Assembly: GCA_946699065.1 (NCBI GenBank)
Contig: CAMPDV010000092.1
Coordinates: 372,001 to 436,000, forward strand
Direction: 5' to 3'
Length of the DNA stretch: 64,000 nucleotides
Source: Loxodes magnus
Lineage: Eukaryota; Ciliophora; Karyorelictea; Loxodida; Loxodidae
A program made the position numbers and the translations under genes. Every line of letters starts with the position of its first letter. Position 1 is the first letter of the stretch. Below, one piece after another: positions 1-64,000 of the stretch. The notes under the pieces are model-generated. The model did no database searches. It had not been told where the DNA came from and saw nothing but the letters and a program-made list of their open reading frames with translations.

Positions 1-290
1 CTATTTCTTCTGCAATTTCAAGTTTATCCATCAGTCTCTTATTATCTTGCTTCAGCTTTATGACCTCTTCCTGGAGGTCTAAAACCATTTTAATCAATTA
101 ATCATAGCTTTTTTACTGTTCTGTGATTTCTAGACTTCTGAGAGGATAATATTTTTGGTTTATTTTTATGGTTTTATTAGAAGTGGGAGATTTAGTTATA
201 TGGGCTACCTTTTTGGTACCCTTTTCTTGAACATAGCCTCTATAAATGTCTTTAATTTCTGCTTTTTTATGGTGTCGTAAAAAACTTATT
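1..290 (-). pseudogene. Gag family 1 fragment cut by the window edge
   Basis: Read on the minus strand, positions 1-100 encode a coiled-coil stretch (VLDLQEEVIKLKQDNKRL) that matches the Gag-like ORF at 48.5 kb almost residue for residue. Positions 110-290 continue the upstream part of that ORF but in shifted frames, so this copy is decayed at its 5' side. It runs off the left edge of the window. No cysteine motif is visible in the part present. It is most likely the remains of a non-LTR retroelement ORF1. Confidence 0.6.
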
Positions 291-1419
291 TGAATCCTAA
301 CATAATTTTCAGATATACTTGCTTAAAAGCTAGATTTATACTTATTTCTTCTGCTCAGTTAATTTTTTTAGTCTGATGAATGGACATAGAAAACCAAAAC
401 AATGAATTTTGAATTCTCAAAAGTTAGCTGATAAAAAATAGTTTAATGACAGAAAATTGGCTTTATGAAATGCCTTAAAAAAGCTTTATATAATCACAAA
501 AAATGATTATATAAGAAGATTTACATAAACAACAATATTAAGAAAAGTTAAATTAAGTTAAGTTACGAAAAAATTGATGCAAAACTAAGCAAAAGAATTT
601 ATTTTCTAGAAATAAAGAATTATCAAAAGAAGAAAATAGAAAATAAATATAAAAATTGATGGTAATACTATTCTAAATATCACTTACTAAGACATTCTAA
701 AGAATGAAAGCAACTCAAGTACAATGAAGAGTAAATGACTGAAAAAATTTAAATAAACAATGTTTAATGAACAGTCTATGGAGATACTCAAAAGAAACAA
801 AGAAAATCCTTTGTATTAACCATCCATTTATAAAATGGTTATAAAAAAACCACGAAAAAAATGCCTCCTCAAATAGCCGGTTTAAAGCTTAGGGAACACA
901 AACTTTTACTTTACAATTAATTAAAATTAATTAATTAGTTTATAAAAAACTACATCTAGAGTTAATTTGAGATACTAGAAGAATTAAAAATAAACTTAAT
1001 TAACGTTACTATTTAAGCATCCTTAATTTAAAGTTCAAATAATTTCTTTTAAGTTTTTTAGCTAATTTAATTCTCTCCTTTAATAAATTAATTTCTTAAA
1101 TATTTAAACTTTAAAAAAAATTATGATAGTGTAAAAGTAATTTATTTAAAATTAAAATATATTTGACAATCGTTTGGAATTTTAGAATAAGTAAATACTT
1201 AAGTTATATTTGCACTCCTATCTAAAATTTTAATTTCTAACTTAAATATATTAATTTTAGCTTAAGAATTTATTTAAGCTAGGATTTTTATAAAGTTTTT
1301 AAATTTCTTATTATAATTTTTAATTTAAATAACTCAATTTAACTCATATATACCTAATAAAATTTTTGTTTGATATTATTTACTTTTATTTTCTAATAAA
1401 TTATAAAAATAAAAAAATG
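291..1419. other. AT-rich stretch, no gene seen
   Basis: Very AT-rich sequence with no motif, no paralogue elsewhere in the window and no structured repeat that I can support. Confidence 0.4.
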
Positions 1420-1720
1420 CTATTATAGATTCATAGCCCTTCAATAAGGTGCATCCCTTTAAAAAGTCAATTTTTAAGTCTCTTTAAATCCCTATATTCC
1501 CATAGCATTTTTTCTTCTAATTGCAGGCAAGGTTGCAGTTCCAATTCTCCAAAGCACAAGCCACCAACAGACGACTACCGGAAGATTTCCAACCCATCTT
1601 GAGGAGATTATTCTGGCCCAACAATTAGAAGGCTTACTTCTCAATCAGTTCATCTTTGGGAAATTCTTCTCGTAACCTTTAGATTCAAAATCCACCTATT
1701 TAAAATAAATTATATAAGTA
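1420..1720 (-). other. GC-richer island, possible short coding exon
   Basis: This 250-300 nt island is clearly richer in G and C than its surroundings. On the minus strand one frame has many G-starting codons and reads EEFPKDELIEKQAFQLLGQ, followed by LLKMGWKSSGSRLL, faintly like a G-patch, and then several cysteines. On the plus strand one frame is free even of TAA and TAG for about 60 codons. I cannot choose between a minus-strand exon, a plus-strand exon and a non-coding RNA. No ATG, splice site or stop anchors either reading. Confidence 0.25.
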
Positions 1721-2399
1721 ACTTAAAAGGAAATTTTTATTAAATATTATCAATTATAAAATAATCTAAATTTAAATAAATTACTACTGTAGATATACAT
1801 TTTAATTTATTATTTTAAATAAGGTAATTATTTTCATTTTATAAGTTTAAATTTAGCTCTTTTAGTATTATCTTTGGTTAATTAAAATTTGTTATAAGTA
1901 CTAAAATAATTTTAAATTATGGTTTCTCTATAGATTACGAAATTAAATATAAAAATGAAAAAGAAGCATATTTATTATCGATATAATAATATTTACCACG
2001 GAAAATAGAAAGGAGAGATAGGGAAAATTAGTTTAAACTAAACCCAAAACTAGTAACTTGTTGATTTAATCATGAAAGTGGTTAAATTATAGGTTATTAG
2101 TGAGTAAGTTTATTTAAACAGCGTTTAATTTCTCTATTGTAGCCATTTATCAAAATGTTCGAATAAGTCTCAATAGAGATTTTACTCTGATTGTCGATTC
2201 AATGAGAGATAAAAGAGATAATAATAAAAATAATTTAAGAATTACACAATAATTAATATTGATATATCTTAAAAATAAATAAAAGCGCTTAAATATGGAT
2301 TTATTTTGTGGAAGGAGGAATGCTAGAAGGTATAGGTCAAAATAAAGGGATCTGGCTATAAAAACTTTCAGAAGCGTGTTACTATTCTTATCAACTACC

Positions 2400-3130
2400 T
2401 TAAAAGGAAAAATAAAAATGGGTAGAAGACATTGAAACTCCACCAAAGAAATCAAAAAACTCATAAATTTGATAACAAAGAATAAGCCACTTTTGCCGAA
2501 AAATTTGGAACAACTGGACAGGAAGACTATAAAAAACATGATCCATCCTAGATGAAAGACAAAATATACATACTGATAATAAGAGTCCGAAAATTGGAAG
2601 AAGATCAGATGTTAAAAAAGAAGAAGTTAAAAACCAAATTGTAGATTAGCAAACTTACTTCGTCGAAAACATATGAACATCACAGAGCAGCGAATGAAAA
2701 GAGAAAGAGTTCAGACAATGGAAAACGACATCTGAATTTTTCAAGAACAAGATGAAAAAACTGGGTGAAGCAAGATTAGATTAATACAGATATTGATAGA
2801 AAACTGAAATAATTTCGAAAAAAAATCCTAATAAAACGGCTGTATTCCAATGGAGACAAAAAAATAATAAAAAAGTACAAATAAAGCCGAAAAAATCTAT
2901 AAAATAATCAGCATTTGCAAAAATCCATGGCATTTATGACGTAAATGTCTGTAGCAAGAGAAATTAAGAAGAAAAATCTGGAGATCGATCTGATATAAGA
3001 CAACGACTTTCTTTCCATCAAACTATTTGAAGATCTTACATATAAAGCAAGATAACTGGACTGAAGATTGAATACTATAAGAAAAAAGAGATCTTACAAA
3101 TTTTAAAAACTTTCCAAACTTCTAGCCTGA
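2400..3130 (+). pseudogene. Decayed retroelement Gag-like ORF
   Basis: This purine-rich stretch reads in shifting frames as a Lys/Glu/Gln-rich protein, with pieces such as EDIETPPKKSKNS and EWKEKEFRQWKTTSEF. Near 2916-2948 it holds the second half of a zinc knuckle (C-K-N-P-W-H-L-W-R-K-C, that is C-x4-H-x4-C), with the tryptophan in LWRK encoded by TGA. The first cysteine is missing and the frame changes on both sides. The layout of charged region then knuckle matches the Gag families elsewhere in the window, but the family is not certain. Confidence 0.4.
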
Positions 3131-4394
3131 AGTCAAACTTTATTTGAACTTAATTAATTATCTGATTTATCTTATATTTATGTTAAAATAATTAGAAATA
3201 TTTTAATGCAAATTTTTTAATTAAATTCTAGGGTTATTTAGCGTTTATTGATTTTATATTTTTTAAAAATTATCTTAGAAATTAAAAGTAATAAGAATGA
3301 AATTTTAAATTTTTTATTCTGTAAAAAGTTGGGAAACTTTTATTTATCTCAAAATAAACTAAAATTTTTAAAATATCAATAGTTAATTTAATAAATATTT
3401 GGAAGTTAAATAATTTAAACTAATCTTCTGCTTATCAAATTTTTACTAATTTCTGTTTTTTTTGATTTGTAATTATATTTATCCAAATTATTTTTGCTTT
3501 TAGCTTTTTTAAATTTATCAAAAAATAATTTTATAATTTTTAGATTTATTATTTTATTATAAAATTATATATATTTAAAAAATGCTAAATAGAAATATTT
3601 TGAATTCATAAAGAAACTTTTTTAAACAACTGCTTAGAGTTTCACTAATCATCATTTAACTTATTCTTAAATATTATTTTTAAATTAAATTAACCATAAA
3701 ATTAAAAAAAATTTAGTTAATTCAACGTAATTTCCATAATATATGAAATTGGTATTTTTTTATTAAAATTTATCAAGTGAAAATTTGATAGAAAATATAT
3801 ATTGAAATATTTTTTACGTTCATACTTCGTAAAATATTTTAAAATGGAAATAAATAGAAGATGAAAATAAAGAATAATTTTTTTAGTAATTTTATATCGA
3901 ATCTCTTTAAAAATTTTGGAATCTATGAATCTAGTTATCGTGTCTTAGAGATATACTGATATGACTAAATTAGAAAACATTTTTTTTTGAGGTATATTTA
4001 GAACTTAGCTTAACCTAAAAATATATAGGAAGATAAATAAATGAAATTCAACCTATTTTATAAAAGAGATTTTTTTAATTTAACAAGCTAATTTTTTAAG
4101 CTTTAAAATTTTTTTATAGAGAGAAATATCTAAATACAAGTTGAGATCAACAAACGAATACTATTTTCTCAAAGATAAATATAAATTTTAAAAATATATC
4201 TCCTATTATTAAAATTGTCCAAAAATGAATAAAAATAAAATTTAAAATTATGATTTGTTCGTAAAATAATTTGATTAAAGAAGTATCTTAAAGCATTCTA
4301 TTTTATTTTACTTTTAATAAACTTCTTCTTAAACGTATGCCTTTTTTAAATTATTTGACAAAAAAAACAAACTTTTTATTTAAATTTAAAAGTC
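3131..4394. other. AT-rich stretch, no gene seen
   Basis: Long A/T runs with no recognisable motif in either strand. Confidence 0.4.
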
Positions 4395-4797
4395 ATGAAG
4401 TAAGTGTAAATGAAAGAATGGCAGAAGCAAGGCTATGAAATATCTGATTATAAATTATCTTTAATGAATCTTAAAATAAATCCAAGTTTTGATATGAACA
4501 TATATAGAAGATTATCCAAACATTAAAGGAATTTTAAATTTATGGTTAAAAAATTTAATTGATTCAAGTAAAATCATATTTGATGCTCAAGAAACAGAAT
4601 TTTACATTAAAAGATCTAAAAAAAGAAAAACGGATGCAAATTGTAATTTAAATAAAAATGTGAAAATAAAAATTGAGAAAGCAAATTTAAAAATATAAAT
4701 TTTTTATAAAATCATTTTTATAGTATAAAAACTTATAATAAAAGTTTTAAGAAAAAGATTAATGCAAAATTTTCATCAAAGCTTACGTTTTTTTTGA
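4395..4797 (+). CDS. Hypothetical small protein with one tiny intron
   Basis: I do not recognise this family. From ATG 4395 the frame reads MKQVQMKEWQKQGYEISDY and then appears to shift. Removing 4486-4507, a 22-nt GT...AG segment, restores one continuous frame through NPKDYPNIKGILNLWLKN and IIFDAQETEFYIKRSKKRKT to TGA 4795-4797, giving 126 aa. ATG 4410 in the same frame is an alternative start. The C-terminal third is very AT-rich, so a TAA near 4696 could be the true end if TAA can terminate. The 3' end overlaps, tail to tail, the truncated RBR paralogue on the other strand. The case rests on the intron restoring the frame and on protein-like composition. Confidence 0.4.
4486..4507 (+). other. 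Putative 22-nt intron
   Basis: It starts GTTTTG and ends TATAG. Its length leaves remainder 1 modulo 3, exactly what is needed to join the two protein-like frames on either side. It is a little longer than the 16- and 20-nt introns in the RBR and DHHC genes. Confidence 0.4.
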
Positions 4798-5084
4798 ATC
4801 GTTTCAACATTTTACTTAGAAAGAAGACAAGAGATAATCGAGAAATCAGTTGCATTGTTATTCCATGGTACTTTTTCGATTGGATAGCTACAAATAGGAC
4901 AAACTAGATCTTCTACTTGAAAATTTCCAATTTCAACTAGTGAATTCAATCATGCACTTATACAAACCTTGCAAATTTTATGATCACAATTTAGTGTAAT
5001 GGAATCTTCAATTCCAAGATACGTCGCACAAATTGGACATTCAAATTTAAATTTATTTTTCATAATTTCTTGTTACAGATTCAT
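4776..5084 (-). CDS. RING-finger protein, truncated paralogue of the RBR gene
   Basis: 102 aa from ATG 5084 to TGA 4776. After a short lead (MNLQQEIMKNKFKFECPIC) it holds one RING of the RBR RING1 type: CPIC, then LNCDHKICKVC, then LVCPIC. It aligns through its whole length with the first RING of the RBR gene at 8.7-10.8 kb, sharing VEDLVCP and the IEK/LEK stretch. Here the zinc-binding His (C-D-H-K-I-C) is present, whereas the larger paralogue has Asp there. In-frame TAA (Q) and TGA (W in SAWLNSL) follow the reassigned code. It stops soon after RING1, so it lacks IBR and RING2. A 5' splice-like GTAAG lies just before the stop, so a further exon cannot be excluded. It could work as a free-standing RING E2-binding module or be a relic. 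Confidence 0.65.
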
Positions 5085-6049
5085 TTACTTTCTAATTTTT
5101 ATTTTAAAAATTTTATTTAAAAATTTTATATTAAAATAAAAATCTAATAATAAATATTATTTTTTGCTTTTAGATTTTTTTATTATAATATTTTAAAGTT
5201 AATTGTTTTTTCTGTAAATTTTAAGTGACTAATATAAACTAAAAAAAGGCAAAGATTGGCAAAAATTAATATTTTAGCTATCTTTTTTCAAATTTATTTT
5301 ATGATTAATATTTGAATTTAAGATAGTTTTAATTACTTTTCATAGATTTAATTTTTGTGATTTCTAATTTTTAAAACATTTAATGCTAGAATAGTTTTAA
5401 TCAAAGTTTATAGATTATCTTAATATATTTATTATTTCTTCTAGTTATCTTTTATGCTAAGGAATAGTCTTAGTCCTTATATAGGCTAGAATAAAATTAA
5501 AATATCTGCCAAATTTTTTATTTTTTTTAATATAAATAAAAGAATAAAATCTGGTTTTTTACTTCTCATTTATCAAATGAAGATTCAAATGTGGTGAAAT
5601 TTAAAATATTGCTTTAATTTCTACTTTTTTTAATTATTGATGCTGATAGTTTTAAAATAGATAAGATTTTATAATTAAACTTCATAAATATCTTTAAAAT
5701 AAAATATCACCATTTATTATTTAATTAATTAAAATCAGCAATCTAAACTAGAAATTATATCATTTTTAAGTTATAGCAAAAAATTATACAAATAAAAATA
5801 CAAGATTAAATGTTTGACGTTTTTGGAGGTATTTCAACCTCTTTCCGGTCACTCTCTTTATTTGTTCTAGAAGCTAAATATATAAATTTGAATCTCGCTA
5901 TAACTCTTCTCCTTGCTATGAATAATTCCCTGGAGTTGTACTTTCGCCTAAATAATTATTGGTATCTTTATCTTGTATATTTTTACGAATTTGTTGCAAA
6001 ACAATATTTCTCTTTTTAATTTTAGTAATAATAATAATAAAATTAAGTT
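5085..6049. other. AT-rich stretch, no gene seen
   Basis: No motif is found. It does not resemble the Q-rich linker that precedes RING1 in the larger RBR gene, which supports the view that the 4.8-5.1 kb gene is a partial copy. Confidence 0.4.
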
Positions 6050-6970
6050 TGGTAATCTTGGAGGAATTTCATCTTTTCCTGCCGATCACCGGATTGATCC
6101 GGGATTTAGCAAAAAAGTTTAAAAATTTGATCTCCTCTCTCTCACTTGGTCATATTGTCTTCGGTTTCATCTTCCATTCTGTTCTTATTTCTTTCTGTAG
6201 ATCTTGCCAAGCTCATTCATATAAAGTCTTTCTCTAGTTCTTCTCTATTACAGTTGATGTTTTTTCCTTTGTTGCGCTTGTAATTTTCTTTACTTTGTTC
6301 AGTATTAATTCTTGAAACTTAGGAATTTCTTGCATCTTTTTCATAAATGTTCTCCCGAATTAAAATAATAACTTTTTCTGATTTCTTTAAGGTTTTCTTG
6401 TGGTTTCCTTCTCAATCACCATTAGATCACTTCTTTGCTCATTTTACTCTATCTTTTGTTGCAGTTTCTCTTCTATTCTTTAAGTCTATTGTCCAGTTCT
6501 GTCTATTTCTGAAGGTAATTTTGGGATTTGTTACTCGGATTTTTTGATATATTCCAAAAACCGCTTAGTTCTCTTTCCTAGGACATGAGTCTTGATTCAA
6601 TTCCTTTTGCTAGGTTAAACTGTTGCATTAGCTTCTCATTGTCCTTCTTTAGCTTCTTGATCTCTTCCTGTAGATTTAGTACCACTTTGATGAGCTATTC
6701 CATGATCATCTGGCCAGAAAGATTAAATTCTGATACCTCCTGGTGCAAAACAGACTTCGCTTGCTTTCTGGGCTTCTTCTGAGACGTTGGGATGATTTCA
6801 TGGGTGACTTTCTTAGGTTACTTATGTTCTCAATGACCCACGTTCCGGATTATTAAGAAAAATGTTAGGGTTAAGTAAAAGAAGATTGACTGAGAGTGGC
6901 TTCTGGTTTCCTCTCTTCCTTGGAGATTATGTAGAAACCTTATCTGAAGCTTTTCCATTTCTTTTAAATT
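6050..6970 (-). pseudogene. Gag family 1 pseudogene
   Basis: Minus-strand copy of the Gag-like ORF seen intact at 48.5 kb. Recognisable pieces in order are the 5' leader (GFY region, frame broken), the KSVLHQEVSEFN segment, the LIKVVLNLQEEIKKLKKDNEK coiled coil, ESRLMSQEREL, a knuckle and a basic Q/K/R tail. The knuckle has lost two cysteines (SYYF-NSGEH-LWKRC), and the leader and the region before the knuckle are out of frame, so the gene is dead. Beyond its 3' end two short hairpins are kept near 6070-6110 (see findings). Confidence 0.7.
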
Positions 6971-6999
6971 TAGTTTTTACTTATTTCTTCTTTTTGTTT

Positions 7000-7345
7000 T
7001 TCAACTTCTTCAAGTAATCACAGTACTTTTATTTGATGTTTTGAAATTTCTAATTTTTCAATAGATACGTTTAAGAATTTCAATAATGATATCTTTTTGC
7101 TTCTTATTTAGGTTTAAATTTTTAGTTATTTTCTTCTTCGATTACTATTTGATTATTTCCTTATTCTTTTAGTTCCTTTTAACGTTACAATTTTTGCTAA
7201 TTTCTTCTATTTTTTGTATTTTATTTTCTAATTCTTTCAACTTCTTTTGCTAAATTACGATTAATTTTTCTAGTCTTTATGAAATATTTCAAAATGCGTT
7301 AAGGTCTCTTTCTTAGGTTTTGAGTCTCAATTCTATTTTCTTTAT
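7000..7345 (-). pseudogene. Older Gag family 1 fragment
   Basis: The minus strand reads RLKTQERDLNAFWNIS, the counterpart of ESRLMSQERELSAFWNIS in the intact copy, then a long Lys/Glu coil. Next comes a knuckle-like stretch in which the cysteine and histidine positions have become Y, W, Y and N (KRYHYWNSQTYLLKN), followed by the conserved KFQNIK. It lies directly upstream of another family 1 pseudogene on the same strand and is more diverged, so two insertions of different age are likely. Confidence 0.5.
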
Positions 7346-7423
7346 TTTTTCTGGTTTTTTTATTAATTTTTTATTATATACATTAAAAAATAGAAAATTT
7401 CTGCTAAAAAGTCTCTTCTAAAC

Positions 7424-8094
7424 ATGATTCATTCCAATCAAATTATCAAATATACTATAAATACTAAAAAATATACAATAGGAGAAATTAAACTTTTAAG
7501 AATATATAGGAACTTGAAGAAAAAATTCTATAATAGTTGTCTTACTCATAAAAATAAAAAAATGAAAATAAGTACTTAGCAATTATCAGAATCTAAAAAT
7601 TAGAAATATAGTTTAACCAATTCGCAGAGATTACCGAAAGTATATTTCTTTAAATTATGCAGATGAATGATCCTAAGAATGTAGAATCTTAAGATCAACC
7701 AGAAAAAATTTCTTTATGTAAGAGAAAAAAATGCTGATATTACAGGAGATTTGGACATGCGCTGAGATACTGCTGATATTTCAAATGAAAGCAATAACAA
7801 GAAAATTTAAAATTAAGATAATCTTTTAGTAACTTATATTGCCTTCTAGAAGGGCTATTAGCAGAAAAAAAGTACAAAGACAATGAAACCTTGATGGACC
7901 TTGTTCTTGCTCAGCAAATAAGAAATTATAATATAATTGGAACTGAACTCGACTGAAATAAGATATTTTTAATAAAATAAGTTAACATAGTACATCCAGA
8001 TATGTATTAAAGGAAGTTGATCATGAAGAAAACTGTAAATGAAATTTTCACAAAAATAATAAAATTTACAGTGATAAAACTGATTGAAAGGTGA
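7424..8094 (+). pseudogene. Gag-like zinc-knuckle remnant
   Basis: An ATG at 7424 opens a basic stretch (MIHSNQIIKYTINTKKYTIG), but by frame arithmetic the knuckle and everything after it lie in another frame. The knuckle is K-C-W-Y-Y-R-R-F-G-H-A-L-R-Y-C: cysteine 1, histidine and cysteine 4 are in place and the second cysteine is replaced by tyrosine. Downstream one frame reads LEGLLAEKKYKDNETLMDLV and ends at TGA 8092. Several tryptophans are TGA. It is probably a decayed retroelement ORF1, not closely matched to the other families here. Confidence 0.4.
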
Positions 8095-8400
8095 AATCAC
8101 TATAATTCATATTTATTATTATCTTTCTTTAACTTTTCGAACCTTCTTGGAGATTTGGCACTACTTTAATAAGCTAATTATAGCTTTTTCACTGACCTGT
8201 GGTGAGATTCGAACTTTTGAGCTCATAATTCTTTTAGACCATTTTAAGACTTTTCTTCAGAAGTGGAAGATTCGAATCAATGGGCCACCTTTTTGATACT
8301 CTTTTCCTGTTCCAATTCTCGATAGTATGTTGCTAATTCCTGCTTTTTTGGAACTACGAAATATCCTGATCTGAATTAGAACATTTTTAATGTTACAAAA
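8095..8400 (-). pseudogene. Gag family 1 fragment
   Basis: Minus-strand sequence shows the counterpart of SGQMSMEQLIKVV and the following coil, heavily substituted. At DNA level it also matches the fragment at 110-290, sharing for example the stretch around the words GGGCYACCTTTTTGRTAC. It encodes nothing intact. Confidence 0.45.
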
Positions 8401-8734
8401 TAAACTTAAGAAAATCGAAGATATAAAATAATAGGTGATAAAATCTTTATCAACTAAAGATTAAGCAGCTGTTTTATAAATATTATTATTATTTCTCATT
8501 TTTCAATGTAATAGCAATAAAAATAGATAAATTAAATTTTAATAGTAACAATTTTATAATTAATAAATACTCTTCAAGCTTCTATGCTTTATTATTTTAG
8601 AAACATATACATTTTTTTCCAATCAAGTATTTTCCTTTATACTTGTAAACTTTCATCATTATTTTAACATTTTTTATTTTTTTAATTAAATACAAATATC
8701 ATAAGAAAATATGTTTACGTTTTATTTAGTTTTT

Positions 8735-10808
8735 TCAGCTCTTGATTCCTCTTTTATAATTCATTTGATCTATTAGTTAACTTGAAGTCAATTATCTCAG
8801 AATATTAATTTCTAGAGAGGATTTGCAACCAAAGCATTTATTTTCTTGCTAAGAAAACTTTTGCTATTAGAAATTGCCTTCTAAAAATTAATGGAGGCAA
8901 TCTTAGCAATATCATCTATTACAACAAATTAATTTATGACATAAAACTTAATGTTTAGGTATATTGCATCTAGCACATTTTTACTAAGGCTCATTTGGAT
9001 TTTCTATAGCATACATTTTATTTCTTAGCATAATATCTTTGAATGCGAAACTATTACAAATCATACATTCTGTATAATAACTTACTTTTATCAATAATTG
9101 TATTTAAAAAGCATTCCTCACATTTTTCAATATTACACTTGCAGTTAGTTTTATGAAACTCGTTTTATTTTCTATAACATTTACAAACAGGACAAATTTT
9201 CTTTACTAAATTCATTTCACTTTTATCAAATCGTCAATCAAATTTGGAACCTTAAGGTGGATCGCATAATGAACCCTTTTATAAGCAAGCTTGGCAACTT
9301 CATTCAAATTTTAATCCTTCAATATTTGCACTATAAAAATCACAATCAATCTTATGGTAATAATTAGAATGCACCTTAATTGGTTCTCTAAGAGAAGAAC
9401 AGCAAAATAGCCATTCTTTATGGCAATTAAAACAAGTAACGGCCATACGATTCAAATTTTTAGTCATTCAGTTTTAGCACCCAGGACATTTTCTTATATC
9501 CATACCATTATTATGTATTTCTCTTAATGCTTCTTCTAAATTACACATTCCTTTATGAGGTTTTTTGAAACAAGTACAACAAAAATCATATTCACACATT
9601 GGACATTTAGCATTTTTAAAATCTTCAGCTAACATTCTGCACTAACATTTAGATGGGTTTGGACATTGAATCATTTCTTTAATGCTTTCCATTCTTCATT
9701 TCTCTATTTTTTCGACTTGATCTTTTCTTAAATGTGATTGAATAATATTGAAATCAGATACATTTGGATTGTAAGGATCTTTTTCAAGCGGCTATGAGCA
9801 ATGAGGACAAACTAAATCTTCAACTGTAAATTTGGCTTGATTAATCAATTATCCAAGCCAGGCAGTTAAACATTAATGGCATACTTTATCATTACAATTT
9901 AATGTGCAGCAACATTCTTCTAAATCTAGTTCTTCTCCGCAAACAGGACATAAAAACTTTGGTCTCACTCCTTAGCTTTAATCTTCCGCTTACATTTTTC
10001 TTATTATTTCTTAATTCAATTTTTCAATTTCTGATTGCGAAGCACTTTGATTTTTATTTCCTTAGTTTTATAATAATTAGGATTCATAATTAACTTAGTT
10101 TTAATATTGCTACTAAGGAACTTAATAAGTATTTTTTTAAAGCTTCTCATTATTTTAATTAAGCTACGTAGATTAACTATTATTATAAAATGCATACAGT
10201 ATCTAATTAATTTAAGAATTAAAAAATTAGTAAGTATTTTCAATCTTATTAAAAATTTCCTGAAAAAACTATTATAACTAAGTAAAGTCATTATATTAAA
10301 GTAAAAATTCTAGTTACTAGTTATATTCTTATTAATTACTTTAGTTACTTTATCTCAATTAGCTCAGTATTATTATTTTGTTATATATTTAATCATTTTT
10401 ATTAATACAATTTTTTATTTCGTTTATAAAGTTTCCTGATTGTTATTATGCGAATAAAATTGCAGCTGACTATATATTTTATATTAAATTGCTATTTATT
10501 TAGTAAATATCTTTAAGTTACCTTTTAAGGTTTTCATTTTAGGAAGATATATATTAGAGCGTTGTTCCGATCTTCATGCTTATTTCGTATTATTTTTAGA
10601 AAGAATCTTGAATAATCTAGTTAGTCTGAAGAGCGTTTGGATTAACAAAAAAGGATAGAGAATCATAAGTACATCTTAAAAATCCTTCTTTTTTAAAGTT
10701 TTTTTTAAGACACTCCAAACATCTCTAATGACCACAAGGAAGTATTTTAGGAATATAATCAATAGTATCGAAAGGTTTACCACATTAGCAAAGTGTTTAT
10801 TATTACAT
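8735..10808 (-). CDS. RING + RING-IBR-RING (RBR) E3 ubiquitin-ligase-like protein
   Basis: 685 aa after removing one 16-nt intron (9070-9085). ATG 10808 is in frame with the RBR core (813 nt apart) and the frame ends at TGA 8735. Residues 7-50 form an N-terminal RING-like finger (CQCG, LPCGHQRCLECL). A Q/N-rich linker runs to about 285. RING1 starts at CPVC (287) but has Asp in place of the usual His (LNCNDKVCHQC). The IBR follows (CPNPSKCQC ... CPMCEYDFCC), then RING2 from CPGC at 441-444. RBR ligases pass ubiquitin from E2 to a RING2 cysteine and then to substrate. Here the residue at the catalytic cysteine position, judged by spacing to Parkin C431, is Arg 454. Two or three more C-x2-C clusters and a final RING-like module (CCNRWYCQDC) follow. 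Ligase chemistry is therefore doubtful, and it may act as a scaffold or E2 binder. Substrate is unknown. Confidence 0.8.
9070..9085 (-). other. 16-nt intron in the RBR gene
   Basis: On the minus strand it runs GTAAGTTATTATACAG. Its removal joins INTIIDK to the next cysteine cluster (CMICNSF) in frame. Without removal the cysteine pattern is lost. Confidence 0.7.
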
Positions 10809-11195
10809 TTTTAAACACAAGTAATAATCTTAATGATGTTTAGCGCATAATCAGAAAGTTATTATATAATTTAGTTTTAATTTCTAAAAATTAAAGTTTA
10901 AAATAAGATTTTAAATACATACTTAATATAATTAATAGATTGGCTATATGTTTATTTTAAGATCATTAAAATTAGTGTTTTGTCCCCAATTTTTTTTAAT
11001 TTTTAAATTAAGAAATGAAATAGAATTCAATTTCTTCTAGACAATATTTTAATTAGCTTAGAAATTATTAGATAGATTAATAGTTTAATAAGAGTTTTTT
11101 CATTTTATAATCGATTATCTAAATTTTTTATATCGAAGGTAAAATTAAGGGATAATTAAAGTTTCACTTAATAATCTTTTTTGTACTATAAAAAA

Positions 11196-12056
11196 ATGGT
11201 TGAAGGTTTCAAGTCAGGCTTCTATACCACCTCTTCCTAAGCCAAAAAGGAAGGGAGGAAGCAAGAAACCAAGTCTTAATAATCTTAACAATCTTCTCTA
11301 TCACAACCTTAACCAACACTGAACTAACAACTTGGAATCTAGCAAAACGAACAAAAGTCAACCTTGAAGAATATACACACGGAAACTCCAACCTCAAGCG
11401 AGAAACCGATGAAACAGATGAAGTCTGTTCTTCACCAGGCGGTATCAGAGTTCAACCCTTCTGGCCAGATGAGCATGGAGTAGCTCATCAAAGTGGTACT
11501 GAACCTCCAGGAAGAGGTCAAGAGATTGAAGAAGGACAATGATATGCTGATGGCAAAGCTAGACCTAGCAGAAAGAATTGAGTCAAGACTTATGTCCTAG
11601 GAAAGAGATCTTAGCGCCTTTTAGAATATCTCACAAAGTCAGATTAACGAATCCTAAAATTAGCTTTAGAAACAGATTGAACTGGATAACAGACTCGGAA
11701 AAGTAGAAGAGAAATTGTAAACTTTTAAGAAAGAGTAAAGCGAAACTGGAGCTATACAAATGGAAATCGAAGCCTAGAAAGAGCAAAAAAATCAAGGAAA
11801 ATAATTCAAAATAAAAAAGAAATGTTTTTGCTGTGGAAGCGTATGACATTTTTATCGGAAGTGTTAGAAATTCTAATAGAAGTAAAAAAACTATTGGATA
11901 AAAGAACAACAAAAGAACAAAAAGAAGTAGCAAGAATGAAAAGAATGTATTGCAACCCGGATGGTTCAATATACAAGATTAAGATGGAACCAAGGCAAGT
12001 TAAAGGAGGGAAAACCTGGAAAAATCCAAGTTCCCAATCTCGCTAAAATTGGGTGA
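11196..12056 (+). CDS. Retroelement Gag-like protein, family 1 (ORF1)
   Basis: 286 aa from ATG 11196 to TGA 12054-12056. The leader is MVEGFKSGFYTTSSQ, followed by a Q/S/P-rich stretch, a conserved block (KSVLHQAVSEFNPSGQMSME), a coiled coil (LNLQEEVKRLKKDND) and ESRLMSQERDL. A complete CCHC zinc knuckle follows (CFCCGSVWHFYRKC, C-x2-C-x4-H-x4-C) with a basic tail. Such proteins are nucleic-acid-binding ORF1 products of non-LTR retroelements. Glutamine is often TAA or TAG, and the knuckle tryptophan is TGA, yet TGA also ends the gene. Two small hairpins follow the stop (12078-12122). The frame is unbroken, so this copy may be young or selected. Confidence 0.8.
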
Positions 12057-12077
12057 CCTGAATTTTTATATTTAACA

Positions 12078-12122
12078 ACAGGGAGCATGAATTCCTGTAT
12101 TCCTGACGGGGTTGGAAATCCC
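12078..12122 (+). other. Paired 3' hairpins of Gag family 1
   Basis: Hairpin 1 (12078-12098) pairs ACAGG with CCTGT. Hairpin 2 (12108-12122) pairs GGG with CCC. The copies at 48.5 kb and 6.1 kb have hairpins in the same place with different stem bases. Confidence 0.5.
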
Positions 12123-12129
12123 TAAAATA

Positions 12130-13277
12130 GAAAACTTAAAATTAAAATTATTATTATGCTATAAAACGAATCGTATATTTGGTCTTCAACAATGAAGAAA
12201 AATACTAGCAATTTACTTATTTCAGGGAATGAACATTCTAAGGTATTAGAATTCCTATCTAAGTAAGAAAAAAATTAGAATACTTTGACATTCATAGCTA
12301 CCCAATTTACTTCATAATAAACGATTATTCAAAAATGAAGAAAATAACGAAAATTATGAGGTAATATGGAAAATCTAGAGAGAAGTATAGTATACATACC
12401 CAAGCACTACAACGCTAACATGTAACAGTGTAATGTACCTAGATTTAAAGGATATAGCAAAGTTAAGAGGATGCCAGAAGTAATAGACCTGAACGGAAAC
12501 AAAATGAGAATACAACATTCAGTAAATTTTATTTGCTGTCTATGAAAATTGAAAGGACACACAGACTAACAATGTAGAAGGGTGGAAGCAGCAAAAATGA
12601 TAAAACTTCATACAAGAGGATTAGAGATGCTTGAAGTATAAGTTAAATTAGCAATAAACAAAACAGATTTAAAAGAAAATCAAGCAAATAAGAGGATAAT
12701 TAAAGAAGGAGAATAACTGATTATATATGAAGCAGGGAAGAAGAGAAGGAAATAAAGCAAAAAGAATAAAAAAATAATTAAAACAACTAAGAAATTAAAT
12801 AATAAAGAGTTTTTTATGCTAAAAGAATAAATAAGAATTATTTTTCATCATAATGAATTGGAATATGTAAGGCAGAGGGATAGAGAAATATTCAAAGAAC
12901 TAAATAAAATAGAAAATAATTAACTATATAATAAGATTAATATAAAACAAATTAGAGAAAAGGATAGGATAAGTGATGGCAAAAACGCTAAAATTTAATA
13001 GAAGAAATAAGAAAAAAACAAAATGGCATAATGGAGTATGTAAGGAAAAGCGTAAATAAAGAAAAAAACAAAAAGAAATAGAACAAGCTCAAGAAGAAAA
13101 AGAATAAAATGAAAGATAAAAGTGAGAAGTAAGAAGAAAACCTAATCAAATTTTAATTATATTTTACTATGCTAAGAAACAAAAAAAACAAAAGTGAGCA
13201 ATTAACTAACAACAATTAATAGGAAAAGGCAAAAGAAGAAGAATAGAATAGATAAGAAGAAGAAGGAAAAGGAAAAG
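12130..13277 (+). pseudogene. LINE ORF1-region fragment
   Basis: This plus-strand segment is homologous to the N-terminal frame of the LINE at 40.7-46.2 kb. It shares TYPSTTTLT and MYLDLKDI, then VIDLNGNKMRIQ, and a knuckle in which the second cysteine codon has become TGA (CCLW-KLKGHTDQQC). A one-base loss lies between the LDLKDI and VIDLNG blocks, so the frame is broken. It continues through the Lys/Glu-rich spacer and stops abruptly at about 13,277, where an inverted Gag leader begins. No endonuclease or reverse transcriptase is present. Confidence 0.65.
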
Positions 13278-13554
13278 ATAGCCAGAAGGATTAAATTCCG
13301 ACACCTCCTGGTGTAAAGCAGACTTTGCCTGCTTTCTAGGCTTCTCTAGTCAAGTCGGTGTTTCAGTATGCTTGCTTTTCTGAGCCTTCTTCTGTACCTC
13401 TTGTTAAATTCCAGGTTGTTAAGGTTGTTAATATTAAGAAAAAGGTTAAAAGCTGTGAAGAAGACGACAGTCAAGAAGTGGTTTCCTGCTTCCTCCCTTT
13501 CTTTTTGGCTTAGGAAGAGGTGGTATAGAAGCCTTTCTTGAAACCTTCCACCAT
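13278..13554 (-). pseudogene. Inverted Gag/LINE 5' leader fragment
   Basis: On the minus strand, ATG 13554 starts MVEGFKKGFYTTSSQAKKKG, nearly the same leader as the + strand copy at 11,196. It continues to the SEFNPSG region in a shifted frame and then breaks off at 13,277. Together with the copy at 11,196 it makes a 2.3-kb segment bounded by inverted leaders. Confidence 0.6.
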
Positions 13555-14269
13555 TTTATTTTTTTATCTCTTATTTTTAATGCATTTCTATTAATTAAAA
13601 TGTTTACAAAATAAAATGAAAGATAATTTTAATTATTTGCTATGAAGAATAAATTCAAAAAATGATATTTTTATGTATAATAAAACGCTAATTTAAGATA
13701 TTTATAAAAGTCTTTATTAATAAAAATTTTTATAAATGGCTTATATATGAATAAAAATTTGTTATTTTCGTAAAAGTAGATTTTTATAATTGTATAACAT
13801 TCTTTTTTAATTTTAGTTCTCAATTGTAAATAAATAAAATTTCTTTAATATTGAAAGTAAGGAGTTGAATCTTTATTTTCTTTACAAGAATTTGCCATTT
13901 TTTATTATTTATTACAAAAGGAAAATATATAATTAATTAAACTTATTTTGAGTGTAAATTTTTCTAAAGAGAAATGTGTGTTTGATGTTATATAAGAGAT
14001 CGTACTAGGATTTAAAAAATTATAGGAGTTTATGTCAGATTTAAAGAGTACAAAGGATTTAAATGAGATATAAAAATGAGATTAGATATTTTTTATTGTA
14101 TTACTTATGTAGATATCGAATTAAAGTCTACTATTTTTTAAATTTCCAAAAATTCCATAATAAAAAATTGTTTATATTCTATTAATTTTATTAAATTTTA
14201 TAGAAATTTCAATAAAAACAAGTTTATTCGTAATTTGACTTCCATTGATTAACCAATTCATATAATAAT
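13555..14269. other. AT-rich stretch, no gene seen
   Basis: No motif or repeat is recognised. Confidence 0.4.
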
Positions 14270-14690
14270 AAATAAATAAAGATGATATAGAACGCGTAGC
14301 ACCTCGTTGGTGTGCAGCTCATTCAATATTAATATTTAGTATTAAGAAAAAATGTTCTCATACTTTTTTTGTCTATCTAGCTTTCAAATGAGTTACCTCG
14401 ACTTCTCCAAGTGGGGAATCTACTTATTAAAGATTATTCTCGAATCTTGAATCAAATAATTCAGACTTCTTGAATAAGATCCAAATAAGAATTAGTTGTT
14501 AAGTCATTAGTAGATTCATCAGTCAAACAATCATACTGCTAGCTAGAACCCTCAGACAAGTTAGGCTTGTGTCTTCCGATCTTGTTTACTCTTCCTCTCG
14601 GTGACATCTAGTGCGAGATGACTCGCAATGAAATGTTCACTGATCCACGTTACCTACTAATTCTCCTGACCGCAGTCAACATCTATTTTA
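14270..14690 (-). mobile_element. SINE-like element with the LINE 3' hairpin
   Basis: This GC-richer segment of about 400 nt, read on the minus strand, ends in the 31-nt hairpin at 14290-14320 followed by a TTTA-repeat tail. The hairpin is nearly identical to the 3' end of the LINE at 40.7 kb. No protein motif is seen. The 5' part has weak matches to tRNA-type pol III boxes (TGGATCAGTGA and GGTTCTAG) but at unusual spacing, so its RNA ancestor is not settled. The shared tail suggests mobilisation by the LINE. Confidence 0.6.
14290..14320 (-). repeat. LINE/SINE 3' terminal hairpin
   Basis: 31 nt. An outer arm pairs GAAC/GAGC-type ends, an inner arm pairs GCACC with GGTGT/GGTGC, and the loop is TCGTT. 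It is the same element as at 40747-40777 and 26833-26864. Confidence 0.65.
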
Positions 14691-16229
14691 TATATAATAT
14701 TTAAAAAAATTAAATATGAAGAAAATTTTTTCGTATATTATTACTTAATGTAGAATAATCGTTTCTAAAATCATCTGTACAAACAAATTGAAATTAAAAA
14801 AAATTTCAGTGATAAAAAATTATAATAATGTTTGAACTTTAAAGTTGTTAATCTTTTCAATTTTTCAATTTATTTTTATTTTTATTTAAAAATAAAAATG
14901 AAAATTCAGCTTTAAAATATTGTTTTATTATATCAATATTTATACAGATTAATAGTATTATTAACTTAAATATTTTTTCCTTTATATTTTAGTTTTTAAT
15001 TTTTTTGTTTTTCTAATTAAATATTTATCTTTATTGAGGTTTAAAGTAAAAAAATATATTTAAAAAAATTTGAAAAAAGCCCCCAAAAACTTAAACAATT
15101 TTATTTATCTAAGATATATGATATTTTAAAAAAAAGATAAGAAAAGTAAGTATAAGAAAAGAAAATAAAACTTTATAAATATTTGAAGTGCCTATTATTA
15201 AAAATGATATTTTCATTCTTTAAAAAGATAAATATAAGAATTAAAGCAATTTTCTTGTAAAATTATTGTGAAATTTCATCAAGAGTAAAAGATTAGAAGA
15301 AACTTAGATAAACTTAAAAATTATTTTTTACTTTTATCTCAAATGATTTTTTTTCTATTTTCATCCTTTTCATCATTTTTGGTTTATATTTACCATTTTA
15401 TTTATACAATTTTTTTCTTAGAAGATATTTATTTTATTTTATCTAAGTTATTTTAATAAGTTCATATTGTAAAAATAAAATATTATTTTAATTCTAAATA
15501 AATTATTTTAATAATTATCATTTATTTTGAAATTATAAATAGCATATAAGAGAATTTTTATTTATATAAGTATAATTAAATAAGAAAAAATTAGATAATT
15601 TTATAAAAAATGTTATTTAAAGAGATATTATTTTCTTGAACGAAATAAAAAAAAATCTTTTTAGTAATTTTTTAATTCCTCATTCTGCTAAAGTTTAAAT
15701 TCTCAATAAAAATTAACTTAACTATTTTAAAGTTTTGCATTTATATTTTTAAATAAAATGTGTTGCTTTAATTTAAGATGATTTTAATTTTGCAATTCTT
15801 CATAGTATTTTTTACTTATTTCTTAATAAAATTTAGTAAATTAAAAAGAATTGTAATCATATATTTTTATATTATATAGTTATGAAATTAAAAAATGAAG
15901 GACTATTATAAATTTAAATTATCTAGGTTTATCTCAAGGAAAATTTCAAAAAAGTTCCTCTTAAATTTTTTTTTAATGCTTTTTACCTTTAATCAATTTT
16001 AAAATCTTATGTTTGCTTTAAATTTTAAGAAAAATATTTTAAAACTTTCTAGATTGGAAATTTTTTTAATCAAAAGATAATTAGATTTGGTTATTTTTAT
16101 TTTATTTTGAATTTTTTCATTTGCTTTCCTTTAAAAAAAAGAAGTTTAAAATAATTTTGAAAATTTAAATAATCTGAATTTTTGAACATTAACAAATTTA
16201 TTTAAGGTTTTGGAACATTTTAATTGTAT
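14691..16229. other. AT-rich stretch, no gene seen
   Basis: Extremely AT-rich, with no motif or repeat that I can support. Confidence 0.4.
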
Positions 16230-17070
16230 TTCAATCTCTGATCGTTTTATGTCTATTCCAGCCTTAAACAGTAGGATTTTACTGGTATTCTAACCAGATG
16301 GATAAGTCTTCTCCGAAGTCAGGCGAGTTCTTTTCTTCATAAAAGATGTTTCTCATCAGTATACTTGGTTCAGTTTCTGATAGCTTTCTTTTATACATCC
16401 TCTCTTTTGATTACAATACATTCTTTTGTCAATTTTTTGTAACCGTTGTTACCTTCGCTCTTGCTAGTATATCTTATTCCAGTATTACTTCTACCTCATA
16501 TCGAATTCTTAACAGTTTTATTAGAAGAGCCTAGTTTCTCATAAAATTTAGTATTTTCTCTGAGGTCTTTTCTGAATCTTAACTTTGATAAGGGGAAATT
16601 GCTAAGAAGATTAGAAGGGTTGTGATTGTTCTAGATCCATGCAAAATCACGGAGCTTATAGCCTAATTAGCCTCTAATTCACTGATTTACACTATTTCAG
16701 TCTTAGATTTTTTTTCAAATGTGCTTGCTTAGTTACCTTCAATTTCTCTTTCAGAGTCACAAATTATTTAAATGACTGGACCTCTGACTCAAGCCTCTTT
16801 TTTATGTGTGTGGATTTTGGAAGCTTTTGATTGATAGTTGCTTATTCAAGTCAGTTTCCAGCATGAGTTTCTGTATTATCTGAAATAACTCTACTACATC
16901 TATTCTTGAATCAGTTTCCTGTAGCTGGTTCGAGAGTTTAAATTGACTAATTAAGGAGGGCTAAATTTATTGCTTCTTCTTAAGCTTTTCAGCAGTTAGT
17001 GGAGTATCTGCCACTAGGCCTTGGCTATAGTCTGCTATAGCCTTCAGTTTTCTACTAGTCCATTTTAACG
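16230..17070 (-). pseudogene. Gag-like pseudogene, third family
   Basis: This GC-richer block reads on the minus strand as AIADYSQGLVADTPLTAEKL, then LQETDSRIDVVELFQIIQKL. After a one-base slip it reads KKRLESEVQSFKQFVTLKEK and then a basic tail. The coil-rich, charged composition and the length resemble the Gag ORFs here, but the sequence is not family 1 or 2 and I see no intact knuckle. At least one frameshift shows it is decayed. A host coiled-coil pseudogene is the alternative. Confidence 0.45.
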
Positions 17071-17387
17071 TTAGTAAAAAGTTACTGTTAACCTTCTATT
17101 TCTTTATTTATTTTTGAAATAAATATTAAAAAATTAATGAAAGCAAAACAAAAAATTAAAACAATGTAGATTTAAAAAGTTTCAGTCTCCAATTAATTTA
17201 AATTTTCAAGTTAAAAATTAACTAAAGAACAAATAACAAGTTATGTTCTAATAAAATTAGTTAAATACATAAATTTTTTAAGTTAAAAAAAGTTTGTCTA
17301 CTATTAAAATTAATTAATTAATTTCAACTAAAAAAGTTTTTGGACCGGAAACTCCTTTCCGATTGCACGACACGACGCTCTCTTTTT

Positions 17388-17636
17388 ATGGAATAACAGA
17401 GATATTCTGTTGTGCTCCAGGCACAGCTGCTAGGGAGCTCCATCGCTATGAGCAGCCGGGCTTCAAGCCCCTACCAAGAGCGGATAATCTCAAAGACAGT
17501 GTTCCCTTCAGAAAATGACTCTGACCAGGGACTTTCTCAGCAACAGGAAAGGAACTTGTTTCTAGCCATAAAACCAGAAAGTGTTGTCGCGAAGGTCATT
17601 CTCAGCTCCCACCATCTTTTCAATTATTACTATTAA
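17388..17636 (+). CDS. Short ORF in a GC-rich island, uncertain
   Basis: The island 17,340-17,620 is by far the most GC-balanced DNA in its neighbourhood. From ATG 17388 the frame reads MEQQRYSVVLQAQLLGSSIA and on through SSPYQERIISKTVFPSEND and QQQERNLFLAIKPESVV, with only one reassigned codon in about 80. It then runs into AT-rich DNA without a TGA, so its end is unknown (the annotated end is a TAA). The same DNA contains small palindromes (AGCTGCTAGGGAGCT and GGGCTTCAAGCCC), so a structured RNA is an alternative. No family is recognised. Confidence 0.3.
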
Positions 17637-18495
17637 AATTAATAAATCATCTTTATTTTTTATTAAGTTATATTTAAAAAAATTAAATACTTTTTTAAAT
17701 TAAAAAAATAATCGAAAATACAACTCTTACATTTTTTTCTACATTTAGCTTAAGAATTTTCTTATCGTTAAAAATAAATAATTAGGTAATTTATAATCAT
17801 AAAGTTGCTAAATTCCAAAAATAAAAAAAGTACTATGGTAATATTAAATTGATTTAAATTTAAGTTAATCTAATTTTTAATTTTCATAATTAAAGTATTT
17901 AAACAAGTTTATTAAAGAATCAAAGAAATTAAGATTATGAAATAATAATTCGATTTTTGCTAGTTTAGAATTTTAATTTAGTTTTTTAATTAATTATACT
18001 TGCTTTTATCATTTACTATAATTTAAGAAAATGTAAATGATAAAATTCTTCAAATCATATTTAATAAAAATATATTAAAATTTGTTAATAAAGTTTTTGG
18101 AGTAAAATTTAAATGATTTTAAGGAAAATTATGATGAAATTTGTAAAAAAAATTTAAATAAGAATCAAAAAAAAAGTTTATATCATAATTTTCTTTAATA
18201 AAAAAAAAAGATAATTTATAAAATAAAAAAAAAGATTTTTGATATTTTTTCAAGGTAATAATAGTTTTTCTGATTTTATCATTAGTTAAAACTCTGTAAA
18301 AATTTAAAAGGGAAAAATTTATTAGAAAATTGTTTATATAAATCCAAGAATTATTGTTGAAATATTTAAAAAAGAAAAAAATTACTATTCGCGACTGCTT
18401 AAAATAACTAGGGGACATGGGACTCAAATCGTATGGAATTTTACTAAATCCAACTATAGTTTTAGTAGAGAATTTCTTTTAAGGAGAGACAATTT

Positions 18496-18918
18496 ATGAA
18501 ATTATGATTTTGCTTCCCCTTGAAGGCACTTTTCACTCAGACTCGGGCCTTGCAGAATGGAAATGCAACTGTGTCCGAGCTAAAAACTAAGTGGAAAGCT
18601 CAGAGATGATCAGATATGAGCATACGTAAGAAAGATTTTGATTGCTTGAGAATTTAAAATCCGTTAGGAAAATTTAGGTCTGCCTGTCTTAAGGTTTTAC
18701 AAATGACTAAATTTCTTTAAAAAGACGGTGCTGGATGAACGCGAATCACCTATCAAATGCAAACTATAATAAACTTGAGTGCTTCGTGGATATCTTGGCA
18801 AAATAAAAGCTCAGTCTTGTGTATGGTAGGTTTAAGTTAGAAATTACACAATTCTTTATGTAGAAATTTATATTAAACTCCACGTCATTTTCCACACTCC
18901 TTCTTAAAGCTATCTTGA
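18496..18918 (+). CDS. Possible 140-aa ORF or structured RNA
   Basis: From ATG 18496 one frame reaches TGA 18916 (420 nt, a multiple of 3), with pieces such as ALFTQTRALQNGNATVSEL and QKDGAGWTRITYQM. The base composition is richer in G and C than its flanks. Within it, about 18,530-18,594 can fold into a long hairpin with three arms in register: CACT/AGTG, CTCGG/CCGAG and TTGCA/TGCAA. That favours a non-coding RNA or a SINE-like body. I cannot decide which from the sequence alone. Confidence 0.3.
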
Positions 18919-19279
18919 TATCTTATTATATACTACCGTATTTTGCATATTCTCTTGAGCACTTTTATTTATAAATAGGAAAATAGAAGAGCTAGCGAAT
19001 TTATATTGAGCTAAAGCGGATATTAGGAACGTAGACATGGAAAAAATTGAAAAAATCTCTTATTAATTTTTCTCAAACAGGAGAGAATAGATTGTCAACA
19101 AAGATGGTAAATTCGACTACTGGAAGATACTTTCTTCATAGTAGAAGATTTAAAAATAAATATGTATAAACAAACGCTTCAAATTGTCATTATAGAATGA
19201 AAATACACTATTAAATCTTTCAAATAGTGAATCATAAGATATGGATTTTAAGCTAAACTTTCAACTTTCGTTAAACTTT

Positions 19280-20200
19280 AATTTTGAATGGTTTTAATTT
19301 AAATTAAATAAGAATTTAATTAAAGAAGCATTTAAATAAGGAAAAAAAACTAGGAATCTAGACTTTAAATTTAAACTTAATAGATCCTTCTTAAGTCTCA
19401 ATCAACTAGCAAGAACCAAAAATTTTAAAAGATAAATCTACTTCTGCTAGATTGGGAAATACTTAATTTTCAAGCAAAACTAAAAAGCTTGAGAAATTCA
19501 TGAGCAAGACATTATTTAATTTTATTCTTTATAGAAAAAATGAATTCAGAAATATAGATTCGGAAGACGGGAGTTAGAATTATCGACTTCTTTTATAAGA
19601 TAAAAAAGGAAGATTAAGGCCAGGTAAGTTAAGTTTAATTTTAAATTGAAGCCTGAACTTGCAAGATTATATAAATAGAAAAAAACCTAGCAGCAAATCC
19701 ATAACAAATTAAAGTGAAAGTTCAATTATTAGTTATAAAAAAACTTCAAACAGACAAGATGGAAATTGAGCAAAAAATTTATGCACAATAAAATTTACTT
19801 CAAGTCCATAATAAAACGTTTGTTAATGTTGTCAAAAGACTGGAAATTTATGGATGTAATATCTAAAGTGAAAAAGAGTGACTGAGCAGCACCAAATGAA
19901 TTTTAAACATTGAGGAAGCTTTATTTTAACTGTTTTGAAGGTATTTACATAAAGAAGTCGGTATTAATTGATTCAAGTGTGACATTACTCAAACAGGATT
20001 TTGGTAATTAATAGTAACAAAATAAATAACTTAAAAAACAACGATGATCTTAGAACTTATTTAGAGAAGAAGGAGAAACATTAAAAGAAGATGGAAGATT
20101 ATTTTTATGATCTTATTGAAGAGAAAGAAGAATTATCTCAGTTTGAAATTGATAAGACAAGTAAAATTGAGCAAGCAATATATAAAATTTGATTTTCTTT
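19280..20200 (+). pseudogene. Gag family 2 pseudogene
   Basis: Homologous over its whole length to the element at 46.9-47.7 kb. The knuckle region is destroyed (most cysteine and histidine positions lost). The C-terminal coil is kept as LIDSSVTLL, GNQQQQNKQL and then FYDLIEEKEELSQFEID, but a two-base deletion relative to the other copy splits it. Both copies share the 3' sequence GACYCTAACCCTT followed by AGTTAAAATTAATTAA, which probably marks the element's end near 20,268. Confidence 0.55.
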
Positions 20201-20269
20201 AATTTAAATAAACATTTCCTTTAATCAAAGATGACTCTAACCCTTTTAGTTAAAATTAATTAATTAAAG

Positions 20270-21132
20270 AAACATTTTTTATTTTCAATTAATGATATAC
20301 TGATACTAACTTGCTATAAAATTCAAAATTATAAAATTATAAAAACAAATTAATAAATTAAAATTTTTATCATGCAAAGCATTAATAACTTCACGTTATT
20401 TTTAAGATTGTTTCTACTTAATTTTCATATCCTTTTTGTCAAATAATTAATTCAATTTTCATTATTACTTGTCAATTAAAAATAAAATTAGTATTAGTTA
20501 AAAATAAATCTTTTAACTCCTAATCTTTATCTAATTGCAATAAACTACTATATTTATAATTTATAATCTAAAACATTTTATTTGAAATAATTATTTACTT
20601 AAATGATAATACTAACTAATAAATAAACTTATGAAGCTCATTTTTCATAAAATAGATTTATTTTTAATTTTTTAAATTTATCTAATAACTAGATTAGACA
20701 TTTTAATACAGATTAATTATTTTATATTAAAAGAAAATTTAATGATAATAGAACAAAAAATTTGAAATCATTTTTTATTTTTTAGCATTTAAAATTAAAA
20801 TTTCAGAAGAAAGTTTTACTTTTCCTTTCAGTGTATTAAAATATTTTCTTTAAATAAATAAATATCACTGTGCTCTTTGTAAAAAATGATTAGTTAGTTT
20901 TATAAAAGTAAATAAAGAAAATTGATTTTATTATAAAATAGCTTTATGAATTATGAGCAAGCTGATAAATTAAGTACTTTCTTACTTTTTTAAGTTATTT
21001 ATAAAATTATTAAACTCTTAGATTTATAATTATTTCTTTAAATTTATATTAACGACACTCTAATTATTTAATATAACTCCTTTTTAATTTAACTCCCTAT
21101 AACTAAAGCTGCACTGAGAATAGTTATAAAAA
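20270..21132. other. AT-rich stretch upstream of the DHHC gene
   Basis: No motif is seen. It may hold the promoter of the DHHC gene but no element is recognisable. Confidence 0.4.
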
Positions 21133-22181
21133 ATGAGTGAACAAATGAAAATGCTAGAGGATGAAGAGATCTATCCAACATGGAAGGATGCAAATACTTA
21201 CTAGAAAATTCAATTAACTCTGCATTATATTTTTATCTATTCTCCTGTAATGCTTTTCTACTGCATTATATTTGGATCTGCAGGAGTTTTTTTAATGACT
21301 TATTTGTTTTGCTTGATGTTCTAGTTTTACGAGAAAGACTAAAATTGGTACTATACAGGAGATTCCAAGATTTCGAAAATGATATAAGGATGGCTAGTTT
21401 TCCTTTTTCTAGCATTTATACTTAGCATGCTAATTATTTCGTCAATTCGTACGATAATAACATCACCTGGCTTTGTACCTAATAGCTAAAATTGAAAATT
21501 GGACACTGCAACTGAGTTATTACAAATAGAGAGGAAAAAGAAAGGAGGAGTAAGAACCTGTGAACATTGTTTGAAGACTAAACCAGACAGAACTCATCAC
21601 TGCAGATTATGTGATAAGTGCATTTTAAAAATGGATCATCACTGTCCTTGAATAGCAAATTGTGTTGGATTTTACAACTATAAATACTTTCTACTGACAG
21701 TATTTTATGGAATGATTGCTCTTACAATGATAACAGGTACATACTGAGAAGCTATACTTGTTTGAAAGTGGCATTCTTCTTGGACTATTATATACCTTAT
21801 ATCTACCTTTTATACAATGATCATCATGCTTAATATTGTAGTAACTGCTTTCTTTATCTTTCATATGTGACTACTTTTCAACAACTACACAACAATAGAA
21901 TTCTGTGAGAAAAGGAGCCAAAAAAATCCTCTATATAAGAAAGTAAGTTTATCATTATATAGTCTCCATATAATATCTCTACGAGGTACAATTTAACGTC
22001 AGTATTAGGCTCAAATCGCTTTTTATGGTTTTTTCCTGTCAATACAACTTAAGAGTTTGATGGACTCTCTTTCGAAACAAATTTAGATTTTATTAACGAA
22101 TGTACATACACTTAAAAAGAAATTTAGTATGTAATAGAGTCTGTTAGCGAAGAATATGAGGTTAAAGGAGAGCAAGCTTGA
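21133..22181 (+). CDS. DHHC-type protein S-acyltransferase (palmitoyltransferase)
   Basis: 342 aa from ATG 21133 to TGA 22179-22181 after removal of a 20-nt intron. These membrane enzymes transfer palmitate from acyl-CoA to cysteines of target proteins on Golgi, ER or plasma membrane. Hydrophobic segments lie near residues 30-62, 87-110, 184-202 and 218-246, giving the usual four-span layout with the cysteine-rich domain in the second cytosolic loop. The zinc-binding domain runs from C143 to C177 ([20 protein letters not shown]). The catalytic motif is D168-H169-H170-C171 followed by PW, and TTxE is present as TTIE at 253-256. The tryptophan of DHHCPW is TGA while the gene also ends at TGA, and several TAA/TAG stand for Gln. 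Length and motif order are ordinary for the family; the target is unknown. Confidence 0.93.
21943..21962 (+). other. 20-nt intron in the DHHC gene
   Basis: It starts GTAAG and ends ATATAG. Removing it joins NPLYKK to SPYNIS in frame and restores the C-terminal part up to the TGA; total coding length is then 343 codons exactly. Without splicing the C-terminus turns into an unrelated frame. Confidence 0.75.
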
Positions 22182-25100
22182 TTTATTTTTTTTTTAATCA
22201 AATTTATTTATAGACAAGCTATGTAAATCCACTTAAATCTCTAATTTTAAAAGCTTTCTTTGGAGTAATAACTTAGTCTATTAAAATTTATCTATTACTA
22301 ACTTAAAATGTATTATGCTGTACTATTAGCTAATTCTATACCTAAAATTAGATAGATGTATATAATTAATTTTACTTTAAAGGTAGTAATTAAAAAACCT
22401 TCAACTTAATTAAGAAAATATTAATAAATCTTAATTATTAAAAATTGCTTAGATGCCTATTTTTTAATTAACATCTGAATATTAGCATAGTAACATCAAG
22501 GTAAAGCTAAATAATAAAGATTTTATTTTTTCAAAATCTAACTCTCAAGCAACCTTAAATAATGTAGTATATATTTCTAAAGCAGGAAGCTTATAAAACT
22601 AAAATTAAAGATTTAAAATTGAATTATTTAATTAAGCTTCTTCTCTTAATTCTAAAATTTATTTTATTTTGATTTTAAAATTTGAAAGCTTTTTTCCTTA
22701 TCTGCATTAATTGAAAAATAAACATACAATAAACACGGAAAATTTAGCAATTTTTTATATATAAATTGTATTATACAAAGAAATTAAAATTTTAAACAAT
22801 TATGAAATCTAAGTGTTATCATCATTAAGTAATTATTTCGTTAATAATCTTTATTATTTTGCAGTTAGGATGATATTTTTTATTGGTTTTTATCTTAAAT
22901 AATATTTATAAACTCTCCTCTTTCCTTCTCCTTAACTTTGAGTTTTTTCTTATGTTAGTATTTAATCTCAGCATGTCTATTCTTAAACTTAATTGCTCTC
23001 TTTTTTCATTCTTCTACCAATTTTTTTCACTAAAATTAGCATTAGTAGTTGCTTTAACTATTATCTTAAATATTCCAATCAAATTCTTAAATTATTTGAA
23101 TTAAGTAAAAGCTTTAATTTTTATTATCAAAGCATAGCAGTATCCTCATTCATCATACAGATACTTAGAGTATTGATAAATAATTCTATCACTAGCTATA
23201 TGCCTTTACTTCTTTTCATTTAAGCATCTTTTACAAAAAATCTACAATCTAGTAAAACCTATCTAGTTTTATAACTATAGCAAAAATTAGAATATATTTC
23301 AATTTGTTGCATAAATTTTAGTTATTTCTACAGATAAAAAGGAGATATAAGCCTTAATATTTAAAAAGGAATAAGATAATAAGCTAACCTTTTAAGATAT
23401 ACACTACTTTTTAAATACTAATTAAAAGAAAAGATACAGTTATAAATCATTAGCATTCTCTAAATTAATTTTAGATCGAACTTTAATTAAAACTCAAAAA
23501 TAAAACTTTACCCAATTATGCAGAACTTTTTTAAAATAAAGGGTTAAATTTTAGTTTTGCTTGATTTGAAACTTATAATCTGATGAAGATATTTAATGCT
23601 ATTGAAGGATATTGCTAAAATAATTTAAACTTGATAGAAATAAATTTAGATTAAGATTATTTTTGGATTATTTATTCATAATTTTGAATTAAAAATACTT
23701 TAATATACTAAAATTGTAAACAGGTCTATTATAATCTTACAACTATATATTCATACGAAAAAATTAGAAAGCAGGAGATAAAATATTAAACTTAAGCTGT
23801 CGATTTCTAAAAATACAATTATAAATTTTAAAGTATGCTCATTATAAAATAATTAACCCTCATAAATTTTAAATTTGAAGTCACATTTTAAATCAAAAAA
23901 TTCTATTAATTCAAAATTAATTTTCTAAGCTACATGATCTAATTAGAGATATATTTATTTAAAATATTTAATAGGCATAAGCTTAGTAAATTCTAAGTTC
24001 TTTAGAGAATATAATCTAAATATTTTCTAATTTGTATAACTATTTTCTCATAATCACCTTTTATATTTATTCCTATTTATGCATTCCAAATTTTATTTTT
24101 AGAATTTAAGATTGCTTTTTCTTTAATTCGAAAGAAGATAAATGACCTGGAAAGTAAAAAAATACATAAATAGAGACTTGAAAATCCTCTGATAAAAGAG
24201 CATATCTTAATGATAAGAGATTTTTTAATAAAACCTCACTTTGTTAAAATTGACAATAGCTAAAATGATCAAAAGATCTGTATTTAATCTAATATTATTT
24301 AATATGAATCTAATAAAAATAGCGCTATTAATCATATGCAATAAATATAAATCTAATAATTATTTATCTCAACTCTAGTTATTTTATTTATTATGATTCT
24401 AGTTAAGTTAAACTCTAGTGTTGAAAAACTAAATTAATAACTACATTATTAAACTACAAATCTAGATTAAATAAACATTAAATTTGATTGTTTATAGATA
24501 TAGAAGGTTTATAAACGAGAGTAGGGTATTTGGTTAGGGATATAATGAATAAATAAAAATGAGTTTTAATAGCTACTTAATCAATCTTATATCATACATT
24601 TAGATAAAAAGATATTAGTTTCATAGATAATTTTGGTAATTTTATTTGATTATTTTTTATGCTATTCAATCAATTATAGCTCCAGAATTATTATAAAAAT
24701 AGCATTGAAACAAGGAATTTTTATGATGTAGATAAGATGTAGGGATAGAAAAAGAAGCTACTAATTTAATGTTAGTTAAATAAAGTTAAAAAGCAGGGAA
24801 AGAAAATCCTTTGCAATAATTATCTGGAATGCTTTAGATAAGAGAATTATAAATTGATATATATAATATAAATAATATAAGCTAAATAGATAAAATTTAA
24901 TTATTTTATAACATAATTAAGTTAAAACTTAAGATAAAAGCTTTAAATTCTATGTTAATGTAAAAATATTAAAAATAGAATAAAATAAATCGACTTGTAT
25001 GCAAGGAATTTATTTAAGGACAAAAAGAAATTTAATTAAAGATGATTCCTAAAGAAAAATATAAACATTTAGATCTTAAACTTGTAATTGAAAAAGGGTA

Positions 25101-26393
25101 AAAAAGAACATCCTTCAAGATTCTATCAAAACTGATTTAGAAATATTTAATTATTTTTAGATAAAATTGAAAATATAAATCAATCTATAAAAAAGCTAAA
25201 ATAATTGAAATAGAATCAAAATATGAAAATTATTATATAGATCTGATCAACCAAAAATAAAAATAAGCCAAAACTATTTGCTGAACTTAATATTAAGAGA
25301 AATACTAATAAGCCAGCCTATCTAAATTAAGGAAAATTTCATTATAATTATTTTAATTTAATACATAATCATTTTAAATCATTCCTTATAGATTTAAAAT
25401 TTATTCAATAAATCTGAAGAATCAGAAAATTAAATTTAAGATTATATAAAGATAATAAAGAGTTATTGCTAAAATTCAATGAATGAGATAGAACTCAATT
25501 AAAACTTATTTTTGACATTTAAGTTTAAATTTATGAATTAGAGGTTGAAGCTAGTTAATGAACAAGTGAACTGAGGTGTAATTTTATACCTAGGATTTAT
25601 TAAGAACTCTTATAAAAGGTAAACTTTTAGGTTAAAAAATATTAATGATGCTATTAGTTAGTTAAAGCTGATCAAAAAATAATTAATCTTAAGTATTTTA
25701 AATTTTAAGAATTTCATAAAAATAAGCTATTAGTAAATTTCTACAGAGCATTTATCTAAATATTCAATAAGAAAAAAAGTTTAAACTTAGAATAAGGCTA
25801 TATATTAATATAGCCCTTTATTATTTTCAATTTTTATAAATTAATTTATAAATTTATAATTTTGTTCTTTGAAGATTCATTAAGACAGTCACTGCTCTTG
25901 TAAAAGAGCTTAACATTTTTATTCATTAGCTCAATTTAAAGTAATTATCACTAAAATAAGTAGATGTAAATATTTATTTCTCCCTCAAGTTACTTTAATA
26001 GCTTATAATATATACATTTGGATGACGATTTGATTTCATCAAATATCCTCTTTTGAATTATCAATGCTTAATTATCTAAATAATAAATAGGATATTCCAA
26101 AAAGGAATTAAAGAGCTTCTTTTGATTTTATACTTAGAAAATAAAATAATAATAAACATACTATAAAATTTTATTTTATAACACTTTAACTTAAAATGTT
26201 TGTTTAAATTGCTAAAGTTTATGAATTTAGCTCTTTCAAATATCTCTTAAGATTTAGTTATTCACTTCGCTGTTAAATTAATTAATGAAATTATGCTTTA
26301 CAAATTTTTGCTTTACCACAGTATGTTGATGTCTTTAGCTTGAGTAGATAAAAATGATATTAGCTCTTTAATACTATATATTAAATTAAATAG
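22182..26393. other. 4.2 kb AT-rich DNA, coding status unresolved
   Basis: One plus-strand frame from ATG 22802 can be read without interruption, counting TGA as Trp, to a TGA at 26123 (1107 codons). It begins with several hydrophobic spans and later gives protein-like text such as DISFIDNFGNFIW. However, the other frames look equally plausible by eye, and a hand count of G by codon position switches preferred frame from line to line. I therefore do not call a gene. Multi-exon membrane-protein coding DNA is possible. Confidence 0.3.
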
Positions 26394-26885
26394 TTGTTCG
26401 AAGGTGAGCAGCAAGGTCATCTTCATCAGAGGTTGGGGAAGTTAAGTACCCATAATCGACTTTATGTCTTCCTCTGCTTTGGTTTGGCCTCGAGACATAA
26501 GATTCTTAGACCTTCGACACTGGCTTGGCTTAGTTTATTTTTAATTCTGGAACGAAAAAGAAATAATATTGCAAGCTTCATCAGAGATGGGGAATTTAAG
26601 TACCCATAATTGACATATGTCGTCCTCTGCTTTGGTGATGCAATGAGACACAATCCTGCCATGTCCTTGGACCTCCAACAAGTATTAAAGATAAGAGTAT
26701 TCTTAAATTATATCAGTATTGAACATTTTTATCAGTACTGAATAATTATACCAGTATTGAACAAGGTCTACCAGTATCTTATAATTTTATTAATAACAAA
26801 CATTCTTGTCATTATGAAACATTTTTTTTAAAGAGCTGCGCACCAATGAGAGTGCTACGGGCTCTATAATAAATCTTGTTTATTT
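26394..26885 (+). mobile_element. SINE-like element with two 5S-like modules
   Basis: This GC-richer element holds two related modules, 26421-26482 and 26576-26634, both starting CTTCATCAGAG and containing GGGGAAKTTAAGTACCCATAA. The core CATCAGA...GAAGTTAAG resembles the box A region of eukaryotic 5S rRNA. After the modules come four spaced copies of a CAGTATTGAAC-like word (26710-26780), then the 32-nt hairpin shared with the LINE 3' end and a TTTA-type tail. There is no coding motif. It is likely a non-autonomous element moved by the LINE machinery. Confidence 0.6.
26833..26864 (+). repeat. LINE/SINE 3' terminal hairpin
   Basis: 32 nt, GAGC...GCTC outer arm and GCAC/GTGC inner arm. It is homologous to 40747-40777 and 14290-14320, here in plus orientation. 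Confidence 0.65.
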
Positions 26886-27230
26886 ATTAAAATAAATTGA
26901 GATCTAGTACATAAAGACTTACAAAACTATAAAGTTAAATATTATTTTTCGAAGAAAAAGTTTATAATTTAGTAGGAAAAAAGTTAATTTAACTATATGA
27001 CGAAAACCTTAAAAATATATATAATTTATAATTAAGATAGATATTACCTTTAATTAAAGCTTTTTCTGAAATTTTTATCTATAAATTCTTAAAATTGAAT
27101 GTCAATATTTCAAGGAACTTATGCATTTCAAGTTTTACATAAGTGCTAATTACCTTATTTATTTATTTATTTATTTATTTTATTTATTAATGAGTAAAAA
27201 TTAATTTTTAAGTTTAAGTTGTTAAGTTCT
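26886..27230. other. Downstream flank of PARP copy A with a TTTA microsatellite
   Basis: The region from about 26,985 is homologous to the downstream flank of PARP copy C (50.5-50.7 kb). At about 27,155-27,192 lies a run of TTTA repeats, which could be the tail of an old retroelement insertion. No gene is seen. Confidence 0.45.
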
Positions 27231-30200
27231 TCAGACAATTGTATAGGTTATCAGAAATGAAGGATAAGCTCTTCCATTCTCGTATATGATGTACATTCCG
27301 TTGCCATTTGTTATAGAATCATATCTTTTCTTGAAATTTTAGTATTTCTAATTTTAAGGTGGATGTTTGTATTTTTTTTTAGGTAGTTAGATTACTTCTC
27401 CAACTAAAACATCGCAAAAAAACATTTAGTATTAACCATTTTCTTAATAAGCATAATCTTGATAAGAGTAATTTGCATCTCTTGCAAAATAAATACCTTT
27501 TCCAAAAAATCCATCGCTTGCATATTTAAGATCTAATCCAATATCACTTGAACTTATTTCTTGGGGTTTTGTACTACTTGTACCATGAAACAACTATAAA
27601 ACTTTTGGTTTATATCCATAAAATTCGTTCATAAGTTTCTCTTCACTCTTAAATTTCTTATACAGCATTAAATTCTATAATATTTTTATTTTTACTACTT
27701 AAACATCATCAGTAGTTTCATTTATTCTATTTACTATTTCCTAATATAATTATTAGTTAGGTCGCAAATTATATTCACAATAGATACCTTAAAAGCTCTC
27801 TTTTCAGTAGCGAGGAAATTAAATCGTATTTTGGGATTTCAGAATTTGTAAATTAGTTTGATTTATTTTCTCTTAAGCACTTTAAACTTTTTCTTGTGAT
27901 CCTTAAATCAAATATCCAGATTCATTAAATGTGAGAAATACTCCTTCTTACAATACTATTTAGAAAGTTTCATCCAAATCTTAAACAAAAATTTGTTAGC
28001 TTTAATAAAATTATTAAATGAAGTTAAAGCAATTCTAAACATTTTCCTTTAAGCCACTTAAAGTTATTTCCCCAACAGGACGTGGATACATCGCTCTTAG
28101 TAACTCTCTTTATTCGTTTGTTTTAATATTCTTTTACTTCATTTGTTAAAAATCTATTTCGTATATTTATTTTGTGTCAGTGAACTTATGATTTTAATAT
28201 CCAGATTAGAAAGCTTAATTAATTTGAATATTTAGATTTTCATCATATTACTTAAACCCCTTAAAGTCTTTCCAAGCAAATTGATAGCATATATTTTATT
28301 GCCATAATTTTTTTTATTAAATTGGCTTGAAGATTCTTTATATTGCTCTTGTGAATATAGTTTCACAATTTTTCTACTTCATTTAAACGAAATCCAATTC
28401 GTATTTAACTGTTTATTCTTTTGCTTAAATTAAGATTTCATGTTTAGAGTATTTTTTAGTTTAGTATAAAAATTCTATTTTAATTGAATCATTAATTTCA
28501 TATGAAACCCACTTATTCTCATCATACCACTACCATATTACTTAATATTATTCTTTTTTTTAATCTCTTTTTATATCTCTCAAAAAATTTGTAGCTGTAT
28601 TTTTCTGTTTCATTTTGGTAAAATTTATTTCATAAGATTTGTTTGTTTTTGTCTCATTTGAATAAACTTATAATTATAGATTTTAGTTCTTTTGAGTTTA
28701 GTAAGCTTTTTCTATTTTTATTTGAATATTCTATTCATATTTTACTCACTTATTTCCTTCTTCTTCTTCTCAATATCACTCATAAGTTATTTTAAAGTAT
28801 TTAATTTACTTTCTTATTTCTCTTTCATACTATGTACTTAAGTTTATCTGCTTCATTTTTTGTAAATTTATTTCATAGGCATTTTATTCGTTGTATTTAT
28901 TTGATATTTGTATTTAAATTACTTTTTAATTCTTTTTTTTGTAAGCTTTTATAATAGTTTGATTAGTTTAATCGTCATACTCGACCCATTTGTTCGTAAA
29001 TTCCTACCACTCTCATATCTCCTATTCCACAATATTTTGTTCTTCTTCCAAATTTTATTAATTTAATTATCTTCTGATTTTCCTCTCGAATTATGTTTCA
29101 TTATTGATTTATTTCATTTAGCTTAAGTCTATTGTATACCCAGATTATTCTTAAGAAGAACTAGATAATTTAATAGGGAATTTCTATTGTTTATTTTTAG
29201 CATAAGCTGCTTCTATTTACGTCAATCTTTACTAGTCATAATCTTTTCAATCACTTTCATCTCACCATTGTCATACTATTTTCACTTATTATTACAAGTA
29301 TTAATATTCTTAAGTTTATTAGATTTACTAACTACAAGAAATCCAATATAAAATACTTTATTAACTGCACATTTATTTAATCTTTAAGTTAATATCTTCC
29401 TTTAATAATTACTAAAGCTGAGATAATGAATAGACTTCTATTTTCTTTTTAACTATTTAAATTTATTAAGTTATTTGAGTTAGCTACTAAACAAAACTAT
29501 CGAAAATTTATTAGTCTCAGGTTTCTATTTTAATTGCTATCTTTTACTAAATTTAGTTTGAATTATCTAAAACACCTTTAAATTTTGTTAGCAAGGTTTC
29601 AAATTAATTATTTAGACCTAGATTACTTTTTATTTAGTTATATATTGATTTTTATATATCTGTCGTATAAAATTTAACTACTTCATACTAGCTTTAAATT
29701 TTGTCTTTTGCATTTTTTACGTTTATATACTCTCCTACTATCACTAAATCCTAATCTTTTATGTTCAATCCACAACCTTTAAAATCTTGCATTATTAAGT
29801 TATAGTTTTAATTCTAGTTGATGTATTTTTACTAGAATGCTTAAGAGGATTAAGGACTCATTTTTACCTATTCTTCTTTTAAGCTCATTTTGAATTACTT
29901 GAGATTTTTAGCAAAATCATTCACAATCTATTTATCACCAAGGAACTTTATTTTATTTACTTTAACTTTAATTTCAATATCCTCATTCAACTATTACTGT
30001 TCTTGCCATAATTTGAAAACAGGGTAAAGATATTCCTCATAAGCTTCATTTAGTTTTTCTTTAAGTTTACTTTGCATCTTTTAAATCTAGTCTTATACCT
30101 CTTTAATTTCTTTGATAGAAGTTTTTAATCAGTCTTATTATTCTGAGAATTAATATGTTTATAACTATTTTGGAGATTTCTAACTTAATGCGCTTTAAGC

Positions 30201-30581
30201 GAGATCTTATTCTTTCATTTTCTTATGCTTGCTTCTTAGCTTTGCTTTTTAAATTGAAGTTAGCTATAGTCCTTATTCCTAAAGTAGGTTGATAACTTCT
30301 TCAATATCACTATTAATAAAATCTTATTTTTAAGGAAATAATTCTGATATTATTTAAGCTATATTTTCTTAACTTTCTAGCTCTTATACTCAGTTATTAT
30401 TTTTCATTTTCTAGTAAACACTTATTAGTCTCTAAGTTTAGTTTTAGTTTAATTCAACAAAGTTTGCTAGATTCTATACTTCATTAAGACTCATAGCAAT
30501 AAGTTCATTTGGAGAAGTGAGATTTTCAATTTTATCTCTTAAATCTTGTAGACCAAATTAAGTAATTCAGTCCTAAGACAT
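27231..30581 (-). CDS. PARP-type ADP-ribosyltransferase with five WWE domains, copy A
   Basis: 1116 aa from ATG 30581 to TGA 27231, unspliced, exactly in frame. Residues 1-60 resemble a SAM domain (MSQDWITQFGLQDLR ...). A Q/K-rich coil and KH-like stretch follow. Five WWE-type repeats start near 435, 520, 602, 678 and 760, each with W/Y-rich strands (IWQWYDENKWVSYE) and a closing YEINF-type plus KMKQ motif. WWE domains bind ADP-ribose or poly-ADP-ribose units. The C-terminal catalytic fold has LFHGTS (His 999) and GKGIYFA (Tyr 1031). The last strand, AYPSFLITYT, has no Glu, so mono-ADP-ribosylation is expected, as in PARP10/14-type enzymes. Dozens of TAA/TAG codons sit at Gln positions and several WWE tryptophans are TGA. 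It is a full-length member of a local three-gene family; the trigger and targets are unknown. Confidence 0.9.
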
Positions 30582-30821
30582 TATAATTATAATTCAAAGA
30601 GAAAAGCTTTAGATTAAATAAAATTCTATTGTAATCATTTATCAAAGAAAGGTATATTTATCTATATTGCTATCTTCACTTTAACCTTATCCTTCTATTT
30701 TTAGATTGCACCTAAGTAATTAGATATCCAAGTCTTTCTTACTAATATATTTTAGATTGCATGTGTAGATTCAGTCTAAAAATTTGAAAATATTACATTG
30801 GATTTTTGATGTATAAAATTA

Positions 30822-33462
30822 TCAAAATTGAGAATCTAAGTTATTAGTTAATGAATGAAAGTAGAAAAGCTAGAATGAAATAAAGTATTATATAATAATA
30901 AACTAGCTTAAATCATTTCTAATAAACTTATTACTTTTAACATTCTCATCAGCTATTCTCTATTAACTCACTGCTAAGTTCTTCTATGCTTAAGCTTTAT
31001 TTTTTTCTCTTAAGTGGAAAAGCCTGTTTTTGAATGTTAGCTTTTCATTTTGTTTAAACTAAAGAATCCTTAGCTCCAAACTAAAATTTAGGAATATAAA
31101 CAAAATAAATAATGAGATTGATAAACTTATTAAAGGTAAATTAGAATGGTATATTATATATAGGCTAAATAGACAGATAAAGCACTTTTAAATAAAGCTA
31201 TTAAAGATTAAAATGGATCATCCTTACTATATTTGATTTATTCAGAAGAGAAATAAAGGTTATTATTACATAATCATAAGATCTTAGTAATCTTAAAAAT
31301 AATTAGATTATATATAAGTACTAAATTATAAATAATTGGTAGAATAAGGGAATCTAGCTTATTTATACTTAAAATAAATAATAGTTACCCTTATCAAATT
31401 TCATGATAAAATTAGAAGTTAATAAAATATAATTAAAAGCTAAAGCTAAAGCTAAAACTAAGCTAAATACTAAACATCGAAAATATATTTTGCTTTTTTA
31501 ATAAGTTGAATAAGAAAGTTGGCAAGTGCTTTATCAAAGACGAATATTCTTTAATTATAATCTAAAGGTATATTATGGACTAGCATTTTAGAACTTTAGA
31601 ACTAAAATAAAATGTTTTACTAAAGCCTTTTATACAAGACAGTTATATCTATCTCAAATTAATAGTAGAAATAGTAGTAATCTATATTACTTTTCTACTA
31701 ATTGTAAAAAGCCCGGTATGATTATATTTAGGTTTAGTTATATTTGAACTAAGAATTTAGTTTAAAGTAATAGTCATTTGAGATAAGCTATATAAAATAT
31801 TATTTGTTTAGAAGTTATCTTAAATTGTCTTGCTCTAAATATAATTGGTTCATTTCATTATGATTTTTATATGTAGAGATTACTTTAAATTTATTTAAAG
31901 ATCATTTCTATGCTTTATTGCTTCGCTTTATCATCTCATTAGATAAATTACTTTCTAGATATTTTTTTAATTCTTTGATGGAAGGAAATTTTCAAATGAT
32001 TTGAACTTCTAAAATTATATTAAACATAAAAAAAGGTAGCAGTTCATTTCAAAGTGAGAGATTTTTCGAAGATGTCATGAAATTTGTGTTCAAATTGCTT
32101 GATACATTTCTATTAAATTATTTGAACATTAATTTATATAATTAACAGGATATATGCTTCAATTGCATTTTTTTTCTTTAAAATATTTTTCTTAAATTCT
32201 TCTCTTGCTTATTCCATTGCTAAAATGAATTGTTTTGTTCTTATATCTTCATTTTTTCAATTTTATCTAGATTAACTTTAAATTATTTTATTTTTTCTCT
32301 TATAATTCAGTTGTTTTAGATAATAGATATTATTTATAAATTTTAAATACATATTTACCTTTCGCAGCTAGTTATATATTTAAAGTAATTGCAAAATTTA
32401 CTCTTTCACTTCATAAAATTGCTTCATAAGTTTATTAGGTTTGATAATGAGTATTCATTAGTAGTTAGCATCATAGTTAGTCAGTTATTAATTTTTATTA
32501 AGTGTATAATTTATCAGATTTTACTTTTAGTCTAAAAAAATTAAAGTATTCTGTTCTTATCTAATTCCTAAATTATTTTTACACATATTATGTGTATACC
32601 ATTGGATTGATATAAAAGGAAAAATTAATTATAAATTTGTTCAGATTTAATAATTTTAGCTAGAACACAAAATGCATTTAATATCATATACTTGCTAAAA
32701 TTATTTTAATCCTAGCCTTAATCCACTAAAATTTATCCTAGATGAATTTCTATCGATAATTAATCTTAAAATAAAGAATATCTTTCTCTAATACTCATTT
32801 ATATTAAGATAGCATCCATAATTATTATAGTATTTTGACTTTATGACTGCCTTAGATAAATATTTTTAATTATCAAAGATAGAGATTCTATTCAAAATGC
32901 ATTTTGATGTTATTTTAATTTCTATAAATTTTCTCTAATCATTCATATAGCTCGCCTTTCAGCTTCAAGTTAAAAGTGTTTTTGTTAGTATAATAATTCA
33001 CTCTCCTAATTTCTACTTGTCTTGCATTTATTCTCTAGTTATTTACTGTCTTTTATCTTGTATTTGATATTTGTTTCTTTCTCCACAGTGTTCCAGTTTC
33101 TTAGAGATAAAATTAAGAAGCTCTTCCTTTCAATTCCTAGAAGGCTATATTCCACCGATATCACTTCTTATTCTTTTTGTCTTAGTAATTTCCATCATAA
33201 ATTTCAATTATTGTTCCAAATGAGCATTTTTTTCTTGATTTTGAAATTTTCTTTCTTGTTTTTCTATATCATGAGATTCCTTTTGAAGATTTCTACTATC
33301 TTTCTTTAATTTATTGAATCTTTTCTTTAATTATACTCAATTTTTCTCGTTTTACTCTCTCATAATTCAAATATTATTCTCAACCCTGTCCCTTTTTTCA
33401 TAAATTCCATCTTTAGTTCTTCGGTCTACCATATATACCTCATCATAGTCTTCAAGTTTCAT
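30822..33462 (-). CDS. Hypothetical protein upstream of PARP copy A
   Basis: I do not recognise this. From ATG 33462 the frame reads MKLEDYDEVYMVDRRTKDG and a Glu/Lys-rich coil. Many of its codons start with G, a sign of real coding. Removing a 16-nt GT...AG segment (33001-33016) joins it to a frame (LEAERRAIWMIRENLQKL) that stays open to TGA 30822; the total is 875 codons exactly. The C-terminal third is hydrophobic and very AT-rich and could be mis-assigned. Related DNA precedes PARP copy C (54.1-56 kb) and, more weakly, copy B. Short stretches align with conservative changes (QSYRAFYNQQK versus QSYHAFYSQQK). The start is uncertain because the frame extends further upstream through a hydrophobic segment. 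Confidence 0.35.
33001..33016 (-). other. Putative 16-nt intron
   Basis: On the minus strand GTAGAAATTAGGAGAG. It has the same length as the RBR intron. Its removal links two frames with protein-like codon structure. Confidence 0.4.
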
Positions 33463-35541
33463 GAGTCTTTGACTTATTTCTAATATTTTTTCTTCTATGA
33501 GTTTAAATTCTCCTTTTATGCGAAAGATACTTAATACTAAAGTTATTAGCTAAATTAAGTTTATAGAAGCAATAAAAAATTTGATTAATTATTTTTATTG
33601 ACTACATAAACTAAAATAGAAAATAGGTATAAATAGTGAATATAATAGTCCTTAATAGTCCTAACACTATTATACATTTATATTATGCTTTCATCTTTTA
33701 GTTTAGTGTAATTACTTTAAATCTTAGTAAGCTTAAAGTTAATTAAAGATAGTAGTATAAATAGTGTGTTTTTAAGATTTATAATCTAAAGAATATTTCA
33801 ATATTCATAATAAGTTCATTAGAAACTAATTATATTGTAATAAACTTTGAATTCTTTCAATGTTTAGCTTAAATTATATCTAATAAATGTAAAAATCAAT
33901 AATTATTTCAAAATTAAAGAAGAAGTTACTTTATAACTTATTAGCTTAAGTATCTAAGAGAACTGATTAATAGAAAATAAATTAGATGCTATTTTATTTA
34001 AACAAGGAAATTTAAAAGTTTTAAAAGGATTTGCTAGATTAAAAAAAGAATAATTTAAGTTAGATCTTGAAATTTAAATATTTTCTACTATATAGAAATA
34101 AGATAAAAAACTTTAAGATTTTACTAAAATATATAATAAATTTTTATATTATAAGGAAAAGCTGAAAAAACTGTAAAAAAGCAAATAAATAAATTGAAAG
34201 CTTATGATAATAAAGAAACTTAGTAATTATAGCTGATATAAGTTAAAATCTAAAATACTTAATATATAAAATTCGTTTGAATAAAATGTAAGAACTTTAG
34301 AATTTTCATAAAAGTGATGTACAAATCTTCATATTCTATCCAATTTAATTAATTAAATAAACCATTAGATTTTATAAGATTTTCATGAGCAACTAGCAAG
34401 AATAAAAATTATATTGTAATTTATTAATTATAAAGATAAGCATTTTTTATATATCTCTTTATAAATTTAATAACAACACTATTCGATTATAGCAACAGTT
34501 AAGAGAAAATGAATCTATATAAAAATAAAATGTACAACTAATACGCTTTTTATCAAAAGTTTGAATTTGATTTTATAAATAATGCTCAAATAATAAATTA
34601 ATGCAAGCTTATTTAGAGACATTTTATATTTTTCATATTCTAACCACATGAGCGAATAAAATAAATGAACTAAAGTTATGTCACTAATATTAAAATTGTC
34701 TAATTAACTTTTATTTAGTTTTTACATTAAATAATAATTTAAGTATTAGATATATTATTTCGCTTTGGGCTCTGAAATGGATTTTTAAGTTTAATTTAAG
34801 AAAAAAAATTAGCTCCACCAACCTTAAGTCCCTTCTTACTAGATCTTTCTAGATCTTATAAATAATTTTTGTATATCTATGAAAAATCAATTAGAAAAGC
34901 AAAAATCTCATTTTGATTTGAAAAGTTAATGACTGTAAAATAGAGTCAGTTTATACAAATCAGCGAAATTTCACTTATAAAGCCAAGCACTCAACAACAA
35001 AAATTTTAACTTAAAATAAAAATAGGCAGAAAGGCATTTTTTTATTTTCAAAAGTGAAGCTTATTAGTAAAAGTCTTTTATTATGATAGAATTTAATGAG
35101 AAGCAAGATCTAACCCTCTAAAATAACTTTATAATTATTAACTTTAAATTGGTTTTTCTTTAATTCAGTCATATAATAAAATTTAGATAATCATGATAAG
35201 TTTCTAGTTAAAATTAACTATATCTTCTACATTTAATCATTCAGATACTTTATATCTAAAGCAATCTAATTTATTACATACTTAATAACTTATTATCTAA
35301 CATTCTTTAGAAAGTTCTATTTTATTTTATTTTATTAAGTTTGGAGTGAATAAGTAAATAAAGATTCCAGTTGCTCTTATAAAAATTAGAACTCCTTTTA
35401 TTTTTAAAATAATAGTAGCAATAATGAGACTTTTAGCCTGTTGTATTTAATTATTTAATTATTTTATTTAAAATATATCAGAGTTCCTATTTATCTTTTA
35501 AATAGCTATAATAAATTTATAAGGTACTAGAATTTGAAAAG
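33463..35541. other. AT-rich stretch, no gene seen
   Basis: Long A/T runs with no conserved motif. A hydrophobic continuation of the gene at 30.8-33.5 kb may extend a little into it. Confidence 0.35.
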
Positions 35542-35950
35542 TTTAAGTCTTATTAATAGCTAATTAAGTAATTCTTAGCTAGTAAACTACAAAGCTTGAA
35601 ATTTAATTTGATAGAGTATCTCTTATGTAAGTTTTAAAATTATAAATTAATCATAAACTAAAGCATTCCAAACTTAGGTTATTCTATTCTCTTTATTAGT
35701 AACTAAGAAATACTAAAATTATTATTTAACTCTTAATTTATCAAAACTTGCTCAATTTCGAAAATGTATATATTTCTATTTGTATACCTAAAGATTAAAC
35801 TATGAACATTCGCTGTGAAGCTTAAGACTAATTAAAATAAAACTTTATAAGAATGATGCTATATATTAAATTAAAGCTTATACTAAAGATAACTATCTCG
35901 TTAAAATATTTATTTAAATTGGTATATTAAAAATTAATATCTATAAAATT
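35542..35950. repeat. 409-bp block repeated at 50066-50474
   Basis: It lies just downstream of PARP copy B. The block downstream of copy C has the same length and differs at only a handful of positions by eye. It carries no coding motif. Such identity in non-coding DNA points to a recent duplication or conversion between the two loci. Confidence 0.75.
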
Positions 35951-36210
35951 TAATTTTGGTTCTTGAGTATGAACCTATTAACTTAGGAAGAAAAGTTAAT
36001 TAAATCCTATAAATGTAAAATAATTAAGACTTATAATTATTATAAATTTATCTTAATCTAGAGTTTTTTATAAATTTAGACTTGTACTAAATTTAATAGT
36101 AGTTATAATATACATCTTTTACATTTAGACCCTTTAATAAATTCTAAATATCTTAATTTATTTATAAATTTAAATAAATAATAATTTTTAAGTTTAAGTT
36201 GTTAAGTTCT

Positions 36211-39200
36211 TCAGACAATTGTATAGGTTATCAAAAATGAAGGATAAGCTCTTCCGTTCTCGTATATGATGTACATTCCGTTGCCATCTGTTATAGAATC
36301 ATATCTTTTCTTGAAATTTTAGTATTTCTAATTTTAAGGTGGATGTTTGCATTTTTTTTTAGGTAGTTAGATTACTTCTCCAACTAAAACATCGCAAAAG
36401 AACATTTATTTTTAGCCATTTTCTTAATAAGCATAATTTTTATAAGAGTAATTTGCATCTCTTGCAAAATAAATACCTTTTCCAAAAAATCCATCGCTAG
36501 CATATTTAAGATCTAATCCAATATCACTTGAACTTATTTCTTGCGGTTTTGTTTTACTTGTACCATGAAACAACTATAAAACTTTTGTCTTATATCCATA
36601 AAATTCATTCATAAGTTTCTCTTCACTCTTAAATTTCCTATACAAAACTAAATTCTGCAACACTGTTATTTTTATTACTTATGCGTTTTTGACTGTTTCG
36701 TTCATTCTACCTACTATTTCCTAATATTGTTATAAGTTAGGTTGTAAATCAAATTCATAATAAACATCTTATTAGTTCATTTATCAGTAGGTAGGAAAAG
36801 TAATAGTTGTCTAGGATTTTAGAATCTATGCATTATTTTAATTTATTCTTTTATAAGCACTTTAAACTTTCTCTCTTGAACCTTAAATTAAATGTCCACT
36901 TTCATTAAAAGTAAGAAAAACTCCCTCTTGCTCTACTATCTTGAAGGTTTCTTACAAATCTTGCACGAAAATTAATTATTCATTAAAATACTATGATATG
37001 AAGTTATAACAATGAGTCACATTTTAGTTAAAACCACTAAAAGTTATCACTCCAACAGGGTAAGGATACATTGCTCTGAGAATCTATCTTTATATGTTTG
37101 TCTTAATGTTCTTTTGCTTCATTTGCTAAAAATCTATTTCGTATATTTTCTTATTTATAGCTATTTGGTATTGAATCTCCTAAGCCAAGAATGCTTAATC
37201 AATTAACTTGTTTGAACTTTCATCGAATTATTTATATCCGTCAAAAGCTTTCCAAGCAAATTGATAGATTATGTTTTTATTTTATTAAATTGGTTTAAAG
37301 ATTCTTTATATTGCTCTTGGAAATCCAGTTTAACAATTTTTCTAAATCATCTAACTGAAATCCAATTAGTATTTAACTGGCCTTCCCTTTACTTAAATGA
37401 ATATTTCATGTTTAGAGTATTTTTTAGTTTAATATAAAAATTCTGCTTTAATTGAAATATTAAAGTCATAAGAAACCCATTTATTTTCATCATACCACTG
37501 CCATGCTACTTATTACTACTCTTTTTTTTCAACTCTTTTTATATCTCTCAAAAAATTAGTATTTGTGTTTTTCTGTTTCATAGTGGTAAAATCTATTTCA
37601 TACTATATAATTATCTATTTCTTATTTGATTTGATTTATAACTTTAATATTTAATCTTTTTAAGTTTTATAAGCATTTTCTATTTATGTCTGGGCATTTT
37701 TTTCATAGCTAACTCCCAAATTTCCTCTATCTATTCATTATCAATCATAGAATATGTTAAAATATTTATTTTGCCTTTTTATTTCTCTCTCATGCTAGTT
37801 GCTAATATTTTTCTGCTTCAAGTTTAAAAAATCTATTTCGTAGGTATTTTATTCTTTTTGCTTATTTTATATGTTTACTTAAATACATGATAAAGGATTA
37901 TTTTTATAAGCTTTCACTATAGTTTGATTTATATCCTCATTATACTCAACCCATTTATTCTGAAATTCCTACCAATTTCATATCTCTAATTCAAAAATAT
38001 TTAGTGTTTCTTAGGCTTTTTACAGAACTTATAATCTTCGGATTTTCCTTTCAAACTTAGTTTTTATGTTGATTTATTTCATGCAAATGAAATTTATAAA
38101 ATAGTTTTATTATTATTAAGAGTTATTTTGCAACTAGATTGTTAATTACTAATTTTGATTAAAAGTATAAGCTGCTTCTATTTGAGTTTAAATTTGTTAA
38201 TTATATTCTTTTCAATCTATTTCGTCTTACCATTCTCAAATTATTTTTACTAATTATCAAGATTATTTGCTATTTTCTTATTCTGTTATTTACTAGTTTT
38301 GCTAGCTGTATGGAGTAGATAGGTATTGAACACCTTATGAATTGCATATTTATTAGATCTTTAACTTAACATCTTCCTTTTGTAAATACTAAAACAACGA
38401 TAAAGAATAAATTTCTACTTTCCTTTTTTCTGTTTAAATCTGTTAAGTTATCTAATTTAGCTACTGAACAAAGCTATCAAAAATCAACTAACTTCAAGTT
38501 TCTACTTTTATTTATATCTATTGATAACTTTATTTTGAATCTACTTATGTACCTTAAAATTTTGTTAGCAAGGTTTCAAATTAATTATTTAGACCTAGAT
38601 TACTTTTTATTTAGTTATATATTGATTTTTATATATCTGTCGTATAAAATTTAACTACTTCATACTAGCTTTAAATTTTTTCTTTTGCATTTTTTACGTT
38701 TATATACTCTCCTACTATCACTAAATTTTAATCTTTTATGTTTAATCCACAACCTTTAAAATCTTGTATTATTAAGTTGTAGTTTTAATTCTAACTGAGG
38801 TATTTTTACTAGAATGCTTAAAAGGATTAAGGACTCATTTTTACCTATTCTTCTTTTAAGCTCATTTTGAACTATTTAAAATTATTAATAAAGTTAGTCA
38901 CAGTTAATTTATCGCCAATTAATTTTATTTTATTTTATTTAACCTTAATTTCGATACCCAAATTCATCTATTACTGTTCTTGCCATAATTTGCAAACAGG
39001 GTAAAGATGTTCTTCAAAATCTACATTTTTGCTATTTTTAAATTTTTTATCAAGGGTTTACTGCATCTATAAAAGGCATTATTTAATTTCTTCAATTTCT
39101 TCGGGTCTTGGAGTCATTACCTATGAATTTATTTATTAAAATGGATTCGCCGATATAATTATTGGACCTTAGTGATTATTTAAGTTTTAAGCGAGACTTT

Positions 39201-39573
39201 ATTATTTCATTAGTTAATGCTTACTTTTTAATTTTTCTTTTTGACGAGAAGTTAGCTAGAATTCACTATCTTCAAGCAGGTTTATAAATTCATCAATACT
39301 TCTTTCAATAAAATCTTGCTTTTAAAGATATAATTCTGATATAATTTAAGTCAAACTCTCTTCTTGATCTAGCTCTTTTACTCAGCTTTTACTTTTCGTT
39401 TTCTACCAAACACTTAATAAATTCTAAGTCTAGCTTTCATTTAGTTTAGCTTTACTTGCTAGTTTTTAGACGTCCTGGTGGCTTATTTATACAAATTTAC
39501 TTTCTTAAACTACCTCTTCAATTTGAAATCTTAATTCTTCTAGGCCTGATAAAGAAATTCAGTCCTAATACAT
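36211..39573 (-). CDS. PARP-type ADP-ribosyltransferase with WWE domains, copy B
   Basis: 1120 aa from ATG 39573 to TGA 36211, with no frame break. The architecture is the same as copy A: SAM-like N-terminus (MYQDWISLSGLEELRFQIEE), coil and KH-like part, WWE repeats, and a catalytic domain with LFHGTS (His 1003) and GKGIYFA (Tyr about 1035). It is the most diverged of the three in the N-terminal fifth but nearly identical to copy A in a patch at 38,573-38,730 (A: 29,590-29,750) and nearly identical to copy C in another near 36,760-36,860. The terminal strand again lacks Glu. Its upstream neighbour region ends abruptly at the LINE insertion at 40.72 kb, so its promoter region may be shortened. 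Confidence 0.88.
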
Positions 39574-40721
39574 AGTAATTATAATGTTCAAGAGAGTACC
39601 AATTTAAATGAATTTCTATTGTAATTTTTTCCTAAAACTCGATGTTATAAACTTCTGCTATGTAATAAAACTTAACATCTTAGCTGTAAAATATATTAAA
39701 TCTTTATAAATAGAAATTAAAATCTGAACAGCATCAATTTATACCAATTAAAAATGTTAAAGACTTTAATTAGGATTTAATTAATTATAGTCTCTGAAGA
39801 TAAATGACTTTAGGGATATTTAAATGAAAATAAGTAATATAGAAAAATAGAAAAGCATACTATAAACTAATAAATCCTAATCAATATTGTTTCTTATAAG
39901 ATACTAACATATACTACTATTTATTTAATATACCTTTATAATTCTAGTCCTTTTTAATTCTTATCTTCATGCTTCCAGGGTTTCAGCATCTCGTTTTTAC
40001 TTTATGCTTGTTTAAAAATTATAATCTTAAGTAATTTAAAGCAGACAATAAAAGTTGTATAATTGAGTAAGTAATCATAAAAAGGAGCTTCATATGTATG
40101 CTAATAAGAGGAATTTGCATGATATCTTTAAAGCTAATGAGCAATATATATGATCTAAAGGCTTTAGATATTCCAATATAAATAATATCATTTTTAATTC
40201 CTCTCTTTATTTACTCATTTAGAATTAAATGAGAATTTTTTAAATAATAATAAGACTCTTAGTTATAAAAGCAAGATACAAATATATTTAAAAATTAAGC
40301 TTTTAAATTAATAAAATTAAAGATGAATAAAAATAATTAGAAACTTTAGTACTTAGTTAAGATCCTAGTAGTCTTAGTATTTAAGAGGTTTTAGCTAAAT
40401 GAATATTTAATAAATAAACATTTTTAATTCTTTGCTAGCTTGTAAAGAATCTTATCCAACTAACGTTTTAGAAAAAATTATTATTATAGAAAGGCTTATT
40501 TTATGCATTATTTTGAAATATAATCTCTGTTCTTTTAAATAGAAACTAATTATATTATTTATAATATAAATCACTCAAATAATAAAGAAAAAATGAAGAT
40601 AGTAAATATAATAATTGCACCAAGTAAAGATAAAATTATTAGGATATAAAAAAAGATCCGTTATATATTCTACAAAAGTATAAAAAGCGTGACTAAGAAT
40701 TTAATTATTATTTTCTAAAAT
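39574..40721. other. Upstream flank of PARP copy B, cut by the LINE
   Basis: Read on the minus strand, this AT-rich DNA has weak similarity to the region upstream of copies A and C, including a short SHAFY stretch near 40,690. The similarity stops where the LINE tail begins. Whether it encodes anything is unclear. Confidence 0.35.
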
Positions 40722-40746
40722 TAATAAATAAATAAATTTTATTATA

Positions 40747-40777
40747 GAGCGCATAGCACCTCGTTGGTGCGCAGCTC
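40747..40777 (-). repeat. LINE 3' terminal hairpin
   Basis: 31 nt, outer arm GAGC/GCTC, inner arm GCACC/GGTGC, loop TCGTT. It sits between the TGA of ORF2 and the TTTA-type tail. Stringent LINEs recognise such stem-loops for priming (known for eel UnaL2-like elements). Confidence 0.7.
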
Positions 40778-40790
40778 TTTAATAAATATT

Positions 40791-43700
40791 TCAATACATG
40801 TCTATTTCTTCAACTAAGCCTTCAGGTAATAGAAATTCTTCTCTTATTAGTTCCATATCTTCATCATTTTCTTCTTCATTATCTCTTGTTCTTCTGTCTT
40901 CTATCTATCTACGTTTTATTGATTCTTTGTTACAAGCGTCCATTATTTTTTCTTACATACTTTACTAATTTTCGTTTCTAATTCTTTTCTTCTTAATCAA
41001 ACTTTTATAAACTCATAAAAATTATCCTTTTCCTGCTCTATAATATTTTCCTATTTCTTTTTTTCATTCAATTTTCTTTTCTAAGTATCCTTTTTTTCTT
41101 TTTTCTAATATGTTTTTGATATAATCTTTTATTATCAAGTCAGTTTTAGCTCTTTTTTACTCTTCTTAGTTTCTAATGAATTTTTCGAATTTTGCCGAAC
41201 CTCATATTATATCAAATAGTTCCATTCCTTGTCTCTCTACTCCTATTGTTCTTAACTTTCAAATACATATTTATCTACTTTCTTTGTATTCTGAGCATTT
41301 TTCTATGATATGCCTTTCGTTTTCTCTTGCATCATTACAGAAAGGGTATTTGCTTGTCACAACTAGGTGTCTTTCTTTTAAACAATCCTGGCTCTCATTA
41401 CATCTCGTTCTTATTCTAAATATGTAGCATATTTCTTCTTTTCTATTTTTATTATATCTCAGGTAGTTGGGTGGTCCTACTACATATTCATCAAATTATG
41501 TTTTTCTATACTGTAGAGTTGCTACCATTTACTCCATTCTTTCTCTATCTTCTACGTATACTCTATGTTCTCAAATTGCACGATTAATGTTTTTTCTTCC
41601 CTTTTTGGTTATTATTACCATCATCTATAAATATATCTTTGTTTTCAATTTTTAATTCTAATTTTATTGTCGTGCAGTATTGTTCAAAAATAAAGTTCTC
41701 TTCTTTACTTAGGTCGAACATTAATCCATCTACTGTTTTTTCTTAGTTACCTATTAGTCTGCCTCTTAATCTCAGCGTTTTCTGCCATAGGTAATGTTTT
41801 TATTTCTATAAACTGTAACTCGTGTTCTAGAATCTCATTTTACACTTAGAAAGGGGCTTCTATGATTGTTCGTAAAGATCTTCTCTACATTATTTCTAAT
41901 TGCTCTATCACTTATTTTCCTACAAATTATTCACAATATAGGATAACTTCTGTTCCATAGCTGAATACTGAGCTTACGAACATTTTTATCATTATTCCTG
42001 CATTATATGGTGTTAATCCCTTATTCATTGTTATTTTACCCAGTATTCATGTTTACATCTTTTATACTGCTTCTAATCTGTTCTCCATGTGTTTTTCAAA
42101 GCTGATGGTCTCTTCTATTATATGCCCTAGGTACTAAAAGGACGTTACTCTTTCGATTCTTAAATTTCCCACCTCAATAGTATTGCCTATATTTTCTCAG
42201 TTTCTATTTTCTACTGCTTTTCATATCATTCATTTTGTTTTATCTGCAATTTCCAATTTGTATTTTTCTGCCCATGAGGTTAAATTTTTGATTACTTCCT
42301 CCAATTATTCTCATTCACTTATTAAGGCTAGGTCATCTGCATATGCAAAACATCCTGCATATATTTATTGTGTTCATCCCTCTTAGTTTTTAAAGTCTAT
42401 CGTAATTCCTAGCTTTTAATCTTCCAAACTATGGAGAAGTCTTGCTATTATTAAGTTAAATAGTCTTGGCGACGTTATGCTTCCCTATTTTAGCCCTTTA
42501 TTTGTCGCGAATGATTTTGCTATTTATTCATTGATTTTAAGTTTAATTTCTTCTTCACAGTAGAAGTTTGCTAGGAGTTTAATTATCTATTCTGGTACTT
42601 TTAGATCGTTTAGGTTTTATCATATATCTTTTCTTTGCACCGAGTCTTACGCTTTCTTAATATCAACAAATATTACGAAAACATCTTTTTTGTTCCGTAT
42701 TGATCATTCCTATACTGTTCTTAGGTTGAAAATTTATAGTGAGCATGATTTTCCTTTTTTAAAGCCATATTAATATTCGCTTTCATCATTATGCAGATAT
42801 CCTTATAGTTGCTAGAAAATTCATGCATCTACTTTTTTTAAAGCATGATTCAGTAAAGAGATTGGTCTATAATTCATCGGGTTCATCTGTCCTCCTTTTT
42901 TGTATATTAATATTATGTATTATTATTTTATCTCTTAAGGTATTGCTCCCTCTTAAATCATCTTAACTATCATTTTACATGTTACTTCTGTTAGTTTTTT
43001 CCCACCTGCTAATATTGTGCCTACTTGTATTTCATCAGGTCCTGCTGCTTTTCATTTCGCCAATTAGTTGATGATTTCTCAAATTTCATATTCGTTTACC
43101 ACTATTTATCTCTTGTTTAAGAATTTAGTTGGTAGCATATTATCACCATCTTCATACAGTTTCTACCATTCATCCCTGAAAGTATTAACATCTTCTTTTA
43201 ATAAGGGTACTCATTAATTATTTTTTCTATTAAGTAAGCTTTTTAGTTTCTTCCACATATCTGTTAGACTTCCTTTATTTACATTGTCCATAAATAGGTT
43301 TAGTTAGTTTCTTTTATCTTTTTTTCTTGATTAAATGTATTCTTATCTTACTCTTTGGTATTCTCTTTGATTCTCAATTTATTGATTTTCATTTATTTGT
43401 TCTCTGTTCTTTACCCTTTATTTTAATTGTTTGCTGCATTTTCTAAAGATTTTATTACACTATTTTGTTGTTTCTGAATATTTATATATCTTAGAGTTTT
43501 ATGTTTTGAATTTTCCACATACTATTTAAACTCCTTCTTATATCTTTTTCTTTCATCATTTATAAGTCTATGTGCCGTTTAGGTTATCAATTTCTTCTTC
43601 TTAAAGATTTTCTTGTATAAATCTTTCAAATTTTTCTTATATCTCTTTTTTCTTTAATAGTAGGTAGTTTATTTTTGCTATCTTTTATGGCTTTCTTACT

Positions 43701-44320
43701 TCTTTACCCATCTTTACCTATATAATACCAGGCCTATGGTCACCTATTACGTATGAGTAATAAAAATCCCTCTTTAACACCTTTTCTCTTATACTCTCTT
43801 CGATTAAAAAGTAATCTATTTTATACTCATTGTTTTAGTGAATAAAGGTACCTATTTCAGTTGGGTCTAGGCATATTAAATTATTCTGTTCCATAAACTG
43901 TGTCATTCTCTTTCCTGCTGAGTTTGTTTTCTTTGGCAGTCATTTTTCTATGTGCGCATTTCAGTCTCCTATTATCATTATATTAAGTCCTTTTTCTATT
44001 GCTTATAGTTTAAATTCATTCACTAAATTATAGAAAGGCTCATACTGTTCGTTGTTATTTGTAACAGGAGCGTAGACATTTATTACTGCTAATTATTTCA
44101 TTATTTCTATTGCCATTACTCTCACTCCTCCAAAGAGCGTCATTTAGTTTACTTCATTCTATATCTCTCTGATCTCCTTACATAAGTCGTTTCTAATATA
44201 GAATGCTACTCCTTTTCCTTTTTTGATCCCACATTTATTAAGTTTTTATATCCTGCTATATTACACATATCTTTTTAGTCTTCAATCTAAATCTCTTATA
44301 TTGCCATTATGTGGATATTT
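40791..44320 (-). pseudogene. LINE ORF2: APE endonuclease + reverse transcriptase
   Basis: Endonuclease motifs in order are IMAIQE, GVAFYIRND, INVYAP, GDWNAH (43952-43969; TGA as Trp), IDYFLIEE and GDHRPG. Reverse transcriptase motifs in order are AAGPDEIQ, NYRPISLLN, FVDIKKA, GLKQGS, FAYADDLAL (YADD at 42332-42343) and YLGHIIEE. A Cys/His cluster (FCNDARENERHIIEKC) precedes the C-terminal GLVEEIDMY and TGA 40791. It nicks DNA and copies its RNA at the nick. The frame is open from 44218 through the reverse transcriptase, but slips occur at A6 runs 44318-44323 and 44219-44224 and again between about 41.8 and 41.59 kb. It is therefore either slightly decayed, affected by homopolymer errors in the assembly, or read by frameshifting. 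Confidence 0.8.
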
Positions 44321-44321
44321 T

Positions 44322-46220
44322 TTGAGTCATGAATTTGGCTAGTGCCTCTTTTGCACTTCTTACTCCCCTAACATTTGCTGTCCCTATTTTTATGACTTAT
44401 TCTTAATCTTTTTTTACACCCATTCCCTCTACTTCCTCTTCACCTTATTCTTCTTTTTATTCATCTTCCTTCTCCACCTTTTCTTCTTCTTATCTATCAT
44501 TCTATGCTTCCATATTATTTTCCTTATTAGTTCTTTCCCCTTTTTTATCTTTTTCATCTTATTATCTACCTTTTCCTTCTTCTTATCTATTCTAATCTTC
44601 TTCTTTTTCTTTTTCCTTTTCCTATTAGTTGTAGTTGGATAATTGTTCATTTTTGTTTTTCGGTTTCTTAGCATAGTACATTCTAATTGAAGTTTTCTTC
44701 AATTTACTTCTTTCTTCTCACCATGCATCTTATTCTTTTTCTCCTTGAGTTTGTTTCTATTTCTTTTTGCTTTTTTTTTTTATTTACGTTTTCCTTGCAT
44801 ACTCCATTATACTATTTTGATTATTTCTTAGTTTTTCTGTTAGGGTTTAACATTTTTGCCATCACTTATCCTATCCTTTTCTCTATTTTGCTTTATGGTA
44901 TATCTTATTATTTAGTTGATTGTTTTCTATTTTATTTAATTATTTGAAAATTTCTCTATCCCTTTGTCTTACATATGTCCAATTCCATTTTGATGAAAAA
45001 TAATATTTATTTATTCTTTTAGCATAAAAAACTTTTTATTATTTAATTGTTTAGTTGTTTTAATTATTTTTCTATTCTCCTCATTTTATTTCCTTCTCTT
45101 CTTCCTTTGATTCCTCTATAATTATTTATTCTTCTTCTCCAATTATCCTCTTATTTGCTTGATTTGCTTCAAAGTCTGGTTTGTTTATTGTTAAAATAAC
45201 TTCTCCTTCAAGCATCTCTAATTCTCTTGCATGTAGCTTTTTCCTTTTTGCTGCTTCCACCCTTCTGCATTGCTGGTCTGTGTGCCCTTTCACTTTACAT
45301 AGGCAGCAGATAAAATTTACTGGGTGTTATATTCTCATTTTGTTTCCATTCAAATCTATTACTTCTTGTATCCTCTTTGCTTCGTCTACATCCTTTAAAT
45401 CTAGGTAGACTACACTGCTCCCTGTTAGGATTGTTGTGTTTGGATATGTATGCTATATCTCTCCTCTTGATTTCCCTTATTATCTTATTATTTTCATTAC
45501 TTCCTTCATATTTGAGTATTCGTTAATTATGAAGTAAATTGGGTAGTTATGAGAGTCAAAATATTCCAATTAGTTTCTAGCTTAGATAGGAATTCTAACT
45601 CCTTTGAATGTTCATTCCCTGAATTAAGTGAAATGTTAGTATCTTTCTTCATTGTTAAATACCAAGTATACAATTCCTTTTTATTTCACTATGAACTTCG
45701 CCACTGCTTGTCCGTAATCCTTCCATATTTGATTTCTAAACACTTGTATAACTTCTTAGTCTTTGGCCTTTTTCTCTACTAAATCAGTATTTTCCAAGTA
45801 ATGGTTAAAGTAAATTGTGGCCACCATTTCTGATAAATCATCATAGGCATTTTAGTAGACCCTTTACATTTATTCTTCAGGGACGTTGGCTGAAATGAGT
45901 TGTTCATTATTTTATTAAATTATTACTTAGGCTGTTTACTTTTTTTATCACATTCCTTTCTTATTTTGTGCTCCTCCTTTTAGTAAAGTCCGACCAATCA
46001 TGGGTATGATATTTTTTTTCTATTATTCGTTCTATTATTTCGTGTTCGTTCGGTCAGTTAGTTTGGTCCTGCGTAGTCTGAGGTCTTGCATTATTAGTCT
46101 GGTTTCCATGCATAATAAAGAAGATTGGAATAATTGAAGCAAAGACGTGGTAAAAGAAAGTGCTTCAGGTTTTCTCTCCTACTCTGACGAGGTGGTATAA
46201 AAACCCTTCTTGAAGTTATC
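44322..46220 (-). CDS. LINE N-terminal frame: RRM-like + CCHC zinc knuckle
   Basis: 633 codons open in one frame. It starts in the leader DNFKKGFYTTSSEQERKPE; the ATG present in Gag copies is ATT here, so the true start is uncertain. The central part (EMVATIYFNHYL ... IVYLVFNNEERY ... FKGVRIPI) has the alternating strands of an RRM-like RNA-binding fold, and VVYLDLKD follows. The zinc knuckle is CCLCKVKGHTDQQC. A long Lys/Glu/Gln-rich spacer then leads straight into the first endonuclease words (IGTANVRGVRSAKEAL) before the frame slips at 44318-44323. It probably binds the element RNA. It may be one polyprotein with ORF2. The plus-strand fragment at 12.1-13.3 kb is a relative. Confidence 0.7.
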
Positions 46221-46228
46221 AATTTTTT

Positions 46229-46902
46229 AATATATATATAATAATAAAATGCTCATATACAAAAATTTATATTTATTGCTTATATATTTACTAGTTAATT
46301 TTAAGTGATCTAGATTAAATTTATTTAGTCAAGCATGCTGGATTAATTATATTCAGAAATTGTCTTATAACTATTAAAAGTTATCTTTGCATCTGTATGC
46401 TTCAGTCTTTGATCTCGTAAGATAAATTTCTTTCTAATTAAATTGTATAACTTATATTTTATTTTTCTGAATAAAACATATCAAGTTGATTCTGTTTTCG
46501 TCTGGTCTATTATTTAAATGAATTGTTTTTTATAATAGTATATTTATCAAAATTTGTATAGATAAATTGTATATGGCTTTTTAGTTCTCTCTTATACATT
46601 CTATTATTTTTCTAAAGTTTAAAAGGAATATTTTATAAACTGAAATTTACTCTTTTGTAGCTATTTTAATATTTGAGTCATTGTTAATTTTCTCTTTCAT
46701 ATCATAAAGTAAGATACATTAGTTGTATATGCTTGCTAATTTTATAAGAATATTGAGAATAGAAAAATCTTAGTAAATTAGTCTCTTTGCGATAGTAATC
46801 ATTTAACATTAAGTTTGACTTTAAGCCTAAAAATATAAAATAAGTCTCTTCTTATAATATACATTAAACTTACTTATGAACTAGTTAAATAGATTTTTAA
46901 AA
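46229..46902. other. AT-rich spacer, no gene seen
   Basis: It separates the head of the minus-strand LINE from a plus-strand Gag family 2 element. No motif is seen. Confidence 0.4.
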
Positions 46903-47740
46903 ATGGAAAAAAAGCCGGAAATCTAAACCTTTAATTCTAACCTTAAAGATCAATCTTAAGTCTCAGTTAACTAACAAGAACCAAGAATTCAAAAAAGATA
47001 AACCTACTCCTGTTAAAGATTGGGAAATACAGAATTTCCTAGCAAAGTGAAAAAGCTTGAGAAACCCCACGAGCAAGACATTATTTAGCTTTATTCATTA
47101 ATTGAGAAAATGAGATGCTGAAGGCGGAAAACTTGAATCTTCGGCTTCTTTAGTAAGATAGAAAAAAGGAAGATCAAGACTTGGTAAGTAAATTTTAGTT
47201 TTAAATTGAAGCCTTAACTTCCTAATTTGAACTATTAGAAAAAACCTAGTAGCAAATCAATAGAAAATTAAAGAAGAAATTTGATTACCAATCAAAAAAA
47301 ACTAACCTCAAACAGATAAAATGGAAATTGAAAAAATGTAAAAAGAATTAAAAGTTTTAATTCAAACCCTTAATAAAACGTTGCTATTGTTGTCAAAAAG
47401 CAGGACATTTTTGGAGGTAATGTCCGAAGTGAAGAAGAGTGCTTGAGCTGCATTGTAAAGAATTTGGAACATCGAGGAGGCTATATTTTAACTACTTTAG
47501 AGATATTTACAGAAAGAGCTGATATTAGATTATTCAAGTGTGACTCTAATCAAAAAAGTTCTTGGTAATTAATAGTAACAGAATAAATAGCTTTAAAAGG
47601 ACAACAATGACCTTAGAATTTGTTTAGAGAAGCTGGAGAAAAATTACAAGAAGATGGAAGAACAATTCTATGAGCTTATTGAAGAGAAAGAAGAATTATC
47701 TCAGTTTGAAATTGATTCAGATGAAGACATGTACAGTTGA
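46903..47740 (+). pseudogene. Gag family 2 element, three frames
   Basis: ATG 46903 starts MEKKPEIQTFNSNLKDQ and a Q-rich N-terminus that stays protein-like up to SLIEKM. The coil EMLKAENLNLRLLQQDRKKE and a perfect zinc knuckle (CYCCQKAGHFWRQCPK) lie in a second frame that meets TGA right after the knuckle. A third frame begins with an ATG overlapping that TGA and gives VKKSAWAALQRIWNIEEAIF, a Q-rich stretch and FYELIEEKEELSQFEID, ending at TGA 47738. The overlapping stop/start is unusual and could mean two proteins. The older copy at 19.3 kb preserves the same third frame in part. It is called a pseudogene because the first switch has no explanation. Confidence 0.5.
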
Positions 47741-48534
47741 GTATTGAATATAAAAACTTTTATTGTCTTTAATTTGAGGAAACATTTCCTCTAATTAAAG
47801 ATGACCCTAACCCTTATAGTTAAAATTAATTAATGAACTAGTTAAATACTTAAAATCAGATATATGCTCAAGAAAAGATTCATTATAAATTTAATGAGAT
47901 TTAGTAATCTCAGTAAGATAAATAATTAAGCACTTTTATCTTTTATAAAGTAATTTAAATCTTAATCCATTAAAGTTTATACAAATTGAATTCATACCCA
48001 AAAATTTAAATACTAACTATATAATATCTATATCATAAAGTCATACATCCTTGGATATATTTGGAAAAGTTGCAGTCATGATTGCTTTTATTTAATATTT
48101 TTAACTATCAAATATAGAATTTCCTATATATTTGCATTTTAATGAGTATTTGTTCTATAAACTGTAGTTAAAGTTAAATTCTTTTTATAAGTAAAAAAAT
48201 TTAGTTCTAAATCTACTAGCTAAATTTAGTATATCGAATTAATTAAAAAACCATTTTCTATAAATTTAACTAAATCACTTGGTTTTTGTACTCATAAATA
48301 AAATATCAACTACGTATTAACAATAAAATAGTAGTCCTAACGAAGTAAATTAATTAGGTTTGAAGATATAAGCATTAATAGATATTATAATAGCATTTTA
48401 AAAGTAAATAGTTAAATAAAAGGAAGAAGTATAAATAATAAGCTATAAAGGTTTATTTTATAAAATGTATTCCTAGTTCATATGAGTAGAAGTATATTAG
48501 ATTAAGAAACAAAATAATACTTATATATAAAAAA
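47741..48534. other. AT-rich spacer with family 2 3' end
   Basis: The family 2 element ends near 47,835 with a GAGGAAA/TTTCCTC palindrome and GACCCTAACCCTT, matching the end of the 19.3-kb copy. The rest holds nothing recognisable. Confidence 0.45.
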
Positions 48535-49443
48535 ATGGAAGGATTCAAAAGAGGTTTCTACACCACCTCCAAAAAGTTGGAGAGGAAACCTGAATCCAAT
48601 CTTGGATAGTCTTCTTACCCTTAACCCTAACCTTTTTCTTAATTCTAACAACCTGAAGAGGAACAGAAATAAGCTCAGAAGACAACACATGAGATAACTC
48701 CAACATCAGAAGAGAAGCCCAGAAACCAGATGAAGTCTGCTCTGCACCAGGAGGTCTCAAAGTTCAATCCTTCTGGTCAGATGAGCATGGAACAGCTCAT
48801 CAAAGTGGTCCTAAACCTTCAGGAAGAGGTTAGGAAACTGAGAAAGGACAATGAGAAACTGATGGAAAAACTCAACTTAGCGGAAGTAATAGAATCCAGA
48901 CTTATGTCCTAAGAAAGAGAACTAAGCGCTTTCTGAAACATATCTTAAGACCAGAGTAGCTAATCCTAAAATTAGCTTCAGAAACAATCTGATATGAGTA
49001 TTAAACTGGAAATACTAGAAAAAAAATTAGATGAACAAAGGGGAGATCCAATGATGATTGAAGAGACTAATAGGAAGACTAAGGTTAAACTCCAAAAAGT
49101 AGTGAAGAAATGTTACTACTGCAATTCGACAGGACACTTATGAAGACGCTGCAAGGAATTCCAAAATTTCAAGACGTAGTATTGGAATAAATAAAGAACC
49201 ATACAAGCACAGTAGAGGAAGAAAAAATAAATGTAGTAGAGACAAATAAGAGAAAGATTATACTTAAATGAATAAGGATACATTTAAAAGAGAAAATTTA
49301 ATTAGAAATAAGGTTAGATCCGGAAATAACAAGAGTAATGGGAGGAGAGAGGTGTAGAGACATCTAAAACTTTATTTTTAACACTGGAGCAATCTGGTGT
49401 CCAGCATGAAGAGGTGAAAATCCTCGAAAATTGCTACATTTAA
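48535..49443 (+). CDS. Retroelement Gag-like protein, family 1 (ORF1), intact
   Basis: An open frame of 302 codons from ATG 48535: leader MEGFKRGFYTTSKKLERKPE, a P/Q-rich stretch, KSALHQEVSKFNPSGQMSME, the coil LNLQEEVRKLRKDNEKL, ESRLMSQEREL, and a complete CCHC knuckle (CYYCNSTGHLWRRC, Trp by TGA). A strongly basic Q/R/K tail follows. Family members bind nucleic acid in the retroelement particle. The sister at 11.2 kb ends at a TGA just before two hairpins; here the matching codon appears to be TGT, so the frame runs through the hairpins (49384-49425) to a TAA at 49441. That end is therefore uncertain. No endonuclease or reverse transcriptase follows, so the element depends on another for movement. 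Confidence 0.75.
49384..49425 (+). other. Paired 3' hairpins of Gag family 1
   Basis: Hairpin 1 (49384-49404) pairs CTGGA with TCCAG. Hairpin 2 (49411-49425) pairs GAGG with CCTC. Same lengths (21 and 15 nt) as at 12078-12122, with different bases. Confidence 0.5.
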
Positions 49444-50065
49444 TTTATCCTATTATAAATAATATTCATATTGAACTTAATATTTTCTTTAAAAAGATTT
49501 ATAGTTAAGTTAAATGTTTAACTTAAATTACGTCTATTAAATTTAAAATTTTTATATCACTTTCAAAGTAAAAGAAGATACTGTCATAATGATTTTATAG
49601 TTGGGTATCTCAGAGAACTTCTCAATAGAAAATAATTTAGATTTTTTTTGTTTAGCAAGGAAAATTTTAAATAATTTTCTTAAAATTAAAAAGGATTAAA
49701 GTTAGATTTTCAAAGTAATTAATAATTTTTAAAAATCGGACCAAAAAAAAGAAAATTGTCAATGAAGAAATATTTACCCTTGTGAATCTTAATATTTACA
49801 TTTTTGAATAGATTTATTAACTTTATACTATTATACGGTAGATGGAGGAAAAAAGACTTGTAAGTTTTTCTAAAGTATACAATAAATTTTATATTATAAC
49901 GAGAGGTTAAATAAGTTGCAAAAAAGCAAACAAAATAAATTAAAATCATATGAAGAAGTTCTAGTAATACCAGTTGATATAAGTTAAAATCTAAAATCAC
50001 TTAATATTGTAAAAAATTAAAATCGTTTGCCTAGAATGCTAGAATTTTCATAAAGATGTGAAAAA
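49444..50065. other. AT-rich stretch, partly related to 33.9-34.3 kb
   Basis: The text around 49,590-50,040 resembles 33,920-34,320 (both contain an AATAGAAAATAA block and similar following words), so it belongs to the larger duplicated PARP neighbourhood. No gene is called. Confidence 0.4.
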
Positions 50066-50474
50066 TTTAAGTCTTATTAATAGCTAATTAAGTAATTCTT
50101 AGCTAGTAAACTACAAAGCTTGAAATTTTATTTGATAGAGTATCTCTTATGTAAGTTTTAAAATTATAAATTAATCATAAACTAAAGCATTTCAAACTTA
50201 GGTTATTCTATTCTCTTTATTAGTAACTAAGAAATACTAAAATTATTATTTAACTCTTAATTTATCAAAAATTGCTCAATTTCGAAAATGTATATATTTC
50301 TATTTGTATACCTAAAGATTAAACTATGAACATTCGCTGTGAAGCTTAAGGCTAATTAAAATAAAACTTTATAAGAATGATGCTATATATTAAATTAAAG
50401 CTTATACTAAAGATAACTATCTCGTTAAAATATTTATTTAAATTGGTATATTAAAAATTAATATCTATAAAATT
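50066..50474. repeat. 409-bp block repeated at 35542-35950
   Basis: See the partner block. It lies downstream of PARP copy C, has the same length and only a few differences. Confidence 0.75.
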
Positions 50475-50734
50475 ATTAACTCAGGAAGATAAAGTTAATT
50501 TAACTATATGAATATAACTTAAAAATGTATATCATTTATAATTAGATAAGATTTTACCATTATTTAAAGCATTTTCTGAAATTTATATCTATAAATTCTT
50601 AAAAGTTACAATATAATTATTTTAAGCAACTCTATGCTTTTAAAATCTTGATAAGTTTAAATTTCCTAACTTAAATATATCATTTTTTAAAAATAGATTT
50701 ATAATTAATTTTTAAGTTTAAGTTGTTAAGTTCT

Positions 50735-53700
50735 TCAAGAAATTGTATAGGTTATCAAAAATGAAGGATAAGCTCTTCCGTTCTCGTATATGATGTACAT
50801 TCCGTTGCCATTTGTTATAGAATCATATCTTTTCTTGAAATTTTAGTATTTCTAATTTTAAGGTGGATGTTTGTATTTTTTTTTAGGTAGTTAGATTACT
50901 TCTCCAACTAAAACATCGCAAAAGAACATTTAGTATTAACCATTTTCTTAATAAGCATAATCTTGATAAGAGTAATTTGCATCTCTTGCAAAATAAATAC
51001 CTCTTCCAAAAAATCCATCGCTAGCATATTTAAGATCTAATCCAATATCACTTTAACTTATTTCTTGCGGTTTTGTTTTACTTGTACCATGAAACAACTA
51101 TTAAGTTTTAACTCTATACTTATAAAAATCTTCCATATTCTACTATTCACTCTTAAATCTCTTATACAAAACTAAATTCTGCAACACTGTTATTTTTATT
51201 ACTTATGCGTTTTTGACTGTTTCGTTCATTCTATTTACTATTTCCTAATATTGCTATTATTTAGGTTGTAAATCAAATTCATAATAAACATCTTATTAGT
51301 TCATTTATCAGTAGGTAGGAAAAGTAATAGTTGTCTAGGATTTTAGAATCTATGCATTATTTTAATTTATTTTTTCATAAGCGCTTTAAACTTTCTCTCT
51401 TGAACCTTAAATTAAATATCCACTTTCATTAAAAGTAAGAAAAACTCCTTCTTTTATTATTAACTTGAAGGTTTCTTCCAAATCTTGCACGAAAATTTAT
51501 TAGCTTTAAAAGAATTATTAGATGAAACAATCACAGTTTGCTACACTTTAGTTAAGACCATTTAAAATTATTTCTCCAACAGGTCGTGGATACATCGCTC
51601 TTAATATCTCTCTTTATTAGTTTGTTTTAGTATTTTTTTACTTCATTTGCTAAAAATCTATTTCGTAAAATTGCTATTTTTCAGTGAATTGGTAATTCTA
51701 ATATTAAGATTAAAACGCGAGATCTATTTGCGTGTTTATATTTTCATCATATTATTTAAACCCTTTAAAATCTTTCCATGCAAATTGATAGATTACGTTT
51801 AGTTGATTTTTATCATTGCTTTATAAAAATTAGTTAAAGATTCTTTATATTGATCTAACGAATCCAGATTAGCAATTTTTCTACTTCATCTAACCGAAAT
51901 CCAATTCGTATTTAACTGACTATTCCTTTACTTAAATTAAGATTTCATATTTAGAATTTTTCTTGGTTTAGTATAAAAATTCTATTTTAATTGAAATATT
52001 AAAGTCATAAGAAACCCATTTATTTTCATCATACCATTGCCATGCTACTTATTACTACTCTTTTTTTTCAATTCTTTGTACATCTCTCAAAAAATTAGTA
52101 TTTGTGTTAACCTATTTCATCGTGGTAAAATTTATTACATAAGCTTTATTTGTCTTAGTCAAATTTTTTTCAATTTATAGATCAAATAATTAGCCTTTTT
52201 AAGTTTAGTAAGCGTTTTCTATTTTTTTCTGTATATTTGAGTCATAACTTATTCATTCATTTAATTCTTCTTTCCATTATCAATCATAAGTTATTTTAAA
52301 GTATTTAGTTTACTTTCTTACTTCTCTTTCATACTATGTATTAGAGTTTTTCTGCCTCATTTTTAAAAAATCTATTTCATAGGAGATTTATTCTTTTAAT
52401 TTATTTGGTATCTTTATTTAAATAAATGATAGAGGATTTTTTTAATATGCTTGCTTAATAATTTGATTAGTTTAATCGTCATACTCGACCCATTTGTTCA
52501 TAAATTCCTACCACTCTCATATCTCCTATTCCACAATACTTTGTACTTCTTCGACTTTTTATTTATTTTATTATCTTCTGATTTCCCTCTTGAATTATGT
52601 TTCATTATTGATTTATTTCATTTAACTTAAGTCTATTGTATACCCAGATTATTCTTAAGAAGAACTAGATAATTTAATAGGGAATTTCTATTGTTTATTT
52701 TTAGCATAAGCTGCTTCTATTTACGTCTATCTTTACTAGTCATAATCTTTTCAATCACTTTCATCTCACCATTGTCATACTATTTCAACTTATTATTACT
52801 ATTAGTTTTATTATAGGTTTTATTATGGCTAAATGATTTAACTTTGTTCAATGGAAGTAATCTAATAATTAACACCCTATAAATCGCATATTTATTAAAT
52901 TTATTATTCTATTTCCTATTTTTGTAAATAATTAAATAAAGATTATGAATAGACTTCTATTTTCTTTTTATCTATTTAAATTTATTAAGTTATTTGAGCT
53001 AGCTACTAAACAAAACTATCGAAAATCTATTAGTCTCAGGTTTCTATTTTAATTGTTATCTTTTTTTAAACTTAATTTTAATTATCTAAAAGGCCTTAAA
53101 ACTTGGTTAGCAAGGTTTCGAATTAATTGTTTAGATTTAGATTTTTTTTAATTTAGTTATATGCTGATTTTTATATATCTGTCGTGTAAACTTTAACTAC
53201 TTCATATTCACTTTAAATTTTGTCTTTTGCATTTTTTACGTTTATATACTCTCCTATTATCACTAAATTCTAATCTTTTATGTTTAATCCACAACCTTTA
53301 AAATCTTAGATTATTTGATCGTAGTTTTATTTCTAACTGAGGTATTTTTACTAGAATGCTTAAAAGGATTAAGGACTCATTTTTACCTATTCTTCTTTTA
53401 AGCTCATTTTGAACTTCTAGAAGTTATTAAAATAGCTAGACACAGTTAATTTATCCCCAATGAATTTTATTTTATTTTATTTAACTTTAATTTCGATATC
53501 ACCCTTCAGCTATTACTGTTCTTGCCATAATTTGAAAATAGGCTAAAGATATTCTTCAAAAAATACATTTAATTTTTCTTTCGCTTTTTATATCTAAGGC
53601 TTAGGTTTAATGATTGGTTTTTATTTAATAGGCTACTATTGTTTAGGATATTTTAGTTAGGGTTATGCTTTTTAGATTTATTATGTTTAAAGTTTCTTTG

Positions 53701-54109
53701 GAGATTTCTAACTTAATGTGCTTTAAGTGAGATTTTATTCTTTCATTTTCTTATGCTTGCTTCTTAACTTTACTTTTTAAATTGAAGTCAGCTATAGTTC
53801 TTGTTCCTAAAGTAGGTTGATAACTTCTTCAATATCACTATTAATAAAATCTTGCTTTTAAGGAAATAATTCTAATAATGCTTAAGTCAAACTTTCTTCT
53901 TCATCTAGCTCCTTTGCTCAGTTACTATTTTTCATTTACTAGTAAGCACTTATTAACTTCTTAGTTTGGCTTTAGTTTAGTTCAACAATACTTGCTAGCT
54001 TCATTATATCCTAAAGACTCATCGGTATAAGATCGTTAGGATAAACGATTCCTTCAATTTTACCTCTTAGATCTTGTAGACCAAATTAAGTAATTCAATC
54101 CTAAGACAT
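50735..54109 (-). CDS. PARP-type ADP-ribosyltransferase with WWE domains, copy C
   Basis: 1124 aa from ATG 54109 to TGA 50735, in frame throughout. The N-terminus (MSQDWITQFGLQDLRGKIEG) is almost that of copy A; the middle alternates between A-like and B-like stretches. The WWE repeats and catalytic domain are as in copy A, with LFHGTS at His 1007 and the GKGIYFA-type tyrosine near 1039. The last strand is SFLITYTIS, again without Glu. Its stop differs slightly from A and B (TCT TGA). It is likely functional, judging by frame preservation in AT-rich DNA where indels are common. Confidence 0.88.
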
Positions 54110-56240
54110 TATAATTATAATTCAAAGGAAAATGCTTTAGATTTAAGAAAATTCTATTGTAATCATTTATCAAAGAAATGCATACTTATCTATACTGCTA
54201 TCTTCACTTTATCTTTATCCTTCCATTTTTAGATTACACTTAAGTAATTAGATGTCCAAGTCTTTCCTACTAATATATTTTAGATTTGTATGTGTAGATT
54301 CAGTCTAAAACATAATTTCTATTTAAAATATTACATTGGATTTGGTTATATAAACTATAAAAGTTGAGAATTCTAAGATATTAGTTAATGAATGTAATAT
54401 GTAAAGCTTGTAAGAAATTAATTATGATATAATATCAAAAATGCTTTTAATGCTATTTCTAATAAATAAAGAGCTTTTAAGGTATTTGCTTCCATTCTTT
54501 ATTTATCCTTTATATATTAAGTCCTAAGTAGCTCTATTCTTAGTACTTTAGATGGTTTATATTCTTTTAGTGGAGAAATCTGCTTTTATAAGTTAGCTTT
54601 ATATTTAGTTAAAAATGAGAATTATTAGCTCCTAAGTAAAGTTCTGGAAGGATTATAGCATAAAATAGTGAGATTTTGATTCATATTTAAGGTAAAGTAG
54701 AATGTTAAATTTAACTATAGACTAGACAGACAAATCAGATCATTTTTGGTTATAGGAACTATTAGAGATGAATCCTTGTTTATCCTTAGGTATACTTGAT
54801 TTATGGGAAGATAATGAATAGGTAGATTTATTATGTATACTATACTATAAGGTATAAATGTAATAAGTGAAGCTAATTTAGCTTTAGAATCCTTTATATT
54901 GAAATAAATTAAAGGAATCTAATCTTTTTAAAGCTTAGAAAAAAGGTTAAAATGAATAAAATAGTTAAAGACTAAAGCCAAGCTTAATTCTCTAACTTTT
55001 GATGGAATTTATTTATATTTTCTACTAATAGAATATTAAAGTTGGCAAGTGTAGTATAGTTATGATTATATTATAAATCAGATCTATAAAGCTCAAAAGT
55101 TAAAATCCTATTATTTTAAATGTAGTATAATAGATTATTTACAATTTAAGAGTAAGTAAAGCAATTTAGACTGTACTAGTAAGGCCTTTTATAAGAATTA
55201 TTTTTATCTATCTTAGATTAATAGTAGCTTCAAGAGAAATCCATGTTATTTCTTCTACTAACTATAAAAAGCATGATATGATTATGTATATCTGTTTAAC
55301 TTTATTACTATATATGAATTATAATAAACTAGTATTTATATAGGATAAGCTATTTAATTACTAAGCGTTTGCTAGTTAATTATAAACTGCATAACTCAAA
55401 TATATTCAAACCATTATAGTAAGTTTTATGGGCTAAGATGTTATTTGAACCTTATATGAAATTTTATTTCTGTGTTTGAGCACTTTAATCATTCTATTAG
55501 TGTAACTAATTACTTCTTTTCAGATCGATATACTTTGCAAGATAACTATGAATAGACTTACCTATCTTAATCTTCTAAAATTAAAACTAATCCTTACAAA
55601 AATAAGAATTTTCCTTCAAGATGAGAGTTATTTCAAAGGAGTATTGGAGATTAAGGATTAAATAACTTAGTACGCTACTGTTTGAATAATTGATCATAGA
55701 ATTATTAAGATTAAATGGAAAAAGGGAATGAAATTGTCTAAGAGATAAAGTGATATAGCTACGAATCTAGTTATATCTAGAATTAGCTTTGTTTTGACTC
55801 TTTCACTCCAAATGTATTTGAATTAATTTTCCATTAAGTAAACAAATCAGATATTAGCAAGCTAAGAGAAATACTTGAAATTTTAAATAATAATCAACCT
55901 ATAAAATGTAAGTTAAAGCGTAAAAGCTGACAATAAAAAAAGGTTAAAGCAAAATATCCTTCACAACATTTGCTTTTAATCAAATAATCTGAAAGATTAA
56001 AAAGGGAACCAACTCTAAAAATTAGAATAATTTATTAAGTTGTTGTATAAACACATTTCCATGCAAAAAATACAGTGCCAAGGAAAAATTAATTATAATT
56101 CTTCTATCTGCTTCAGAGTTAAAAAAACAAAATTAAAATATCTACCTAATTTTAATGACATCAACTCCAAACACATAGCAATATATAAAATCAAATTTTA
56201 TTATAATAATTTATTATCCTAGCTAGCTTCAAATATGTAA
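54110..56240. repeat. Upstream flank of PARP copy C, homologous to the flank of copy A
   Basis: Diverged but alignable with 30,582-32,000. Minus-strand patches in the frame used for the 30.8-33.5 kb gene show conservative replacements (KLTYKSR versus KLTFKNR). It may hold a diverged copy of that gene, but indels make the frame uncertain. Confidence 0.45.
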
Positions 56241-57799
56241 GTAACAAAAATAACTCTAACTTTAACGCATCACATTATATTTTATCAAAAGGAGCAAGCT
56301 ATATCTAAAATTAGTTTATATAATAAATTATTTTCACCATTTTAAAACTAAAATATATCCAACAGTATACCAAAATACGCAGATATATAAGGAGCGATAA
56401 ATATACTAAGCAATATTTTTAATTGTTTTCAAATCTAATCAAAAATATGAAATTTAGATTTTATAAATAGAGAGATAAAATTGAAGAATCTAATATCTAT
56501 AGCGAATTCAGATAAAAGTAGTTTTTTAAGGATTGAAGAGATATTATTATAATGACTTATAATTAATTAAAGAGTGGTATTTACAAATATGTTTAATATT
56601 ATTAAGCTTTGGCTATATAAGCTTGTATTGATAAAATATTTTATTAATTATAAAATTTAAAACTGAGGCTATAGACTTAAAAAAATAATTTAAAATTAAG
56701 CTTTTAGAACAGATATATTAAGAAAGCTATGAAATAAGAATAATTTAAAATAGAGAAGCAATAATTTATAACGGAAAGGATCTAAGTTCAAGATAATTTT
56801 CAAACTAAACTATTAAATACTATATGGAATAAGAAATTTATGAGTAGCTTATCTTTATTAATATTAAAGGTTCTATGTTTAGAGAAAAGGCAGAGAAAAA
56901 GTAAAAAAAATTAATTTTAGAAACTAAATTTTTTTCTTTAGATAAAAGGTAAAAACATGATATCTATGCAATAAATTAAATAGATTTATCATTGACTTGC
57001 AAATTAAATTGAATAAGTTTCTAGTCATTTTAACTATTAAATTATATTTAATTGAATTTTGGTATCTTTTAGACTGTATTAAATAAATAAATATAAATGA
57101 ACCATAAGATATTTTTCTGATTGCTTTGTTCTTTTTAATAGATAATAAATGCAAAATTTAAATTTCAGATTGACTGATTTCAATTTTATACATCTTGTAG
57201 CATTAAGCTTTGCTTTTCATTTAAGAACTTAATTATTGTATGTCTCTAATCTGCTTTTATAATTTATTAATTTTTTATCTCTTAGAGGTATATATAAGAT
57301 ATAAGTCTAAATTAATATAATTATATTATACCAATATTTATTAAATTAAATACCCTAAAATTTATACTCCTTTTACTCTATCATACTAAATAGTTATATC
57401 ACTATCCTTAGGAATATCTTTTATTAAAGTTTTTATACATATATTTATATAGTGTGTTTAAAGAGCATTTTTAAAAACTTTAGTCCCTAGATTAGTGAAT
57501 AGATCTCTATAAAACATACCAAAACTACCAAAAATTTTTAAATATTCTAATTCTATTTTTAGCTTTATCTTTTATGGCTATAATATAGCCTAAGCTCGAG
57601 CATTAAAGCTATTCCCTTTATGTTATTACTTTCTTTCATTTCAATCTGTCTTATAAGTTCGCTGTAGTTTGCTTAAAAGATTCTTGTCAGTGCTATTAAA
57701 GTTAATGTAAAGATTTAGATTAAATAAGATTTATAAAGCTAATAGAATTTTAAATGATTTTAGGTTTTTTTTTCATTTGGATTATACTCAAACTATAAA
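56241..57799. other. AT-rich stretch, no gene seen
   Basis: No motif is recognised in either strand. Confidence 0.35.
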
Positions 57800-58843
57800 A
57801 TGTCTGATTTAGATTTCGATGTTGTGTAGAATTCTCCTTAAGAAGGAACTTGAATATAAACTTAAATGTTTATAGGCTCATGTGGAAAAATTAGAAGACC
57901 CTATGAAATTTTAATCCCTAAAATAATTGTTCCAGAAACAAAACCATATCGAAAAATCTTTGCCCTTAATGGCTGACCAGTTGAAATTGCTATAAAAAAA
58001 AGAAATTCCTGCCCTCCGATAATTCATCCGCAATGACCTTCAAGGTTTGGATAGCCCAAAGCGATTTTTGGTAAAAGGATAAGTTTCTTTGAAATTTAGT
58101 AAATACTTAATTAGTGCAAATCAATTTGTTAGGAAAGTTGGAAGCGAATAGAAAATTACCATTACAAGCATGTAACTCTTTCTTGTTTCTTATCCACTTT
58201 CTTCATAATAATGTATATGCTGATTATAATAATAAGCCCTATAACTTATGCTATATATAGAGAAAAATTTATCTTCATTATAACATCTATTTTTATAGTT
58301 GCTATGATTGCCATTTAGTATACTACTTAAAGGTTTGTGATAAAGAAAGCTTACGATTATAAGACTTGAAAGGCTATGCTAATAAATAGTTCTGAGCAGC
58401 GCTTATTATCTTATCTAATTGAAGTTAATGCTGATCTGGAGTAAAAGAATATGCAAGTTTGTGTGGGTCCCTTTTGTTCTTGAATAGAGTTTTTGGATAA
58501 ATAATAAATTGAAAGAAAAAGCAACAATGTAAAGCAGCAAAATGATTATAGCAACTAGAAAGGGAAATAAATTGAATCTAATTTTGAATCTAATGAAATT
58601 AAAAACAAATCGTTCACTCATGAAACCACAAATATCCTAATCTCATTTATAGAAGACAATTAATACAACTCGACAATGTTAAGTGCTAAAGACGACAGAA
58701 ATAAAGAAAACTATTCAGATTTAGCTGATCAGAAAGAGTTTTAATCTATTGATCAAAAAATTTAGAATTTTAAAAAGAAATCTAATTCTATAGATGAATC
58801 TAGTGAAAGAATCTCAAAAATTGATTTCAAGATAGAGCAATAA
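57800..58843 (+). CDS. Two-span membrane protein of unknown function
   Basis: From ATG 57800 the frame reads MSDLDFDVVQNSPQEGTWIQ, then a Pro/Trp-containing region (GWPVEIAIKKRNSCPPI, HPQWPSRFGQPK). Two hydrophobic spans follow (SCFLSTFFIIMYMLIIIISP and FIFIITSIFIVAMIAIQ), then LIEVNADLEQ and VGPFCSWIEFL, and a polar Ser/Asn/Lys tail ending KIDFKIEQ. Composition changes sharply to AT-rich at 58,841, where TAA TAA occurs. Read strictly, with only TGA as terminator, the frame would run on to 59,342 (514 codons). I take the TAA as the more natural end (347 aa) but cannot prove it. The hairpin of two membrane spans flanked by conserved Trp/Pro loops is faintly like GOLGA7/Erf4 partners of DHHC enzymes; that is only a guess. 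Confidence 0.6.
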
Positions 58844-61800
58844 TAAACAATATTTTTATTATTTTTAACTCTAGATATAAGAATTTTTCTTTTGAAACTA
58901 GTATTTTTAAGCTAACTTAATGTAAAAAATAAAAGTAAAGAAGCTTGTAAAATAGAATAATTATAAAAATCAAGATTGTAAGCTAAAATTATATGGTAAA
59001 AACTAAGTAAAATAAAAAGGTAAAAGTTAAAAGATAATTACATCATTTAAAGCTTATCCTAGAATCATATCCTTTACTCAATTATACAATTAGAGATTTT
59101 ACTAAAAGCTTTATAATTATTTTACAACGTTAGCCCTAATAAATGTAATAAAGGATAAAATTAATAGAATATCATTGAAATAGTTAAAGCTAGAAAATAG
59201 ATAATCTATTTAAAAATGAATAAACACCTTTATAAAATGTTTATTATCTAATTAGCTTTAATTATATTCTAAGATTAAGTTATCAAGTCTATTATTATAG
59301 AATTATTTGCAGGGTTAGATATTATTTAAATTTCGAAGATGTGAAAATAGAAGGTAAGATTTAGTTGAAAGGATATAATTAATCTATTCTATCGATTGAG
59401 CAAAAGATCATATATTTTTAGTTTTGTTTCTAATAGAAGATTTCTTTTAAGCATACACAAGCTTAGTAAATTCAGTTTCAGTAACTGTATCTAAGATACT
59501 TTTAATCTCTTTCGAATTATTAATTTAAAGCATATAACATTAAATTTCCTATTTGAGTAAAAATCCCTTACTTACTTGATTCTTAATTCATTATTGCTTT
59601 GCTAAATTATTAGAATAATAACCAATTTTCAATTTTAAACTAATTTGATTTTATTCAATAACTCCCGAAAAATTAAATGGTATTCTATTTTATTGTTAAC
59701 TACATAGGTATAATTAAAAGCTATATAATTAATATATATCTTAAGTATTTAAGCAGATATAAAAGATATATTAGAGTCTTATCCCATTTCCTTAGTTTTT
59801 ATAGTGATTATATTTATTACCTTCAATCTAACCCTTAAACTACTAGTGGTAATTTAGAAGTAATTAGTTGTTATTTGATAGCGAATGGAAATGATCCAAT
59901 CATATAAAATAAATGAAACTTAAAATATTCAATTTCTTTTTTATTACATCTGCTGTATGTGATAACTTCAAGCAAGCAGATGCTTTTATCTTAAGAAATT
60001 TCCTTTTATAAATTGAAAGCTGCTAACTAAATCTATTTAATAAGAAACTAAATCAAGCGTTATTTCTAATTAACTCAGGCTAGAATTCATTTCGTTTTTT
60101 ATTATTACTCCTAAACCTACAAATTTAAAAAAAGTAAAGAGCAATTACTATTATAAGCTACTATTAAAGTAGCTAAGGAAACTAAAAAGGTTATAAAAGA
60201 GAAAAATTATTCTTTTTACTTAAAATTAGATAACTTTTTGCTTTATATTCTTTATCATTAAATCTCCTTTTATTTATTTGACTCTTAGAGTTAATAATAC
60301 TTGACTCTACCCCTTTGATATATAAGGATAATGCTTTTAGTTTGATCTATTTAAGAGATTTAAAATCAAATATATTTTAATTATTTTATCAAAATGAAGC
60401 CACTGTAATTTATACAAAATATATCCTTCATAAAATCAAAGAATGAAGTGATTAATTTTAACTAAAGCAAAGTCCTTTAATTAGAAGCAATAGAGAATAG
60501 TTAAATTGTAGATACCAAGAATAGTATATGATTAGGGATTTTAAATTTAGTATGATATAATTAAATACATAGTAGATGAAGCATTATGGCAAAGGTAATC
60601 ATAGATTTAGATACCTTTAAGTGTTAAATAAATGAACTTATTTTAAAAATTAATTACTTAATATCTTTTGATTCTAAATTTATTAAAAGGAATCAGTCAG
60701 AAAATGTTCTATCTAAAATTATATAGAAATTCTTAAAGTTCTTATTTATCTTAACTAAAGGATAAAGTAGTATGAAGAAGATAAGTTAAGGAAAGAACTG
60801 AAAAGCATTAATTAAAGTGCTGGCAATAAATAAAAGGTATATGCTAGGCGAAAACTTTTAGCTTTAATTTTTATTATCACACTCTTAAACGCAAACATTT
60901 AATAAATTGGCTTTAAAAACTTAACTTCTATGATATTAGTAAAACAATTCGCAAGAATAACTTGAAAAAATCAAATTTTGGTTAAATTTTAATCTAAAGC
61001 ATGAAAATTTAAAATATATACAAAAATGAATAAAATAATTAAAAACTGATGATGTGATTTTAAAGATTACAAAGGAGCAAAATTAAATAAATATAAGAAA
61101 GCACTTGTTTAGAAAAAAACCTGATATGCACTAAATAAATTTTGCTTAAAGCAGACAAAGGAATCAAACAATAAAATTATAATTATATTTTACCAAACAT
61201 TAAATTTTACCTAAGATACAAGCAAATGTCTAAAGTTAGCTATTGCAAATGAAATAAGAAATCGATATTAATAGAACTGAAAAATAATTCTAGAAATAAA
61301 CGAAAGATATATCAAAAATAATAATAATTAGCTTTTCTTAGGTATTTAAAACAATAAATAATTTTATCGATTAAGAAGATTAGGACTTAGATATAACTAA
61401 AGACATTGTCAGGATATAAATTCTACTTATTTTTATAAAGATAATTTTTTTCCTTGATATTTAATAAAAAACTAAGAGAAGACCAAAAATTATTATATTT
61501 GAAGAGTATTAAACAAAAAACCAAATAAGTACTAAGAATTAGCGAAAAATAAGGCTAGTTATTATTAAGCAAAACTAAGGAATTTTTCTAGGGAGTTATT
61601 AAATAGAAAGCTATTTGTTTTTCTTAAAGTATAAAAATTAAAAAAAATTCAGTTTAAAAGGAAAACCTAGATTTTAGCTAATAATATTGCTATAAAAATC
61701 AATTTATTCTAGGACTCTAATTAATAAAAAGCTAAGCTCTCACCATTTTACAAATTTTTAATTGATCTGGATATAAATAAAAACATCCCAATAATTAGAG

Positions 61801-64000
61801 AGATAGGATCTTAACAACAAAAATATGAATTCTAAAGAAAATTGATAGAAAAAATATTTGATAAGTCAGCTTATCATTTTAGTACTAAACAAGTTTGAAG
61901 TAAATAAAATAATCAATTTTTATATGTAGTAATTAGTTGGAGAGATATTTTAAATTATTAATAAAGCATATAGAACAAAATAGGAAAAATATTATTATAT
62001 CATTTTGAAAAATGTAGAGTGGCCAACTTTATAATAATCTGCATTCATTACACTAATATTTTATATTAAAAGTTCAATTTTTCAAATAAATGATCCATAA
62101 TTAATTAAACTTTAGAAATGTTTTCGTTATGATTGCTTTAGTTCTTCATGATCTTAATTTTAAAATCCTAGTTTATTAGTTCTATGATTTAAATAATTAT
62201 TTATAATATAATAATATACAGTCTTGTGTCTTAAGGATATAATGAAATATAATAATGCTTTACTTTTTATTATAATAGTCTAAGTTTACATCTAGGCTTA
62301 TCATTTCATAATTTAAGTACTAACTAAATGAAAAATATAGCAAAACGTTAGATCTTTAATTTTCCATTTAGTAACACTTTTAATATCCGAATCTAAATTT
62401 CTTAATATGATACTATCATTTAACTATATAGCTCTAACAACTATTATTGCTTGCTTACTATCTTAATTACAACTTAACTTATATTACTTTCAAAGCATGG
62501 ATTAATAATATTGTTAATAGCTTTAATAGATTTAAAAGATAGCTCATTTTCATAAGATATACTAAGAATAAATCTTAAATTATAAACTAAGTTAAAAAAG
62601 GATTTGCAATACTTCAAATAGACAGTTTAAATGAGAATCTTCGATACATTGTATCCTAAATTTCCCTTAGATGCTTTAAAGTACTTTTAGTTTTACTTAC
62701 AAGAAAAATAATTAAAGGATTAGTCTTTCAATAGAGATTTAAAGACTAAGAGCATATCTAAGTTTACTTTACCTTATGAATGATATAGTAATTGGCTTAT
62801 ATATTCCTATTCTTTAATTTATTTTCTATTTTATCAAAAGGGAATTTATATATATCCTAAGCCTTATGATTTCATTAGAATGCTATAAATTAGAAAATAA
62901 AAGATAATATTTTGCTAAGTTTTTTATTTATTGGATGCATTAGCAAATGATTATCCAAGAATTTGATGAAGATAGTGAGTATAACGAAATCTAAGATTCT
63001 TCTTAAATAATGCTATTAATTAGTTAAATTAACTGCCTTTTCTTTGTACTTTAAATTGTAGGATAAAATATCACTAGTAATCTCCATTCCCATCTAAAGA
63101 GTGCTGAAATACAATACTAGCAACTTTTTTCACTTTTAATTATTTCAGTTACTATATTCATGACAAATCTTTGACCTTTCTAGTATATTTAAACGCTAAA
63201 TTTAAGCAAACTTAGCCAGATTAAATTTCCATTATAATAACTTCTAGCAACTATAAGCTTGGCTCTCCCTTAGGAAATTCTAATTAATATGATAACACTT
63301 TATTTTCCTTCTAGCTATCTTAGTAATAATAACTTACTATATCTACTATTAGCTTCTTACATTTTTAACGTTAATAAGACTAATTTAAAGTGGATTTTAT
63401 TTGCAAAGCCTGCTTTAGCAACAATTATAAAAGAACTTAATAAATTCAAATATCTACTCAAAAATCATCATTTTCCTTCCTTTTAAAGGAATATCATTAT
63501 TATAGACAACAAAATGGTTCACTAAAGATAGTTGGATGGGCATATAACACTAGTCAATAAGAAGATAGAGCAGCTACAAAAGAGATATAGTAGCTATTAG
63601 AAAAATAGAATTGAATATGGTTGAAAATAAATAGATTAATTATATATTGTTTCTTTAAAAATGAGCAATAGTGGATAAATCTTAAATTAACTAATTTCTT
63701 CTAAATTCAGAGTTAGATAATATTAATTACCTTAAGAACAGATTATGCTATAAAATGCATAAGAGGCAAGTTAAATTAACTTCAACTAGAATGTAGCTAC
63801 GCTCAGGAGCTAACTTAATTCTCAAAGATAACTTGAAATTGTTAATAGAAAAAACGTTAAATAGAGTATATTCAACTTTATTAAGGAAAGGGTTAAAAGC
63901 GTGGAAAAAGTAAAGGAATAATAATATAATTAAAAGGATGCAAACGCTTAGATGCTCTTAAAAGCCAATGAAATAAAGGTTAAGCTAAAAAACATGAATT
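58844..64000. other. 5.2 kb AT-rich DNA, coding status unresolved
   Basis: Every frame on the plus strand can be read through with reassigned stops. Protein-like passages occur in different frames: MITLYFPSSYLSNNNLLYLL from 63,289 in one, and NTSQQEDRAATKEIQQLLE near 63,545 in another, where codons starting with G favour the second. Coding DNA with several exons is plausible near 62.9-64 kb, but I cannot fix a frame, start or stop. Confidence 0.3.

Follow-up and report, generated by a model that had tools for sequence, protein, structure and literature searches.

A genome-wide family of PARP-type genes with WWE arrays in the ciliate Loxodes magnus

Genomic locus and gene organization

The window, by which we mean the whole 64,000-nucleotide stretch of DNA analyzed, corresponds to positions 372001-436000 of contig CAMPDV010000092.1 (C92) in a Loxodes magnus assembly of 705,730,643 bases and 7843 contigs. 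The published macronuclear assembly is given as 706 Mbp and is read with translation table 27, in which TGA is either Trp or stop (PMC11441545). Profile scans and gene coordinates confirmed the proposal of a first-pass annotation that three neighboring minus-strand genes of the window encode multi-WWE PARP proteins. These genes (G1, G2 and G3) and the features between G2 and G3 are:

27231..30581, minus strand: G1, 1116 amino acids (aa), with putative SAM-like and KH-like regions, five WWE domains, a putative KH-like region and an ADP-ribosyltransferase (ART) domain
36211..39573, minus strand: G2, 1120 aa, architecture as in G1
50735..54109, minus strand: G3, 1124 aa, architecture as in G1
42116-42901, minus strand: LINE-type reverse transcriptase domain (PF00078, E 1.4e-32)
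43701-46649, minus strand: zinc-knuckle-like, ORF1-like stretch upstream of the reverse transcriptase, in the same orientation

The architecture had been proposed in this form; its five WWE domains and PARP domain stand, while the SAM and KH parts, with sub-threshold KH matches and a low-confidence model, are weakly indicated and remain putative. The three proteins share 66-74% amino acid identity, and the gaps between them keep the reading frame, which bears out the earlier claim of an intact frame. In G1, 106 TAA and 34 TAG codons are read as Gln and there are 12 in-frame TGA codons, those at residues 437, 440 and 445 all falling within WWE1. An identical stretch of 29 nt directly follows the stop codons of all three genes and could reflect either conservation of the 3' UTR or conversion.

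The reverse transcriptase and the zinc-knuckle-like stretch would fit a LINE between G2 and G3. For L. magnus, in which DNA elimination is not extensive, about 2,700 RVT_1 copies are reported from both nuclear genomes (PMC11441545), and because of this number we do not regard a LINE beside G2 and G3 as a special association.

The catalytic domain and the WWE array

27234..27827, minus strand: G1 PARP-type ART domain, triad H999-Y1031-M1096
36214..36807, minus strand: G2 ART domain, triad H-Y-M
50738..51331, minus strand: G3 ART domain, triad H-Y-M
28095..29282, minus strand: G1 five-WWE array (five Pfam stretches and our own WWE profile)
29070-29282, 28809-29027, 28566-28784, 28335-28547 and 28095-28286, minus strand: the G1 WWE units (own profile)
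37075..38247, minus strand: G2 five-WWE array (Pfam and own profile)
51599..52786, minus strand: G3 five-WWE array (Pfam and own profile)

The whole-protein Pfam scan overlooked the PARP profile PF00644, which was matched in each of G1-G3 once the C-terminal part was scanned alone; this match assigns the predicted proteins to the PARP/ARTD superfamily. A phmmer comparison of G1 with the PDB returned PARP15 (E 2.2e-19), then PARP12 and PARP14, and the ART of the G1 AlphaFold model matches the folds of PARP15, PARP14, PARP12, PARP10 and tankyrase 2. Since the third triad residue is not Glu, G1-G3 are probably mono-ADP-ribosyltransferases. Neither a macrodomain nor a CCCH zinc finger was matched in G1-G3, as whole proteins or as regions (the whole-protein scan being the one that also overlooked PF00644), and the profile scans made of these genes returned no RRM. 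The NCBIfam profile search gave nothing useful, and the homologue search (12-row alignment, E ≤ 1e-20, 7995 candidates scored) returned a single protein, an elephant PARP14 that covers 18% of G1.

The WWE profile PF02825 exceeded its cut-off (21.1) over five stretches in each of G1-G3, with 158-182 bits per protein. Columns W6, Y49, Q58, N60 and R67 are invariant in an alignment of the 15 WWEs of the window, all of which keep both the adenine-binding Gln described for WWE domains (PMC11269756) and the pocket Arg; by these two residues they are predicted to be of the ADP-ribose-binding type. Built on the 12-row alignment, the G1 model has low overall confidence (pLDDT 57.4) and shows the array as five similar strand-helix-strand units with 10-residue pLDDT means of 54-90.

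Regions flanking the array

30186..30407, minus strand: putative SAM-like bundle of helices in G1, around residues 59-132
29682..29984, minus strand: G1 N-terminal KH-like region (sub-threshold KH matches)
29331..29456, minus strand: proposed N-terminal half of a split KH in G1, just before WWE1 (no junction-crossing match in G1)
28002..28082, minus strand: proposed C-terminal half of the split KH in G1, just after WWE5 (KH_PARP14_6 sub-threshold)
27837..28001, minus strand: putative further KH-like unit of G1 adjoining the ART (sub-threshold KH matches in G1 only; low-confidence model)

In PARP9, 10 and 14, a KH domain split by a macrodomain or UIM insert is described as being followed by one KH with a long helix and then by the ART, and the same source notes that split RWD domains came to light only after the insert sequence had been dealt with (PMC10450202). 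We compared the flanks of the Loxodes array in 13 of 18 family members, leaving aside five, among them L010, which nearly duplicates L009. The majority pattern just before WWE1 is I-x-S-x-S-x-L.......G...L..........V...I, with one Ser invariant and one nearly so, and it is also present in C92a, C92c, C92d and C281, whose sequence farther upstream fails to align with the others. Just after WWE5 the pattern is P-x-x-x-I-x-L-x-G....V......I, with an invariant Gly.

With boundaries set by eye and a join at 41-42, the joined flanks match KH_PARP14_8 across the junction in three of the 13 members and in none when their order is swapped. The three are C614 (20-67 on profile positions 16-61), C547a (16-58 on 13-52) and C547b (19-64 on 15-58), the latter two being close paralogs; G1, G2 and G3 lack such a match. 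All KH matches counted, six were obtained with joined and one with swapped flanks. No KH match attains the Pfam cut-off (best 24.8 of 27 bits), the best non-KH families in the flank scans reach only E 0.0026 and 0.002, and the KH_PARP14_6 match of G1 is equal in the swapped order (0.0064 versus 0.0072). Profile-profile comparison of the joined flanks gave 17.0 with a PARP14 set (swapped 18.3; 3 of 60 column shuffles as high) and 19.0 with a PARP14-like set (swapped 17.0; 1 of 60 as high). For the unit adjoining the ART, 1 of 60 and 7 of 60 shuffles were as high, and whole-region comparisons gave E 0.01-0.84.

The N-terminal stretches of G1-G3 each match KH models below cut-off (among the three, KH_1, KH_SLS1_1, KH_PARP14_6 and KH_DTX3L), and 14 N-terminal stretches scanned gave three member-matches to KH models (E 0.05-0.07 at best). 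The post-array stretch matches KH models in one gene of the three, G1, where KH_PARP14_6, KH_1, KH_DEAH11, KH_N4BP1_2nd and KH_Vigilin all stay below cut-off. The stretch after the proposed C-terminal KH half has a KH-like pattern and a long last helix modelled at residues 897-914 with pLDDT under 50, as holds for most of this unit. The N-terminal model is poor (pLDDT 41.1); the Pfam scan of the first 130 residues of G1-G3 returned unrelated families only, and comparison of the N-terminal part with solved structures gave three implausible weak matches in one search and none in another.

Family size, selection and probable gene conversion

Four further family genes, three on the plus and one on the minus strand, come after G1-G3 on C92, and the seven together span about 117 kb. 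We fetched 20 family stretches, 14 with an ART match and six with WWEs only (L016, L020, L022, L024, L026, L028). Of three further short stretches, the one on C1498 has an ART that is out of frame with its WWEs, and those on C1026 and C79 have no ART. This gives at least 19 ART-bearing loci (three in the window, four elsewhere on C92, three on C10, five on C547 and one each on C614, C66, C281 and C1498), a count that covers the followed stretches and leaves aside most of the 101 WWE matches listed outside them. By our own profile, the ART genes carry 2 to 5 WWEs. L026 (C614:129500-137000) has WWE copies in two frames with no ART found and would be either a broken or an intron-bearing copy; L030 changes frame ahead of its ART.

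Triads were scored in 18 ARTs, the one on C1498 being left out. These ARTs form one group (100/96) on the PARP14-type side of the tree, away from the P0001 type (see below) and PARP2; the deep order of the tree is unsure, given the midpoint rooting and the meeting of long branches. H-Y-M is found in 13 of the 18, G1-G3 included, and in C92d, C281, C547c, C547d and C547e a Tyr replaces the triad His, which makes these five likely inactive pseudo-enzymes. Among the 18 genes, the WWE Gln and Arg are both retained in 47 of 61 WWEs where the gene has H-Y-M and in 10 of 17 where it lacks the histidine. We found 2 to 4 WWEs in the Tyr-for-His members L018 (second gene), L019 and L021 (C547), L012 (C92d) and L017 (C281).

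The dN/dS ratio (omega) between copies lies well below 1 in all three window pairs (whole-gene values 0.336, 0.382 and 0.415, with 1 rejected), in keeping with the earlier claim that selection maintains G1-G3; the selection is purifying, although gene conversion may depress omega somewhat. Parts of other pairs gave 0.227 (C92a/b), 0.125 (C92a/c), 0.117 (C92b/c) and 0.256 (C547a/b), and G3 versus C92c was saturated. Positive selection was not seen at the whole-gene level in the G1-G3 pairs. Single-domain omegas reach 1.02 (linker 63-172, G1-G3) and 0.90 (WWE2, G1-G3), values that we set aside because dS differs widely between domains (0.05 to 3.7), which conversion would be expected to cause.

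Sites informative among G1-G3 form clumps: 385 runs were counted, shuffling gave a mean of 567.6 (sd 13.7), and none of 5000 shuffles fell as low. Restricting the comparison to codons with the same amino acid in all three genes gave 71 runs against 100.9 (sd 5.8; 0 of 5000 as low), although the longest run belonging to a single class, of the three, was not unusual there (245 of 5000); these shuffles ignore rate differences along the gene. G1-G3 identity per 40-codon window ranges from 0.68 to 0.99. Gene conversion or unequal crossing-over would be the simplest cause of the clumping and of the mosaic similarity.

Comparison with other PARP systems

The first-pass annotation considered five WWEs to exceed the one or two common in animals, and this holds against animal Clade 3E (PMC2964712). 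The build is not unique, however, because five WWEs with an ART occur in 7 of 34 proteins examined: P0001, P0002, P0003, P0006, P0030 and, with a partial first repeat, P0031 and P0033. P0031 is from EukProt and the others are from metagenomic contigs; those of the first five measure 2.18-2.25 kb, which is gene-sized, and perhaps represent ciliate nanochromosomes or transcripts. Like the Loxodes proteins the seven combine five WWEs with a C-terminal ART, but five of them are 652-678 aa long and lack a KH/SAM region. Their triads are H-Y-V or H-Y-I (H-H-V in P0030, Y-Y-I in P0033) where G1-G3 have H-Y-M, their ARTs stand apart on the tree, and positional pairing of their WWE repeats with those of Loxodes, which would bear on a possible five-WWE ancestor shared with the P0001 type, is not clear (ranks 2 to 77 of 120 for 12 Loxodes-P pairs, against 1 to 20 of 120 for 15 Loxodes pairs; the WWE tree, built on few columns, leaves many forks open). 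A viral origin of the five-WWE ARTs was considered and rejected: scans of viral contigs, which pick up close relatives, yielded none for P0001 or for the 260-codon C-terminal end of G1, and phage records yielded none for P0001.

PARP14 and PARP15 have the closest ART both by sequence and by fold, and they too are tandem duplicates. PARP14-type enzymes share a third triad residue other than Glu, and Myripristis PARP14-like proteins also have H-Y-M. The layout described for PARP14, with KH units, an insert-bearing split KH, one more KH and the ART (PMC10450202), might be likened to the one proposed for Loxodes. Unlike macro-PARPs, the Loxodes genes have no macrodomain or RRM match and would carry five WWEs where PARP14 has its insert; the WWE of PARP14 itself is placed after the last KH and ahead of the ART, and is reported to lack PAR binding (PMC10450202). 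PARP7, 11, 12 and 13 likewise have WWE followed by a non-Glu-type catalytic domain, with one or two WWEs (PMC2964712). Most of them have CCCH fingers, whereas the Loxodes proteins have five WWEs and no zinc-finger match. Tankyrases have ankyrin repeats and an H-Y-E triad. Their SAM oligomerization domain (PMC10450202) offers a parallel to the SAM-like bundle, but it adjoins the ART, while that of Loxodes is at the opposite end.

A 2010 survey placed Tetrahymena PARPs in Clade 3, a grouping thought artefactual, and reported that they have no further recognized domains (PMC2964712). A 2014 survey lists a macrodomain in one Clade 3 protein of Paramecium, and RRM, macrodomain and WWE in Clade 3 proteins from choanoflagellates and amoebae (PMC4245714). 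The Loxodes family bears on whether the PARP14-type build predates those groups or arose more than once. We found no description of it in the freely readable literature searched, subscription papers being outside our scope, and the term PARP is absent from the main text of the L. magnus genome paper (PMC11441545).

Proposed function

At the level of sequence, the five WWEs, the ART, the H-Y-M triad, the WWE pockets, the purifying selection and the mosaic similarity establish a real, conserved, genome-wide multi-WWE ART family. We consider it rather probable that G1-G3 are functional and belong to a mono-ADP-ribosyltransferase family that is expanding in tandem and undergoing gene conversion; they would be write-and-read enzymes working like PARP14. 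The SAM-like start would oligomerize the protein, the KH-like units would hold RNA or single-stranded DNA, and the five WWEs, as an insert inside the split KH, would bind ADP-ribose-bearing targets with high avidity, the reading job that macrodomains do in PARP14. The catalytic domain would put single ADP-ribose units on proteins or nucleic-acid ends that are bound. Where the catalytic histidine is missing, a copy would serve only as a reader or scaffold, a role also ascribed to PARP9 and PARP13.

An unlikely, if credible, alternative is a general stress or DNA-damage enzyme whose WWE array reads PARP1/2-type PAR and thereby brings in the mono-transferase; it would play no part in defence, and its expansion would be the usual tandem duplication of a large genome rich in repeats. 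WWE domains are described as binding PAR or ADP-ribose (PMC11269756), PARP12 relocates to stress granules on PAR (PMC5656619), and the whole-gene omega below 1 in the three window pairs gives no adaptive sign at that level. The KH-like units, if real, would instead suggest nucleic-acid contact, and sequence cannot separate this alternative from the write-and-read enzyme that we prefer.

Defence against retroelements or viruses by RNA-level restriction, in which KH would bind foreign or LINE RNA, SAM and WWE would form ADP-ribose-dependent granules and the ART would mark their components, seems improbable to us. The LINE-type reverse transcriptase between G2 and G3 and the RVT_1 load of a genome without extensive DNA elimination (PMC11441545) speak for it, but a single LINE in a LINE-filled genome is weak evidence. 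ZAP/PARP13 restricts LINE-1 in cell culture (PMC4441479); this parallel is weak because a section heading of that source states that the ZAP zinc-finger domain suffices and no zinc finger was found in G1-G3. PARP14/15 underwent repeated gene birth and loss, and Loxodes has array growth, mosaic copies and histidine-less copies, but primate PARP9/14/15 show positive selection (PMC4038475), against a whole-gene omega of 0.34-0.42 in the window. A defence role, if shown, would hint at how retroelements are dealt with in a ciliate that does not eliminate DNA extensively. We rate lower still, as quite improbable, the joint reading that the split KH is an old eukaryotic socket for macrodomains (PARP9/14), UIMs (PARP10) and five WWEs (Loxodes) and that the family has multiplied to perform RNA-level, ADP-ribose-based restriction of LINEs or viruses, because the ZAP heading weakens the parallel and both parts are needed. 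Finally, it is scarcely plausible that G1-G3 are mostly decaying duplicates, appearing open only because their genetic code reserves no codon for stop alone: any frame is open under table 27, L026 and L030 show frame changes and 6 of 20 stretches hold WWEs with no ART match, but G1-G3 have frame-keeping gaps, an omega that rejects 1, and an intact triad and WWE pockets.

Other features of the window

A codon-usage signal at 11315-13483 (plus strand) indicates a 723-codon gene with no PDB or Pfam match. The open reading frame at 9696-10820 (minus strand) weakly matches the RING-finger profile PF13639 (E 2.2e-5; 25.1 bits against a cut-off of 27.3).
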